From Dryococelus australis (lineage: Eukaryota; Arthropoda; Insecta; Phasmatodea; Phasmatidae), in the NCBI GenBank assembly GCA_029891345.1, contig CM057003.1:9118209-9182208 (forward strand): a stretch of DNA of 64,000 nucleotides. The letters are read 5' to 3'. Under the pieces are notes generated by a model. The model had not been told where the DNA came from and made no database searches. It was given only the letters and a program-made list of their open reading frames with translations. The position numbers and the translations under genes are program-made. Positions 1 to 64,000 of this stretch are shown piece after piece. The stretch's first letter is position 1; each line of letters begins with the position of its first letter.

Positions 1-1488
1 ATGTGATCTTTCGGATTTGTCGTGAAGGCTCTCGGACGGAGCCGAAGGATGTCCACGTCAACCTTCTGGCACTCTACGATGGTCTGGATGTTGCAGTGTC
101 TGTTCGGGACGAACAGCCTTGAGATGAGGGCCGCGTTACGCTCTCGCTTCTTAGCCTCCCGCGCGAGCGAGTGAAGAGGAAGAAAGAGAGTCTTTACATG
201 GCAACGATGGTGGAGGCAAGTCAATGATGGGTTTCGAATCACAGACACGCGCTGCTGATCCTGGCTGAATTGTTTCGTGTGTTTATCTGAAGAACGCTCT
301 ACATTACTGACCTCGTTCTCTCATCACGACTCGGGGTATGTCGAATCTTCAAGATGGTCACGAACAACACTATATAAATATTGTGACAGGCCTCTGCGCC
401 GGGAGTTGAGTTGGAGTTGAAGAGTGAATAAGTGGCTGAGTTCAGGGCTAAAAAAAAAAAATGAGCAGCGGAAGAAGTGACCAGTGGCTGGACTATTGGC
501 CTAGATGCGTGAGTGGTAGGCATTATAAATGATGGCAACATATAGACTGAATACGTGTTAATAATGAGTATGAGTTAATTGCGTGTTACCAACAGAGACA
601 ATTAAGAAGAATGTTAGAGTTGAAATTGGCATTAAATATTGCGCCCACTGTTAAATATAAAGGTTAAAAGTGGATACAGATAGTTTATGATGTAAATAAT
701 ATCAGAGTGAATAAATTAGAAAGCACATTTAGTTTCTTTTATTTTTATTAAGATCTCCATCCCTCACGAACTCACATGCGTCCGTCAGGGGTCCCCATAT
801 AACAATACATATGTTTCAAGCATACACATGCAACTGAAAAAGCGAAAGTATGCATTTGAGTCGCTTTTATTGCCAGCCGGTGTCCCGACAGTGACGTCAT
901 GCGGGAGACACACTAAACATGTCGCCCGTTAGCACCTACCTCCTCTAATCATAGTGCCATGAGTAACACAAGTATTGAACACATGCGAAAGGTTGTTTGT
1001 TGTTGATATTACAGACAAAAAACCGCAGGTTTAATTTTATGTTCATAGCTTGATTAAAATCTATCATGTCTTTGTCACAGTCCACACCAATGTAACATCT
1101 ACCAGTGAAATATGTACTTTACCCCGCCATAGCTACAGTCAAATACATATACGTATGAAAACCCCCTTATATCTCGAAAAGTCCTCGCCGGATTTTCAGT
1201 ATAATCACGTCACTGAACTCGTCGCATAAAAGCATGTTATGCTATTGAGAGAAACGAGTGTATTTCAATTTAAACAACCAAAGACGATATTGTTATCTCA
1301 GTAATTAATTTAATTTCGGAACATATACTGTGTTTTATGAGTCCCATACTGCCAATTACACATTGGGAATAAAAATTTCGATACCTTCAGCGGTTGGGAA
1401 GATATTTGGTGTGAATAACTTAGCTGAATAATTATGTATAATGTTAATTTTTTGCGGATGGTAAATGAAACGAAGTGAATGTTTTCAG
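1..1488. other. Intron of neuroligin gene A, upstream part
   Basis: This lies upstream of the first recognisable neuroligin exon and should be intron of gene A, because the splice acceptor at 1487-1488 ends it. The first 200 bases are richer in G and C than the rest. On the minus strand a frame runs open for about 104 codons from roughly 315 to the window edge, with no ATG and no family I recognise. The remainder is AT-rich with no feature that I can support. Confidence 0.6.
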
Positions 1489-1604
1489 GAATCCTAACGC
1501 CCCGAAGAGGTTCTCCTACCTGACCCATAGCAGAAAGGAATGGCAGCAGTATGACATCGACTGGCCTGAATATGATGTCAAAAATCAATCATATATCACC
1601 CTTG
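1489..1604 (+). CDS. Nlg: Neuroligin gene A, penultimate visible exon
   Basis: This 116-base internal exon encodes about 39 residues near the end of the extracellular cholinesterase-like domain of a neuroligin. The reading begins NPNAPKRFSYLTHSRKE and continues with DIDWPEYDVKNQSYITL, matching the pattern of this family, where an NPN motif is followed by WPEYD and a short strand ending in I-x-L/I-G. It is preceded by a pyrimidine-rich tract and AG at 1487-1488 and followed by a GTAAGT donor at 1605. It ends with the first base of a glycine codon (phase 1). An N-glycosylation sequon (NQS) lies near its end. Neuroligins are postsynaptic adhesion proteins that bind neurexin and lack esterase activity. 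The family call rests on this exon together with the next one. Which insect paralogue it is cannot be told from this part. Confidence 0.87.
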
Positions 1605-2556
1605 GTAAGTAGCAGTTTAACTACAGATCAGATTCTAAGTTTCCGTTTTTTTAAGACAAGGTCTCAATTCCTATATTGAAAGTTTTCATTTTAGTTAAGT
1701 AGCATTTCTTATGGTATTTATGGTGATTTCAATAATGGGAGAATTTTGTAGGAACTCCAAACTTGAACCAGCAACAAAGTAATGAGTTTATTATGGTAGG
1801 GTAGATGCAGCATTAAGTAAATTATATTATTTATTTTAATATTCACTATAGTATGTAGTTTAATAACATAAGCGTATAAATCTAAGAGTCATTAAACCAT
1901 TTCTAAAAAGTTGTTCTACGTTTATAGTTTTTTTTTTTTTGGGTGATGGATATAAAACTGAGCTAAATTTTCTCTATCACGTACCACTTTTCACGTCATG
2001 CTCTGACACTTTTAGCAGTGTGAACATGGAGTTGTTGAAAGATTACATTTTTTTCCTTCAGAGGTATTAATTAGAACATATAATGAATACAAACTATTTA
2101 AAAAATAAGTATATAGGTATATATGGAAGGTATATTTCAAGGAAAATTAAGTTATATGACCTAAATATTAATAGTAATTTACTCATAACCTGAAACTAAT
2201 TGTTGGCTTGTTAACACATTAATGCATTGATTAATGGTAATATTTTGATATGTTTTATACTTAAGTAATTACATTACTTGTTTCATCATTACAGCCAGTA
2301 ATATGTGGAATTAGAGCTTGACCAAAAAAGTATGAATCCTCCATAATATGAATCAGTAGAAAGATTTCATTCAAATGCCCACAGGGGAGACACTGACAGC
2401 ATTATGCACTGAGCCATCTTGTATGCAGTACCTGCCATGTATATTTCACCCGTGTAAAAACATAAACGATAATGGACACATGATTGACAATTTTTTCGGC
2501 TTTCATTTGTGTACTAAACATTTTAAATATATAATATAACAAACTCTCTGTTACAG
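1605..2556 (+). other. Intron of neuroligin gene A (phase 1)
   Basis: This 952-base AT-rich intron has a GTAAGT donor at 1605 and a TTACAG acceptor ending at 2556. It splits a glycine codon, G|GT. I see no repeat or RNA gene inside it. The splice sites are read directly, and joining the two exons keeps the neuroligin frame (ITLG then IPPK). Confidence 0.85.
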
Positions 2557-4979
2557 GTATCCCACCAAAAACTGGACACCACTACAGAAAGAAAACAACA
2601 AGCTTCTGGAATGAGGTGCTACCGAAGTTGCTGGTGAATCCAGGCGATGTAGACAGCGGTTCTGTACCACAAATATCAGAACCGAGCTACGAAGCTCCCA
2701 AACAGCCACCAGAACCGCCTCCTAGATTTCCAGCAACTACCCGCCGACCACTCAGACCACCTTCGGGAAGGGATAAATACGAGAACTTCTACAAGCCTAC
2801 AGAGGATGGCTCGAAAAGTGATGGAGTAGACTACGATGGAATAGTGAGGTCTCATCCTGTAGATGAGGCTTATTTCCCAGGTGGCAAGAAATCCACTCAG
2901 CAGGAACTGCCACAAAGTAAGGACAAACAGTCTGCCGATTCTTCGGGCATGGCACTGGGTATAGTTATCGTAGTGGGTGTGGTATTCCTTGTAGTGAACC
3001 TTAGTGCATGTGTCGCTCTCTATTACCAAACACATCGTCTTAAAGCCCAAGAAGACATTATGAGAAGACGCTTTGAGGATGCCGATGAAGAGGAGTATGG
3101 GACCAGAAGAAGGGTGTTAGCATTGGAGGAAATTGTTGTACACAAACATGATACAAAAGAGCCAGCAGAGGGTGTCTATGAGGCAGTTAGTGGGAAAAAG
3201 ACCCAACAAGGTGAAGGAGAAAGTAGTTCCAAAAGATGGAGACTTTCGAGACAATGCAGTGCCAGTACGATGGATCCACACACGAAAGTGCGGGAGTGGA
3301 TAGCACAGGAAATCGTTCAGAAATGTTCTCCACGCTTCCTCAGGAAAGCGAAGCTACATCATCATCATCAGCAGGTCAGCTTTGAAGACCAAGTGCCTCC
3401 ATCGACTAGCACAGAAAGCCACCCAACAGCCACAACATCCAGGCATGGAATGACAACAAACTCCCAGAGAAGTCGAGCATTTAAAAAAGTGTCGGTAGCT
3501 GTGGATGCCACTCCATCTGCACGTACGGCAAGTATTTTGAAGCAGACTCCAATAGAAGTGAGCAAGTCACTCGACCAGCTTGGATCCAAGTGTGTATCGA
3601 CATCCATGCTGACACTGTCGAGGAGGCCCTCGCTCAAGAGGTGCGCAACAGCCGGAGAAAATCTTGCTGTTGCCTCCACATCGCCAACAATGGCAGGTTC
3701 TTCTCCTCTGGAGGTTATTCGTAGGAGCTCCAGCATCAATTTCAAGGTGTATACACCACCACTTCAATTCCAAAATACAGAAACCGTCCCAATCGAGCAT
3801 CACCATTCCAGGTCTGATCCCGACAAACAGACCAGCTCTTATTGCTCTCAGGCAGATGTCAGTAAACTATGCTCAGCGGGTGACTTGGCTGGCATTCACC
3901 TTGACAAAGGAGGAGAAATTTCCAGGAGCCTTTTATCTACTCCTACTAGTCAGTTGCGCTCATTCTCTCCTAGCACACCAACTAAGCACAGTATACTCAA
4001 GAACAAGAGGGAAGTTGAGAACAAAATGACCTCTGTAAGTAACCTGCCTGTGAACATAAATGTCACTTCGAGGGATAGCACGGAAGCTAACGAAATGTGT
4101 TCCTCTACCGATAGGCTAGCAACGATTCAGAAGAGAAATTTCCCGAAGGTGCTGCCAGACTTCCCTTCTGACCAGGAAGATGTGCCTCAGGAAACAAGGG
4201 AGCTTTCCCCTGTGCAGGCTGTTGCTGCCAAGAGACGGTCACTGCCCATATCTGGTAACCTCCAACTAGGCCTAACGCCTTTAGGTGAAACCGGATCGGT
4301 ATCGCAACCCACCACACCTACATCAGGCTCTCATAAAGACATTCAAACTCAAACCACTAATGGCCGGGTACCACCTCCACCACCACCAAGAGTATCTTCG
4401 ACACTGGGAAGGAAGCCGAGCAATAACTCATCCCCTGTAATCCCAACAACGATAGACGAGCCGCTTCCGGATAAAGAACGAATACCATTTCCTTCTTCCC
4501 CTGTTTCTACTTCGTCGACTCACATAGCGAGACCTGAACCCAAGGTTATCATCAAACCAACAACCTCGACCAGGAAAATGCCTGCGAACCAGAACATTCC
4601 TCGAGTTACCCCCAAGACTCACGACTACCCTCTAAAACCACCTCACCCCACAATGCCAAAGCAGGAAACTCCTGCAGCGAAGCCAGTTTCGGAGAAGAAA
4701 GTGCCTCAAGCTTCTTCGTCCACCTCTGGACCAATCCCGGTCCCTGTTCCGAAAGTGCCAGGATCGAGCTCGCCTAAAAAAGGATCTGCGGCTTCGAAGG
4801 CTTCCAAGAAGTCTTCGGGAACGTCCACGGACGAGTCGGGCTCAAACACTGGGACTGTGAAGAGAGGAAAGAAGCCGTCGGATGGGAAAGGGGAAGGGAA
4901 GCCTCAGACGAGTGGCGGGAAATCATGGTATGCCCAGTACAGCCAGTCATTTTTGTCGCGTTCCAAGGAAGACGGTTGA
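2557..4979 (+). CDS. Nlg: Neuroligin gene A, terminal coding exon
   Basis: This exon encodes about 806 residues ending at TGA 4977-4979. The start GIPPKTGHHYR then TSFWNEVLPKLL is the end of the neuroligin esterase-like domain (family pattern G-x-K-P-x-x-x-x-HYR followed by an amphipathic W-x-x-x-L/V-P helix). Next comes a proline-rich extracellular stalk. A single membrane helix lies around residues 129-155 (ALGIVIVVGVVFLVVNLSAC), followed by LYYQTHRLK as the stop-transfer segment. The cytoplasmic tail is very long, about 650 residues, and is rich in S, T, P and K. It carries PPPPPPR near 4370-4392, two ASILK/HSILK motifs and a basic end with SWYAQYSQSF close to the C terminus. The last residues (KEDG) are not a PDZ-binding motif, unlike vertebrate neuroligins (TTRV). 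The reading must start at the splice acceptor, not at any internal methionine. The family is confident and the paralogue is unassigned. Confidence 0.93.
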
Positions 4980-6033
4980 GCACATCCTCCGTCATCCCCA
5001 TGTCTAATATTTCTCCATCGTTAGTGTTTGGCAACTCCCAAAATTACTGTGGAGCCATTGGTACACTTAATATAGATGAAACGAAAAATTAGAAATCATC
5101 GTAAAATGACATGACTACCACAGATTCCGATATAAACCACCGAAATCTTGACAGAATGCGGGTGGTTAGAAGACATTTATACGAGCAAGACTACTTTACG
5201 ATTGCAAATAGGATGTGTTCATTACTTTAGTATTGTTAACTTTCAGTGACGTGCTTGTAAATATTGATTTCAGGATGCAGAACTGGGTCAAGATGTGTAT
5301 CAGTTACATGTTCTTTAAGATGGATATATAATTGCCGTTTTCTTTTATTCTCAGGGAATACGGTAAATCATACCAACGAAACTTCCGGCGAGTTGAACAG
5401 ACACTATTACAAAAGTATGTTATAGATTAGCTAGTAATTTGTATAACATCGTTGAAGTGACCGTCGTTTAGTGTTTGTTATCTCGTCAAGAAATGAGGTG
5501 CAAAAATGAGGTTCTGATATAAATCAAATGTGTTACATGTTTTTGCGACATGTTCAGTTGATATTAATATGCTTCGCAGCATCTTACTTTGAGACATCGG
5601 AAATTGTTTCCTCCATCAATTAAAAAAAAAAAAAAAAAACTCCCAAACACCAACAATGAGTATTTCTATGTGGCATATTTTCTAACGCGTCAAGTACTAA
5701 GGTGATTAGAACTTTTGTGAGTCACGAATTTATTACTAATAAGCGTCAATTTTATTTTATTTTAAATTTTTATTAATTACTTTCAAATTAAAAAGGACAT
5801 TTGTAACCAGAAGTTAAGAAAGTGTAATTTTATTAATATGACACACATTATTACCACTTCGTAAATACGTATATGTAATTATGTACATTGAACTCTACCA
5901 TCAGTTATAATGACTGGCACCTTATAGAGAAACAGAAGTAATGCATATCAAACTTGCCCCTACAGTTTATTGAACAAGTGGACGAAGATGCTAGATGCAG
6001 TTAATTGGCCGTGGCTAAAAATATATTTATGTA
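4980..6033 (+). other. Likely 3' UTR of neuroligin gene A
   Basis: This AT-rich stretch follows the stop codon. It has no coding potential and contains an internal run of A at about 5622-5639. It is probably transcribed as 3' UTR, but the end of the transcript cannot be fixed from sequence. Confidence 0.45.
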
Positions 6034-6454
6034 GGGTTGTTATCGTTTATTGGGTATTGTTGAAATCAACCTTTGAGAAATGTCACTTTTCCTACGCGCA
6101 TGTTTTCTAGCAAACACTGAACAGCATGCTCCGGGTAAAGTTGACAACAGCGATTGAGAATTATCTTCATGTATCAACGTTGCATTAGAAGTGTTAGGTT
6201 AACCATTTTTTTTTTAATACTGAGAAGACTAATTTTGTTTCCTACTTTTTTTCCAAATGCATTTAAATCTAAGAATCAGAATATTTGTGACCTATATTAT
6301 TTCCTAATAATTACCGTTTTCCTTGGCAGGCGCGTGAATGAAGTGATCAGGCTTAAGCAATGTTAATTTTACACATGGTAGACGAATACGCGATCTACAG
6401 ACAAGCATATCTTAAGCAAGGCTTTCAAATGAGCTCAGTTTGCCGTGAACATCC
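6034..6454 (-). mobile_element. Short inverted-repeat element, subfamily II (old copy)
   Basis: This is a diverged, reverse-orientation copy of the roughly 420-bp form of the family seen best at 29879-30300 and 41381-41800. The segment GAAATCAACCTTTGAG near the left, the GCGCGTGAATGAAGTGA block and the closing CCGTGAACATCCTA all line up with those copies. It is a non-autonomous DNA element with no transposase. Any reading frame here is incidental. Confidence 0.7.
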
Positions 6455-6907
6455 TATGTCAATCAGTATGACGTGACACATACAAGAAGTGAGGATAGAA
6501 AGCTATCAAAATGTAGGGAAATGTTTTGTACATTAAAGACAAGGAATTCTTCCTAAAAACACACTTAAATAAACATATTCAAGGTAAAAATATTTAAAAG
6601 GAACCAAGAACTGTAGTTTATAATTTGCAAAATTCCAGCCACTTTATTACTTCAGCGCAGCGGCGTAAAAGCATAACTGTGTGGACTACATTCAACCTCA
6701 TTTCGAAGAAAATAGTGCCAACATACTGAGTGCTTAGACTAAAATAAACACTAACATACTTATTTCAGTGTGCGCTAGTTTATAGAATTGTGTATGAGAG
6801 GGCTTAATACGACGACCATTGCATTTTTACTCCCAAAGAATAGCTCTGCAGTATTATGTAAATTAACGAAATACGCTGTCTGCCTCTTCAATAATTAGTT
6901 ACTTATA
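6455..6907. other. AT-rich intergenic or 3' UTR sequence
   Basis: No gene is visible. An AATAAA at 6568-6573 is one candidate poly(A) signal for neuroligin gene A. Confidence 0.4.
6568..6573 (+). terminator. Candidate poly(A) signal, neuroligin gene A
   Basis: An AATAAA hexamer 1.6 kb after the stop codon. In DNA this AT-rich such hexamers are expected by chance, so this is only a candidate. Confidence 0.2.
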
Positions 6908-7137
6908 GGCCGTTCACGGTAAAGTGAGCACTTTTGAAGCCCCAGTTACATTTTTCTTTCAACTAATGTATATCCTTCCACCACTTGTTAATGTAAACAC
7001 TGCCATTTGAGTAATAAACACATTGTATACATTCCCCATACCCAAAACCAAAGTCCAAAACCACAATGAAATGAATTTATTGGTTATTATGTTTCATGAA
7101 ACAGCTTCAAAAAGTGATTACTTTACCGTGAACGGCC
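6908..7137 (+). mobile_element. Short inverted-repeat element, subfamily I
   Basis: A 230-bp non-autonomous DNA element with nearly perfect ends: GGCCGTTCACGGTAAAGTGA at the left and its inverted form (ACTTTACCGTGAACGGCC) at the right. It is flanked on both sides by TATA, which is compatible with a TA or TATA target duplication as in Tc1/mariner-like MITEs. It is the best-preserved copy of this subfamily in the window; others are at 25601 and 54431. Confidence 0.88.
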
Positions 7138-10100
7138 TATACTAATGAGAATCTAATAGAAATAAAAATAAAAGACAAAAATAAGGTAAATGCTATAAAA
7201 GACGTCATAGTACTGATACATAGACATTAAAGTGCAGTTCACGTGCACCAGAAAATAGAATAATAGTTTATTCATTGTGGCTGGAACATTTATTATACAA
7301 ATATGTGTATTACCGCATACAAATACAGCTTACATGAAAGAATACAGAATGCTACATAGAAAAACGAAATCTCAGATTTTTTTTTTAAATTTAGTCGAAT
7401 GCAACCATTTCTGGGTGGTTGATATAATGGATAGTTAATGAAACTTTCTCTTAATATGCAGAACTTTTACATTAAATTTAATAATGCTTAAGAAAGAAAC
7501 ATATGAGGGTAATGATAGCTTGCACAACATTTGCAGTTAGGGCAGTGTCTTGAAATTATCAACAGTAATTTAGCAAAAAATGAGCATTATTTTTTAATAA
7601 TTCTTGATATAAATTAGCAATATAAAGAAAATGTCACTAATATATGAATTAATATATTATGACATTTTGTTTTATATGCTGTATAAAAACACTATTTAAT
7701 TTCGTACTAGTAAAATTTCACTTTAAATACAATAACTTTTTATTTCTAAATAGTATTAATTCTCGAATATATAGAATACCGTGTAGTACAGTCAAACCAT
7801 TATATAAAAAAAAATTCCTAGATTCAAATACCTAAATATTATCCTAATGACGAAGATAGCATTTGCTACAATATACATCGTATTTATTATAATTTTAAGT
7901 GTATATACATAGATATCTACATAGGGATTCATCAATTCCGTCCAACATTTCGTATAAATAATTTCTCCCTAACGTTATAAAACTGGCCAAATTTCATGAT
8001 ACTGGTCAAAGTAGTGCAATTTTGTGTTCATAATTTCATGTGTTATAAGTACGAGAGGAATTGCCTAGGTGAAAATAGTTTTAATGTAATTGTTTGATCA
8101 ATAGTTGAATTCTGTATACATTGCCACTGTCAGAAAAGTGCGGATTAGGCACATCAAAAACAAAATAAAGCGCAAGTGTACATAATGGATTATAGAAACT
8201 AAATGGTTTTTAGAGACAGCAAGAAATGACAAATACAGCTAATACTGTCAACGTCAGCAAAAAGAAAAACGCAATATGTAAGATAATTTTATCACCAAAC
8301 AAAGTTGACGAATTCTATTAGAGATGCTTTTACTTCAGCAAGTATTTGTTTCCAACATATTTCTTTAGTATTGCATCTTACGCTGCAATGATATCCGCAA
8401 ATATTATCGGCGTAAGAAATATTGAGAACGAAACGCATCATTCAGGAAAGATATTTGTTCCCAAATTTTCCAGAAACGTTATCTGTAATCGCCCTCTCTG
8501 AAGTTTTATATATTGCCTTCCATAACATGTTATTTTTACGAAAATATTCAGTCATAAATTCTGTACCATACGATAAGCCCAAGTGGTACCAAACTGACGC
8601 ACAGTGTTACAAATAAAAAAATTCAAGTTAAATTTTCGCTTAATTTTAGGTCTGAAATTTTATTTGAAAAATTTCTGAAGTTTAGAAAAGTGACAGGGGC
8701 AACAGAAAAGTCGAAGTTCTGCTGATTATAACACTCCCACTGTATCAGCGATATGAGCCAATGAGGCTTCTAATATATGAATTAAAGGCGTCGCTATTTA
8801 CGAGGTACATGCAAATTAGCATTTCAAGAATATCAGCTGACAGCTACAAAATTTCGATGTGAAATAACTTAAAAGTGGCGCATCAAAATAAGTAGTCTTC
8901 ATTAAATAATTTTTCTCATAGCCTGTAAGTTATATTTATTCAAGGGACGTATGATTCTCCATAATATTAGGCTTAATCAAGTTCCTTTGAGTGCCATCGT
9001 ATGGAAAATCATATTATTTACAAAATTCTTCTTCTAACTTTTACATAATTTTTGGTACTCTGTTAATTACTTGGTGGAATACTGTCTATATATTTCACGC
9101 ATTGTAAGCATAAAAATTATAGGAAGTCTTCTAGAAAATGCATTGAACATTAATGGATTTCAGTAATTATATTTATGCTGTCGACATTTGATATTAATCC
9201 GTATATGACACAATTGTTAACTATTCTCTGTCATGGAAATTTTTAATTCGAGTATCATAACACAACATTTATATGAAATAATGTGTTAGTTGTATGCGCA
9301 ATACTGTCACATGTTAATGGCGAAGTACAACAAAAAATAATTATTTAGCTTTCGTTTACAACTGTATCTTGTGCCAGTTACATATCGAGGCATTCCGGTG
9401 ATCATATTAAAACTGACACATCGTAGACCAACGTGAAAATATTTGAGTCATATATTCCGGATATAGTGGAAATCAATGAATCGAGAAAGATGTTTCATGC
9501 GCACAGATACATGATCGCAATACAATTTTATTCGGGATTTTTCCTTTTGCAATACAATTTCTACTCCTTCAAGAGAAATACAAAAATGCTTTCCGTTTGT
9601 TGAACGTGAAGCAATTCTGCTTATTTTGGGCGATTACGCGATGCCGGTCCAGTTAGCAGACAACAAACACAAGGAAATTACACTTAAAATATCTCTGGGA
9701 TATTACAATTTACTTCTCGCGAAATATTCTTCTATCTATAAAACCTGGAATGTGACAAATTATGTGGTTATGAGATCAGAACTTCATTATTTACATTACT
9801 TTTTATGACTTGCATTTATCATTTGAATGCACGTTAAAAAAAAAAGATACTTAAGCTCCAGAATGACGTTTCAAGTACACGATTCTTAGACGTGCATCTG
9901 CTTCTGGACACTTACGTACAGGAAAGGCGTGAATCGCTCCAGTAAGCAACTAGTTGCATTTTATCTTCATAATATGTACAATACTTATTGTTCATTTTAA
10001 AATTGGTGGCCAATGAAATTGTCTGTAGTTAGTAAAGTTCATATTTTCAGACCTGTACAGCCCGCTGCTCTGTGGAAATATGCTTCAAGTTTCTCAGTTT

Positions 10101-11584
10101 ACAAACCTGACTTTTTGTGGTATCTGTCACTGCCTAGATAGGCAGGAATAATATAAATACAATTATTCAATGCCGTTATTAGTAACAAAGTGTAATGCAT
10201 TTCACAAAATATGTTGTTATGATAAACTGTTTCATAAAAAGTTTCGTAAAGTTATTTTCTCAAAATTTATCTCGATTTATTTATTTGTTTTATATAATAA
10301 TTTTTTTTTTTAAATAATCGGGCTTCTGATACCTAGAGGTAGTGATTTTTCTTGAAAAAAATATGAGTTCATAGTAGACTTCAATACTATAAGTACCCAA
10401 CAGCAGTTTTGTCTACTGTCATTAGTTGCTCTCTGCTTAAGAAGTGTTTTGTTTATTTGACCGGGCCACTCAGAATTCGGCAACATCGGCACGTTTCCTA
10501 AGTGATTCGTGTGCAGACGGCTAACACGTGTCGAAAAGTAATTCAGCCAATCATGTATCGTGTACGATTCTAAAGTGTTTTGAAATTTTTTCGCGAAATT
10601 TCACTACCCCTACTGATGCTACATTTACATACACATCCATAATGTTATCCTGTATAACGTAATACTAATATTGTAATAATGTTTTACACTGCCTGGTATA
10701 CCCATGAAGCAAAAATTGATACGTGGCTTAACTTGACTGTCTCACTGAAAAGGAAAAACACTTTTACATTGGCCGAGTTTCATTGTAAGAAATTTGATGT
10801 TTAATACAAGAGGGTAAGTATGTGCTATAAGCATAAAATTGCTCTGCCGAATTGTGTACACACAAGCCTTATGTTTGAATATTCCGTATTGTATGTAAAT
10901 ATTACTTGAAAACGATGTGCTGTGGGGAAATGCTTCTGAAAATGTTTACGTGGACGTTTATTTCCTCCACAAATGAATATCGCAAGGAACTCCCTTCCAG
11001 ATGTGTTCTAAAAGACTGCAAGAATCAGTTTGGAAGTGAATTGTTGGTAACATAACTTTAAGGGAATGTACGTTTTGTCAAGAGATATAGATATCGATCC
11101 GCTGCAGTTGTTTTCTACCTCAAATAATGTCATCCTTTTCCTCTAATAATGTTATTTTTTATATTAGAAACCATTCTTGAGTACTTGTAACTGTTTTGAT
11201 ATTGATTTAGTGCCCTGTATATATATGACAGTAACACCGTTTATTTGTAACATTCAGTTGTTATATTGTTATAGAAAATAAAGAAAATATTATGGTATTC
11301 ATATGGCTTCTTTAACCGTTGCGCGAAAACACTCAGTGCGTTATTTTTAATGTTTGATTAGAAAATAAAATACAGAAACGTTACGTGTTTTCATAATTTA
11401 TTTTTCGGGAACTCCACAAACCTGGCAGAAGACATTAAATATATTAATATAAAAATGCAATGTTTTCATTAACACATTTTATCGAAGAAATCCACGTAGA
11501 AGTTTTAAATTAAATTTTTATTGTATTTGAATTGGAAAAATAATAAAGCAAAAGTAGCATAAGTACGTGATAAAGCAATACCTG
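7138..11584. other. AT-rich intergenic sequence, possible long 3' UTR
   Basis: About 4.4 kb with no supported gene or recognisable repeat. Reading frames are short and without family resemblance. The stretch is consistent with the long AU-rich 3' UTR common in neuronal genes, but it could equally be intergenic. Confidence 0.45.
11277..11282 (+). terminator. Candidate distal poly(A) signal, gene A
   Basis: AATAAA in the context GTTATAGAAAATAAAG, about 6.3 kb after the stop codon. If the 3' UTR is long, this could be its end. Sequence alone does not show whether it is used. Confidence 0.2.
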
Positions 11585-11595
11585 GTGTGTGTGTG

Positions 11596-11650
<55 letters not shown>

Positions 11651-11652
11651 TA
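11585..11652. repeat. (GT)n then (TA)n microsatellite
   Basis: A compound dinucleotide tract: a short GT run passes into a long, nearly pure TA run. It is likely polymorphic in length. Confidence 0.95.
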
Positions 11653-11958
11653 ATGAAGATGGCGTAGTAAAATATAAATGTTGACTATATATCCCTTTTC
11701 CAATTCAAACACAAAAAAAATTTATATATATATATGCACTCCAGAAATGGCTTTATCACGTACTTATGCCAATTGTTTGTAAATGAAAATGAATAACGAA
11801 TCATTCAAATTAAAATCATTTCGTGTAAACACGATATAACGTGGACAGTGAACCGACCAAATGAATACAGTTCTCTTAACCAAGAAAAAAAAACACTATT
11901 GAATAAACAATATATAATGTCGAACACCATAATCAGCGATAGTAGGAAGTGACAGAAC

Positions 11959-12240
11959 AGCCGCGGTGACAGAGCGGTTTGCCTGCTCGCCTCCCACCAT
12001 AGCGAATCGGGTTCAATCCCCAGCCGGGTCACTCCCGGATTTTCGCATGTGGGAATCGTGCCGAACATTGCCGCTGGTCAGCGGGTTTTCTCGGGTGTCT
12101 CCCGTTTCCCCCCAAGGCCTTTCATTCCGGCGCTGTTCCATACTCATCTCAATCACCCTCATCGGCTCCCAAGAACTCGCTGTCAAGAGCCGCCCCAAAA
12201 ATTCTTCTCTGCAGTCCGTCGCACGACATCGCACGAGTTC
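11959..12240 (+). mobile_element. tRNA-derived SINE, family 1
   Basis: The head resembles a tRNA (GCCGCGGTGACAGAGCGG, then a B-box-like GGGTTCAATCC). A body shared with other copies follows: GTGGGAATCGTGCCG, then TTTTCTCGGG, CATTCCGGCGCTG, CATCGGCTC and AAGAGCCGCC near the tail. Sister copies lie at 17772, 21388, 24777, 29435, 45086 and in part at 39888 and 58415. The element depends on a LINE for movement. Protein-like frames through it are incidental. Confidence 0.85.
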
Positions 12241-12244
12241 ATCC

Positions 12245-12370
12245 GGCATGCTGATCGTCTCTGTACGCAAAGCAATGGCCTCTCTGGGCATGCTGATCGT
12301 CTCTGTACGCAAAGAAATGGCTTCTCTGGGCATGCTGATCGTCTCTGTACGCAAAGTAATGGCCTCTCTG
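12245..12370 (+). repeat. 42-bp tandem repeat, three copies
   Basis: Three near-identical 42-bp units start at 12245, 12287 and 12329, each beginning GGCATGCTGATCGTCTCTG. They abut the 3' end of the SINE. As 42 is divisible by three and the unit lacks stops in most frames, long frames arise on both strands; no gene is implied. Confidence 0.95.
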
Positions 12371-13340
12371 ATCCGCGACAGACGTGGTGAACATCCTCGT
12401 CGTGTTTACGTCCCATGGTCGACGGCGATACAAGCGAGTACTGTGAAAAACTGAAGAGACCGGAGACTGCCGTTCAAAAACTGGGAGCGGCCTCGTACCT
12501 GACGACGCGAACACCGCAATAACGCTCTTTCACATGTCACAACACACACACACACGTGCTTCAGGTTTCGCTGGGAAGTCCCCCCCCCCCCCCTTTGACA
12601 TAACCACTTTTCAAAGAAATTTAAAGAATGTAAAGAATGAGAACGAAGAGCTCCAGGAGAAGGTAAGCGCATTCCTTTGTAAACTTGTGGCTGTAGTGTA
12701 CGACGGAAGCACACAAAAACTTATCCCGCAGTGTCACAAGTGCATCGATTCCTCGAGTGTCTATCTGGAATAATAACTCGAGGTACGTACTTATTCAATA
12801 AAAATAAATAGTTAACCGTGAGGTTTTACTCCCTTTTTTTTTAAATAGTGAACAAGCTAATTTTGCGTACTGATGAGTGCTTATGCATTTATACTTGCGC
12901 GTGTTTATAATTCACGTACCACAGCTTTCGTTTCTCTTGCAAATATATGTACTTTGTTAATTTTAATATTAGGGCCACGGCAAGATGCATCACACATATG
13001 CTAAGGGCTGAACACGTGTCAAATCTTACACAGAAAAACTCTGAATTACTAAGTACATTTTAATACATATCCTTTGAACCGGACTAGTTACAAGCATGCA
13101 TTGGCCAGACTTACCCTCCACATGCAAGCATTAGAACTGAACATAGGTAGGCCCTACGCCAAAAGCCTGAATCAGAATAATGACCATTCAACTAGCGTAG
13201 CCGAAAATTTGAACTTGTGTAATAAATGTCAGCACACCGAAAGCGTGATATTATCCAAATTTACACGGTTTTGCTCATATTATGACAATGATATTGGATG
13301 GATTATCTACACAAATAAAAGTCATATTAACGCACCTGTA
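12371..13340. other. Non-coding spacer
   Basis: No gene or known element is visible. It holds a pure C run at about 12582-12593 and otherwise ordinary mixed sequence. Confidence 0.4.
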
Positions 13341-13726
13341 AGGCTGTTCAATTGCTAAAATGATTATTTTCTAGTTTTTTCAGGGGGGGGGGGGAACTAA
13401 TCATTTTGAGAATATTTGCCTGGATACACATTCTACAGCTTTCTGCCATATGTAAAATTAACATTGTCGTGTGCCTAGTAACTTTATTCATGCGACGGTC
13501 AATTGAAATTGTGAAAATATTTAATCAGTAATTATTTTAGAAATTTGCTCATTCTTACATTTACATGCATTAGTACCATTAACTTCCGAGTGCGGTGGAT
13601 TATACACACACGACTTATCACTTACATGTCAATATGTATTTTTAAAAGGTGGTCAAATGATAACAATCTGGCTGACAGGGAAAAGTAGCCAGGGACTCAA
13701 AAGTGCTCACTTTACTGTGAACAGCG
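13341..13726 (+). mobile_element. Chimeric short inverted-repeat element (subfamily II/III)
   Basis: The left part matches subfamily II (the ATTAACATTGTCGTG and TTATTCATGCGACGGTC blocks, as in 18713-19132). The right part matches subfamily III (ACTTACATGTCAATATG, then TTTTTAAAAGGTGGT, as in 19636-19870). The right end is CTCACTTTACTGTGAACAG. A G homopolymer sits near the left end. It is a non-autonomous element with no coding capacity. Confidence 0.75.
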
Positions 13727-13800
13727 TATAAGCGAGGGGCATGCACACCCGGCCAGCTCTTGTCCTCTCTGCCACGGGAGGCGCTGGAAGCGTGCGTGAG

Positions 13801-15088
13801 TTGTCGCGTTGTACGGCCGCTGTCGCTTTGTACGGCCGCTGTCGCGTGCAAGTCACCTTGCTGACGGCGTTATCAGTCGCGTTGTACGGCCGCTGTCGCG
13901 TTGTACGGCCGCTGTCGCGGGCAAGTCACCTTGCTGACGGCGTTAGCAGTCACGTTGTACGGCCGCTGTCGCTTTGTACGGCCGCTGTCGCGGGCAAGTC
14001 ACCTTGCTGACGGCGTTATCAGTCGCGTTGTACGGCCGCTGTCGCGGGCAAATTCACCTTGCTGACGGCGTTAGTAGTCGCGTTGTACGACCGCTGTCGC
14101 GGGCAAGTCACCTTGCTGACGGCGTTAGCAGTCGCGTTGTACGGCCGCTGTCGCGTTGTACGGCCGCTGTCGCGGGCAAGTCACCTTGCTGACGGCGTTA
14201 GCAGTCGCGTTGTACGGCCGCTGTCGCGTTGTACGGCCGCTGTCGCGGGCAAGTCACATTGCTGACGGCGTTAGTAGTCGCGTTGTACGGCCGCTGTCGC
14301 GGGCAAATTCACCTTGCTGACGGCGTTAGTAGTCGCGTTGTACGGCCGCTGTCGCGGGCAAGTCACCTTGCTGACGGCGTTAGCAGTCGCGTTGTACGGC
14401 CGCTGTCGCGTTGTACGGCCGCTGTCGCGTTGTACGGCCGCTGTCGCGTTGTACGGCCGCTGTCGCGGGCAAGTCACCTTGCTGACGGCGTTAGCAGTCG
14501 CGTTGTACGGCCGCTGTCGCGGGCAAGTCACATTGCTGACGGCGTTAGCAGTCGCGTTGTACGGCCGCTGTCGCGTTGTACGGCCGCTGTCGCTTTGTAC
14601 GGCCGCTGTCGCGGGCAAGTCACCTTGCTGACGACGTTAGTAGTCGCGTTGTACGGCCGCTGTCGCGTTTTACGGCCGCTGTCGCGGGCAAGTCACCTTG
14701 CTGACGGCGTTAGCAGTCGCGTTGTACGGCCGCTGTCGCTTTGTACGGCCGCTGTCGCGGGCAAGTCACCTTGCTGACGGCGTTAGCAGTCGCGTTGTAC
14801 GGCCGCTGTCGCGTTGTACGGCCGCTGTCGCGGGCAAGTCACCTTGCTGACGGCGTTAGCAGTCGCGTTGTACGGCCGCTGTCGCGTTGTACGGCCGCTG
14901 TCGCGGGCAAGTCACATTGCTGACGGCGTTAGCAGTCGCGTTGTACGGCCGCTGTCGCGTTGTACGGCCTCTGTCGCGGGCAAGTCACCTTGCTGACGGC
15001 GTTATCAGTCGCGTTGTACGGCCGCTGTCGCGTTGTACGGCCGCTGTCGCGGGCAAGTCACCTTGCTGACGGCGTTAGCAGTCGCTTT
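13801..15088. repeat. GC-rich nested satellite, 19-bp and 35-bp modules
   Basis: This array of about 1.29 kb is built from a 19-bp module (TTGTACGGCCGCTGTCGCG, about 34 copies) and a 35-bp module that begins GGCAAGTCACCTTGCTGACG (about 18 copies). Each 35-mer is followed by one, two, three or four 19-mers, so the local periods are 54, 73, 92 or 111 bp. It is CpG-dense and contains the CGGCCG palindrome in every 19-mer, in contrast to the AT-rich surroundings. Long overlapping frames here are a by-product of the repeat and not genes. Confidence 0.97.
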
Positions 15089-16326
15089 GTTGCGGACACC
15101 AATTACGGAAGAGGAAAACGTCCTCTACCGCAGGACACCGTTACTATTGAAAAGCTGTGCCGGGGAAGAACTAGTGAACATTTTTGCAAAGGAATCTGAG
15201 CAAAGAAACAGGAGAAAGGTGAGCATGCTAAACGATATTACTACAATCGGAACAGCTCGCCATTCGGTTGGTGCGCTGGTCAGGACCATGGACTACAGAT
15301 GAGGTAGACCGCTTATTCGTCTTCTGTGAATATACCCAACTTTGACCTACCCCAATCCTACACAACTGTCAAAGTCACATGGTCAACAGTGATGAACGTG
15401 TTTGTTTATATCTTAATTTTTTAATGACAAGTTCTATTATATTAATAAAATACTGTTATCTGTTTGAATGTAACCAAAAAGCATTACACATTGGTTAGAG
15501 GAAGTATAAAAACTTCTCAAAAGCACTTGTTAACTAAACAGTGTTTTAACCTCAAACCCAGTCCACGCCATTTTCGCTAGACGTGTAGGCGAAAAAGCAG
15601 TTCAATGTTGGGACACAGAGATTGGTTGTGCGCGGCCAGCGAGATCGGTCTGCCCCATCTTTAGTCTATGGTTCACATCCCCCTTTCCAATCGCGTATTT
15701 AGGAACTGGCAACATATTAGTCTCATGCCACTGTCTGATTTAGCAGCGCGTTCGATCGCGTGTAGAATTGCGGTGTGCCATGGCCACGCAGTGCAACACT
15801 GCCCTTCTCAAACCATTTCAGATCGACTTTAATTTACGGTCTCCGGAAGCTGCAAACAAATTGTTCCATAATGCGTGCTGTACTTGCGTGGGCACAACAC
15901 TTGCTTCATTGTCACAGCCAGTGAGCTTTAGGCCACATGTTCAGTTACAGTTAGGCTATATGAACCAATAATGACTTAGACCAGTAAGATAGTTTGCGAA
16001 TCATTAACCCACAGATAAGGTCATTGGTCATTGAGAGTCGCAGTGTGCAGGACAGGTCAAAAATTACCTACGCGTGCGTAATGTACACTACATTATAAAA
16101 ATCTACAAGGTAATTTCTTGGAAATCCAGTTGCTAATAAATTCGCTTGTAAAACTACAAACTGCTTTCTTGTAAAATCTGCAAAACGTATATCTGCAATA
16201 TAAAAAAATATAGCCTTGTATTTCAAATTACATTATTGAAAAGTGTACATAAAATTTTTATTCTAGAAAACAAACGTGACGAATTAATAATAGAGAGTAA
16301 TTAAAAAAAGTTTCACTATACCAGCA
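15089..16326. other. Non-coding spacer right of the GC satellite
   Basis: No supported gene. A tRNA-like patch near 15630-15690 (GCGCGGCCAGCGAGATCGG, then GGTTCACATCCCC) may be a decayed SINE head. A 67-codon frame at 15768-15971 resembles nothing I recognise. Confidence 0.4.
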
Positions 16327-16398
16327 TGCGGATTAGAACCGTAGCCCCTGTGTTACAAGCCCGCGCCCTTAACCAGAAGACCAACTTGACTTACAGTA
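16327..16398 (-). mobile_element. tRNA-like SINE head (fragment)
   Basis: Read on the minus strand it gives an A-box-like GGTCTTCTGGTTAAGGG and a B-box-like CGGTTCTAATCC at tRNA spacing. The acceptor ends do not pair well and the sequence sits alone, so a decayed tRNA-derived SINE is likelier than a working tRNA gene. Confidence 0.5.
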
Positions 16399-17771
16399 GC
16401 ATGCTGATTTTTATTTTAGATATAGCAACAAATACCTACAAAATAATATGACGTTATTTGATTAGTAAAATATACATTTGTTTCATTTTAAGAGTTCTGT
16501 TGTTGAGTTGGGAGATTTGGACGGCTCTTGACAACGGGGCCTTAGAAGAGATTTAAGAGTTCTGTGTTAGCTAGGAAACAGTTATTGAGTAATACAGTCA
16601 CGTATTATTGAAATAGTCGTTTTTCTATGAATATTTGAGTTTTTTATAAGTGTTTTATGTTATTTAAACATGCAACACGTTTCTTTATACGCCCGACTAC
16701 ACTCTACAACACACATACTAGCTACATACGGTTTTACGTAGTTTAGTGTCCGCCATTTCGCTGATGCTCGTGGATACGGGTTAGTATAGTACAAACATTA
16801 CTTGAGATATATTACAAACACGGCCATTATAGTTTTACAAAAGGGTGGCTTTACAAGAGAGATCTTTGTACTGTTACTAGCATTTGTAAAATTGCAAACA
16901 ATTTCTCAGAAAAATTACAAACTTTTTTTTCCGGTGTATTGGGTACATTGGGTGTGAATGGGTTAAGAAACAGAACAGAACCGCGGCGTATATGCACGCT
17001 GCCATTAGTACAGTTACAATTAACGAAACGCATATAAAGTGAAGTCAATTTGACTGCCAACGGCAAAGGAACAACCAAATAAAATTGTGGAATAAGTGTA
17101 TCTGTGAGTCACGGTTATCGGGAACCATGAACCCACGGGCGTAAAGTCGTTATGTAATGACGGTGATTAAAGGGAAACGAAAACACATTAACAGAGTAAA
17201 TGACAGAAGAAATTTAAAAGAGGCGGCAAAATAAAGAAAAATGGGGAAAGGAAAGATGCCAGTGTAGCTATGCCAAAATGCCATATTTCACGATAGTGTT
17301 TTGTTTCATATTTAGAAGAGGTTTATATAAGGACGACATAAAAGTAAAAATTTCTAGTCACGTGATTATAGTTTTGAAAATAAGTATAGCACCGAAAAGT
17401 GGACAATTTCGGAAGTTTCTATGCCCCTAATAAACTTTGCCAAACAAATCGTATACTGTGATATATAATACACCACATGTTTATTGAGTATTAAGGATAT
17501 ATAACAATGGGTACTACGATACTGCTAAACTGAATCTCTATGTATTGATGTTTATGCCAACATATTTTCATACGTCCAATATAAAATATAAATATTATTT
17601 TCTCTCGGACAAATAAAAATGTGTAGGCAAAAACATAAATGTCACATGACTTGTGATTTGTTTGGCAGTTAATTACGAGTACAGAAACTTGGGCTCCCTT
17701 ATTCCTAAATGTTCGTCTCTTCGGTGCTATATTTAGAAAAAAATATTGTGCGTAGTCCTCATTTGATCTCT
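16399..17771. other. AT-rich spacer
   Basis: No gene or recognisable repeat is visible in this stretch. Confidence 0.4.
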
Positions 17772-18126
17772 TTCAGAGTGAGTGAGAGAAGAGATCTGGG
17801 CGACTCATAACGGCGAGGTCTTGAGGGCCGAAGAGAGTGATTGGGGCAAGGATGGAGTGGCGCCGGAAGGAAGGGGTTGGAGAAACGGGAGATCGCCGAG
17901 AAAACCCTCCGACCAGCGGCATCGTCCGGCACGATTCCCACGTGCGAAAAAAAATGCGGGAGTGACCAGGCGGCGAGGTCTTGAGAGCTGAAGAGGGTGA
18001 TTGAGGCAAGGATGGAGCGACGCCGGAAGGAAGGGGTTGGAGAAACGGGAGATCGCCGAGAAAACCCTCCGACCAGCGGCATCGTCCGGTACGACTCCCA
18101 GACGTGGGATTGAACCCGGTTCGGCT
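17772..18126 (-). mobile_element. SINE family 1, tandem pair of bodies
   Basis: This is a reverse-orientation SINE whose body occurs twice in direct succession. The first copy is about 17772-17980 and the second about 17981-18126. Both carry GGAAGGAAGGGGTTGGAG, AAACGGGAGATCGCCGAG and CCGACCAGCGGCATCGTCCG. Only the outer (right) copy keeps sequence leading into a tRNA-like head (TTGAACCCGG). The two bodies are close to identical, so the duplication is fairly recent. Confidence 0.8.
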
Positions 18127-18712
18127 TGGTAGGAATCTCCTTCACATGATTGAATATTAAATTAAAAAAACTATCGTGAAATGTGGTCTTGAAGCCGATG
18201 GTTTTTGCGGGGAGTATAAGCGTCTGTAAGTTTGGGAGAGAGTCCGCTGTTTCCGGTTGAGAAACCACCCACCCCCCTTCCCGCCTAACACCCTACAGAC
18301 ATCGCGCATGCGCTGATCTCGCCGGTGCCCTCTCATTAGGCGCTTCCATCACACTCCACCCCCTTTGTCATCATTTTCACGCCACCAACCGCCTGCGCTT
18401 GGATTGAGGGGGTTGTAGGGGGTCGCAGACCAGTTTTGTGTTGGAACGGGCACAAAGAATAGTCGGCAGCCATCGAGCGATTGTGGTGGTTGTGTAGGAA
18501 GAGCAGAGGGGATGATCGGGGTTTAAGGGGTGAGAAGGGGATGGTGGTGTTGGATGGGAGTAATTTGCATGCTAACTGTCTCTCCTTCGCCCTCATCAAA
18601 CGGGAGATGTCTGCGCAACAATGCGGGTGCGTTTAGAATGTCGAGAACCTACCCTCCCCCCTCCCCTTCAAGCAACTCTTCGCCCGATCCCTCTACAGAG
18701 CTCAACTGATAA
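18127..18712. other. Moderately GC-rich non-coding spacer
   Basis: Contains C-rich and G-rich patches around 18270-18660 but no frame with family resemblance and no repeat I can match within the window. Confidence 0.4.
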
Positions 18713-19132
18713 AGGCTATTCAATGTAAAATGAACACTTTTGAATGCCCTGCTTAAGACCTACTTGTATGCATATTGTGTATTTTTTCCGCCTTATGCAC
18801 AATTAACATTGTCATGGGCCTCGCCACTTTATTCATGCGTCGGTCAGGTGCAACTGTAAAATTATTACAAAAGAAAATGTTTTGCAAATCCACTCATTTG
18901 TTTCACTTCGATGCAATAAAAAAACCGAAAGTGAAAGAAATAATTTTTGTTGACGCAAATGATAACTGACACTTCATATTCAACTTTAAGATATGTAACT
19001 ACTTTCCATTCATTGTTACCAACTTCACTGGGCGCATGCCACTCAGTTCGCCCGTTGAAATATATGCAGGCAGGGGTAGTGACTTTTTTCTAACGTTGAT
19101 TTCAAAAGTGCTCACTTTATCGGGGACAGCCT
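18713..19132 (+). mobile_element. Short inverted-repeat element, subfamily II
   Basis: A 420-bp copy opening AGGCTATTCAATGTAAAATG and closing GTGCTCACTTTATCGGGGAC. Diagnostic interior blocks are CCCTGCTTAAGACCTACTTG, TTATTCATGCGTCGGTCA and TTACCAACTTCACTGGGCGC. No transposase is encoded. Confidence 0.85.
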
Positions 19133-19635
19133 CTGCCCGACTTCTCAAACGCAGCCGTCGTAACTGAGTAACCGCTGGAAATATTGCAGAAGTTCGCGTC
19201 ATTTTTACCAAACGCGAAGAGGTGTGAATTCGTCAGTCACTCTAGTTCCACGCCGGGCCTACATTAACCAAGAACCCGCATGCCATGACGAAGTTCTTCC
19301 AGATACATTGGAATGCAGTACTGTGAGGTAGATAGGCAACGCCATTTAAACTTTTTCAGTATAGCTCGGGAATACCAAGATATATGCCTGACTTGTAATA
19401 AGCGCCACGCATGTTCCATATTTTCTTGTTTGTTTCTAGGGAAGCTGTCTTTATGTAAATTATACGCGATTTATATTTTTATTTTTTTTTATTTTTTCGT
19501 TTTTATTCAGCACACTGCTAAAACCTATTACAAGACAAAATTTTAAAGTTCAACAAGAATAACAATACATACATTCACATAATTATTTTTGTCTTATCTG
19601 TTAAGTTTGAAGTTATTACAGATAATTCACACTAC
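19133..19635. other. Non-coding spacer
   Basis: No feature recognised; includes T-rich low-complexity sequence around 19470-19505. Confidence 0.4.
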
Positions 19636-19870
19636 AGACTATTTACGGTCAAGTGAGCACTCTTTGAAGCCCTCTCGTTTGGAATAATAGTCAATAAATA
19701 TATTTTATTGTAGCCGTATACGTTGACTTTCAAGTCCGGTGAAATATACACACTGTTTTTAAAACTTACATGTCAGTATTTATTTTTAAAAGTGGTGGAA
19801 GGTTAAAAAATATCTGATAGAAAAAAATAGCTAGTGCCTCAAAAGTGCTCACTTTACCATGAACAGCCTA
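19636..19870 (+). mobile_element. Short inverted-repeat element, subfamily III
   Basis: A 235-bp copy from AGACTATTTACGGTCAAGTG to GTGCTCACTTTACCATGAAC. Diagnostic interior blocks are TTTGGAATAATAGTCAATAA, TTGTAGCCGTATACG and CCGGTGAAATATACACACTG. It shares only its ends with subfamilies I and II. Confidence 0.85.
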
Positions 19871-21387
19871 TAGCAAACAAACCATGCGAGTTTTAAATAT
19901 TATTCCGATCTTTCACAGAGGTGCGCAGTGCTAAGGATTAATTAATTGTCTTGTTATATTTGAAAAAATATAGCTTGCAGTTGAATGTTAGCTATTCACC
20001 ACACATTTGTTTATTAACACCTTAACTTATTCTGTTCCGTAGGTGTGGTCGTGTACTGTCGTCAGTTCAAAATTTTACTTATTAATCTTTAGTTATTTGC
20101 TAACTATTGCCTCAGTTAAGGATTTCTGTCGATGAAAATGAGTAAATACGAGCATTTCGTTCTATAGAGATAACTGAACTTCAAATTGTAACTACCCTAT
20201 TAAATTTCCTGAAACACAAACGAACTGAATGACTACTAATAATTTTAATTCAATTCTGACATAGTTTTAAAGAATACACTATGTTAAATGTTTTAATTAA
20301 ACAAAGTTTTTCCGTGACTCTTATTGAATAACAGTATATGTTTTTATAATTCGGAATTATTTTTTGTACCAGTGTGAGCAAATTTTTGTGTCATAATATA
20401 TGAATAAATAAAGATAATGGAGTATAGGTATTTCATAACATAAGGACAATGAAATAATCAGCGTTAGCGTACTCTACGCGTTTTACTAATTTTGGATGCA
20501 TTTCTTATTTTTGGCCAAATTTGAAAACGTTTCGTAGCGAGCTGTAGGATACAAAACAATGGTGTAAATTGTTCTCACAGAATTGTTACGAAAGCACAAG
20601 CCAAATAGTCTTGATACAGTGGTTTGCTGATGACAGAATATATACTTGCTACCAGCATCTAAAAGGGTAAACTAACAATAGGTTAATCTTCAAAAGTAAG
20701 TCAGTGCAAAATGTTCTATTGGAAACAGTTTACGCATAGTGACAGTTATAATTATACATTTTCACACACTTTTAATCAATGCATTCTCATTTACAGTGAA
20801 TAACTTTTCTTTGAGTTGTTCACCAGTATGAAAAGTGAAACTTACAAAAATGACATGTTGGAAATGTAATATACGTAAATATGCAAAACAAATTGAAGTG
20901 GACTAGACGTTTGGAAGTCGCATTCCCAAGCCCCCCCCCCCCCCGCCTCCACCACCATTATCAAACCCCTCCCGTTTTCCACGGGCCAAGTGTTTTAGCG
21001 CTAACACGCCCAGCTCAAAATTTTTATTTTATATCATGTTCAAGTTCTACTCAGACATTTGAAACACGACTTACAGGAAGCCAATGTTCAGATATCAGTA
21101 ACAGGTTGAGTTTTGACATATTTGTGAAAATGAACGCACGATATACGTATCCATTTCCGACGTTTCAATTATAACGAAAAAGACGACGTGAAACAAATCT
21201 TTGTCATGATAAGGTACGAGTAGACTGTCGAGAGGCCGAGACTTTTCCCCTACAGGCTCTGAGGAAATGTTAAAATTAATTTTTAATGTCATCTAGTTTC
21301 GTTACCTAATTTTCATGTGACGTTTATGAAATCTACAAATATCGATATCATTCACAGTCCTTGCCGATTATCAACATGAATCAACAG
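19871..21387. other. AT-rich spacer
   Basis: No gene is supported. A run of about 14 C at 20930-20944 interrupts otherwise ordinary AT-rich DNA. Confidence 0.4.
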
Positions 21388-21612
21388 GGGCCGCGTTGGT
21401 GAAGTGGTTAAGACTACTCGCCTCCCACCTGGGTTGAACCGGGCTCGATTCCCGGCGGGGTCGTGGGTATCTTCCCGGACGATCCACTGGTCGGCGAGTT
21501 TTCCGTTTCCTCCACCCTTTACATTCCGGCGCTGCTACATACTCATCTCACAACATCCTCATCGGCTATAAAGACCTCGAGGTTAAGAGCCGCCGAAATC
21601 TCTACACTCCCG
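21388..21612 (+). mobile_element. tRNA-derived SINE, family 1
   Basis: The head reads GGGGCCGCGTTGGTGAAGTG with GGTTAAGACTACTCGCC and a B-box-like GGCTCGATTCCCGGC. The body carries CATTCCGGCGCTGCTACATA, CTCATCGGCTATAAAGACCT and TTAAGAGCCGCC. The body is shorter than in the 24777 copy. Confidence 0.85.
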
Positions 21613-22465
21613 CATAAATCAACTGAAGACTTGGTATGTTCTTGTTTAGTTTTCAGGATTATTTTCAGAGAAAATCAAACGTTTCGGGAACGTCAAACTT
21701 CCACACGCAACCTGTCGCATCACGAAGATCTCGCGCATGTTACGAGTTGTAGTCTTTTATGCGCGGTAATTCGCTAACTTGGATGTTGCAGTTTTGATTA
21801 ACATAACTCTAATTGGTACCCGCGACATTATTGGGCATGACGATCAGGGCTGAACCCGTGTGACATTAGCTGAACTGCAACTGAAACAAGGACACAAACT
21901 AATCAGCTTCTGGGTTCCATTAAAAGGGATTACCAACGCAAACGAGTCGTGGCCCATTAACTACTGACCATTGCTCTTGTATGTGTATGTTGGGGCGATT
22001 GGGGGAGGGGGTTAATTATCCCATGTTATGTAATGAAACCACCAAGTATCACAATGTCACCTAGTTATCCTCTTGGCGTGAGACAGTGCACACATGACGT
22101 AGTTTCGAGGCGAGTGTTTCGTTTTTTCCCCATCTCTATACTCGGCGAGATTCCAGTTCTATATTTTTCTCTTGTATTTTAAAAAAAAAATTTTAATGCC
22201 AGATTATAACATGAAGAGTGGATTATAATGCTGTATAGATGGAAAAGGGTTTATAAGGGGGTGGGGGGAGGTTGCCTGTGCTAAGAAGCGTTTAAGCCCC
22301 ATATTCCTTTTAGAGCATGATTTTATAATCCAAATAATAATTTCCTCAAAACAAATGTATATTTAATAATGCAGTAGGCCTGTTAACACGCATGAATATA
22401 ACATCTGTAGTATGCCCAGTAAGTTCTGCCATTTATATTTTGCACATAAATTAATGCTCAATATA
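21613..22465. other. Non-coding spacer
   Basis: No gene or repeat recognised. Confidence 0.4.
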
Positions 22466-22548
22466 GGTTGTTCAAAGCAAAGTAAGGACATTTGAAATCA
22501 ACCTTTGAAAGAAAAAAAACACTACTCGTTAACAGCGTAAATTTTACC
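22466..22548 (-). mobile_element. End fragment of a short inverted-repeat element, subfamily II
   Basis: GGTTGTTCAAAGCAAAGTAA followed by GAAATCAACCTTTGAAAG matches the left end of the reverse-oriented subfamily II copies. The rest of that copy is missing. Confidence 0.55.
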
Positions 22549-22612
22549 GTTATTCACAGTACCTTTTTTTTTAGACCTCTCACTTGGAATAATAGTCAAT
22601 AAATATAGTACA

Positions 22613-23240
22613 GGATGAGGTATTTAAAACAGACCACCTTAATAAATCGCCCACTTGTAAAGATAGAAGAAAATGTTTCAGACAAACGTTGTTTTGTGTG
22701 AAAGGGGCCATAATGTGACGTTAAGAGTTTGGTGTTACGTCGAGGGGTGAAGGAGTTATGGGGGCCAACGTCGGTATTGTAAATGGGATTGTATTGTATT
22801 CGTCCCTGGTTTCATGCTTGAAAGCTTGGCAGGTGACGGCTTACACAATAACTTATAACCTAACGTAAATTACCACCCATGTCTTAACAGGGATTCGAAC
22901 CCAGAGCTTCCCGCACCCCAGATGGGTGGCGCACCAACCAACTGCGCCGCGGGAGGTCGGCTGTAAATGGGATGTTATACTTTATTACACACCTCTGAAC
23001 AGCTCTTCGCAAGATGACTTCAAACATGTGTCACACGTACTATAAATGCGAACATTAAACCACATCGTCCCATTTAACATACCGCAGTTGACCCCGATAT
23101 ATCCGTCACCCCTCGGCGTACAACACACGTATTTATTAACGTAACCTCTTTCCCCCAAACAAAGTTTGTCTGAAGACTTTTCCTCTATAGTTACAAGCGT
23201 TCCCGGTTTATTAAGGTGGCCTCTTTTAAATGCATCATCC
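22613..23240. mobile_element. Foldback element with long inverted repeats
   Basis: The left end GGATGAGGTATTTAAAAC continues into CCACCTTAATAAA; the right end read backwards gives GGATGATGCATTTAAAAG and the same CCACCTTAATAAA. The match continues for about 170-190 bp in each arm (for example TCAGACAAACGTTGTTTTG against TCAGACAAACTTTGTTTGG). It is a non-autonomous long-TIR element. A frame of 110 codons on the minus strand at 22985-23317 is a by-product of the right arm. Confidence 0.8.
22790..22961 (-). mobile_element. tRNA-derived SINE, family 2
   Basis: Read on the minus strand, the head is GACCTCCCGCGGCGCAGTTG with the B box GGGTTCGAATCCC, and the tail ends in repeated ATACA. It is flanked by 12-bp direct repeats (TGTAAATGGGAT) at 22778-22789 and 22962-22973, which is the target-site duplication of a LINE-mobilised insertion. 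A second copy of the family is at 37139-37325. Confidence 0.88.
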
Positions 23241-24041
23241 GGTATATTATTGTAGCCGTAGACGTTCATTTTCGAATCCGGTGAAATATATGTATACACA
23301 GTGTTCATTGACATCATGGCAATATTTGCTTTGAAAAGTTGATTCTACGGTGTCGAGATATACTTCTGCTCATGGCACATATAAGCCAGATTTATTTTAT
23401 ACAATTTTATTTGCCAACTGGTTTCTTAATGTTACTCAAACGATCACTATCAAAGTTAGTGTCAAAGTTAGTGGCGGCTTACTTCCCGTTCTAACAGAGA
23501 GGCCACCGGAACAAGTTATAAAAATGCTGGGTATTAACTTCACTAATAGTTCTTCTCCCCGTTGGTTTAGTTTTATGGGCTTGTTGCCTGTCCGTTTTAT
23601 TTTTAACACTTGACTTAATTTTGCTAAGCAGTTTACTTGGTTGAGCTGTTGTCACTTCCTTATCATTCTCTGAAGAAATCTCTTCTCTTATAGTTTCTTC
23701 AGTATTTTTTTTTTTTTTGCTTTAACTGATGTCGGAGTCCTGATTTTTTTTTTTTTTTTATTGCACGTTGTTCATTTACTAGGCAAACAAAGTGTGACCT
23801 GTATAGCTATTTCTGAATACCAATATCGTCTTCTTCGCTGGATGACATCGCGTATGCGTTCTCAAAGGAAAAATTAATGAGCCGAAGTGTGCGCTGTGCA
23901 GTCCAGAACAACACTGGTATGCCACCCATCGTCGTGCACTGACCACGACAGACAAGGAGGAGAGACGTCAAAGGCGCTAACCTAGCTGCGGCTAAGCCCT
24001 GGCATTGCTTAAGTTTTCCCGGATTCTCCGTATATTTACTT
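23241..24041. other. Remainder of split element and spacer
   Basis: After about 23310 no feature is recognised. Two T-rich homopolymer tracts lie near 23706-23718 and 23747-23759. Confidence 0.4.
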
Positions 24042-24058
24042 AGGACGTGTCTCAATCT

Positions 24059-24090
<32 letters not shown>

Positions 24091-24744
24091 TTCTCGAGAG
24101 AGAGAGAGAGAGAGAGCACTCTTTCGCACAACCTGCCGAGAGTACTAATTCGCGCTCTCTCACGCTCTGTGGCATTGAGACGACTCTCTCGTTTCGCTCC
24201 GACGCCGGACAAACAACTGACGCCAACAGACGGGAAATTATGTTAAGCTAAAATCGCAGTCATAACTATTGTAAGTAATTTGTGTGTGTTCGAAACAATT
24301 CACAAATAATTATAGCACTACTAGAATAATTATTACCGCTTAAGATACTATTATTTTTATTTATATTTTACCGTCATGTTACAGCAAAATGCAAAAAAAA
24401 GAAGGAAAAAAACGAGACTTAGTCAGACACCCGTATTCATATATTTATAGATACATTTTGCGTATGTCATTTCGTTAAAGCAATTGAAATTATTTACTTA
24501 TAGCTACAATGCAACTTCGTTTTCGCACAGAAAGCTACTATAACCCTAGTCAAACACGGAATTAATGTAAACAAATATGGCGCCGGCGAGAGAGCGCCAG
24601 CGAGTATACAACTTCGTGCTCTCGCTCTTTCGCGCTCTCTCCGACGAATTGAGGCGACCAGAGAGCGTTCTCTCTCACGTCATAATGACGTCGCGAGAGC
24701 GAGAGCAGGACAGAGCGCTCTCTGGCCCAATCGAGACACGGCCT
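24042..24744. mobile_element. Candidate inverted-repeat element with palindromic ends
   Basis: The left end AGGACGTGTCTCAAT and the inverted right end AGGCCGTGTCTCGAT are partners with two mismatches. The left portion has a CT tract running directly into a GA tract at 24067-24116. The right portion has a perfect 10-bp inverted pair CCAGAGAGCG/CGCTCTCTGG (24658-24667 and 24716-24725) around the palindrome ACGTCATAATGACGT (24677-24691). The GTCTCAAT motif also recurs internally in both orientations. No coding sequence and no clear target duplication were found. Confidence 0.5.
24067..24116. repeat. (CT)n/(GA)n mirror microsatellite
   Basis: About 15 CT units, a TTCTCG junction and about 11 GA units form a long self-complementary stretch able to fold into a hairpin. 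Confidence 0.95.
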
Positions 24745-24776
24745 TCGTTCCTTATATCTCGAACAAGCATCTGTTG

Positions 24777-25040
24777 GGGGCCGCGGTGGCATAGTGGTTA
24801 GACTACTCGCATCCCACCAAGGCGAACAGTGTTCGATTCTCGGCGGGGTCGCCCCCGGATCTTCGCGTGTGGGAATCGTGCCGACCGATGCCGCTGGTAT
24901 GCGGATTTTCTCGGGGATATCCCGTTTCCCCCGTCCTTGCGTTCCGGCGCTGCTCCTTACTTACCCCCGCTCCACCCTCATCGGCTCACGAAACCTCGAT
25001 GTTAAGAGCGGCTCAAATCTCTTCTCTCACTCACTGCGTC
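24777..25040 (+). mobile_element. tRNA-derived SINE, family 1 (well preserved)
   Basis: The head GGCCGCGGTGGCATAGTGG with TTAGACTACTCGCATCCCAC and a B-box-like GTTCGATTC leads to GTCGCCCCCGGATCTTCGCG, GTGGGAATCGTGCCGACCG, the TTTTCTCGGGGATATCCCG block and a tail with CATCGGCTC and TTAAGAGCGGC. It starts about 30 bp after the end of the inverted-repeat element on its left. Confidence 0.88.
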
Positions 25041-25600
25041 TCGCGAGAAGACAACACGGAACGTAGGCAGGTTGCAGCCTCGATTCCTACTGTCTGTTCT
25101 CTGCGGTCGAAGGACATGGGGGCTAGGCGGGGCTTTTGATGTGCCGACGCGGGAGCAGATAATGTGGAACAGAAGAGGGAGGGGGGACCCTGGTGCCACC
25201 CGAGGAATCGATAATGAAGGTCTGGATGAGGCTCCGACTATGTACTGTTCGACGAACTCAAGTGAAAACCCGGGTAATGAGACGAACACAATCCCCTTTT
25301 CCCCTTCATTTATTCTCGCTCTCCTAATCGACGCAGATGCTTCAAGGTCAATTCGGACTCAGAGTATAAATCCTGGTTTTATAACAAAATTCTTATAAGC
25401 GCCCCCAGTATGTTTACTTAAGAAAAGACATCACACCCCAGGCGAGGATTGAATGGTGCATTAAAGTTACCACGCATGCTGTAAATATTAATTTGGAACC
25501 CTCCAAAATAGTTCAAAACAGCTGTTTCAGACTGGCATTTCTTTAAACATACTAGTCGGGCACGATCCAAACTACGGCATGAGTATTGAACGTTTCTATA
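25041..25600. other. Non-coding spacer
   Basis: Moderately GC-rich at first, then AT-rich. No gene or repeat recognised. Confidence 0.4.
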
Positions 25601-25834
25601 CGCTGTTCGCTGTAAAGTGAACACGTTTTAAGGCACTGCTAAATTTTTCCTTTCAGTTAATTTCTACCTTTCCTCCACTTTTTAATGTAAGCATTCCAAT
25701 ATGACTAATACACACAGTGTATACATTCCATCACTCTCACAAGTTAACAATTGACGCTGCAATAAAATACATTTATTAGTGGCTAATGCCTTTTGGAACG
25801 GCCTTAAAAAGTGCTCGCTTTACCGTGAACAGCC
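25601..25834 (+). mobile_element. Short inverted-repeat element, subfamily I
   Basis: A 234-bp copy from CGCTGTTCGCTGTAAAGTGA to GTGCTCGCTTTACCGTGAAC with AGCC and TATA following. Interior blocks (TTTTTCCTTTCAGTTAATTT, AACAATTGACGCTGCAATAA) match 54431-54664. The left flank TATA mirrors the right TATA. Confidence 0.85.
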
Positions 25835-26770
25835 TATACAAACTTTTCATCAATAAAATTATAGGGTTTCCGCTGAAAGTCCCGTAAGTACACGCAGCAC
25901 TACGAGAACACTGCACGCCAGTTCAGAGCCCTGTGCGTAGCGGCGATGGAGCTCTTGTAGCGCGTGCCAATGCAACCCTTACAGCTCCCGCGCTTCTCAG
26001 CCAATAAATGAGAAAAACAATGCAGACAGCCGGGACGCTTAAGTATAAAGAGGTGAAACAGCCGCTTAGGGTGGGTTTACAACTGACTTAACAGAATAAG
26101 TGTGCCGTGTGCTTAGGATATGAATCAATGTGTTCAAGCGTATTGGTTTATGACTGTCGTGTGCAGGTCGTGACGGGTCGTGTGTGTTCATGGCGTGACT
26201 TAAGATATCGTTATATTTTATATCTTAAGTACACGTCAAGACGAAGTAGCCAATCCGAGCCCTGTGACATTTGTTGTTGGCGGGAAATTATATTTACATC
26301 TTGGATTTAGGTTATGTCGTAGCGTGAAATCGTATGAAATGAATTATTACCTCTTTATTAAAACAGCATTCAAGGTCATGTTTTATTTCTTGTAAGAGGT
26401 TATTGAATTCGCTTTATTTATCCTTCTGCAAATTTGCTGACGTAAATGTGTAATATTGGTATTAGCATTCCCTTCTGCAAGATACCAAAAGATTTTTCAA
26501 AACGATTACACAAGAAGTAACCACAAATAATTAAAAATATGTAAATAATCTTCCCACTTGACATTTTCTCTAATTTTTTCCTGTCTTTATACAGAGTGTA
26601 TCTAAACACTACCGACAAACTTTGGCTGTAGGTTAATCACGAAAAAATAAGTTGAAAACATACAAACAATCTGCCCAGCAAACACAACCTGTCGGCAAAT
26701 TGTCGGCCCGATATCTGTACTGTCGGTAACTGTCGTTTCAATGCCAGAAGGTGGCCATCTGACAACGGTG
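25835..26770. other. Repeat-flank homologous to 59242 onward, then spacer
   Basis: The first 120 bp or so resemble 59242-59360 (TATACAAACTTT, GAACACT, TTCAGA and TGTGTAG blocks in order). The rest holds no supported gene. Confidence 0.45.
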
Positions 26771-27437
26771 TGGCGTCTTTTTTGAGACAGTATGTTTGCC
26801 GTTAGAAAAAAGACAACGGTCCAATACATTTTTTTTGGATAACAGATGGATATCACTTTAATTATGTCGGCGTGATATCTCACAGTCAACATGTCACCAA
26901 TAGAAAAATTATATTCTGGCCCGATTCCGATATAGCGTATTTATTTTTTCGGTAAACTGGCCATCATCTTACTTATTCCGGTCCGCTAACGGTTTCGAGA
27001 CATGGCTCTTTATCACAATAAAGATACAAATATGATGTCTTTTTGCCGACAAACTTTTATAAAGTATTTTGAATAGGCAAGACGTTATAAAGCTGTTAAC
27101 GGCATGACGTATTTTTTGAGACAGTTTGTTTGCTGTTAGAATAAAGACAACGGCCCATTGTATTTTTTTTTTTGGATAACAGATGGATCACTTAAATTAT
27201 GTCGGCGTGATATCTCACAGCCAACATGTCGCCAAAAGCAAAAATTATATTTTGGTCCGATTCCGATATATCATATTTGTTTTCTCGGTAAGCTAGCCGT
27301 CATCTTATTTATTCCGGCCCGCTAACATTTTCGAGACATGGCTCTTTATCACAATAAAGATACAAATATGATGACTTTTTGCCGAAAAACGTTTTGAAAG
27401 TGTTTTTGAATAAGCAAGATGTTAGCTAGCATGATGT
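26771..27437. repeat. Tandem duplication of about 330 bp
   Basis: Copy one starts near 26771 and copy two near 27106. Each contains TTTTTTGAGACAG, TTTGGATAACAGATGGAT, TGTCGGCGTGATATCTCACA and CGAGACATGGCTCTTTATCA in the same order. A third partial start (TTTTTTGAGACC) follows at about 27438. The copies differ at many sites, so the duplication is old. No coding capacity. Confidence 0.88.
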
Positions 27438-27736
27438 CTTTTTTGAGACCATGTGTTAATCATTAGCATGTTTTTTTCATGATTATATATATGTCACATG
27501 GTAGCCCATGGAATTTTTTACTTTGCCTTTTTTTTTTCATTTGTACAACCAACCGACAGATATATTAAAAAGTAACCCAAATTATTTTGTTTGCAAGCAT
27601 TTGAAGAAATGAAACCGATTTTTAATAATCAGTGTTTTAAAAGTATTTGTTGTATTGTCATGGAATTTATACTCTCTTATAATAATTTGTGTCTGTATAA
27701 ATTTTGAAATTACTGGAGAATATCAGCAACTTACCC

Positions 27737-27812
27737 CGTGGTGTATAAGTTAACATGTGGGACTGCCAATTCAATGGTCTTAGGTTCGAATTCCGCACTC
27801 GGCAAGCAAAAT
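27737..27812 (+). mobile_element. tRNA-like SINE head (fragment)
   Basis: CCCCGTGGTGTATAAGTTA resembles an A box and TTAGGTTCGAATTCCGC a B box at tRNA spacing. The acceptor stem does not close, so this is probably a tRNA-derived repeat and not a tRNA gene. Confidence 0.45.
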
Positions 27813-28443
27813 GTTTTCATATCATATAATGTGTTGAGAAGTAAATTAATTGAATACATGTAAAGAGGAAATAACAATTTCTAAACTTCTTAACCAAAAG
27901 GTTGAGGTTTTTTCATTGTGGTATTCAGTATTTCTGGACATCATACCGCTGCAGGCCCGGCATCGTAAAGATATCCAGCCGTCACTGGCCCGGCGTTTTG
28001 CCCCCATCCAGCCGCCGCAGGCCCGGCGTCTTGCCCCCATCCAGCCGCCTCAGGCCCGGCGTCTTGCCCCCGTCCAGCCGCCGCAGGCCCGGCGTCTTGC
28101 CGCCATCGTGTTTGTGGTATGGTCTAAAGTGAATACCAAGGTTGGTACACATTTTTTGAAGTTGGACCTGGAACACTTGTTTATTGCAACTATTGGGGAT
28201 AATATTTAAGATGGAACACCGTTTGTCTGGATAATGGTTAAATGAACGAAGATCTTCATACACCGCAACACTTGTCGCTGTCATTAAATTATTTCACGTA
28301 GATGATCACTGTTATTACCCATATTTCGAACTAACATCCATGTCGCGGTAGAATGATACACGACATCTCACACTACAACACTTCACCTAGAGCAGTAGGA
28401 ACTTCACAGGCAGTAGTTACGCATGTTTGAAAGCTTATCGTCG
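27813..28443. other. Spacer containing a 33-bp tandem repeat
   Basis: Apart from the GC-rich 33-bp repeat at 27975-28108, this is non-coding and may include the 3' flank of the transposase fossil to its right. Confidence 0.4.
27975..28108. repeat. 33-bp GC-rich tandem repeat, four copies
   Basis: Units start at 27975, 28008, 28041 and 28074 (CCAGCCGCCGCAGGCCCGGC, then GTCTTGCCCCCAT). The period of 33 keeps frames open on both strands, giving 11-residue repeats with no recognised function. Confidence 0.95.
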
Positions 28444-28446
28444 GCA

Positions 28447-28778
28447 CTAAAGGAAATGTTCAAAATGCCCTCCATCAGCAGGAACACATGCATCAACCCG
28501 CCGTTGCATGGACACCCGGATACGTTGATGAATCCCTGGAAATGTCCTGATTGTTTCGCAACCCGCCTCAATACTGTTATGGAGGTTGCCCACAGCGTCC
28601 ACTGGAGTTGCATACACAAGTGCATTTAAATATCTACACAAATAAAAGTCTAGTGAATTTAAATCAGGGCTCCTCAAGGGCTGGTATGGGGCTGCCAATT
28701 ACAGCTGCGATGGCATTCCACGGTAACATGATCCAGCCCGCGGGCCATACACTGTACGTTACTTATTGCGGGCTGTAG
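28447..28778 (-). mobile_element. Decayed IS630/mariner-type transposase, C-terminal part
   Basis: On the minus strand, 28698-28447 reads RSPDLNSLDFYLCRYL, then ALVYATPVDAVGNL, CETIRTFPGIHQR and ending RVDACVPADGGHFEHFL. This is the C-terminal third of an insect DDE transposase of the IS630/Tc1/mariner superfamily, where RSPDLNPLDF precedes the last catalytic acid and GGHFEHLL ends the protein. Upstream (to 28778) the match fades and a stop interrupts the frame before the PDLN motif. The N-terminal DNA-binding domain and the first two catalytic aspartates are absent, so it cannot be functional. This is a remnant of a DNA transposon. Confidence 0.82.
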
Positions 28779-29417
28779 TAAAGAAACGAAGCGTTTACGT
28801 ACTTAACAAAACATTTTTTCATCCACCAGATGTGAGGAATGTTTTCCCGAAGTATTGACATGCGATTTCGCAACATTCTGTATATGCAGGCGAGAAAATC
28901 GAAACGTTTCTAAATGCAATTTCACATCAACCTGTATATGCAGATAGGAAAATTGACATTTTTCAAAGGTTGTTTGAATAACCGCAATAAACCTTCGCCT
29001 TGTTCTACTCCCAATCCTTCCGTCCAAGCCCTCGGCAATATAACTCAATAATATAACAATGAACAAGACCAATCACCAAGTCCAACCGGTTCGGCTATAC
29101 CAATCATCTGCCCCAACAGACAAAGACGACCATCTGGAAACATGTCACCTGTAACAAATCTCATTGCTAACCTCTTCATACAAAAACTTCGCAAAAACGA
29201 GAAGTTGCGGCCTCCCAGCGCTGTTTTGCTAAATTTCGCTTCAATTAAAAATACTATGGGAATCTTCCAAACATTTTCCTACAAGGATGCCATGGTTTGA
29301 ATTTCGACATATTGCCCAATTCTTATCATTCAAAAAGTTATGTAGTAAACATGTTTAGACATTAGCTTCTAAGTTATTGTTATATTATTGATACTTATTA
29401 AGTTGCTGGGCCGAGGG
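28779..29417. other. Non-coding spacer
   Basis: No gene recognised. Confidence 0.4.
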
Positions 29418-29434
29418 TGAGGTGGGAGGGTGGA

Positions 29435-29683
29435 TGAAGAGATACGGGCGGCTCTTAACAATGAGGTCTTCATAGTCTATGAGGATGAACGAGGCGAGTG
29501 TGGAGAAGCGCGGGAATTAAAGGGCGGACGAAACGGGAGATCCCCGAAAAAAAAAACCGCTGACCAGCGGCCCCGTCCGGCACGATTCCCACACGCGAGA
29601 ATCCGGGAGTCACCCGACCGGGAGATTGAACCCGATTCCCCTTGATGGGGGCGAGCAGGCTAACCGCTCAGCCACCGGGCCCT
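29435..29683 (-). mobile_element. tRNA-derived SINE, family 1, with target duplication
   Basis: Reverse orientation: GGCGGCTCTTAACAATGAGG near the left is the tail, GACCAGCGGCCCCGTCCGGC lies mid-body, and the tRNA-like head with GATTGAACCCGATTCCCC is at the right. It is bracketed by TGAGGTGGGAGGGT at 29418-29431 and 29684-29697, a 14-bp exact direct repeat. Confidence 0.9.
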
Positions 29684-29715
29684 TGAGGTGGGAGGGTTGG
29701 AAAGCAGAGCATGAT

Positions 29716-29790
29716 AAAGGCTTTTTAGGGTCTTTTAATCACTATGATAATCAACCTTTGAAAAATGTCACTGCCCCTGCTGAAGCCGAG
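29716..29790 (-). mobile_element. End fragment of a short inverted-repeat element
   Basis: AAGGCTTTTTAGGGT followed by AATCAACCTTTGAAAAATGT and CACTGCCCCTGC matches one end of subfamily II in reverse. Only about 75 bp remain. Confidence 0.5.
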
Positions 29791-29878
29791 TACAGCGGCC
29801 ACAAAAGGGGTCTTCAGGTAAGTTTGTGAAGCTTTACGTGGGGAGCGCGCTGCGAGAGATCACGACCGGAGACCTAAA

Positions 29879-30300
29879 CACTGTTCACGATAAAGTGAGC
29901 ACTTTTGAAATCAACGTTAAAAAAAAGTCACTGCCCCTGCCTCCATATATTTCAACGGGCGCAATGAGTGGCATGTGCCCAGTAAAGTTGGCAACGATGG
30001 AGGGGAAAGTAGTTCCATATTTTAACGTCAAATAAAAAGTCTGATATAACCATTTGTGATAACTTAAATTATTTCTCTCGCTTTCTGTCTAATTTTCATG
30101 CAATGAAGTGAAAAAAAATAGTAGATTTGCACAATATTAATTTTTCTAATAATTTCACAAATTCAATTGACTGGCGCATGAATAAAGTGACGAGGGCCCT
30201 GGCAATGTTAATTTTACATAAGGCGGAAGAACACACAACGTGCATACAAGTAGATCTGAAGCAGGGCTTTCAAAAGTGCTCATTTGACCGTGAGCAGCCT
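29879..30300 (-). mobile_element. Short inverted-repeat element, subfamily II
   Basis: A 422-bp copy in reverse orientation, from CACTGTTCACGATAAAGTGA to CATTTGACCGTGAGCAGCC. Interior blocks GCGCATGAATAAAGTGACGA and TAGATCTGAAGCAGGGCTTT are the reverse complements of those in 41381-41800. Confidence 0.88.
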
Positions 30301-30969
30301 ATAGATCTTGCAGCACGCCTCTCTCACCCTTGCACGACAATTTCCACGCTCCCGTGCAGTTTCTCCCGACACTGGTTGAGGCCGGCAATCGAGTAAACTC
30401 CTGCAGGTCTCCTTCCACTTCTGGCGGCGTCTTCGAGGAGAGCTGGAGGAACAGCGTGGTTTGTGGAGTCCTTTCGCTTTTCTCGCAGCCGCGCCAAGAC
30501 TGTCGAAGGCGCTGCGCAAAGAAAGAGTAGTATTCAGTATACAAGTAATTCACCACAGCTACCGGCAAAGCAAAGCAAATATGGAAGTTGCTTCAACCTC
30601 CGTTTCACAAACGGACGCCTTTAACTATCTCAAAAAAAATGTCCGGCGAACACTGACACCCGGAATGAAGGAAAGGTCGCTATAGGGTAAGGCAGGCGAC
30701 AGCGAGAAAATATTACATTTTTGTCCCACGTGAAGCTTGAGTCCCATAGCTAAAGAAAACCACGAGTGAAAGTATCAAGCCAGCCATGATTGGACAGAAA
30801 CTACTAGTAAAATAATTCCTGCACTCATAAAAGCAGATGTTACGCGTGTTAGTATAGAAGGTTCTTATACTCGGAAGACGTACAACATACGTAATTTCCG
30901 GAAGTGGGACACTTTCCACCTAGAGCGTGTCCCCTACCTGCCTTGGTCAGCGGCACAACTTAACATAGT
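30301..30969. other. Moderately GC-rich non-coding spacer
   Basis: Around 30303-30690 the composition rises and several short frames overlap, but none resembles a known family and no splice-bounded exon is evident. Confidence 0.35.
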
Positions 30970-31105
30970 TCTATCCACTGAGCCACTGAATTGGAATCGC
31001 TCTATACACTGAGCCACTAAGGCCCCACTCGGAATCGCTCTATCCACTGAGTCACCGCGGCCCACTTGAAATATCTCTATCCACTGAGCCACTAAGGTCC
31101 CACTC
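30970..31105 (-). repeat. Tandem tRNA 5'-half-like modules, four copies
   Basis: Four units lie about 31-38 bp apart (CTATCCACTGAG-type starts at 30971, 31002, 31040 and 31077). On the minus strand each reads like the 5' half of a tRNA, for example TTAGTGGCTCAGTGGATAGA, which fits a pol III A box (TGGCTCAGTGG). No B box or acceptor 3' half is attached. Confidence 0.8.
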
Positions 31106-31444
31106 AACTCAACATTGACGCGAGACATTTGAAGCAAACAAAAATTATAATCCATTACCTTTATATCTCTATGCAATAATCTGTATGCATTAAAACAAAA
31201 CTTTTCATACGAAAAAAAGTAATTAACAAATGAGTTTTTAGGGAAAAAGGTAATGATTGCGTAATCCTATCTTGCTGAAATTCGAACCTAATCTATATTT
31301 TACCCTGAGGATTCGTTCTGCAAAATTTGAAGAACTTCTGTTGAGTTTTAAGGGACTTAGAGGTATTAAAGAGGGACAGACAGACAGACAGACAGAGATC
31401 GTCTCAGTATATAAAATATGCTTTGGCCATATAAATTAAACCGC
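31106..31444. other. Spacer with ACAG microsatellite
   Basis: Contains an (ACAG)n run at about 31375-31396. No gene. Confidence 0.5.
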
Positions 31445-32250
31445 CAAAGTCTTTGACAAAAGTTAGTGTCTTGGCCTGTGAGAGTTTCAACAATTCTTAG
31501 TAGATATTTGGATAGTTTCTGACATAGGGAATCGCAGGAGCTGGTGATTGGTCGCAAAGGCACATCCGGTTTATGGATTTTTGGAAGACCATATGTGTGG
31601 GGTGACTTGCTGGTATGTGGCGTCAGCTCCGTTCTCGTTCTTTCTGGGATGTGACTATCATGATTTTTTTTTTGTGTACCTTGCTTTGAATGCCGCCAGT
31701 GGGATCTTTATCCAGATGTCTGTATAGTCAGTGGTGATGAGATCTGTGATTTCGTTGTCGTAGGCGGCTTTGTCTAGGATGACAGTCGCACGGCATTTGT
31801 CTGCAGGGAGAATTACAATGCTAGGGTCGGACTACAGTGGTTTTGGTGGCTTTGAGTTCATCGGAAGAAAGGCTTAATTTTGGTGGGCCAGCTGATGTAA
31901 TCGTTGTTCGTACAGTCCAACAAAATTCATCTTGTTTGGCAGCAGGAAGTTTGTATATGGCACTCTCAACAGGAATGTGTCGTGGTGAAATGCTGAAGTT
32001 TAGGCCTTTTTGTAAGACATTCTCCTCACAGGTTGACAGTTTTTAGATGCATTAATGACTACATTACTTCTCTCGGATGTGGCAGGTGTTTTTGTTTTTA
32101 CCTCTCTCAACTGGCCAGTTTATCTTTTTACTTTTCTTTGCTCTTTAGAGATATTTTCTGGACAAGATTCAAGATAGATTGGTATATCCTCTTGAAGTGT
32201 TTGGAACTGATCACGGACTGGATTTCAAGCTGTATTGCTGATAATTAATT
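31445..32250 (-). mobile_element. Penelope-like retroelement fragment (fossil)
   Basis: On the minus strand the fragment reads, in the order expected for this family, an N-terminal GLNFSISPRHIP patch, then VILPADKCRATVILDKAAY, then YGLPKIHKPDVPLRPI. These are hallmark motifs of the Penelope-like reverse transcriptase N-terminal half and early fingers. The part that should carry the catalytic aspartates and the GIY-YIG endonuclease is missing beyond 31445. The copy is broken (truncated, with a few further interruptions) and is an old fossil. Confidence 0.8.
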
Positions 32251-35200
32251 GTTCAAGTGCGATTTTTGGAGCAAGTAATTCCCATTTGAATTCTCATCTT
32301 TATATGGCGTAATTCCTTAACATAGGACACACCGTTTTGAATGGGATTCTCTCATTTATTTTTCAAACAGTAGCATTTCAGAACAAATCATAAATATTAG
32401 CTTCCCGTATCCTTTGCGATGAAGGTTATTTTGTTGAATGTGTCCAACGGGGAAATAGAATTGAATTTACTGTTTTCCGTAATTGTATCCGTATTCTTGC
32501 GTCATGTTTATAAAACACTCGGAATTAAATATTTATGCATTTTTAGCACAGAAACATTGATAATGTAACTGGAAACTGCGACAATAACATGATATTATTT
32601 TTAGCATTTGCAGTGAACTGTTGAGCTCACATACAAATCCGAGCTGTCCAAAACTGAAACACGAAATGCGTGGGGGTGGGGATGAAAATAAATGCACGGG
32701 CGGTATTTGTTATACCCCCGTCTTTGACTGCATACCTTCCATCCCGGAATCCCCTTTGCATAATAAAATGTAAAAAAAAAAAAAAAAATGTCATTCTCCC
32801 TTTGTCTGAAATGGAAATATTATCCTTCGCTCCACCAAAAGTATATTTCTGTTGGTGTTGCTCCAAATTTTACGCCGCACACCGCCATCTCCTGGTGTAC
32901 TACCCTTTCAAAAAAAAATCTCAATTTATACTCGAAACAACGTTTTGGCCCTGTTTACCTCCGCCGCAATACATGGGCGGGAACAATTCTGGCGGGGGGG
33001 GGGGGTGGAGTAGAAGCTTGTCCACTTTTTACCTGTTACGTCCGCAGTGGCACAGTAAAAAAAATGTCCTTCATCGACCCTCCTGTTTTGTTATTTCCGC
33101 CTATCCTTGTCCGTGAAATTGAATAAACCTGTGTTTACATAGACGTTCCCCCCCCCCCCCCCTTCGTTTCGAACCCCCTTTACCGAAGAAATAGCGAGAA
33201 CACGCTGGTTCTGTTACTTGTCAATGTGGTTTTTTTTTTTTGTTCCAAGCGAGGAACGCAGGTGAATCTATCCTCTGCTCTTTCCATTCCGCATTCACCT
33301 TTCTTCCCTCGCAGTTCTTTACGTCTGCCCGTGCCATTTGCATACATATTGGTTTCATACTGGCCGCTAGGGGTGGTTCGGGGTGTAGTGGTATGGGGTA
33401 GAGGCCAGGGTGGGGGAGGGGGGTGGTTGAGAGGCCCGAGTGTCATAAAAATAAACACCTGAGGAACACGGGAAAATGGAAAAATGGTTAGGCGGCGGGG
33501 AGATCGCTAAGGCGTCCGCGAGAGAGGAGAATTCTTCGGGGGATGAAAACAGAAACGGAATTTTTAGCCGTCCAATCAGCCGTCTGGAAAAATAGTGGAA
33601 AAGACAGGGTTACACCTCAGCGGAAAAAGTTGTGTTCCTGCCGGCGTCCGACAATCGTGGCACTGAAGTAGCCAATGCGCGCAGAAGGTGCAAAGTTTTT
33701 GTTTTTTTCGTGTGAGCTAGGCGGCGCTTAACAACTGAGATATTCAGCACCGATGAGGGTTGGAGGAGGCGGATAAAAATGGAGCACCCAGAGAAACCCG
33801 ATTGGCTATCTGCAACTTTGCGTTTCTCACATACGAAAGTCTAAATTATCCCCGCCAAAAATCCAGGCCGTTTCACCCAATTAGGAGGAGACACTTTCAG
33901 ATTTTATTATTATAAGAGCATCGCTTGAGTTGCAAATGTTATGTTTTGAACGCAAATAGTTCCTCGATGAATAATAAATATGGATATACGAGTCAGAATT
34001 ACGCCCGTGTACCAGAAAGATGTTAAAATAGGGACAGTGTAGTCAAATACCTTTTAGTATTATCAAAATATTATTTTTGGCATTGATAGTATAGCAGTAC
34101 GAACATAAATTATGTCGTCAAGTCTGTTACTGCGCGTTTGCATTTATAAATACGAAAACTACAACACTAAGGACTTTTTATAAAACAGAGGATACAAATT
34201 ATTCAAAAGACAAAGTTGAGCATATGTGTTGGCCATAAACGTTGTTTTCAATTTCAACGTTTTGTAATATAGTAGGTCCCTATTATTCAAATACAGACTG
34301 AATAAAACACTATTGAGCATTGAAAGCTAGATCAATTAAGTTAAGTGTGACCGCTATTCCGAATCAATTTCTATTGGTATTCATTCTGTAGATAATGTCA
34401 CAGTCAAATTTATCACGTACGTCTCTGATCTCCAACTGTTCCACTGATAATGGTAGAGTGGAAATGTACAACTAGTTTAAAAAATCGAGTGGTGTCATAG
34501 GGCATTGTGATCACTCCATGAGAACTCCGCATCCAATACATAGCTAAGAAAAGTCTCCTCGCATTGCCCTTGAAATGTGGATTGTTTTAAAATGCTTACT
34601 TTCACTAGTAGTATTAACCATTCAGAGAGTGTTGACAATTAAGAGTCGGTGGGAATCATTTCGCCTCCATTTACCACCAATGTTAATATTTACTAGCAAA
34701 TTGCAACAGAACTATACGCTCTTTTGAAACGAAGTTTTCTGGACATACATAGAACATAAAACCTTCAGAACAGTAGTTTTAAAAAGTCTAAATTCTCATT
34801 TTAAATATTAATTTTTGCCTCTTAAAACACGTAGTTTTTTCTGCACGGACAAGAAAAAGATCGTTTCCCATCAGAAACCAGTAAATGTTTTTATATAGCT
34901 GGGTAAATAATTTTATTTGTGATTGTATACTGCACTCGCCGTTGACTTATTGTTAAAACTTTTTAATAAAATAAATCTACTTTAATATATAATACTGAAA
35001 AGTACATTTTGGACATAGGTGTGGTTTTGAACTACAGAATATTTCACATTGCCTCGGAAACAGCTTGACACATTGTGGCGAGCGACCACGGAAGCCTGTG
35101 AAGAGTATTTACAGTTCAGGCGCGGAAATCATTAGTATCACCTCATTTAAAGTGTTGGCACTGTATTGTTAGTAAATAAATAAAAAATGGAGCGTTGATA

Positions 35201-37138
35201 CAGTAGCCTACGAAGGGAAGTGAGAAATGTAGCGCTCAGCCAAAGACAAGGAAGCTAAAACATTTGCAAGAATACTAAAACAGAAAAAGGCACCACTACG
35301 TTTAGTAAGTAATATAGTTCGAAGTATTTTAATGACTTGAAATACATGTGTCAAAACTTACAACAGGTATTTTTTCGTCGATTCTAGTTTCCAATCCCCG
35401 GACGCATTCTTTACTTTGGGAAACAGATGTTTACGATTACTTTATTCCATTAACAGAATAAAAATTATTTTATTCTTATTTATAGATTCTAAAGAATATA
35501 AGTTTTTTTTTTAACTATACGCAGTAATGAGTTTCGGTTAGGTTCGCTCAGTTCGTGGTAACATCTTTTTAACTTCTGGGAAATGTCTTTATTTTTTCAA
35601 CATAATATAAGCTGAAATATTGAAATTCAGTCTTTCACATTAACTATTACCACCTGCAAACGACACACAGACGTCGGTGGCCAGACCGAGACTCGAACCA
35701 GAAACCTTGTGGCCTGAAGGCTCCTGGCTACGAAGGTGGCATCCATTCTCTAAGATGTTCATAATTTCTCACTGTTCTAAAATACATTTGAACACTTCTT
35801 GTATGCACGTGCTGTATGATACAGTTTCGACAAGAATTTTAATCTGACACTCATACAGTATTCCACAAATAATTAAAAATGTTTCATTTTTTATTAATTA
35901 GACATTTACTTTAAAATCCAAAAATTAATTGAAATCACTGCGAAATAGAGTATATCGTCTCGCGAAAATGGCCTGTTATTGATTTTAAATGGCTGCAGAA
36001 AGTAACTTGTTTGCATTAGTGTTATTTATGAACGTACTGTTTATCTCGTGTAATGTTTCCAGTATTTGAGAGCAACTGTCGCCAATGTATTTAAAGCACA
36101 TCAGAATGGCATATCACTTTAAATAAGGAAACGTCAGATAATTGTTAAGTGAAGTAAATGTAGCATTTTTGAGTAAAAAATTGTCTGCTATCAGCGGGGG
36201 ATAAGATACGCATAGTGTAAATAAAAAATAGCTATTTATTTAAGAATAAATGTAATATTATATTACGTTATACTATGTAGTATCATGTTTTTGCAGTGTC
36301 GTATTAGTTTCGAATTTGCTCACGTACATATTGGAATTGATCACAAATTCAACTGTTTATCTTAATCTTCGTGCAACGGAAACTAATGTTCAGCCATGTT
36401 AGTTTTGTGAGCGTTTATTGTTCGTGTCCGCGTGTCCGATTTAGTGTGTTCCGCGTCATATTTGGAAATATTTAAAAATTCGGTGAAATTTTGTTTCAAT
36501 GCCTAAAAACCCTGTTTTTGATATTATAATGCGCATAGCTTCAGTTGCAACACATTGCACATACATCGGCCGTCGCTGGTATAACGTTTCGATTATTTCC
36601 CGGTTTTAACAGGATACTCTCACTGAGTTGTTATACATAAGTCTTCCGGGAACAAAACAGTGCACTAAAACCGATATAAAAATAATTCTATAGCGTCGAT
36701 GCCACAGAATAACTTTAATAATGTTTATTTTTGGGTAGCTTAGCATCATTAACTTTAAAAGCTTTTTATATGACTATGGTTAAAGGTACACTCCATTAGT
36801 AAACACAAACACCCCATTTAGAATTTAAAGTAGGGTTACTGTAAATTATTCTAGTTCATATATTTTGAGATTCCAGTGGAAAACACATAGTGGCGGAAGG
36901 TCATGTAGCCAGTCTGTTTACAGAGTGCTACTTTGGTACGATCTGTCAGAACTGGAAACTCTAAGTTGAGACAGATTATATCACTGCATTCGCTAGTTAT
37001 ATTTTAATAATCCTCTATGCGTAATATGAATAGACAAAATGTTTTATCCTAGATCAATTTACGAATCATTGGAGAATAACTTGTTACTTTCTCCATAAAT
37101 AATTTCCATTGAATTCTACGATTATAGACCACCTCGCT
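32251..37138. other. Long AT-rich spacer with homopolymer tracts
   Basis: About 4.9 kb without a supported gene. It holds G or C homopolymers at about 32994-33005 and 33149-33162, a possible decayed SINE body near 33700-33800 (GGCGCTTAACAACTGAG, GCACCGATGAGGG), and the tRNA-like fragment listed separately at 35660-35742. Confidence 0.45.
35660..35742 (-). mobile_element. tRNA-like SINE head (fragment)
   Basis: On the minus strand it gives CACCTTCGTAGCCAGGAGCC and a B-box-like TGGTTCGAGTCTCGG. The acceptor stem does not pair, so a decayed tRNA-derived repeat is the best reading. Confidence 0.45.
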
Positions 37139-37325
37139 GACCTCCCGTGCCGCAGTCGGTTGAAGTGCCGCCTGTCTGTGATGCGGGAGGTTCTGGGTTC
37201 GAATCCCAGGTATGGTATGGATGTTATTCTAAGTTAGGTCGTCAGTTATTTTGTAAGCCGTCCCCAGATAATCCTTCAGACATAACACTGGGGAACGTTA
37301 ATAAGCCCAATCCAATAGACTACAT
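37139..37325 (+). mobile_element. tRNA-derived SINE, family 2
   Basis: The head GACCTCCCGTGCCGCAGTCG has the B box GGTTCGAATCC at 37196-37206. The body GTTAGGTCGTCAGTTATTTT and GTAAGCCGTCCCCAGATAAT aligns with the reverse complement of 22790-22961. Confidence 0.82.
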
Positions 37326-39065
37326 CATATTGTTTATTTTAACGCATGTCTCAAAGTGTAGAATCCAAGTAGGTAGGCCTATATCAATAAATTTTTACTG
37401 GTTAGATTTTTGTAGTTGCAATATGTCTTGTTTGGTTATTATTCTTTCTGATTGTTTCCGTTGGATAAAATCAAGTTGGTTCGTAGCGACATGTCCGTTT
37501 TTAATAATGATATTCTGATAGCGCACCAATACGTCCCTTATGCTACAGTACAGATATGTGCGTAGAATGCCTAATCTGTCATGTTTTATTATCAAATATA
37601 CTGTACTAACAAAATAAATCACGTAGGCTTATGTCCTAATCATTATGCTATGTAAATTAAAAATACCATAACCAAAATTCGTTCGTTGTTTTAGTATTGT
37701 TGATATAACAGTTTGTTTCATGAGTGAACTAAATTAGAAACAGCCTGCCGAAACTAAATATACAGTATACTTGAATATTGGAAAAGTGATTTCATACCAT
37801 TAAAAAATGCTGTTGAGTATATTTAGCCATTTTTTTCGGTCAATAAATCCATTATTTGCATTACTGTTTTATATAGTGCAAAATATAGATAACGTGATGT
37901 TGTTTCTGTTCGGGAATATTTATAATAAGATTACGAATAACTTTTGTGTTGCAAAAAAATACGTTCAATTACAAACGGCCAAAAATCGTTTTTCATCACT
38001 GAGAAAAAATTCCATTAATAAATATGGCTATATTATCTTGATTTTATCCCAGATCCCTCTGTCCTACTGCCAAACGCCCCTCCAGCACGGGGAATTTATA
38101 ATACTATTCAAATACAAATAAGTCAATAAAATGTTTTCAATTAAACCAAAAAATTTTATATACAAAATTAATATTATATTAAAAGTAATGATCTATAATA
38201 AAGTAATAAAAAATTGAAAAATTAAAGTTTCTCTAAAATATATATTACATAACATTTTCCTTAGTAAATTAGTACACATACTAATATATTTCAGAACAAA
38301 TATCAAAGAATTTTAAAACCGTCTAATACTATTCCCTCTAATTCGTAACTTGTGACTGCCAAAAATCTAAACTTTCGCAGAAAGCGGGATCCAGGCGCAT
38401 CTCTTTAGCATTCTCAGGTATACGGGAACAGCAAGGAGACAAGCTGATGTTTACAGTGACAAGATGAAATCTTCCCTCCCATCCCCCTCGTTGGGGCTGC
38501 GCTAATCCTCAACAGCCAGCGTGCAAAATGAGCATAACACACACTATGTACCGCGTATCTATCCAGCGAGAAAATCACCGTATTTCAGGTCAACTCCTCC
38601 CCGACTCTTAAATGATTTCTTTGAAAGTGGACACATTTTACTACCGAAAATTATTTTCTCGCCTTCACTTCACTGATACCACTAGTGAAAAAAAAACAGT
38701 GTTACTAATTGATAATTTTTCTTGAAAATCCTACGTACTAAACATTTTACTTCATCCAAAAACAAATAAAAACGTTTCAACTAACGAAGTGGAAACATTA
38801 ACCTGCGGTAGGGGAGAAGTCAGAGAGCCAACCAGTCATCTGAAGTTCGTAGTAAATTACGTTATGCTATTATAAATGATAATTTTGAAGTCAAAAACGC
38901 TGTGTGGCAACTCTTAACGTCAAATATAATTTCCTAGTCGATCTATAAATTAATTTATAAACTGTTCTAAACATAACAAATAAACAGAAAAACTACCAAC
39001 CGCCAAACTGAAATTTAAAACAAATTAACCCCAGAAGAAGCTACAATAAAATGACAGATCAAAAG
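37326..39065. other. AT-rich spacer
   Basis: No gene or repeat recognised. A 104-codon frame at 37807-38121 lies in AT-rich DNA and has no family resemblance. Confidence 0.4.
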
Positions 39066-40275
39066 AGAAAATGATACAAGACTTCCCGGCCACAATGACA
39101 ATATACATCGAAAATAATTAAATACATATAAAAAAGACAAAAAAACTATACGCACTTAAACTGAAACACTGAAACCAACATAAAAATAGTCTCACAGGAC
39201 ACAAGACGTAAAGAAAGAACAATAGAAACAGATAGTGATACAAAACTTCACAACGCTTGGGCACCTGGAACATAGCAGGCGAAAACTTTTCACTTAAGAT
39301 TGCCCTTTTTTTTATTTTACTGCACTGATTTTCAGAAACATGTACCTACGCTTCAGTGAACGTGTTCAGCTTTGATTTATGTAACTCGCCCTCTTAATAT
39401 GACTCACTTCCTGAAGTGATTACTGAAGGAAGTGAGCGCCCCTAAATCAGGAAGTATTGTAACCAATTTATTTAATTACATCAGGATCTATGTGAGTTTA
39501 AACAAGAAATTAGGGGATGATGTTTATGTGCTAAATGTCTGAAATCTCAGAAAATTTGGTTTTTAAACTCATACCCCCTTCATACATTAGATAGGAGTTG
39601 CGAAATCATGATCGAAAAAAAAAGAACATTGAAATTGCACTATTTATACTTTATCATCCAGAATTCTTTACGCGATTGTAATTTCTCTCATTTAGTGGCA
39701 AACTTAGGTTCGGCTTTTACACATTTGGGCTACAACTGTGGCTTAATTAGTGAATAACTGTAAAAACCGAATAACTGTAAATGTACATCCGAAGACATTA
39801 TATTTCTAGACAACAAGTACGCATTAACAAATAGGGTTGCTTTAGTGAAATACCCTTATGCCAACTGTATGTAGGCATTGTGCAGCATGGTCGCCGGGTT
39901 ATCTCGGGGATCTCCCGTTTCCGCCGGCCTTTCATTCCAGCGTCGCTCCATAGTCACGTCATTCACCCCTCATCGGCTCTGAAGACCTCGCTGTTAAGAG
40001 CCGCCTAAGTCTCTTCATTCACTCACTCACGTTGTGCAGCAAGCAGCAGAGCGCCTGCGGGGGGTAGGCAAACACCAAGTCACAGCCAAGTTGTATCGTT
40101 TCTCCACAGATAGTATCAGGAGTCAAGAAGTCGAAAGGAGGTGTGATTTATTTAGTTGGCGAAGCGCGTCTTTCTTCTACGCCCTCCGTAGTCAGCGGGC
40201 CACAGAGGGACGCGACGAACGCAACTTTTATCAGGCGCTACCGCATGCATGTATTCATTGCTTTTCACTTCTGTC
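39066..40275 (+). repeat. Long dispersed repeat, copy 1
   Basis: Starts AGAAAATGAT and ends near GACGAACGCAACTTTTAT. It aligns along its whole length with 57600-58747 in the same orientation, for example CAGGACACAAGACGTAAAGA, AAACATGTACCTACGCTTCA and TTAACAAATAGGGTTGCTTT. It contains a 10-bp inverted pair CTCACTTCCT/AGGAAGTGAG near 39404-39436 and, at 39888-40020, the body of SINE family 1 without its tRNA head. No coding sequence. It may be an unclassified transposable element or a segmental duplication. Confidence 0.85.
39888..40020 (+). mobile_element. SINE family 1 body without head
   Basis: CGGGTTATCTCGGGGATCTC, CATTCCAGCGTCGCTCCATA and TTAAGAGCCGCCTAAGTCTC are body blocks of SINE family 1. 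The tRNA-derived head is missing. The same headless body lies in the sister repeat at 58415-58560, so the truncation predates the duplication. Confidence 0.75.
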
Positions 40276-41380
40276 AATGTCACACTAAAAAAATTAAACT
40301 AATGGAACGGCTGAATAGCCGGAAAGGCGCTGTAGTTTTTAGGTCATAAGTAACTCCTATTTACGCTGGTTTACTGAACATTTTGTAAAGCGAAATCGCA
40401 GGTCATTGTGCGGGTGTTATTTATATGCGGTTTAATCGTGGCTGGACCTACCAAACGGAAGAAGAAAGTAAATATTTACAAACCGTATAAATGAAAGTAA
40501 ATATATATATTTCCTTTCGATAAAATGTTTTAATACATAGAGTGTGATCGAATGTTATTATACAATGAAAAATGATTCAGGTCAAAATATTGGAGAGATT
40601 CTCACGTGTGTGATGTCGCAAAAATAATACTACCCACGCTTCCTAAACCTGCGTGTCTCGATATATAGAGTCAAACGTAATTACGCTCTAGTTATTAACG
40701 TATCTCACAAGCTGTGGAGAAGCCAAACATAGTTTACAAATAAAGATATTCTATAGTAAAAACAGTAAATTCAGATTGTAATCTCTATAGGCTATATCGA
40801 AAATAATTTAAAGATATTATGTATTCACTGTAAATTTAGTTGGTTCAAACCGTGATTATCCAGAGCTTAAAACAAACACAAAAAATAACACAATATTTGA
40901 AATGTAATAAATGTCTGCCTTTTCAAGCTGGTGATAATACTCACAAAACGGCTTCCAACAATTTATATCCTACAATTTCGGAAGGAAAGCATTGTTTTTA
41001 AAAATCGATTTTTTTTCTTTCAGTTCTTTCATTCGCAGGCTTCTGAAATACTTAACGCCTCTTAGCTCCTTCGGACACCCAACGCAATATATTGTTTCAT
41101 GTAAAATTACTATGAAACGGACTCAGCTTTTTTTTTATTACTAATAAAGAATACAATTAGCTCCAAAGAAAACCAAACTTTCGTATCTTACAATAAAATT
41201 AAATAGTTCTAAACTCACCACAGCCACCCCGAACCCAGTACGCTGATTAGTTATACAAGTATTTTCTTTTTAAGGTCTCGAATTGCGAAACCGGAATGAG
41301 CGTACATGTATTCATTAAACATTTGTCTTTACTTTTACGCCATGTATCAACAGTGTTACATGATGTGCCGGGGTCGTATT
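40276..41380. other. AT-rich spacer
   Basis: No gene or repeat recognised. Confidence 0.4.
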
Positions 41381-41800
41381 AGGCTGTTCACGGTAAACTG
41401 AGCACTTTTGAAAACCCTGCTTAAGATCTACTTGTATGCACGTTGTGTATTCATCCCCTCTTATATGAATTTGACATTGCTATCGACCTGATCACTTCAT
41501 TCATGCGTCGGTCAAGTGAAATTGTGAAATTATTAGAAAAGTAAATACTAAAAAATCTGCTCATTTTGACACTTCGAAGCATAAAAAAACATAAATTGAA
41601 AGAAATAATTTAAAATATCACAATTTGTTACCTAAAACTTTTTATTCTACGTTAAGATATGGAACTACCTTCCCATCCATCGTTACCAACTTCACTGGGC
41701 GCGTATCACTCAGCACACCCGTTAAAATATATGCATGCAGGAGCAGTGACAATTTTTCTAAGGTTGATTCCAAAAGTAGTCACTTTATCGTGAACAGCCT
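41381..41800 (+). mobile_element. Short inverted-repeat element, subfamily II
   Basis: A 420-bp copy from AGGCTGTTCACGGTAAACTG to GTCACTTTATCGTGAACAGC. Interior blocks match 18713-19132 in the same orientation. It is the best-preserved copy of subfamily II. Confidence 0.9.
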
Positions 41801-44151
41801 TTAAGCTAAAAAGACTACGGTGCTTCACGCAGGTTACAAGCCCATCCCGTAGAGGCTATCGGATAAATGGTTAAGTGTGCTTACGTCGCCCTTACCACTC
41901 CCATGCTTGTGTACTTCGACAACGCGAAATAACCGCAGGTAGGCGGGTGCATTAGGACCCGGTAACCTATACGGTTATGTACGGACAGTTGTAACTGGCG
42001 AGTTAAGCACACACATACGAAATGGTGGAGGGAGGGGAGGGGGTGGAGTCTTTCATTTGGGCTTACCCATTCTCTGATTGGTTGGGTGAAGATCTGGGAC
42101 GGGCCTTGTGCCTGATTGGTCACTGCGTGCTATAGACATGTTCACCTACTGGCTGGACGGACGGCTGGCGGGTAGGTTACCAGGCGCTCATTTGCAGATA
42201 GCATACAAACATGTTGCTGGCCTGTATGGCAATATTGCTTCTGTATTCGCATTTACTCTGTGGCAATACGGTGGCACATTGCGCTTCGGGTTCATCCCAG
42301 CTGTGTTTGTTGGCCTAGTAGTGCAGTTTCAAATGAATCCATCTGGCAAGCCACTCATTGCTCAAATCTGCCGTAGGAATAGAGAGACATATTTTAATTA
42401 ACGGTGCTGATGCCTGGATTAATATAAGTGATCTAGTTAGACAAACGTATATGAGAGAGTGTAAATCTTGGTTAGTAATGTGTGCCTCATTCTGTAATTG
42501 TACCGTGAGAGAGTATACTACTCATTTGTGCAAGCGTGTATATGTAAAATTACCGGGAATTTTTATGTGTAACTCTACACTTACATGCACTTTAGAGTGT
42601 AATGTAAGATTACACAAGGGTGCATAGTTATTGAAAAAACACTCAAAGGAAGATGTGGAACTACACTGACAGTGGGTGGCCATATAATGTCCATGTAGCA
42701 CTAATAGTACATAGTTTAAGAATGTAGTACAGAGTACGTGTGTTTTATACTCGTACTTCTAAATGTGTATTTTAACATCAACGTGTTTATAAAGAATAAA
42801 GAAATTGTTGCGTAAATTAAATTTTATTTCTCATGATCCAATGAACAAATGTGCGCAAATCTTGCAGTACTTTTCCTCTTTTATGTGAAACTCACGTGAT
42901 ACATACATGTCTAAAATAAATTTATATTTAGTGTTAAATTGATTTTTCAACGTAATGTACTAGGACTTTGAGTAGTTTTTCAAGCTACGATATCTATAAT
43001 GGGCCTTCTAAGGAACTGACCTAATCACTTTCGTTCAGAAAGGTAGAACTAATTCACTCATAGCTCAGAAAATCATACACGTAATTGTATTTGTTTCCTG
43101 TGATTATTAAACTTATTTATGCTTCACCAAATAACAATGACTCTGTATATGTTGATTTAACAAACAAATATCCTCTGAAGTAAAATATGCAAGATAAGAA
43201 ACAGTTGTTCGATAAGTGTGCAAATCTACTTGGCATGGTTCCATATAGCTTACTGTCTCTATTAACTTATTAATTCATAAATGCACGCACGTGCCGTGAT
43301 TGAAAATTATTTTTCTCCTATACTTTTGCTTATAATTCAGCAAAAATAAATGCAAACTTCGTTGTAAGAAGAATCTTTAGTAGGTATTCTTAAACTAACA
43401 CTAATATTGCAACCGTATCTTATTATATAGCAATGTAAGATTGTTTATGTTAGTTAATACGAATCAAATTATTTTTTAAGTGGCATTTGCTGTGGGAAAT
43501 TGAACAGAATTCTTGTAGTTTACAAGTCTTGGGTGTAAAGAACAGAAAGGTTATTCTACAACAATACATATGGATTTTTCCAGTGTATTTCTTGTACAGT
43601 TCAAAAAGTAGCCTAGTTAGAGTACTAAAATATGGTTTCACTAAAAACATGGTTTTCTTTGTTATGTTTATAGATAAAAAGCTTGCAACAATAAGAACAT
43701 ACCTTGCCACAGTTCAGCTGAAAGTGTATTATAATTACAAGTTTCTGTCATTTTGTTCCAAATCTTTCTCTTTACAGGTATTGTTACGACTGATACGTTT
43801 GTCTACCCCTCGTAGAATGACCCTAACGCTGCACTTGATGCAGTGGATATTTTGAGCTTGCATGTGTAAATAATAAGTGAGAATCAACTGACTGCATCTA
43901 GTATAAAGACAGTGTTAACGACTTCAATGGTACACGATTAAGAGTGCATTAATTTTGCGCCCAGCGATAGGAATGATAAGTGCAGTTTAATGTTTTATAT
44001 AATGGCTGTGTGTATTTTTATAACATTGTAAATAAATTAATTAATTAAATTAAGTTCTTTAATTTTTTTTATTAAGTCCTCCATCCCGCACAAGCTCGAG
44101 TAAGTCCTAAGCGACTTTTAAAAATATACTGTTGTTTTCCTACTTTACCCG
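41801..44151. other. AT-rich spacer with possible transcript end
   Basis: No protein gene is supported. A pyrimidine-rich tract with AG at 43776-43777 is followed 250 bp later by AATAAA at 44031-44036, and another AATAAA lies at 42795-42800. These could mark non-coding transcript ends. Confidence 0.35.
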
Positions 44152-44258
44152 CAGGCCATGTTTCAGCAGGCCATGTTTCAGGAGGCCATGTTTCAGCAGG
44201 CCATGTTTCAGCAGGCCATGTTTCAGCAGGCCATGTTTCAGCAGGCCATGTTTCAGCC
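44152..44258. repeat. 15-bp tandem repeat, seven copies
   Basis: Seven units of GGCCATGTTTCAGCA start at 44154 and repeat every 15 bases with one change. The period is a multiple of three, so long frames cross it. No gene is implied. Confidence 0.97.
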
Positions 44259-44463
44259 ACGATACAAAACTGATTAGCAATAATACGAGCAAAAAACTTT
44301 CGTCTACGTAAAAGTAAAAAAAATAAAAAGGTTTTTTTTTTTTCAACAGAATTTACAGCAAGTATATTGCGGTGAAATTTATGAACAATATTCCCAAGAT
44401 TTTTTTGTGAAAGTAAAAAAATATTTTTACACTGCAAATCGCTGCTTACACACCACCGATACA

Positions 44464-44852
44464 CGCTGTTCACGTTAAAGTAAGCACTTTTAAAACCAAC
44501 CTTTGAAAAAGAAATTACCGCACCTTAACTGCGTATACACTATTGTTCACACTTTGGCATGCAGTCTCCAGTTAAGTTGGCAGCCAATTAAGTAAAATAT
44601 TTATAAGTTTTTTTACGTTTAATTGCTAGTTTAATGTTTCGATTTATAACAAATCAAGATGGTATGATTTTTATTTTATTATACAAAAAGTTTACAAAAT
44701 GGCATTATTAATTACATATTTAGACTCAATTTTTCACTTGACGGGCGGATTAATTAAGTCCCATGTAAATGTAGTTTTTATATATGGCAGAAGGGAGAAA
44801 AGTAGACCTTACACGGGGTTTTCACTAGTGCTCACTTTATCATGACCAGCCT
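44464..44852 (-). mobile_element. Short inverted-repeat element, diverged subfamily II
   Basis: From CGCTGTTCACGTTAAAGTAA to GTGCTCACTTTATCATGACC. The AACCAACCTTTGAAAAAG and GTTAAGTTGGCAGCC blocks place it with reverse-oriented subfamily II, though much of the middle is diverged. Confidence 0.75.
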
Positions 44853-45085
44853 ATATGAGAGGGTAGCAAAGGAAAATGATGAACTTCAAGTCGCCTGCAG
44901 TCCTGGTAAATAAAATGAAACTGGATCACAAGATGGTGGCGAGTTGCGGAGGAAATACTTGGGACTGGCTGTTCTAGGAAGATAGTCGTAGACCATAGGT
45001 TTTTCACGTCGAAACTTCTCGGGGTCCTGCCACTATGTTTTCGCCAAATTAACTGACACGGCGCACCAGACTACGTTGGAGTGAA

Positions 45086-45323
45086 GTGAAATGAAGACGT
45101 TTGGGTGACTCTAAACAACGGAGTCTTGAGAGCCGATGAGGATGAAACGAAGCTGATATGGAGCAGATCCGGAATGCAAAGGCAAAATAAACGGGAGATC
45201 TCTGAGAAAACTCACCGACCAACGACATCATCCGGCACGATTCTCGCCAGCGTAATAAGGGGGGGGGGGGGCACCCAGCGGGGAACCGAACCCGTTTCGC
45301 CTTGGTGGGAGGCGAGCTACGCT
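45086..45323 (-). mobile_element. tRNA-derived SINE, family 1
   Basis: Reverse orientation: GAGTCTTGAGAGCCGATGAG and AAACGGGAGATCTCTGAGAA lie in the body and GAACCGAACCCGTTTCGCC in the head. A run of about 12 G (45259-45270) interrupts the region that joins head and body. Confidence 0.82.
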
Positions 45324-46469
45324 ACGTGGGGATAATATATAGTCTGTTGGACTCAGGATCATGGAAATATTATCTGCACACTGGGGGGGAATAATGTTAT
45401 ATATAATTAAATTTCTCGTATAGATGATCCCGCAACCAAGGACACTAGGCCCACACCACCCTTCAACAACTGATGACGTATCTCCCGGCGGAGAAGATGG
45501 AATCCAGATTTTTGGTGTCCTCTTCTTGAACAAAAACTGTTCTCTTCCGTCCGCTCGAAAGCAAGTACAGTGACACCGTTAAAATTTTCTTTTATTTATG
45601 CATCTGGAACTTCAGAATTTCTAATCAGAAAACACCAATTGTTTCCAAACAGAAACCAGGCCACCAACCAGAGAAAACAAACTGGCATGTAAAGCGATAA
45701 CAGGCAGAGACATTAGCCAAGAATTATTCCTGATGTAACACGATAAATTATATGCAAATAAAATCAGCATTGGTTTGTTTACTCTGAATAAAATTATCAG
45801 GTAAGTTTGCTCTAGTATTCTGTGTTTTAGAAAAGGTTCTGTTAATCAGCAATTTAAGTCTGCGTTTATTTTTTAGAACTTTTTTCCGAAAAAAGATTTA
45901 AAAATTTGTTATTGCAATGGCGTGAAATTCTCGATGTATAATCGCCACTAACCAACCACACATTGAATGTTGTTACTAGGAAGTGTAAATAGCAATTCTT
46001 CGATACAATACAGTTTTATGTAAAATTATATTTAGGAGTAAGTATAAAATTAAAAACAATTTATAAACTCGAGAGCGTGGGCTCATGCAGCTAAAAGAAC
46101 ATTTTCACACATCTAACACTTCCCCGTGCTTTTAAATAAATCTGATGAGTTAATGTTACCTCCGTGGTTCGTATTTAAACTAGCGGTTCACTATATGAAC
46201 GTACGTAAGTTTTATTTTTGTCAACATAGACAAGGATTAAAATTAAAGTTAAATTAAAATTAAAAATTAAGGTTAAAATTAAAGTCGTTGTATAGGGTTC
46301 CGCCTTTTTTTATAATATTTGTATTAATATTATTAAAAAATATTGTGTAACATATTACGTATAATATACTAAGTAGTAAAAAGTACCGATTGTAAATAAG
46401 CTTTCGGATGAATTTGGTCTCGAATAAATAAATCAATCAATCAGATGACATCCGCTATAAGGATTCGTC
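45324..46469. other. AT-rich spacer
   Basis: No gene recognised. Short AAATTAA-type direct repeats lie around 46240-46290, just left of the satellite. Confidence 0.4.
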
Positions 46470-49400
46470 GTTAGTACCTCTTATGCTGTCATGAGCTCCT
46501 GATAAAATACTCCCAACATTCCCGTTTTCAGGGTATATGCGCGTGTAGCGCTGGTTGCCTATAAATCAGGCGCCACTTGCAGCTACTGTTGGTACCTCTT
46601 ATGCTGTCATGAGCTCCTGATAAAATACTCGCAACATTCCCGTTTTCCGGGTATATTCACGTGCAGTGCTGGTTGCCTATAAATCAGGCGCCACTTGCAG
46701 CGTCAGCTGTTGGTACCTCTTATGCAGTCATGAGCTCCTCATAAAATACTCCCAATATTCCCGTTTTTCGGGTATATTCACGTGTAGATCTGGTTGCCTA
46801 TAAATTAGGCGCCACTTACAGCATTTGCTGTTGGTACCTCTTATGCTGTCATGAGCTCATGATAAAATACTCCCACTATTCCCGTTTTTCGAATATACAT
46901 TTGCGTGTAGAGCTGGTTGCCTATAAATCAGGCGCCACTTGGAGCGTCCGCTGTTGGTACCTCTTAAGCTGTCATGAGCTCCTGGTAAAATACTCCCACT
47001 ATTCCCTTTTTTCGGGTATATTCGCGTGTAGAGCTGGTTGCCTATAAATCAGGCGCCACTTGCAGCGTCTGCTTTTGGTACCTCTTATGCAGTCATGAGT
47101 TCCTGATAAAATACTCCCAATATTTCCGTTTTTTGGGTATATTCGCGTGTAGAGCTGGTTGCCTATAAATCAGGCGCCACTTGCAGCATTTGCTGTTGGT
47201 ACCTCTAATGCTGTTATGAGCTCCTGATAAAATACTCGCAACATACCCATTTTCCGGGTATATTCACGTGCAGTGCTGGTTGCCTATAAATCAGGCGCCA
47301 CTTGCAGCGTCAGCTGTTGGTACCTCTTATGCAGTCATGAGCTCCTGATAAAATACTCCCAATATTCCCGTTTTTCGGGTATATTCACATGTATAGCTGG
47401 TTGCCTATAAACTAGGCGCCACTTACAGCATTTGCTGTTGGTACCTCTTATGCTGTCATGAGCTCATGATAAAATACTCCCACTATTCCCGTTTTTCGGA
47501 TATATTCGCGGGAACAGCTGGTTGCCTAAAAATCAGGCGACACTTGCAGCGTCAGCTGTTGGTACATCTTATGCACTCATGAACTCCTGATAAAATACTC
47601 ACAACATTCCCGTTTTCCGGGTATATTCATGTGCAGTGCTGGTTGCCTATAAATCAGGCGCCACTTGCAGCATTTGCTGTTGGTACCTCTAATGCTGTTA
47701 TGAGCTCCTGATAAAATACTCCCACTATTCCCGTTTTTCGGGTATATTCGCGTGTATGGCTGGTTGCCTATAAATTAGGCGCCACTTGCAGGGTTAGCTG
47801 TTGGTACCTCTTATGCAGTCATGAGCTCCTGATAAAATACTCGCAACATTCCCGTTTTCCGGGTATATTCACGTGCAGTGCTGGTTGCCTATAAATCAGG
47901 CGCCACTTGCAGCTTCTACTGTTGGTACCTCTTATGCTGTCATGAGCTCCTGATAAAATACTCGCAACATTCCCGTTTTCCGGGTATATTCACGTGCATT
48001 GCTGGTTGCCTATAAATCAGGCGCCACTTGCAGCATTTGCTGTTGGTACCTCTAATGCTGTAATGAGCTCCTGATAAAAAACTCCCACTATTCCCGTTTT
48101 TCGGGTATATTCGCGTGTATAGCTGGTTGCCTATAAATCAGGCGCCACTTGAAGCGTCCGCTGTTGGTACCTCTTATGCTGTCATGAGCTCCTGGTAAAA
48201 TACTCCCACTATTCCCTTTTTTCGGGTATATTCGCGTGTAGTGCTGGTTGCCTATAAATCAGGCGCCACTTGCAGCGTCTGCTTTTGGTACCTCTTATGC
48301 AGTCATGAGCTCCTGATAAAATACTCGCAACATACCCGTTTTCCGGGTATAATCACGTGCAGAGCTGGTTGCCTATAAATCAGGCGCCACTTGCAGCGTC
48401 AGCTGTTGGTACCTCTTATGCAATCATGAGCTCCTGATAAAATACTCCCAATATTCCCGTTTTTCGGGTATATTCACGTTTAGAGCTGGTTGCCTATAAA
48501 TTAGGCGCCACTTACAGCATTTGCTGTTGGTACCTCTTATGCTGTCATGAGCTCATGATAAAATACTCCCACTATTCCCGTTTTTCGGATATATTCGCGT
48601 GTATGGCTGGTTGCCTATAAATTAGGCGCCACTTGCAGGGTTAGCTGTTGGTACCTCTTATGCAGTCATGAGCTCCTGATAAAATACTCGCAACATTCCC
48701 GTTTTCCGGGTATATTCACGTGCAGTGCTGGTTGCCTATAAATTAGGCGCCACTTACAGCATTTGCTGTTGTTACCTCTTATGCTGTCATGAGCTCATGA
48801 TAAAATACTCCCACTATTCCCGTTTTTCGGATATATTCGCGTGATAGCTGGTTGCCTATAAATCAGGCGACACTTGCAGCGTCCGCTGTTGGTACCTCTA
48901 ATGCTGTAATGAGCTCCTGATAAAATACTCCCACTATTCCCGTTTTTCGGGTATATTCACGTGAATTGCTGGTTGCCTATAAATCAGGCGCCACTTGCAG
49001 CGTCCGATGTTGGTACCTCTTATGCTGTCATGTGCTCCTGGTAAAATACTCCCACTATTCCCTTTTTTCGGGTATATTCGGGTGTAGAGCTGGTTGCCTA
49101 TAAATCAGGCGCCACTTGCAGCGTCTGCTTTTGGTACCTCTTATGCAGTCATGAGTTCCTGATAAAATACTCCCAATATTTCCGTTTTTTGGGTATATTC
49201 GCGTGTAGAGCTGGTTGCCTATAAATCAGGCGCCACTTGCAGCATTTGCTGTTGGTACCTCTTATGCAGTCATGAGCTCCTGATAAAATACTCGTAACAT
49301 TCCCGTTTTCCAGGTATATTCACGTGCAGTGCTGGTTGCCTATAAATCAGGCGCCACTTGCAGCGTCTGCTGTTGGTACCTCTTATGCAGTCATGAGCTC

Positions 49401-52400
49401 CTGATAAAATACTCCCACTATTCCCGTTTTCCGGGTATTTTCACGTGCAGTGCTGGTTGCCTATAAATCAGGCGCCACTTGCAGCGTCTGCTGTTGGTAC
49501 CTCTTATGCTGTCATGAGCTCATGATAAAATACTCCCACTATTCCCGTTTTTCGAATATATATTTGCGTGTAGAGCTGGTTGCCTATAAATCAGGCGCCA
49601 ATTGCAGCGTCCGCTATTGGTACCTCTTATGCTGTCATGAGCTGCTGGTAAAATACTCCCACTATTCCCTTTTTTCGGGTATATTCGCGTGTAGAGCTGG
49701 TTGCCTATAAATCAGGCGCCACTTGCAGCGTCTGCTTTTGGTACCTCTTATGCAGTCATGAGCTCCTGATAAAATACTCCCAATATTTCCATTTTTCGGG
49801 TATATTCGCGTGTAGAGCCGGTTGCCTATAAATCAGGCGCCACTTGCAGCATTTGCTGTTGGTACCTCTAATGCTGTTATGAGCTCCTGATAAAATACTC
49901 CCACTATTCCCGTTTTTCGGGTATATACACGTGCATAGCTGGTTGCCTATAAATCAGGCGCCACTTGCAGCGTCAGCTGTTGGTACCTCTTATGCAGTCA
50001 TGAGCTCCTGATAAAATACTCGTAACATTCCCCTTTTCCGGGTATATTCACGTGCTTTGCTGGTTGCCTATAAATCAGGCGCCACTTGCAGCATTTGCTG
50101 TTGGTACCTCTAATGCTGTAATGAGCTCCTGATAAAAAACTCCCACTATTCCCGTTTTTCGGGTATATTCGCGTGTATAGCTGGTTGCCTATAAATTAGG
50201 CGCCACCTGCAGCATCAGCTGTTGGTACCTCTTATGCAGTCATGAGCTCCTAATAAAATACTCCCAATATTTCCGTTTTTCGGGTATATTCGCGTGTAGA
50301 GCTGGTTGCCTATAAATCAGGCGCCACTTGCAGCGTCAGCTGTTGGTACCTCTTATGCACTCATGAGCTCCTGATAAAATACTCGCGACATTCCCGTTTT
50401 CCGGGTATATTCACGTGCAGTGCTGGTTGCCTATAAATCAGGCGCCACTTGCAGCATTTGCTGTTGGTACCTCTAATGCTGTTATGAGCTCCTGATAAAA
50501 TACTCCCACTATTCCCGTTTTTGGGTATATTCTCGTGTAGAGCTGGTTGCCTATAAATCAGGCGCCACTTGCAGCGTCAGCTGTTGGTACCTCTTTGGCA
50601 GTCATGAGCTCCTGATAAAATACTCGCAACATTCCCGTTTTCCGGGTATATACACGTGCAGTGCTGGTTGCCTATAAATCAGGCGCCACTTGCAGCATTT
50701 GCTGTTGGTACCTCTAATGCTGTTATGAGCTCCTGTTAAAATACTCCCACTTTTCCCGTTTTTTCGGGTATATTCGCGTGTAGAGCTGGTTGCCTATAAA
50801 TCAGGCGCCACTTGCAGCGTCCGCTATTGGTACCTCTTATGATGTCATGAGCTCCTGATAAAATACTCCCAATATTCCCGTTTTTCGGGTATATTCGCGT
50901 GTAGAGCTGGTTGCCTATAAATCAGGCGCCACTTGCAGCATTTGCTGTTGGTACCTCTAATGCTGTTATGAGCTCCTGATAAAATACTCCCACTTTTCCC
51001 GTTTTTCGGGTATATTCGCGTGTAGAGCTGGTTGCCTATAAATCAGGCGCCACTTGCAGCGTCCGCTGTTGGTACCTCTTATGATGTCATGAGCTCCTGA
51101 TAAAATACTCCCACTATTCCCGTTTTTCGGGTATATTCGCGTGCAGAGCTGGTTGCCTATAAATCAGGCGCCACTTGCAGCGTCTGCTGTTGGTACCTCT
51201 TATGCAGTCATGAGCTCCTGATAAAATACTCGCAACATTCCCGTTTTCCGGGTATATTCACGTGCAGTGCTGGTTGCCTATAAATCAGGCGCCACTTGCA
51301 GCGTCAGCTGTTGGTACCTCTTATGCAGTCATGAGCTCCTGATAGAATACTCGCAACATTCCCGTTTTCCGGGTATATTCACGTGCAGTGCTGGTTGCCT
51401 ATAAATCAGGCGCCACTTGCAGCGTCAGCTGTTGTTACCTCTTATGCAGTCATGAGCTCCTGATAAAATACTCCCAATATTTCCGTTTTTCGGGTATATT
51501 CGCGTGTAGAGCTGGTTGCCTATAAATCAGGCGCCACTTGCAGCATTTGCTGTTGGTACCTCTTATGCTGTCATGAGCTCCTGATAAAATACTCCCACTA
51601 TTCCCGTTTTTCGGGTATATTCACGTGCATTGCTGGTTGCCTATAAATCAGGCGCCACTTGCAGCGTCAGCTGTTGGTACCTCTTATGCAGTCATGAGCT
51701 CCTGATAAAATACTCGTAACATTCCCGTTTTCCGGGTATATTCACGTGCAGTGCTGGTTGCCTATAAATCAGGCGCCACTTGCAGCGTCTACTGTTGGTA
51801 CCTCTTATGCAGTCATGAGCTCCTGATAAAATACTCGCAACATACCCGTTTTCCGGGTATATTCACGTGCATTGCTAGTTGCCTATAAATCAGGCGCCAC
51901 TTGCAGCGTCAGCTGTTGGTACCTCTTATGCAATCATGAGCTCCTGATAAAATACTCCCAATATTCCCGTTTTTCGGGTATATTCACGTTTAAAGCTGGT
52001 TGCCTATAAATTAGGCGCCACTTACAGCATTTGCTGTTGGTACCTCTTATGCTGTCATGAGCTCATGATAAAATACTCCCACTATTCCCGTTTTTTCGGA
52101 TATATTCGCGTGAGAGCTGGTTGCCTATAAATCAGGCGACACTTGCAGCGTCCGCTGTTGGTACCTCTTATGCTGTCATGAGCTCCTGATAAAATACTCC
52201 CACTATGCCCGTTTTTCGGGTAAATTCGCGTGTATAGCTGGTTGCCTATAAATCAGGCGCCACTTGCAGCGTCCGCTGTTGGTACCTCTTATGATGTCAT
52301 GAGCTCCTGATAAAATACTCCCACTATTCCCGTTTTTCGGGTATATTCGCGTGCAGAGCTGGTTGCCTATAAATCAGGCGCCACTTGCAGCGTCTGCTGT

Positions 52401-53530
52401 TGGTACCTCTTATGCTGTCATGAGCTCCTGATAAAATACTCCCACTATTCCCGTTTTTCGGGTATATTGGGGTGTAGTGCTGGTTGCCTATAAATCAGGC
52501 GCCACTTGCAGCGTCTGCTGTTGGTACCTCTTATGCAGTCATGAGCTCCTGATAAAATACTCGCAACATATCCATTTTCCGGGTATATTCACGTGCAGTG
52601 CTAGTTGCCTATAAATCAGGCGCCACTTGCAGCGTCCGCTGTTTTTACCTCTTATGCTGTCATGAGCTCCTGGTAAAATACTCCCACTATTCCCTTTTTT
52701 CGGGTATATTCGCGTGTACAGCTGGTTGCCTATAAATCAGGCGCCACTTGCAGCGTCTGCTGTTGGTACCTCTTATGCAGTCATGAGCTCCTGATAAAAT
52801 ATCTCCCAATATTCCCGTTTTTCGGGTATATTCAAGTGCAGTGCTGGTTGCCTATAAATTAGGCGCCACTTACAGCATTTGCTGTTGGTACCTCTTATGC
52901 TGTCATGAGCTCCTGATAAAATACTCTCACTATTCCCGTTTTTCGGGTATATTCGCGTGTATAGCTGGTTGCTTATAAATCAGGCGCCACTTGCAGCGTC
53001 AGCTGTTGGTACCTCATATGCAGTCATGAGCTCCTGATAAAATACTCGCAACATACCCGTTTTCCGGGTATATTCACGTGCATTGCTGGTTGCCTATAAA
53101 TCAGGCGCCACTTGCAGCATTTGCTGTTGGTACCTCTAATGCTGTTATGAGCTCCTGATAAAATACTCCCACTATTCCCGTTTTTCGGGTATAATTGCGT
53201 GTAGAGCTGGTTGCCTATAAATCAGGCGCCACTTGCAGCGTCAGCTGTTGGTACCTCTTATGCAGTCATGAGCTCCTGATAAAATACTCGCAACATTGCC
53301 GTTTTCCGGGTATATTCACGTGCAGTGCTGGTTGCCTATAAATTAGGCGCTACTTACAGCATTTGCTGTTGGTACCTCTTATGCTGTCATGAGCTCCTGA
53401 TAAAATACTCCCACTATTCCCGTTTTTTCGGGTATATTTGCGTGTACAGCTGGTTGCCTATATATCAGGCGCCACTTGCAGCGTCCGCTGTTGGAACCTC
53501 TGATTATATTATGAGCTCCTGATAACATAA
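46470..53530. repeat. 122-bp satellite array, about 58 copies
   Basis: Head-to-tail monomers of 121-123 bp fill about 7.06 kb; starts of GGTACC fall at 46591, 46712, 46833, 46956 and so on. Every monomer contains, in order, GGTACCTCTTATG, GAGCTCCTGATAAAATACTC, a CCCGTTTTTCGGG hairpin, a variable GTGTAGAGC or GTGCAGTGC block and GCCTATAAATCAGGCGCC, which holds a second hairpin. Variants recur in ordered sets. There are no unique spacers between units and no open frame spans it. Monomers at both edges are degenerate. Confidence 0.98.
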
Positions 53531-53569
53531 CCCAAAGATTACAAACACCGCCCTTAAGTCATTATTCAT

Positions 53570-53705
53570 CATCTTCTGATATGCAATTTGCAAACCTCCA
53601 GGTTGTTCCTCATCTCCTGATAGAATCTCTCAATTACATTATCCTTACTGCACGCAAGAAGTTTGCAAACCTCCAGGGCGTTCCTGAGCTCCTGATACTT
53701 CGTAA
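53570..53705. repeat. Two degenerate repeats at the satellite edge
   Basis: TTTGCAAACCTCCAGG occurs twice, about 70 bp apart, each followed by a CTCCTGATA that resembles the GAGCTCCTGATA of the satellite. They look like decayed or ancestral relatives of the array. Confidence 0.55.
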
Positions 53706-54430
53706 AAAAAATTTCTTGCTCAAAACGCACCTAATCTGTCTGGCTGGACATAAAAAACGTGTAATTTATTTGTTTAAAGGAATGTATCGTCCCCCCCCTT
53801 TTTTTAATATGGAACTTCTGAGATCTCAGCTCACCCCTTGCCACGTATATAATTTCAAGATTTTATAGTATGTAAGTAATAAAAGGAAGTGCCTTTCGAA
53901 CTCAGAAAAATTCTTTTATTTATTAATATAAATATGGACTTTGTTTTTGAACGCACTAGTGTTTCGTAATGCACGGACGCATGTGTTAATTTACTTTTAA
54001 ACCCCCTATGCATGTATTCACTTCTTCAGTAAACAGAAGTGAGGATTCGTCGATTAATTCTGAGTTAAGGAAAATAAACCAAAGGTTATCTTTCTCGTTT
54101 GTTATATATAAACTTGCTAATCAATAACAGATTGCAACATCCTGTTATAATATTTTTTTATGTGTGGCATCTCCAAATCATCCCATAGGGAAGGGGCTTA
54201 AGTCAATAACTGTGTAAATATGAATTTTCACTGGAAAACGTATCCTCCTGCATTGATAAGTCTTATAATCCCCACTTGCACTGGCCAAGAATTTATTTTA
54301 CCTATATTCCTGCTCCAAGCTGCATATCATATTCTTGATTTCAATAGGTGGTGCTGAGATACTTCTCGATTAATGAATCATTACTCCTGGAATTCAAATA
54401 CTTTTGCTGACATTGTTGCATGGCCTATAA
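53706..54430. other. AT-rich spacer
   Basis: No gene recognised. A C run at about 53790-53798. Confidence 0.4.
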
Positions 54431-54664
54431 AGTATGTTCACTGTAAAGTGAGCACTTTTTAAGGTCCTGCTAAAATTTTCCTTTCAACCAATTTATATCT
54501 TTCTGCCACATTTTACTATAAACATTGACATGTGACTGATAAACACTGTGTGTATATTTCACCACTTTCAAAAGTTAACTCTCAGGCTGCAATAAAATAT
54601 ATGTATTAATGGTAAATGCCTGTTGGTAGGGCCTTAAAACGTGCTCACTTTACCGTGAATAGCC
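54431..54664 (+). mobile_element. Short inverted-repeat element, subfamily I
   Basis: A 234-bp copy from AGTATGTTCACTGTAAAGTG to GTGCTCACTTTACCGTGAAT, with TATA-type flanks. It aligns along its length with 25601-25834. Confidence 0.85.
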
Positions 54665-55580
54665 TATATAGGAGAATTTCATGGACCAGATGTAGACTCA
54701 GAGTAAACATTCCATATGAAGACATAATTGCTACGGTCTCTTCTAAATATTTAGATTTCTAAAAATCATGCGTCTTTATTTTTACAGTTGCTCGTTGCAT
54801 TATTGTTCAGTTTTTTTTTTTTAGGTTTTATTATTTTTCTTACGTATTGGTTGTGTATTACAAAACGAAGTAAATTGTAAAAGCAATACACTGTGTAAGC
54901 ATATCGCAATTTGCTATCCAGAAACAATGTTATTACTTTGAAATGAAGAAGATAAAAGATGTGCCTAAGTCCAGAGTTTTATATTTTATATGTGTGAGCC
55001 AACTTATTTGCAAACAATAACTGGCAAAACCAGGAAGCCTCCCTTTGATGCTGCTGATGATATTAATTTCGGCATTTTTCATTACCGAAGTAACCAGGAG
55101 TCTAAATTATTGTTTCTTGAACATAGTCCCTTTCTGTTTGGGATGTTTATTGTTTCAAAGAAGTACTTTAATGGCAAAGAGGGCTTCTGCAGTGGTTTGT
55201 TTCAACTCTTCGACGATTACACATTCATCAGACATTTAATGTTCCCTTCGGAATATGTTACGAATTATTGTATATAAACTAAGGCTTCTGCCACAGACTC
55301 AAATGTGTCTGATGTCTTCTTAAGGAAATACATTAAACTATAATATGTATATGCATATGTAAACTGTATATGATATCTGACTTGTTTTCCTCGTAAGGAG
55401 TATACAGCCACAGGCTGTCGGAGTTGTCTAGTTATAATACCTGTATGATAATTAAATATTTTATAAAATAATTTTAATTATTATTAATAATAAACTGCAG
55501 GTACATTAGGATATTTTTTAACAGAATAGGATAAAATAATGGATAACACATACTCCACGATCAATTTTCAAACATATTTT
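54665..55580. other. Intergenic spacer
   Basis: No supported gene. A 95-codon frame at 54990-55277 is the only longer one. It matches nothing I recognise. Confidence 0.4.
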
Positions 55581-55584
55581 AATA

Positions 55585-55590
55585 TTTATT
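55585..55590 (-). terminator. Candidate poly(A) signal, neuroligin gene B
   Basis: TTTATT on the plus strand is AATAAA on the minus strand, about 0.9 kb after the gene B stop. It would give a 3' UTR of ordinary length. Not proven. Confidence 0.3.
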
Positions 55591-56493
55591 TGATTATCAC
55601 CACTCCCAAACAACACACATAATTAACAGTTAATGTTAAGTCTTAGGCTTAATGTAGAAAACTCCTGACATGAAGAAATCCTGTCACAAAGTTCATTTTC
55701 AATTCATTTTCAACACCTGATGTAAAATGATATTATTACGAATTGTTCAATATTTGAATTCAAATAAGCAACATAAATCTCAAAATTTAAGTTGGGAAAA
55801 TATAAATATATATTGCAATAACAAAATAATTTTAATAATTTGACATTACTTTATAACAATAGAATCATAAAACTTCGGCATAAAATGTTTACAGCTTTAA
55901 CGGATAAACCAATATCCATTCATAGCTGAAAATTATATGGCTATTAAAATACCGTACAAAATGCACAAACTCAAACAGAGAAATATTTTCTTTAAAACAA
56001 TCTAATGTACACTAACATAAACCTTAAACAAAAGAAACAAATAATATTCAACAATGCAAAACTTTACAACATGTAACAGTCAACAGAATTTATAAATTCT
56101 GGTGATGATACGGCGATATTACAGTTACTTATCTGAGATAATCAGTCAATGAGAGATTACACCTTTTATCGTAATCACGTAAAGTTCTGTCCTTATCTTA
56201 CTGCCAGATCATAAAAATTCCTATCACACAAACCTAAGTTTCATTCGTCAGCCTTTTAAGGCATGGCACGTTTCCAAAAGCTACGAGAGTCCTGCAAAGT
56301 ACTTATAGTTACAAATAACAACTCTGCCCAGTTTCAATGCGGTTGCGTCTTTCGCACACATTAACAAGGGAGAGAAAGTGACGGGTGAACAGATCATCGC
56401 ATTGACGTCACGACGTGAGTGGAGTGTTAGACGGCACACCAAAGTCTGGAGCTTGAGACAGTCTCTGAGTACACATGTGTCGGCGAGTGGACA
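55591..56493 (-). other. Likely 3' UTR of neuroligin gene B
   Basis: AT-rich sequence between the gene B stop codon and the candidate poly(A) signal. No repeats are recognised in it, unlike most of the window, which fits transcribed sequence. Confidence 0.45.
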
Positions 56494-57398
56494 TCAGACC
56501 CTCATCTCGTCCATGGCGGCCGCCGGGACCTTGAGCAATGTCTTGGTTGCGGAGAGGAGCGGCTGTGACTCCGGAGGGCTCTTGCCTCGCGGAGGAGGAG
56601 GAGGGTGCGGTACGGGCATGTGGAAGGCGACGGAGCCGTTAGGCGGCGACGGCGCCACGTTGTTGGGGCACTTCTGGTCGTCGCGCTGCGGCTGCAGCAC
56701 GCTCGGCGAGGGCGGCGGCGCCTTCAGGAGGCTGGTGAGCGCCCCGCCGCCGAGGTGTTTCTCCTGAGAGGGGTCGCCGTCGACGTCCACAACCACGCTG
56801 GCAGGGTGGAACTGCCCGCGCGCCGGCTTCCCCACGCCGTCGAAGCTGCCCGAGTGGTTCTGGCGGCCGCCGACGGCTGGGCCTTGCTGCTGCTGGAGGG
56901 ACTTGACCTCGAGGCGCGTCTTGTCGCGCTGGTAGTAGACGCCGGCGAAGATGAGCACGTTGAGGACGAGCAGCGAGCAGCCTATGGCGATGGTGACGCT
57001 GAGGGCGGAGGAGTAGGCGGCGTACCCCGCCGCCTCGAGGCTGGCTAAGGTGTCGTTGCCGGCGTGCTGGGTGAGGTGCGTCGATGGCCACTGCCCATGC
57101 AACAACAAGGGCACGCAGGTCGTCGCGGCCGGGGGTTCCGCCGTCGTGCCGTCCGAGTAGTTGCCGGACCTCGCCGGAGTCTGCGGAGAGCTGGAGCCGT
57201 CGCCCGACGAGGGGAAGGCGCGCGACAGGGGGTCGGCGCGCACAACACCGTCGTACAGCTCCGGGTCGTTGTGGTTGCGGAAGAGGTTGTGTCGCGGGGC
57301 CGTGTCCTCCATGCCGGCGCGGTGCAGCTCTGGGATCAGCCGCAACCACACGGACAACTGGTGGGACCGGAAGTGGTTCTTCATACGCGGCTTCATGC
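56494..57398 (-). CDS. Nlg: Neuroligin gene B, terminal coding exon
   Basis: The exon begins after a TTGCAG acceptor (57404-57399 on the minus strand) and encodes about 300 residues, ending in a TGA at 56496-56494. It opens GMKPRMKNHFRSHQLSVWL, then RLIPELHRAG, the end of the neuroligin esterase-like domain. A stalk with two N-glycosylation sequons (NYS, NDT) follows, and a single membrane helix at about residues 131-155 (ALSVTIAIGCSLLVLNVLIF), then GVYYQRDKT. The cytoplasmic tail is short, about 145 residues, with PHPPPPPRGKSPP and the end MDEMRV. The hydrophobic residues at positions -2 and 0 (M and V) fit a class II PDZ ligand. The exon is very GC-rich. The acceptor splits a glycine codon exactly as in gene A. 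Earlier exons lie to the right, beyond the window. Confidence 0.93.
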
Positions 57399-57599
57399 CT
57401 GCAACAAACGTCGACGTTAACCACACTGCCATCATCCAAACAACACGGTGCCCACAAAGAGCAATGCTACAACTCCAAACTACTGTGCAAGGGTTCGTGT
57501 TTTATCAAGTGGCCCTTAAGATTACTATGTACCTGGAAAGTGAACTGCATTGCACTGTGTTTGAAATATACGTTTGTTTATGAAAACACTATACATTAC
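57399..57599 (-). other. Intron of neuroligin gene B, acceptor side
   Basis: Sequence upstream of the terminal exon in gene B's direction. It contains the left member (57521-57599) of a pair of direct repeats that bracket the long dispersed repeat. Confidence 0.7.
57521..57599. repeat. Direct repeat, left copy
   Basis: Begins ATTACTATGTACCTGGAAAG and ends ACACTATACATTACA. A copy at 58748-58825 is about 85% identical by eye, and the two bracket the dispersed repeat at 57600-58747. Confidence 0.85.
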
Positions 57600-58747
57600 A
57601 GAAAATGATTAAAGAATTCCCGGCCACAATGAAAACCAACCATGAAAACATTATTCCCTTGACAATATACATCGAAAATAATTAAGTACATACAAAACCG
57701 ACTAGAAACCACATGCACTTAAACTGAAACACTGAAACCAACATAAAAATAGTCTCACAGGACACAAGACGTAAAGAAAGAACATTCAAAACAGATGGTG
57801 ATACAAAACTTCACAACGCTTGGGCACCTGGAACATACGAAGCGAAAACTTTTCACTTAAGATAGGTCTAGCCATTTTTTTTATTACTATATTGGTTTTC
57901 AGAAACATGTACCTACGCTTCAGTGAACGTGTTCAGCTTTAATTTATGTAACTCGCCCTCTTAATATGACTCACTTCCTGAAATGATTACTGAAGGAGGT
58001 AAGCGCCTTTAAATAAAGAAGTTTTGTGACTAAATTATTTAATTATATCAGGATCTAAGTGAGATTAAACGAAAAATTAGGGGATGATGTTTATTTTCTA
58101 CATGTCTTAAAACTCAGAAAATTTGGCTTTTTCATGCATCCCCCTTCATACATCAGACAGAAGTTGCGACATCATTATCGAAAGAAAAAAAAAAACATTT
58201 GAATTATTTTGAATTCTTTACGCGATTGTAATTTCTCACATTTAGTGGCAGATACAATCGTGGCTTAGTGAGTGAAAAATAAAATGAAGAACAACAAACC
58301 GAATAACTGTAAAAGTACAACCGAAGGCATTATATTTCTAGACAAAATGTACACATTAACAAATAGGGTTGCTTTAGTGAAATACCCTTATGCCAACTGT
58401 ATGTAGACATTGTGCATCATGGTCGGCGGGTTGTCTCGGGGATCTCCTACTTCCCCCACCCTTTTATTCCGGCACCACTCCATATTCACTTCAATCACCC
58501 TCACCGGCTCTCAAGACCTCGCTGTTAAGAGCCGCCTAAATCACTTCATTCACTCACTCACACTGTGCAGCAAGCAAGCAGCAGAACGCCTGCGGGGGTA
58601 GGCAAACAACCAGACACCGCCAAGCTGTATTGTTTTTCCACAGAAAGTATCAGGAGTCAAGAAGTCGAAAGGAGGTGTGATTTATTTAGCTAAACGCCCT
58701 TACCTGTCAGCAGGCCGCAAAGCGGCGCGACGAACGTAACTTTTAAT
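57600..58747 (+). repeat. Long dispersed repeat, copy 2
   Basis: Aligns with 39066-40275 in the same orientation, including the headless SINE body at 58415-58560. It has small indels relative to copy 1 (for example an extra AACCAACCATGAAAACATTA near the left end). It lies inside the inferred intron of gene B. Confidence 0.85.
58415..58560 (+). mobile_element. SINE family 1 body without head
   Basis: TTGTCTCGGGGATCTCCTAC, TTATTCCGGCACCACTCCAT and TTAAGAGCCGCCTAAATCAC correspond to the body of SINE family 1. The head is absent, as in the sister copy. Confidence 0.75.
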
Positions 58748-58825
58748 ATTACTATGTACCTGGAGATTGAACTGCGTTGCGGAGTGTTTGAAATAAACGT
58801 TTGTTTAGGAAAACACTTTACATTC
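58748..58825. repeat. Direct repeat, right copy
   Basis: Begins ATTACTATGTACCTGGAGAT and ends ACACTTTACATTCA; partner of 57521-57599. Confidence 0.85.
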
Positions 58826-59029
58826 ATCGACCGCAATGTTCTACGAAAAGTGAGTATACTTGAGGCTAGGTACGACTTCTTTCAAGACAATACGCACAAT
58901 ACAAACACTATTTCTGAACTACCCAACACAGCTAAAAATCACCTTTTCGTATTACCTTATCGCAAAGTGTACAGATTGGAAACACTCGAGACTAGTATAA
59001 GGACATGCACTGAACTTTGGAATTTTGCT

Positions 59030-59242
59030 AGACTATTCACGGTAAAATGAGCAGTTTTGAAAGCCCTCTCATTTGGAATAATAGGCAATAAACATATGTT
59101 AGACGTTAACTTTAGAATCCGGTGGAATATATACACTATTTTTATCACTTACGTGGACATATTTATTAATTAAGGTGGTTAAAGGATAAAAAATGGCTGA
59201 AAGGAGAAAGTAACTAAGTGCTCGCTTTACCGTGAATAGCCT
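59030..59242 (+). mobile_element. Short inverted-repeat element, subfamily III
   Basis: A 213-bp copy from AGACTATTCACGGTAAAATG to GTGCTCGCTTTACCGTGAAT. Interior blocks TTTGGAATAATAGGCAATAA and CCGGTGGAATATATACACTA match 19636-19870. Confidence 0.85.
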
Positions 59243-62200
59243 ATACAAACTTTGCAGTAATAAACTGAGAGAATCACCGCTTAAATTCCCATAGTTACAG
59301 TGTCACAACGGGAACACTACACGTAATTTCAGAACCTTGTGTGTAGATGCACCGTAGAGATATGTACATGGGCGTTTCTGTGTCTCAAATGGCTAAAAAA
59401 AACTCCAGGTACATAGGACTCTTAATGTTGCATAGGACTTAAATTAATGCCATACGGGTTAATAATATTCTATAGCTGCAAGAAGGGCAGTACAGAAAAT
59501 CAAGAAAGAAATACTACATAATTATTATTGCTAACTACAAGAGCAAATATTTTTCCAATGGGGTTTTATTACTTCAGATATATTTACGTCTAGAGATCCG
59601 GAAATATCGCGAGATCACTTGGCGGCCAGGATAAAATCGACAGTTGTGTATTCACACGCTGTCATTTGTTCATTGGCTGCTGCCTTCATGATGAACACTT
59701 TATCTTGTCTAGTATCTTTAACGTGATTCGTTCGGTCGCTCTCTAGATGTGTATTATTGGTTCAGAGTTATGCGGAGGAAGCGAGTTTCCCAAACACAAA
59801 AGTAGCAAGAAAGTACATGTTCTTAAAATCCACCCTAGCACCGAACGAACACTCGAAATACCCGGGTCTCTATTTACGACACCATAAATTGCTTTATGTT
59901 GTTGCGGCGCAAGATATTGGGCGAATTAAATTCATCAGCATTGCAAAATAGAAGACACTTGCTGGTAGAGTTGGAAAACATTTGCCATTTCGAGTTTACA
60001 CTTTTTGATTCCCATGCGCTTGTTTGCAAAAACGTATGAACTTCAAACGGGCGTATTTGTAGTCAAATTGTGACCGACATCATGTTAAGAGGAATCGTTA
60101 CAGAAACAGAAAAGTCTTCAAGTTCTTGGTGGTAGACTGGCAAATATCTCGGTGCGTCCTGCTGATTTCGCAACACCACTACAATAAGTTTCGTCATGTT
60201 GCTCCTGCATTTTGTACACTTTTTATTGATTTCCTGTAAGGTGCGCAATGCCTTCGTAATAATAGTCTTATTTTTTATTACAGCGATTGCAATGAGGCAC
60301 AAAAAGCAAATGAATTTAATTAAAATTTTAATAGTACCCCTAATGTAAGAAATAGACGAAATACCGAACCGTAATTTGTAATTAAAATTGCAGATATTGC
60401 ACGAAAAACACATATTTTGATTACTATGTTAAAGAAGCATAATTTTTTTATTCATTATACTCATTGATTGAAACATTTTATATTGATTCGCCCTAGTGAA
60501 ATCCCAATGCATGAAGTGTTATGCATGCAATTGCGTTAATTTCAAGAGTATAAATTGAACAATTTTATCAGCTGTGATGAATTCACTTAAATTTAATATA
60601 AGTATAACCTTGCTGGAAAGCTGCCTTTCGAAAAAGTATTTCACAGATGATAAGAAATGGGGAACTTTCGGGAATATATTCCTGAACGTCTGTGTGTTCA
60701 TTTTATAAAAATCATTCGTATTCAGCCACTATACTCTACAGCACATTTACTGCAGTTTTGTTTCCATATTAATACTCTAGTTCTTTGTACCGATTTTTTT
60801 CTTTTAAAGGAAATATCCGCTAACGAATAATGTATGTATTTATATTATACAGACTAAGACCAACATGAGGTAGTAGATAATAATAAAGCTACGAATTATT
60901 CTCTTGCGGCAGTGACAATTCTGTTGTAGTCCACTAAAACTAAATTCAAACATTTAAACACCAATGACTCAAAACATAATTTTGCTTATGTGCTGCTACC
61001 CCTGAAATACGTTAATTAAAAGTATGGTGTTACCAATACAGTCCATATGAAATAACAATGATTGTTACAATTTGTAACTCTACGTTATTGTAAGAGTTAA
61101 CTGGGACAGCTCCCTGTGGAAAAAAACACGCCCAATTTACATGCAAAGTTTCCATATACACTTGGCTTGCTTTATAGTATAAGTAGGGACCTGAAAAGTT
61201 CGCGGATTTATTTCGGAACAAGCTAGAATTCAAAACACGCGTGTTAGTAACACTTCAGCTATTGGTCCACATGGTGTTTGACACCTCCAGGAGATGGTTG
61301 GCCCAATAGTCGCCTTCAACTGTGATAGCGGTAAACTAATGTGCAGATGATACCAGCACATTTGTACGTAACACTATAGAGTATAGCCTGCAGATATTGA
61401 ACTCGCAAATTTCTCAGGTCTCTAAGTATAAGATACAAGATAGTGTATTAGTGATCTAAGCTAACGAACTCACGTAGGACTCCCCCGCTCCCAATTTCGC
61501 AATAATGAATATTGTTTTTGTAGTACGGGACGAATCAGCTCTCAAAATTTTCGATGCATTTGTAGCAGGTTACTGAACTGACCCAAGAGTTATGTAGTCC
61601 CATACATAATGCAGGGAACACGACAATCCAACACCTATGCCATAAGTGTGGGGTTGTGCCTGACATTTCTGAAAGAGATAAAGTGATGCCTTGCGACAGT
61701 TCCTCGTCTGCACGCACAAAGTCGCCACGAGTAAACAGGAGTGCTTTCAGAGTTACCTTTCGTCAAACTAAGAAAGCAGCTCGGAAAATGCGAAGAAAAT
61801 TTTCCTAAAATATTTTTCCGTCCACGCGAGTAATTTTTTTTAATGGCTTCTTTTCTTCTCTACTTTACGAGGAATGTTTTACAGAGGCCTTTTTCCATCT
61901 AAGTTTGCTAATGGCATCTTTCCCTATATAATTTATGAGGAATTTGTTTTCTAATCGCTTCTTCCCCTTTTAACTTGCAGAGAAATTTTTATATCATCTT
62001 CTTTCCATTTGTCATTTTGAAGAATTTAAAAAGAAAGCGTCTTGCTTTTACAGTTCACACGGAAATATTTCTGATGACTTCTTTCCAGCTACATTTTTTT
62101 TTCAATGCAATAGTCGACACTCTTATAAGCCTATCAGCGTAAAAGCTAATTTGATCGGAACCGTCACGAACAGCTTCCGACATACGGAAGCATATTGGAA

Positions 62201-64000
62201 TTTTTCCTCTTTCTTTCACTTCACCCCTCCACCGACTGCTCTCCAGTCAAGAGTTCTTCACTCCCTCCGATTCTCCTTTCTTTCCCAACTGTTCTGACCT
62301 TTCTTACAGTCTTCTGCCGTTGCACTCAATTGCCGTCATTACCCTTGGATAAACTTCCTCTTACATAGCGAAGACGACGCCTCCGGAATCTCTTCCCTTC
62401 GGGTTTATACTGCCTGATGCAGGCTTTTCTGCGGCAATTTCTGCTCGAACATCTTCGCGTGTTGTACTCTCTCCCTCATACTAGTTACGAGAAACGATAT
62501 CAGAAACTTCCCTGCTATGGCTGGCTTCCGCCTAAACCTTTCTAACTTCAGATTCGGCTCCATTTATACGCAACGTTACTTGAATACCACAGCAGTGTTC
62601 AAACTATATTCAAGGAGTGTTCGGTTAGTTTCAAAATGCATCTTCTCCTCCAGTAATATTTTTAAATTTTTTAAGGACGACATATTTTATTGGGAAATTT
62701 ATATCGTCCTTCAACACTTACATATTTACTAGAGCTTATTTCTAATCTGTAGTCTGAGATTTTTAAAAAATGATCTACGGAAATAACATATCTCTTTACA
62801 GTAAGCAAATTAACATTTCGGATTTCTTGAATATACATTAATTTATTTTATGCTCGCATCTCTTAATGCCGAGAGAACAACAGATTAAATTTTTTTTTTT
62901 CACTTCTAGTTTACTGGAAAGATATAGACATAATTTAATAATCTCGGAATCCATTTTTTCCCCTGTCGGTGAAGCTTTCAATAAAAAGAGAGAAAACAAA
63001 CTGATTTTCCCCAGTGAAACACCGATGCGATACTGCTAAGGTCGCCATCCGAGTAATATTCTGCAGTGTGTCTGGTATTAATGTTGCGAGGACAGGATTT
63101 TGTACGACCGAAGATCATGCTGGTTTTTGGAAGGCCGTATTGAGGAATTCTAAAGAAAAAAAAAACATTTGTCGGATGCTTACACTAAGAAATTTTTCGC
63201 GTATTTGCCGTATCATCATATAAGCGCATTGAAAAAGCGTGATTGGTGTCTTTTTTTTTTACCATACGTCAATGGTGGCTCGCATACATTTGTTCAGGAA
63301 AGAGATAATCATGCAGCGAAAGTTCCTAAGAGCACACAATATCATTTCTATATTTGCAGCCTGGTGTATTACAGAATTTTCATACTAAGTATAGGTTAAA
63401 AACTGGCTATTTTTTAAAGATGCACAGTTGAGGTGAATGAGAGGAAGCTTGTTCCAAAAATATTATTCCCTACCTAAGTGGAAGGTTTATACTACTCAGG
63501 TTGGAAACCTCAAGGCTCTCTAGTTTGGCAACTAAAAGTTTTCGCCGCTAGGATGCACTCATGTCGCATGCATACGGATGATTACGTTTTGTATGCAAGT
63601 AAATGGGATATTTGCAATTTTCATAAGATAAACATAAGTGTGTGAAATTTTCCGATTTGTGTTGAGCTCTTTTTTCTCTATCTTTTACCAATCTTTTCAT
63701 TCAGCTTATTTTTACGTTCTTCTTCGTTAAATGCAAAGATAATTAATGATTATTTTCAGTTGTCTGATTTCTTTTTAATTTTCATCTTATTTATTTTGGT
63801 GGATTGTGTTATTAATAAATGTCCAGATAATATAATCTTTCGTGTTTTCTTTGAGAGTAGCAATTAATTTCGTTGTAACACGAATGCACCCTTTGTTGTG
63901 CTTCATCGGCAAATTTTTTCCCTACTGTAGTCGATCTAAGTATATGAGAACGTTCAGTTGAACTATGCATATAATAGTAAGAAACTGTGAATTACTGTAA
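59243..64000. other. Inferred intron of neuroligin gene B or upstream spacer
   Basis: About 4.8 kb of AT-rich sequence. The first 120 bp resemble 25835-25955. No upstream neuroligin exon on the minus strand was found by looking for the WPEYD-type motif, so the intron probably exceeds the window. Around 61840-62100 a degenerate repeat of TGGCTTCTTTTCTTCT-like units is visible. From about 62200 to 62460 the sequence is pyrimidine-rich. Confidence 0.45.
61840..62100. repeat. Degenerate tandem repeat, about five units
   Basis: Units such as ATGGCTTCTTTTCTTCT, ATGGCATCTTTCCCTAT, ATCGCTTCTTCCCCTTT, ATCATCTTCTTTCCATT and ATGACTTCTTTCCAGCT recur every 45-66 bp, each followed by a GAGGAAT/GAGAAAT-like block. 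It is strongly decayed. Confidence 0.5.

Follow-up and report, generated by a model that had tools for sequence, protein, structure and literature searches.

The closest described system is the insect neuroligin cluster NLG-3, NLG-1 and NLG-4. In the published passages available to us these genes form a tight cluster, the order and orientation of which are conserved in bee, fly and mosquito (PMC1761136, PMC2570956, PMC3017765), where NLG-1 is the central gene and NLG-3 its head-to-head neighbour (PMC1761136). The neuroligin numbers given in these passages are five for the bee, five for the mosquito and four for the fly (PMC2570956). No report of tail-to-tail neuroligins in insects was found in our literature search.

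The window, i.e. the whole stretch of DNA that was analysed (64,000 nucleotides, C11:9118209-9182208, within a genome of 3.415 Gb), contains the 3' ends of two convergent neuroligin genes, A on the plus and B on the minus strand. The exons of the whole genes were placed by genome searches with the COesterase family, both 3' ends, the joined exons of gene A and its second exon, and with the use of 200 kb of sequence upstream of the window (Table 1). Most exon structures were established in this way. The exons are collinear in both genes, with gene A spanning about 8.69-9.12 Mb (plus strand) and gene B 9.70-9.17 Mb (minus strand). The first exon of gene A was assigned from its location and from the fact that the two remaining first exons nearby suit gene B and a third neuroligin, X1. 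In the case of gene B, no next-upstream exon was recognisable by a pattern scan of window positions 57399-64000. The order X1(-), A(+), B(-) results in one head-to-head and one tail-to-tail junction, and the triplet covers ~2.8 Mb of C11 (6.87-9.70 Mb), with no further neuroligin matches between the three genes in the genome searches.

Table 1. Features of the neuroligin genes A, B and X1 and of the interval between A and B (W, window positions; C11, contig positions, which outside the window are match positions and not exact exon ends)
Feature	Reference	Position	Strand	Remarks
Gene A penultimate coding exon	W	1489-1604	+	116 nt, 3' end in phase 1; from splice signals, translation and neuroligin alignment
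Gene A terminal coding exon	W	2557-4979	+	End of esterase-like domain, stalk, membrane helix, cytoplasmic tail, stop TGA
Gene A predicted membrane helix	W	2958-3020	+	Kyte-Doolittle maximum 2.75, exon residues 135-155
Gene B terminal coding exon	W	57398-56494	-	End of esterase-like domain, stalk, membrane helix, tail, stop
Gene B predicted membrane helix	W	56944-57006	-	Kyte-Doolittle maximum 2.36, exon residues 132-152
Interval between the A and B stops	W	4980-56493	.	51,514 bp, no N
121-bp tandem satellite	W	46470-53529	.	58.3 copies, ~3 kb past gene B stop
First AATAAA past gene A stop	W	6568-6573	+	Candidate poly(A) signal; earlier ATTAAA at 5619
First AATAAA past gene B stop	W	55585-55590	-	Candidate poly(A) signal; earlier ATTAAA at 55836
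Gene A exons E1-E4	C11	8690122, 9024017, 9075350, 9087246	+	E1 by position
Gene A exons E5-E8	C11	9107638, 9111336, 9119697, 9120765	+	Genome matches
Gene B exons E1-E4	C11	9698606, 9371971, 9318444, 9272461	-	Genome matches
Gene B exons E5, E6, terminal	C11	9264897, 9209203, 9175606	-	Penultimate exon missing
X1 exons E1-E4	C11	8468120, 7220532, 7050744, 7029767	-	Third neuroligin
X1 exons E5, E6, terminal	C11	7024283, 6929732, 6866988	-	Third neuroligin

The two 3' ends agree well with the initial annotation, which had described convergent neuroligin termini, a shared glycine junction and a membrane helix about 130 residues past it. The penultimate exon of gene A is preceded by the acceptor GTTTTCAG and followed by the donor GTAAGT from position 1605, and its terminal exon by the acceptor TCTGTTACAG, with the split codon G|GT (glycine, phase 1). 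The terminal exon of gene B is preceded on the minus strand by the acceptor TTTGTTGCAG and its frame gives a phase-1 junction with the codon x|GC. The shared phase thus stands for both genes and the glycine for gene A, while in gene B the codon is glycine only with G as the last base of the upstream exon. In both terminal exons a stalk is followed by a single predicted membrane helix and a cytoplasmic tail, the helix (taken as the strongest 21-residue hydrophobic stretch) beginning at residue 135 from the split glycine in A and at residue 132 in B. The membrane segment of gene B matches those of neuroligin-2 and -3; in Pfam neither terminal exon gives a match. The tails differ greatly in length: that of gene B has 149 residues and the C-terminus MRV, and that of gene A has 652 residues in a single exon (window positions 3021-4976), in a frame that ends SKEDG, with no Arg-Val.

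The triplet resembles the published cluster in that three neighbours lie on one chromosome, the middle gene is head-to-head with one of the others, and the genes are large and intron-rich. It differs in its dimensions, as the head-to-head first exons of X1 and A are 222 kb apart here and less than 2 kb apart in the bee according to the passages seen (PMC1761136, PMC2570956), and the triplet extends over megabases, with extra members of the X1 and B groups elsewhere in the genome. Since the triplet has the shape of the published cluster, A is most likely NLG1 by analogy, a name that follows gene order and orientation, and by the same token B would belong to the NLG4 group and X1 would be NLG3. 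We therefore consider it likely that A and B are anciently diverged neuroligins in an old chromosomal setting, part of an arrangement NLG3(-) NLG1(+) NLG4(-), in which they would make up two thirds of the conserved triplet and X1 the remaining member. The pair is probably ancient, since the order X1(-) A(+) B(-) fits that cluster; conservation of the A-B convergence itself across insects is presumed, as the published passages give no orientation for NLG-4. In the simplest view the convergence would be a relic of cluster assembly and not a regulatory device. The pair looks like a correct observation that was over-read, the cluster seemingly being already described for insects.

The intron shared by A and B had been taken in the initial annotation as a sign of common descent by local duplication with inversion. 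In 10 out of 10 neuroligin loci that were read, those on contigs C8, C13 and C14 among them, the phase-1 junction falls at the same aligned codon (both C14 genes have the membrane helix in a later exon of its own). It is thus a family trait and no evidence for a local event. In respect to sequence identity, gene B is closest to C13 (81%) and C8 (75%), followed by the C11 gene at 22.9 Mb and X1 (66% each), and it is only 46% identical to gene A, which in turn shows 42-54% identity to the other nine loci. A tree was calculated from up to 7 exons per gene, taking E1 to E6 and the first part of the terminal exon and omitting E7, with an acetylcholinesterase (AChE) outgroup that lacks E1 and the last piece; exons are missing from the rows of C13 (E1), C14_98 (E1, E6), C8 and C14_75 (E6) and C11_22 (E2, E6), and E4 and E5 are represented by partial pieces in several cases. 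Genes B, C13, C8 and C11_22 form one clade (support 99.9/100), X1, C11_42 and C11_55 another (98.2/99), and the position of gene A, external to the nine others, is weakly supported (94.4/56). The topology that makes A and B sisters is rejected (delta lnL 50.8, p-AU 0.000375), and no rejection results when A is joined to the entire B clade (p-AU 0.135) or to the entire X1 clade (0.62). The candidate grouping of A and X1 as sisters is rejected by the AU test (0.0122), and the KH (0.0558) and SH (0.261) tests do not reject it. Common descent therefore holds in the sense that both genes are neuroligins with a shared intron position, and the descent of one from the other by a local event does not. 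Adjacency, convergent orientation, membership in one family and the common junction are what one would expect if A and B were the products of one local duplication with inversion of each other; with the junction present in all ten loci, the closer relatives of B and the rejected sister topology, A and B are not nearest relatives and such an origin is very unlikely. The triplet may go back to a much older local duplication, and gene B nonetheless has closer relatives than its neighbour. More generally, an intron shared by a whole family cannot by itself prove local duplication.

Several features of gene A speak against the name NLG1. In the bee a C-terminal Arg and Val, described as critical in the passages seen, is present in 5/5 neuroligins, and the frame of gene A ends without it. 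Two of the six dimer-interface residues given for AmNLG1 in the available text (F625, W626, H629, E458, Q459, F463; PMC2570956) are shared by A (F625 and W626, with the published numbers mapped onto the alignment by us). Gene A is also far longer, as its last exon alone encodes 807 residues, and the whole AmNLG1 reading frame is given as 2430 bp (PMC2570956). The weakly supported place of A in the tree counts against the naming as well. On the other side, A is a divergent member of the family, as its identity values show, and its last two exons are without a strong match at the other loci. In the fly, Nlg1 (DNlg1) is the sole neuroligin for which a tail with a WIRS motif is reported, as far as the passages seen show (PMC5873926). 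Likewise, among the 7 of the 10 tails scanned here, a WIRS match (LRSFSP) is present once in the tail of A and absent from the other six, a likeness in the occurrence of the motif only, with a chance expectation of 0.52 matches for the tail of A.

The interval between the stops is rich in repeats. In total 16.4 kb of it is repeated internally or common to the 200 kb upstream of the window, and this portion takes in most of the 121-bp satellite. The satellite has no other place in one genome search, an absence of match that does not prove rarity. A single unit folds better than its shuffles (z of -2.60 for the plus and -3.85 for the minus strand). The RNAalifold consensus (53 distinct of 57 extracted units) is a different fold from the single-unit hairpin and shows no compensatory changes, with paired columns less variable than the rest (0.023 vs 0.086). 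A Pfam scan of 9 of the 16 interval open reading frames of at least 120 codons, and of one beyond gene B, gave zero matches at the family cut-off and weak ones below it (best E 0.00073), and Rfam gave zero matches at gathering scores. Among other elements, an ARAGORN tRNA-His-like match lies at window positions 37140-37217, which may form the head of a tRNA-derived SINE, and a GC-rich minisatellite with 54- and 73-bp periods (GTCGCGTTGTACGGCCGCT...) at 13803-15090.

The 7-kb tandem array and the many repeats are the kind of sequence in which the contig could have been misassembled between A and B. No N is present in the 264 kb read, the exons of both genes are collinear away from the interval, and the arrangement with X1 included has a published shape, so that we give this possibility little credit. 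Even less can be said for the proposal of the initial annotation that the 3' UTRs of the two genes might overlap. Such ends would form natural antisense pairs with mutual regulation, for which the convergent orientation alone speaks, and for an overlap the two 3' UTRs together would have to exceed 51.5 kb and run through repeats and the satellite. The first AATAAA is found 0.9 kb past the stop in gene B and 1.6 kb in gene A, with ATTAAA closer in both; such hexamers are frequent by chance in AT-rich DNA. With 51,514 bp between the stops and the satellite and other repeats intervening, antisense pairing is unsupported and appears highly improbable, and the preferred reading remains that of two old neighbours whose convergence would have no function.

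The assignment of both genes to the neuroligins, made in the initial annotation, is confirmed by the joined exons, which favour neuroligins over acetylcholinesterases by more than 140 bits. For both genes the best relatives of solved structure are neuroligins: within the best 60 matches, the joined exons of gene A give human neuroligin-4X at 395.5 bits (E 3.9e-117) vs 240.8 for the best AChE, and those of gene B give neuroligin-1 at 357.6 bits (E 1e-105) vs 208.6; with such E-values chance resemblance is excluded. The nucleophile elbow is without the catalytic serine in both (GHDTG in A, GHGTG in B). The last two exons of gene A alone are ambiguous (28.2 bits for neuroligin vs 25.6 for AChE), and their only strong genome matches are themselves, with three others at E 1.0 to 6.1, so that the full exon set was needed. 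A gliotactin- or AChE-like nature of gene A, raised by these near-equal scores, was dropped after the joined-exon result. That one of the genes comes from another cholinesterase-like adhesion family, or is AChE-like, is hardly credible in spite of the near-tied short exons and their missing counterparts at other neuroligin loci, given the joined-exon scores and a second exon of A that is 57-93% identical to the nine other loci (at least 77% in eight of them). The best 60 matches of the joined A exons include no gliotactin. As in vertebrate NLGN1-4, A and B combine an esterase-like domain lacking the catalytic serine with a single membrane helix, and each would encode a cholinesterase-like synaptic adhesion protein that crosses the membrane once and is catalytically dead. 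Unlike NLGN1-4, gene A has the very long tail and, in the frame read, no Arg-Val end. A C-terminal PDZ ligand is typical of neuroligins and is not taken here as indispensable; it is present in B and absent from the frame of A, which may have an alternative spliced end.

The second exon of gene A matches 15 places of the genome at E <= 0.01. At least ten loci were counted as neuroligins: A, B, X1, the genes on C11 at 22.9, 42.3 and 55.6 Mb, one each on C8 and C13, and two on C14; all such counts are lower bounds. Five weaker matches (28.5-41.8 bits) were assigned to other esterases. This exon by itself does not separate the two groups sharply: the C11 gene at 22.9 Mb scores 42.2 bits, and it was counted as a neuroligin because its other exons group in the B clade. 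The C-termini are LRV in X1, MRV in C8, ISV in the two C14 genes and MRA in C13, and the tails of the three further C11 genes, read unspliced, end in C-termini of other kinds. A ten-gene neuroligin set was found reported neither for cockroaches nor for other insects in the titles and abstract beginnings searched, and the neuroligin passages on a stink bug (PMC7071726) yielded no useful gene number. Bombyx mori is alike in that NLG-4 is duplicated, and it differs in having five putative neuroligins and one NLG-4 candidate in the passages seen (PMC3017765), against at least ten loci here, the additional members lying on contigs C8, C11 and C13.

An eleventh place, C11:48410700-48413200, holds a decayed copy of the terminal exon of gene B (84% identity over 114 bp and 68% over a gapped stretch of 465 columns), interrupted by a repeat that is also present at window positions 25603-25839 and 54435-54668. 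On C14 a stretch resembling a neuroligin first exon was observed at 97500457 (+). The 98-Mb gene, for which the searches gave no first exon, has its exons on the opposite strand at a distance of 0.7-1.0 Mb; the stretch may belong to a further gene, or it may reflect an inversion or an assembly error.

Intron-bearing copies of both the X1 group and the B group are dispersed elsewhere in the genome. There is about an even chance that X1-A-B represents the parent stock, from which NLG3-like and NLG4-like copies were dispersed, with A staying single and having a very long tail. In such a history the NLG3-like gene would have given rise to the C11 genes at 42 and 55 Mb, and the NLG4-like gene to those on C13 and C8, at 23 Mb of C11, and the decayed copy at 48.4 Mb.

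In general, the ten-locus repertoire, although a by-product, is more notable than the convergent pair itself. If it is confirmed with RNA, the neuroligin number would be at least twice that of the bee, and the usual C-terminal PDZ ligand would be gone from several copies, offering natural material for how extra synaptic adhesion genes diverge. If the naming holds, the cluster known from bee, fly and mosquito would be extended to a very large insect genome, which suggests an old arrangement.
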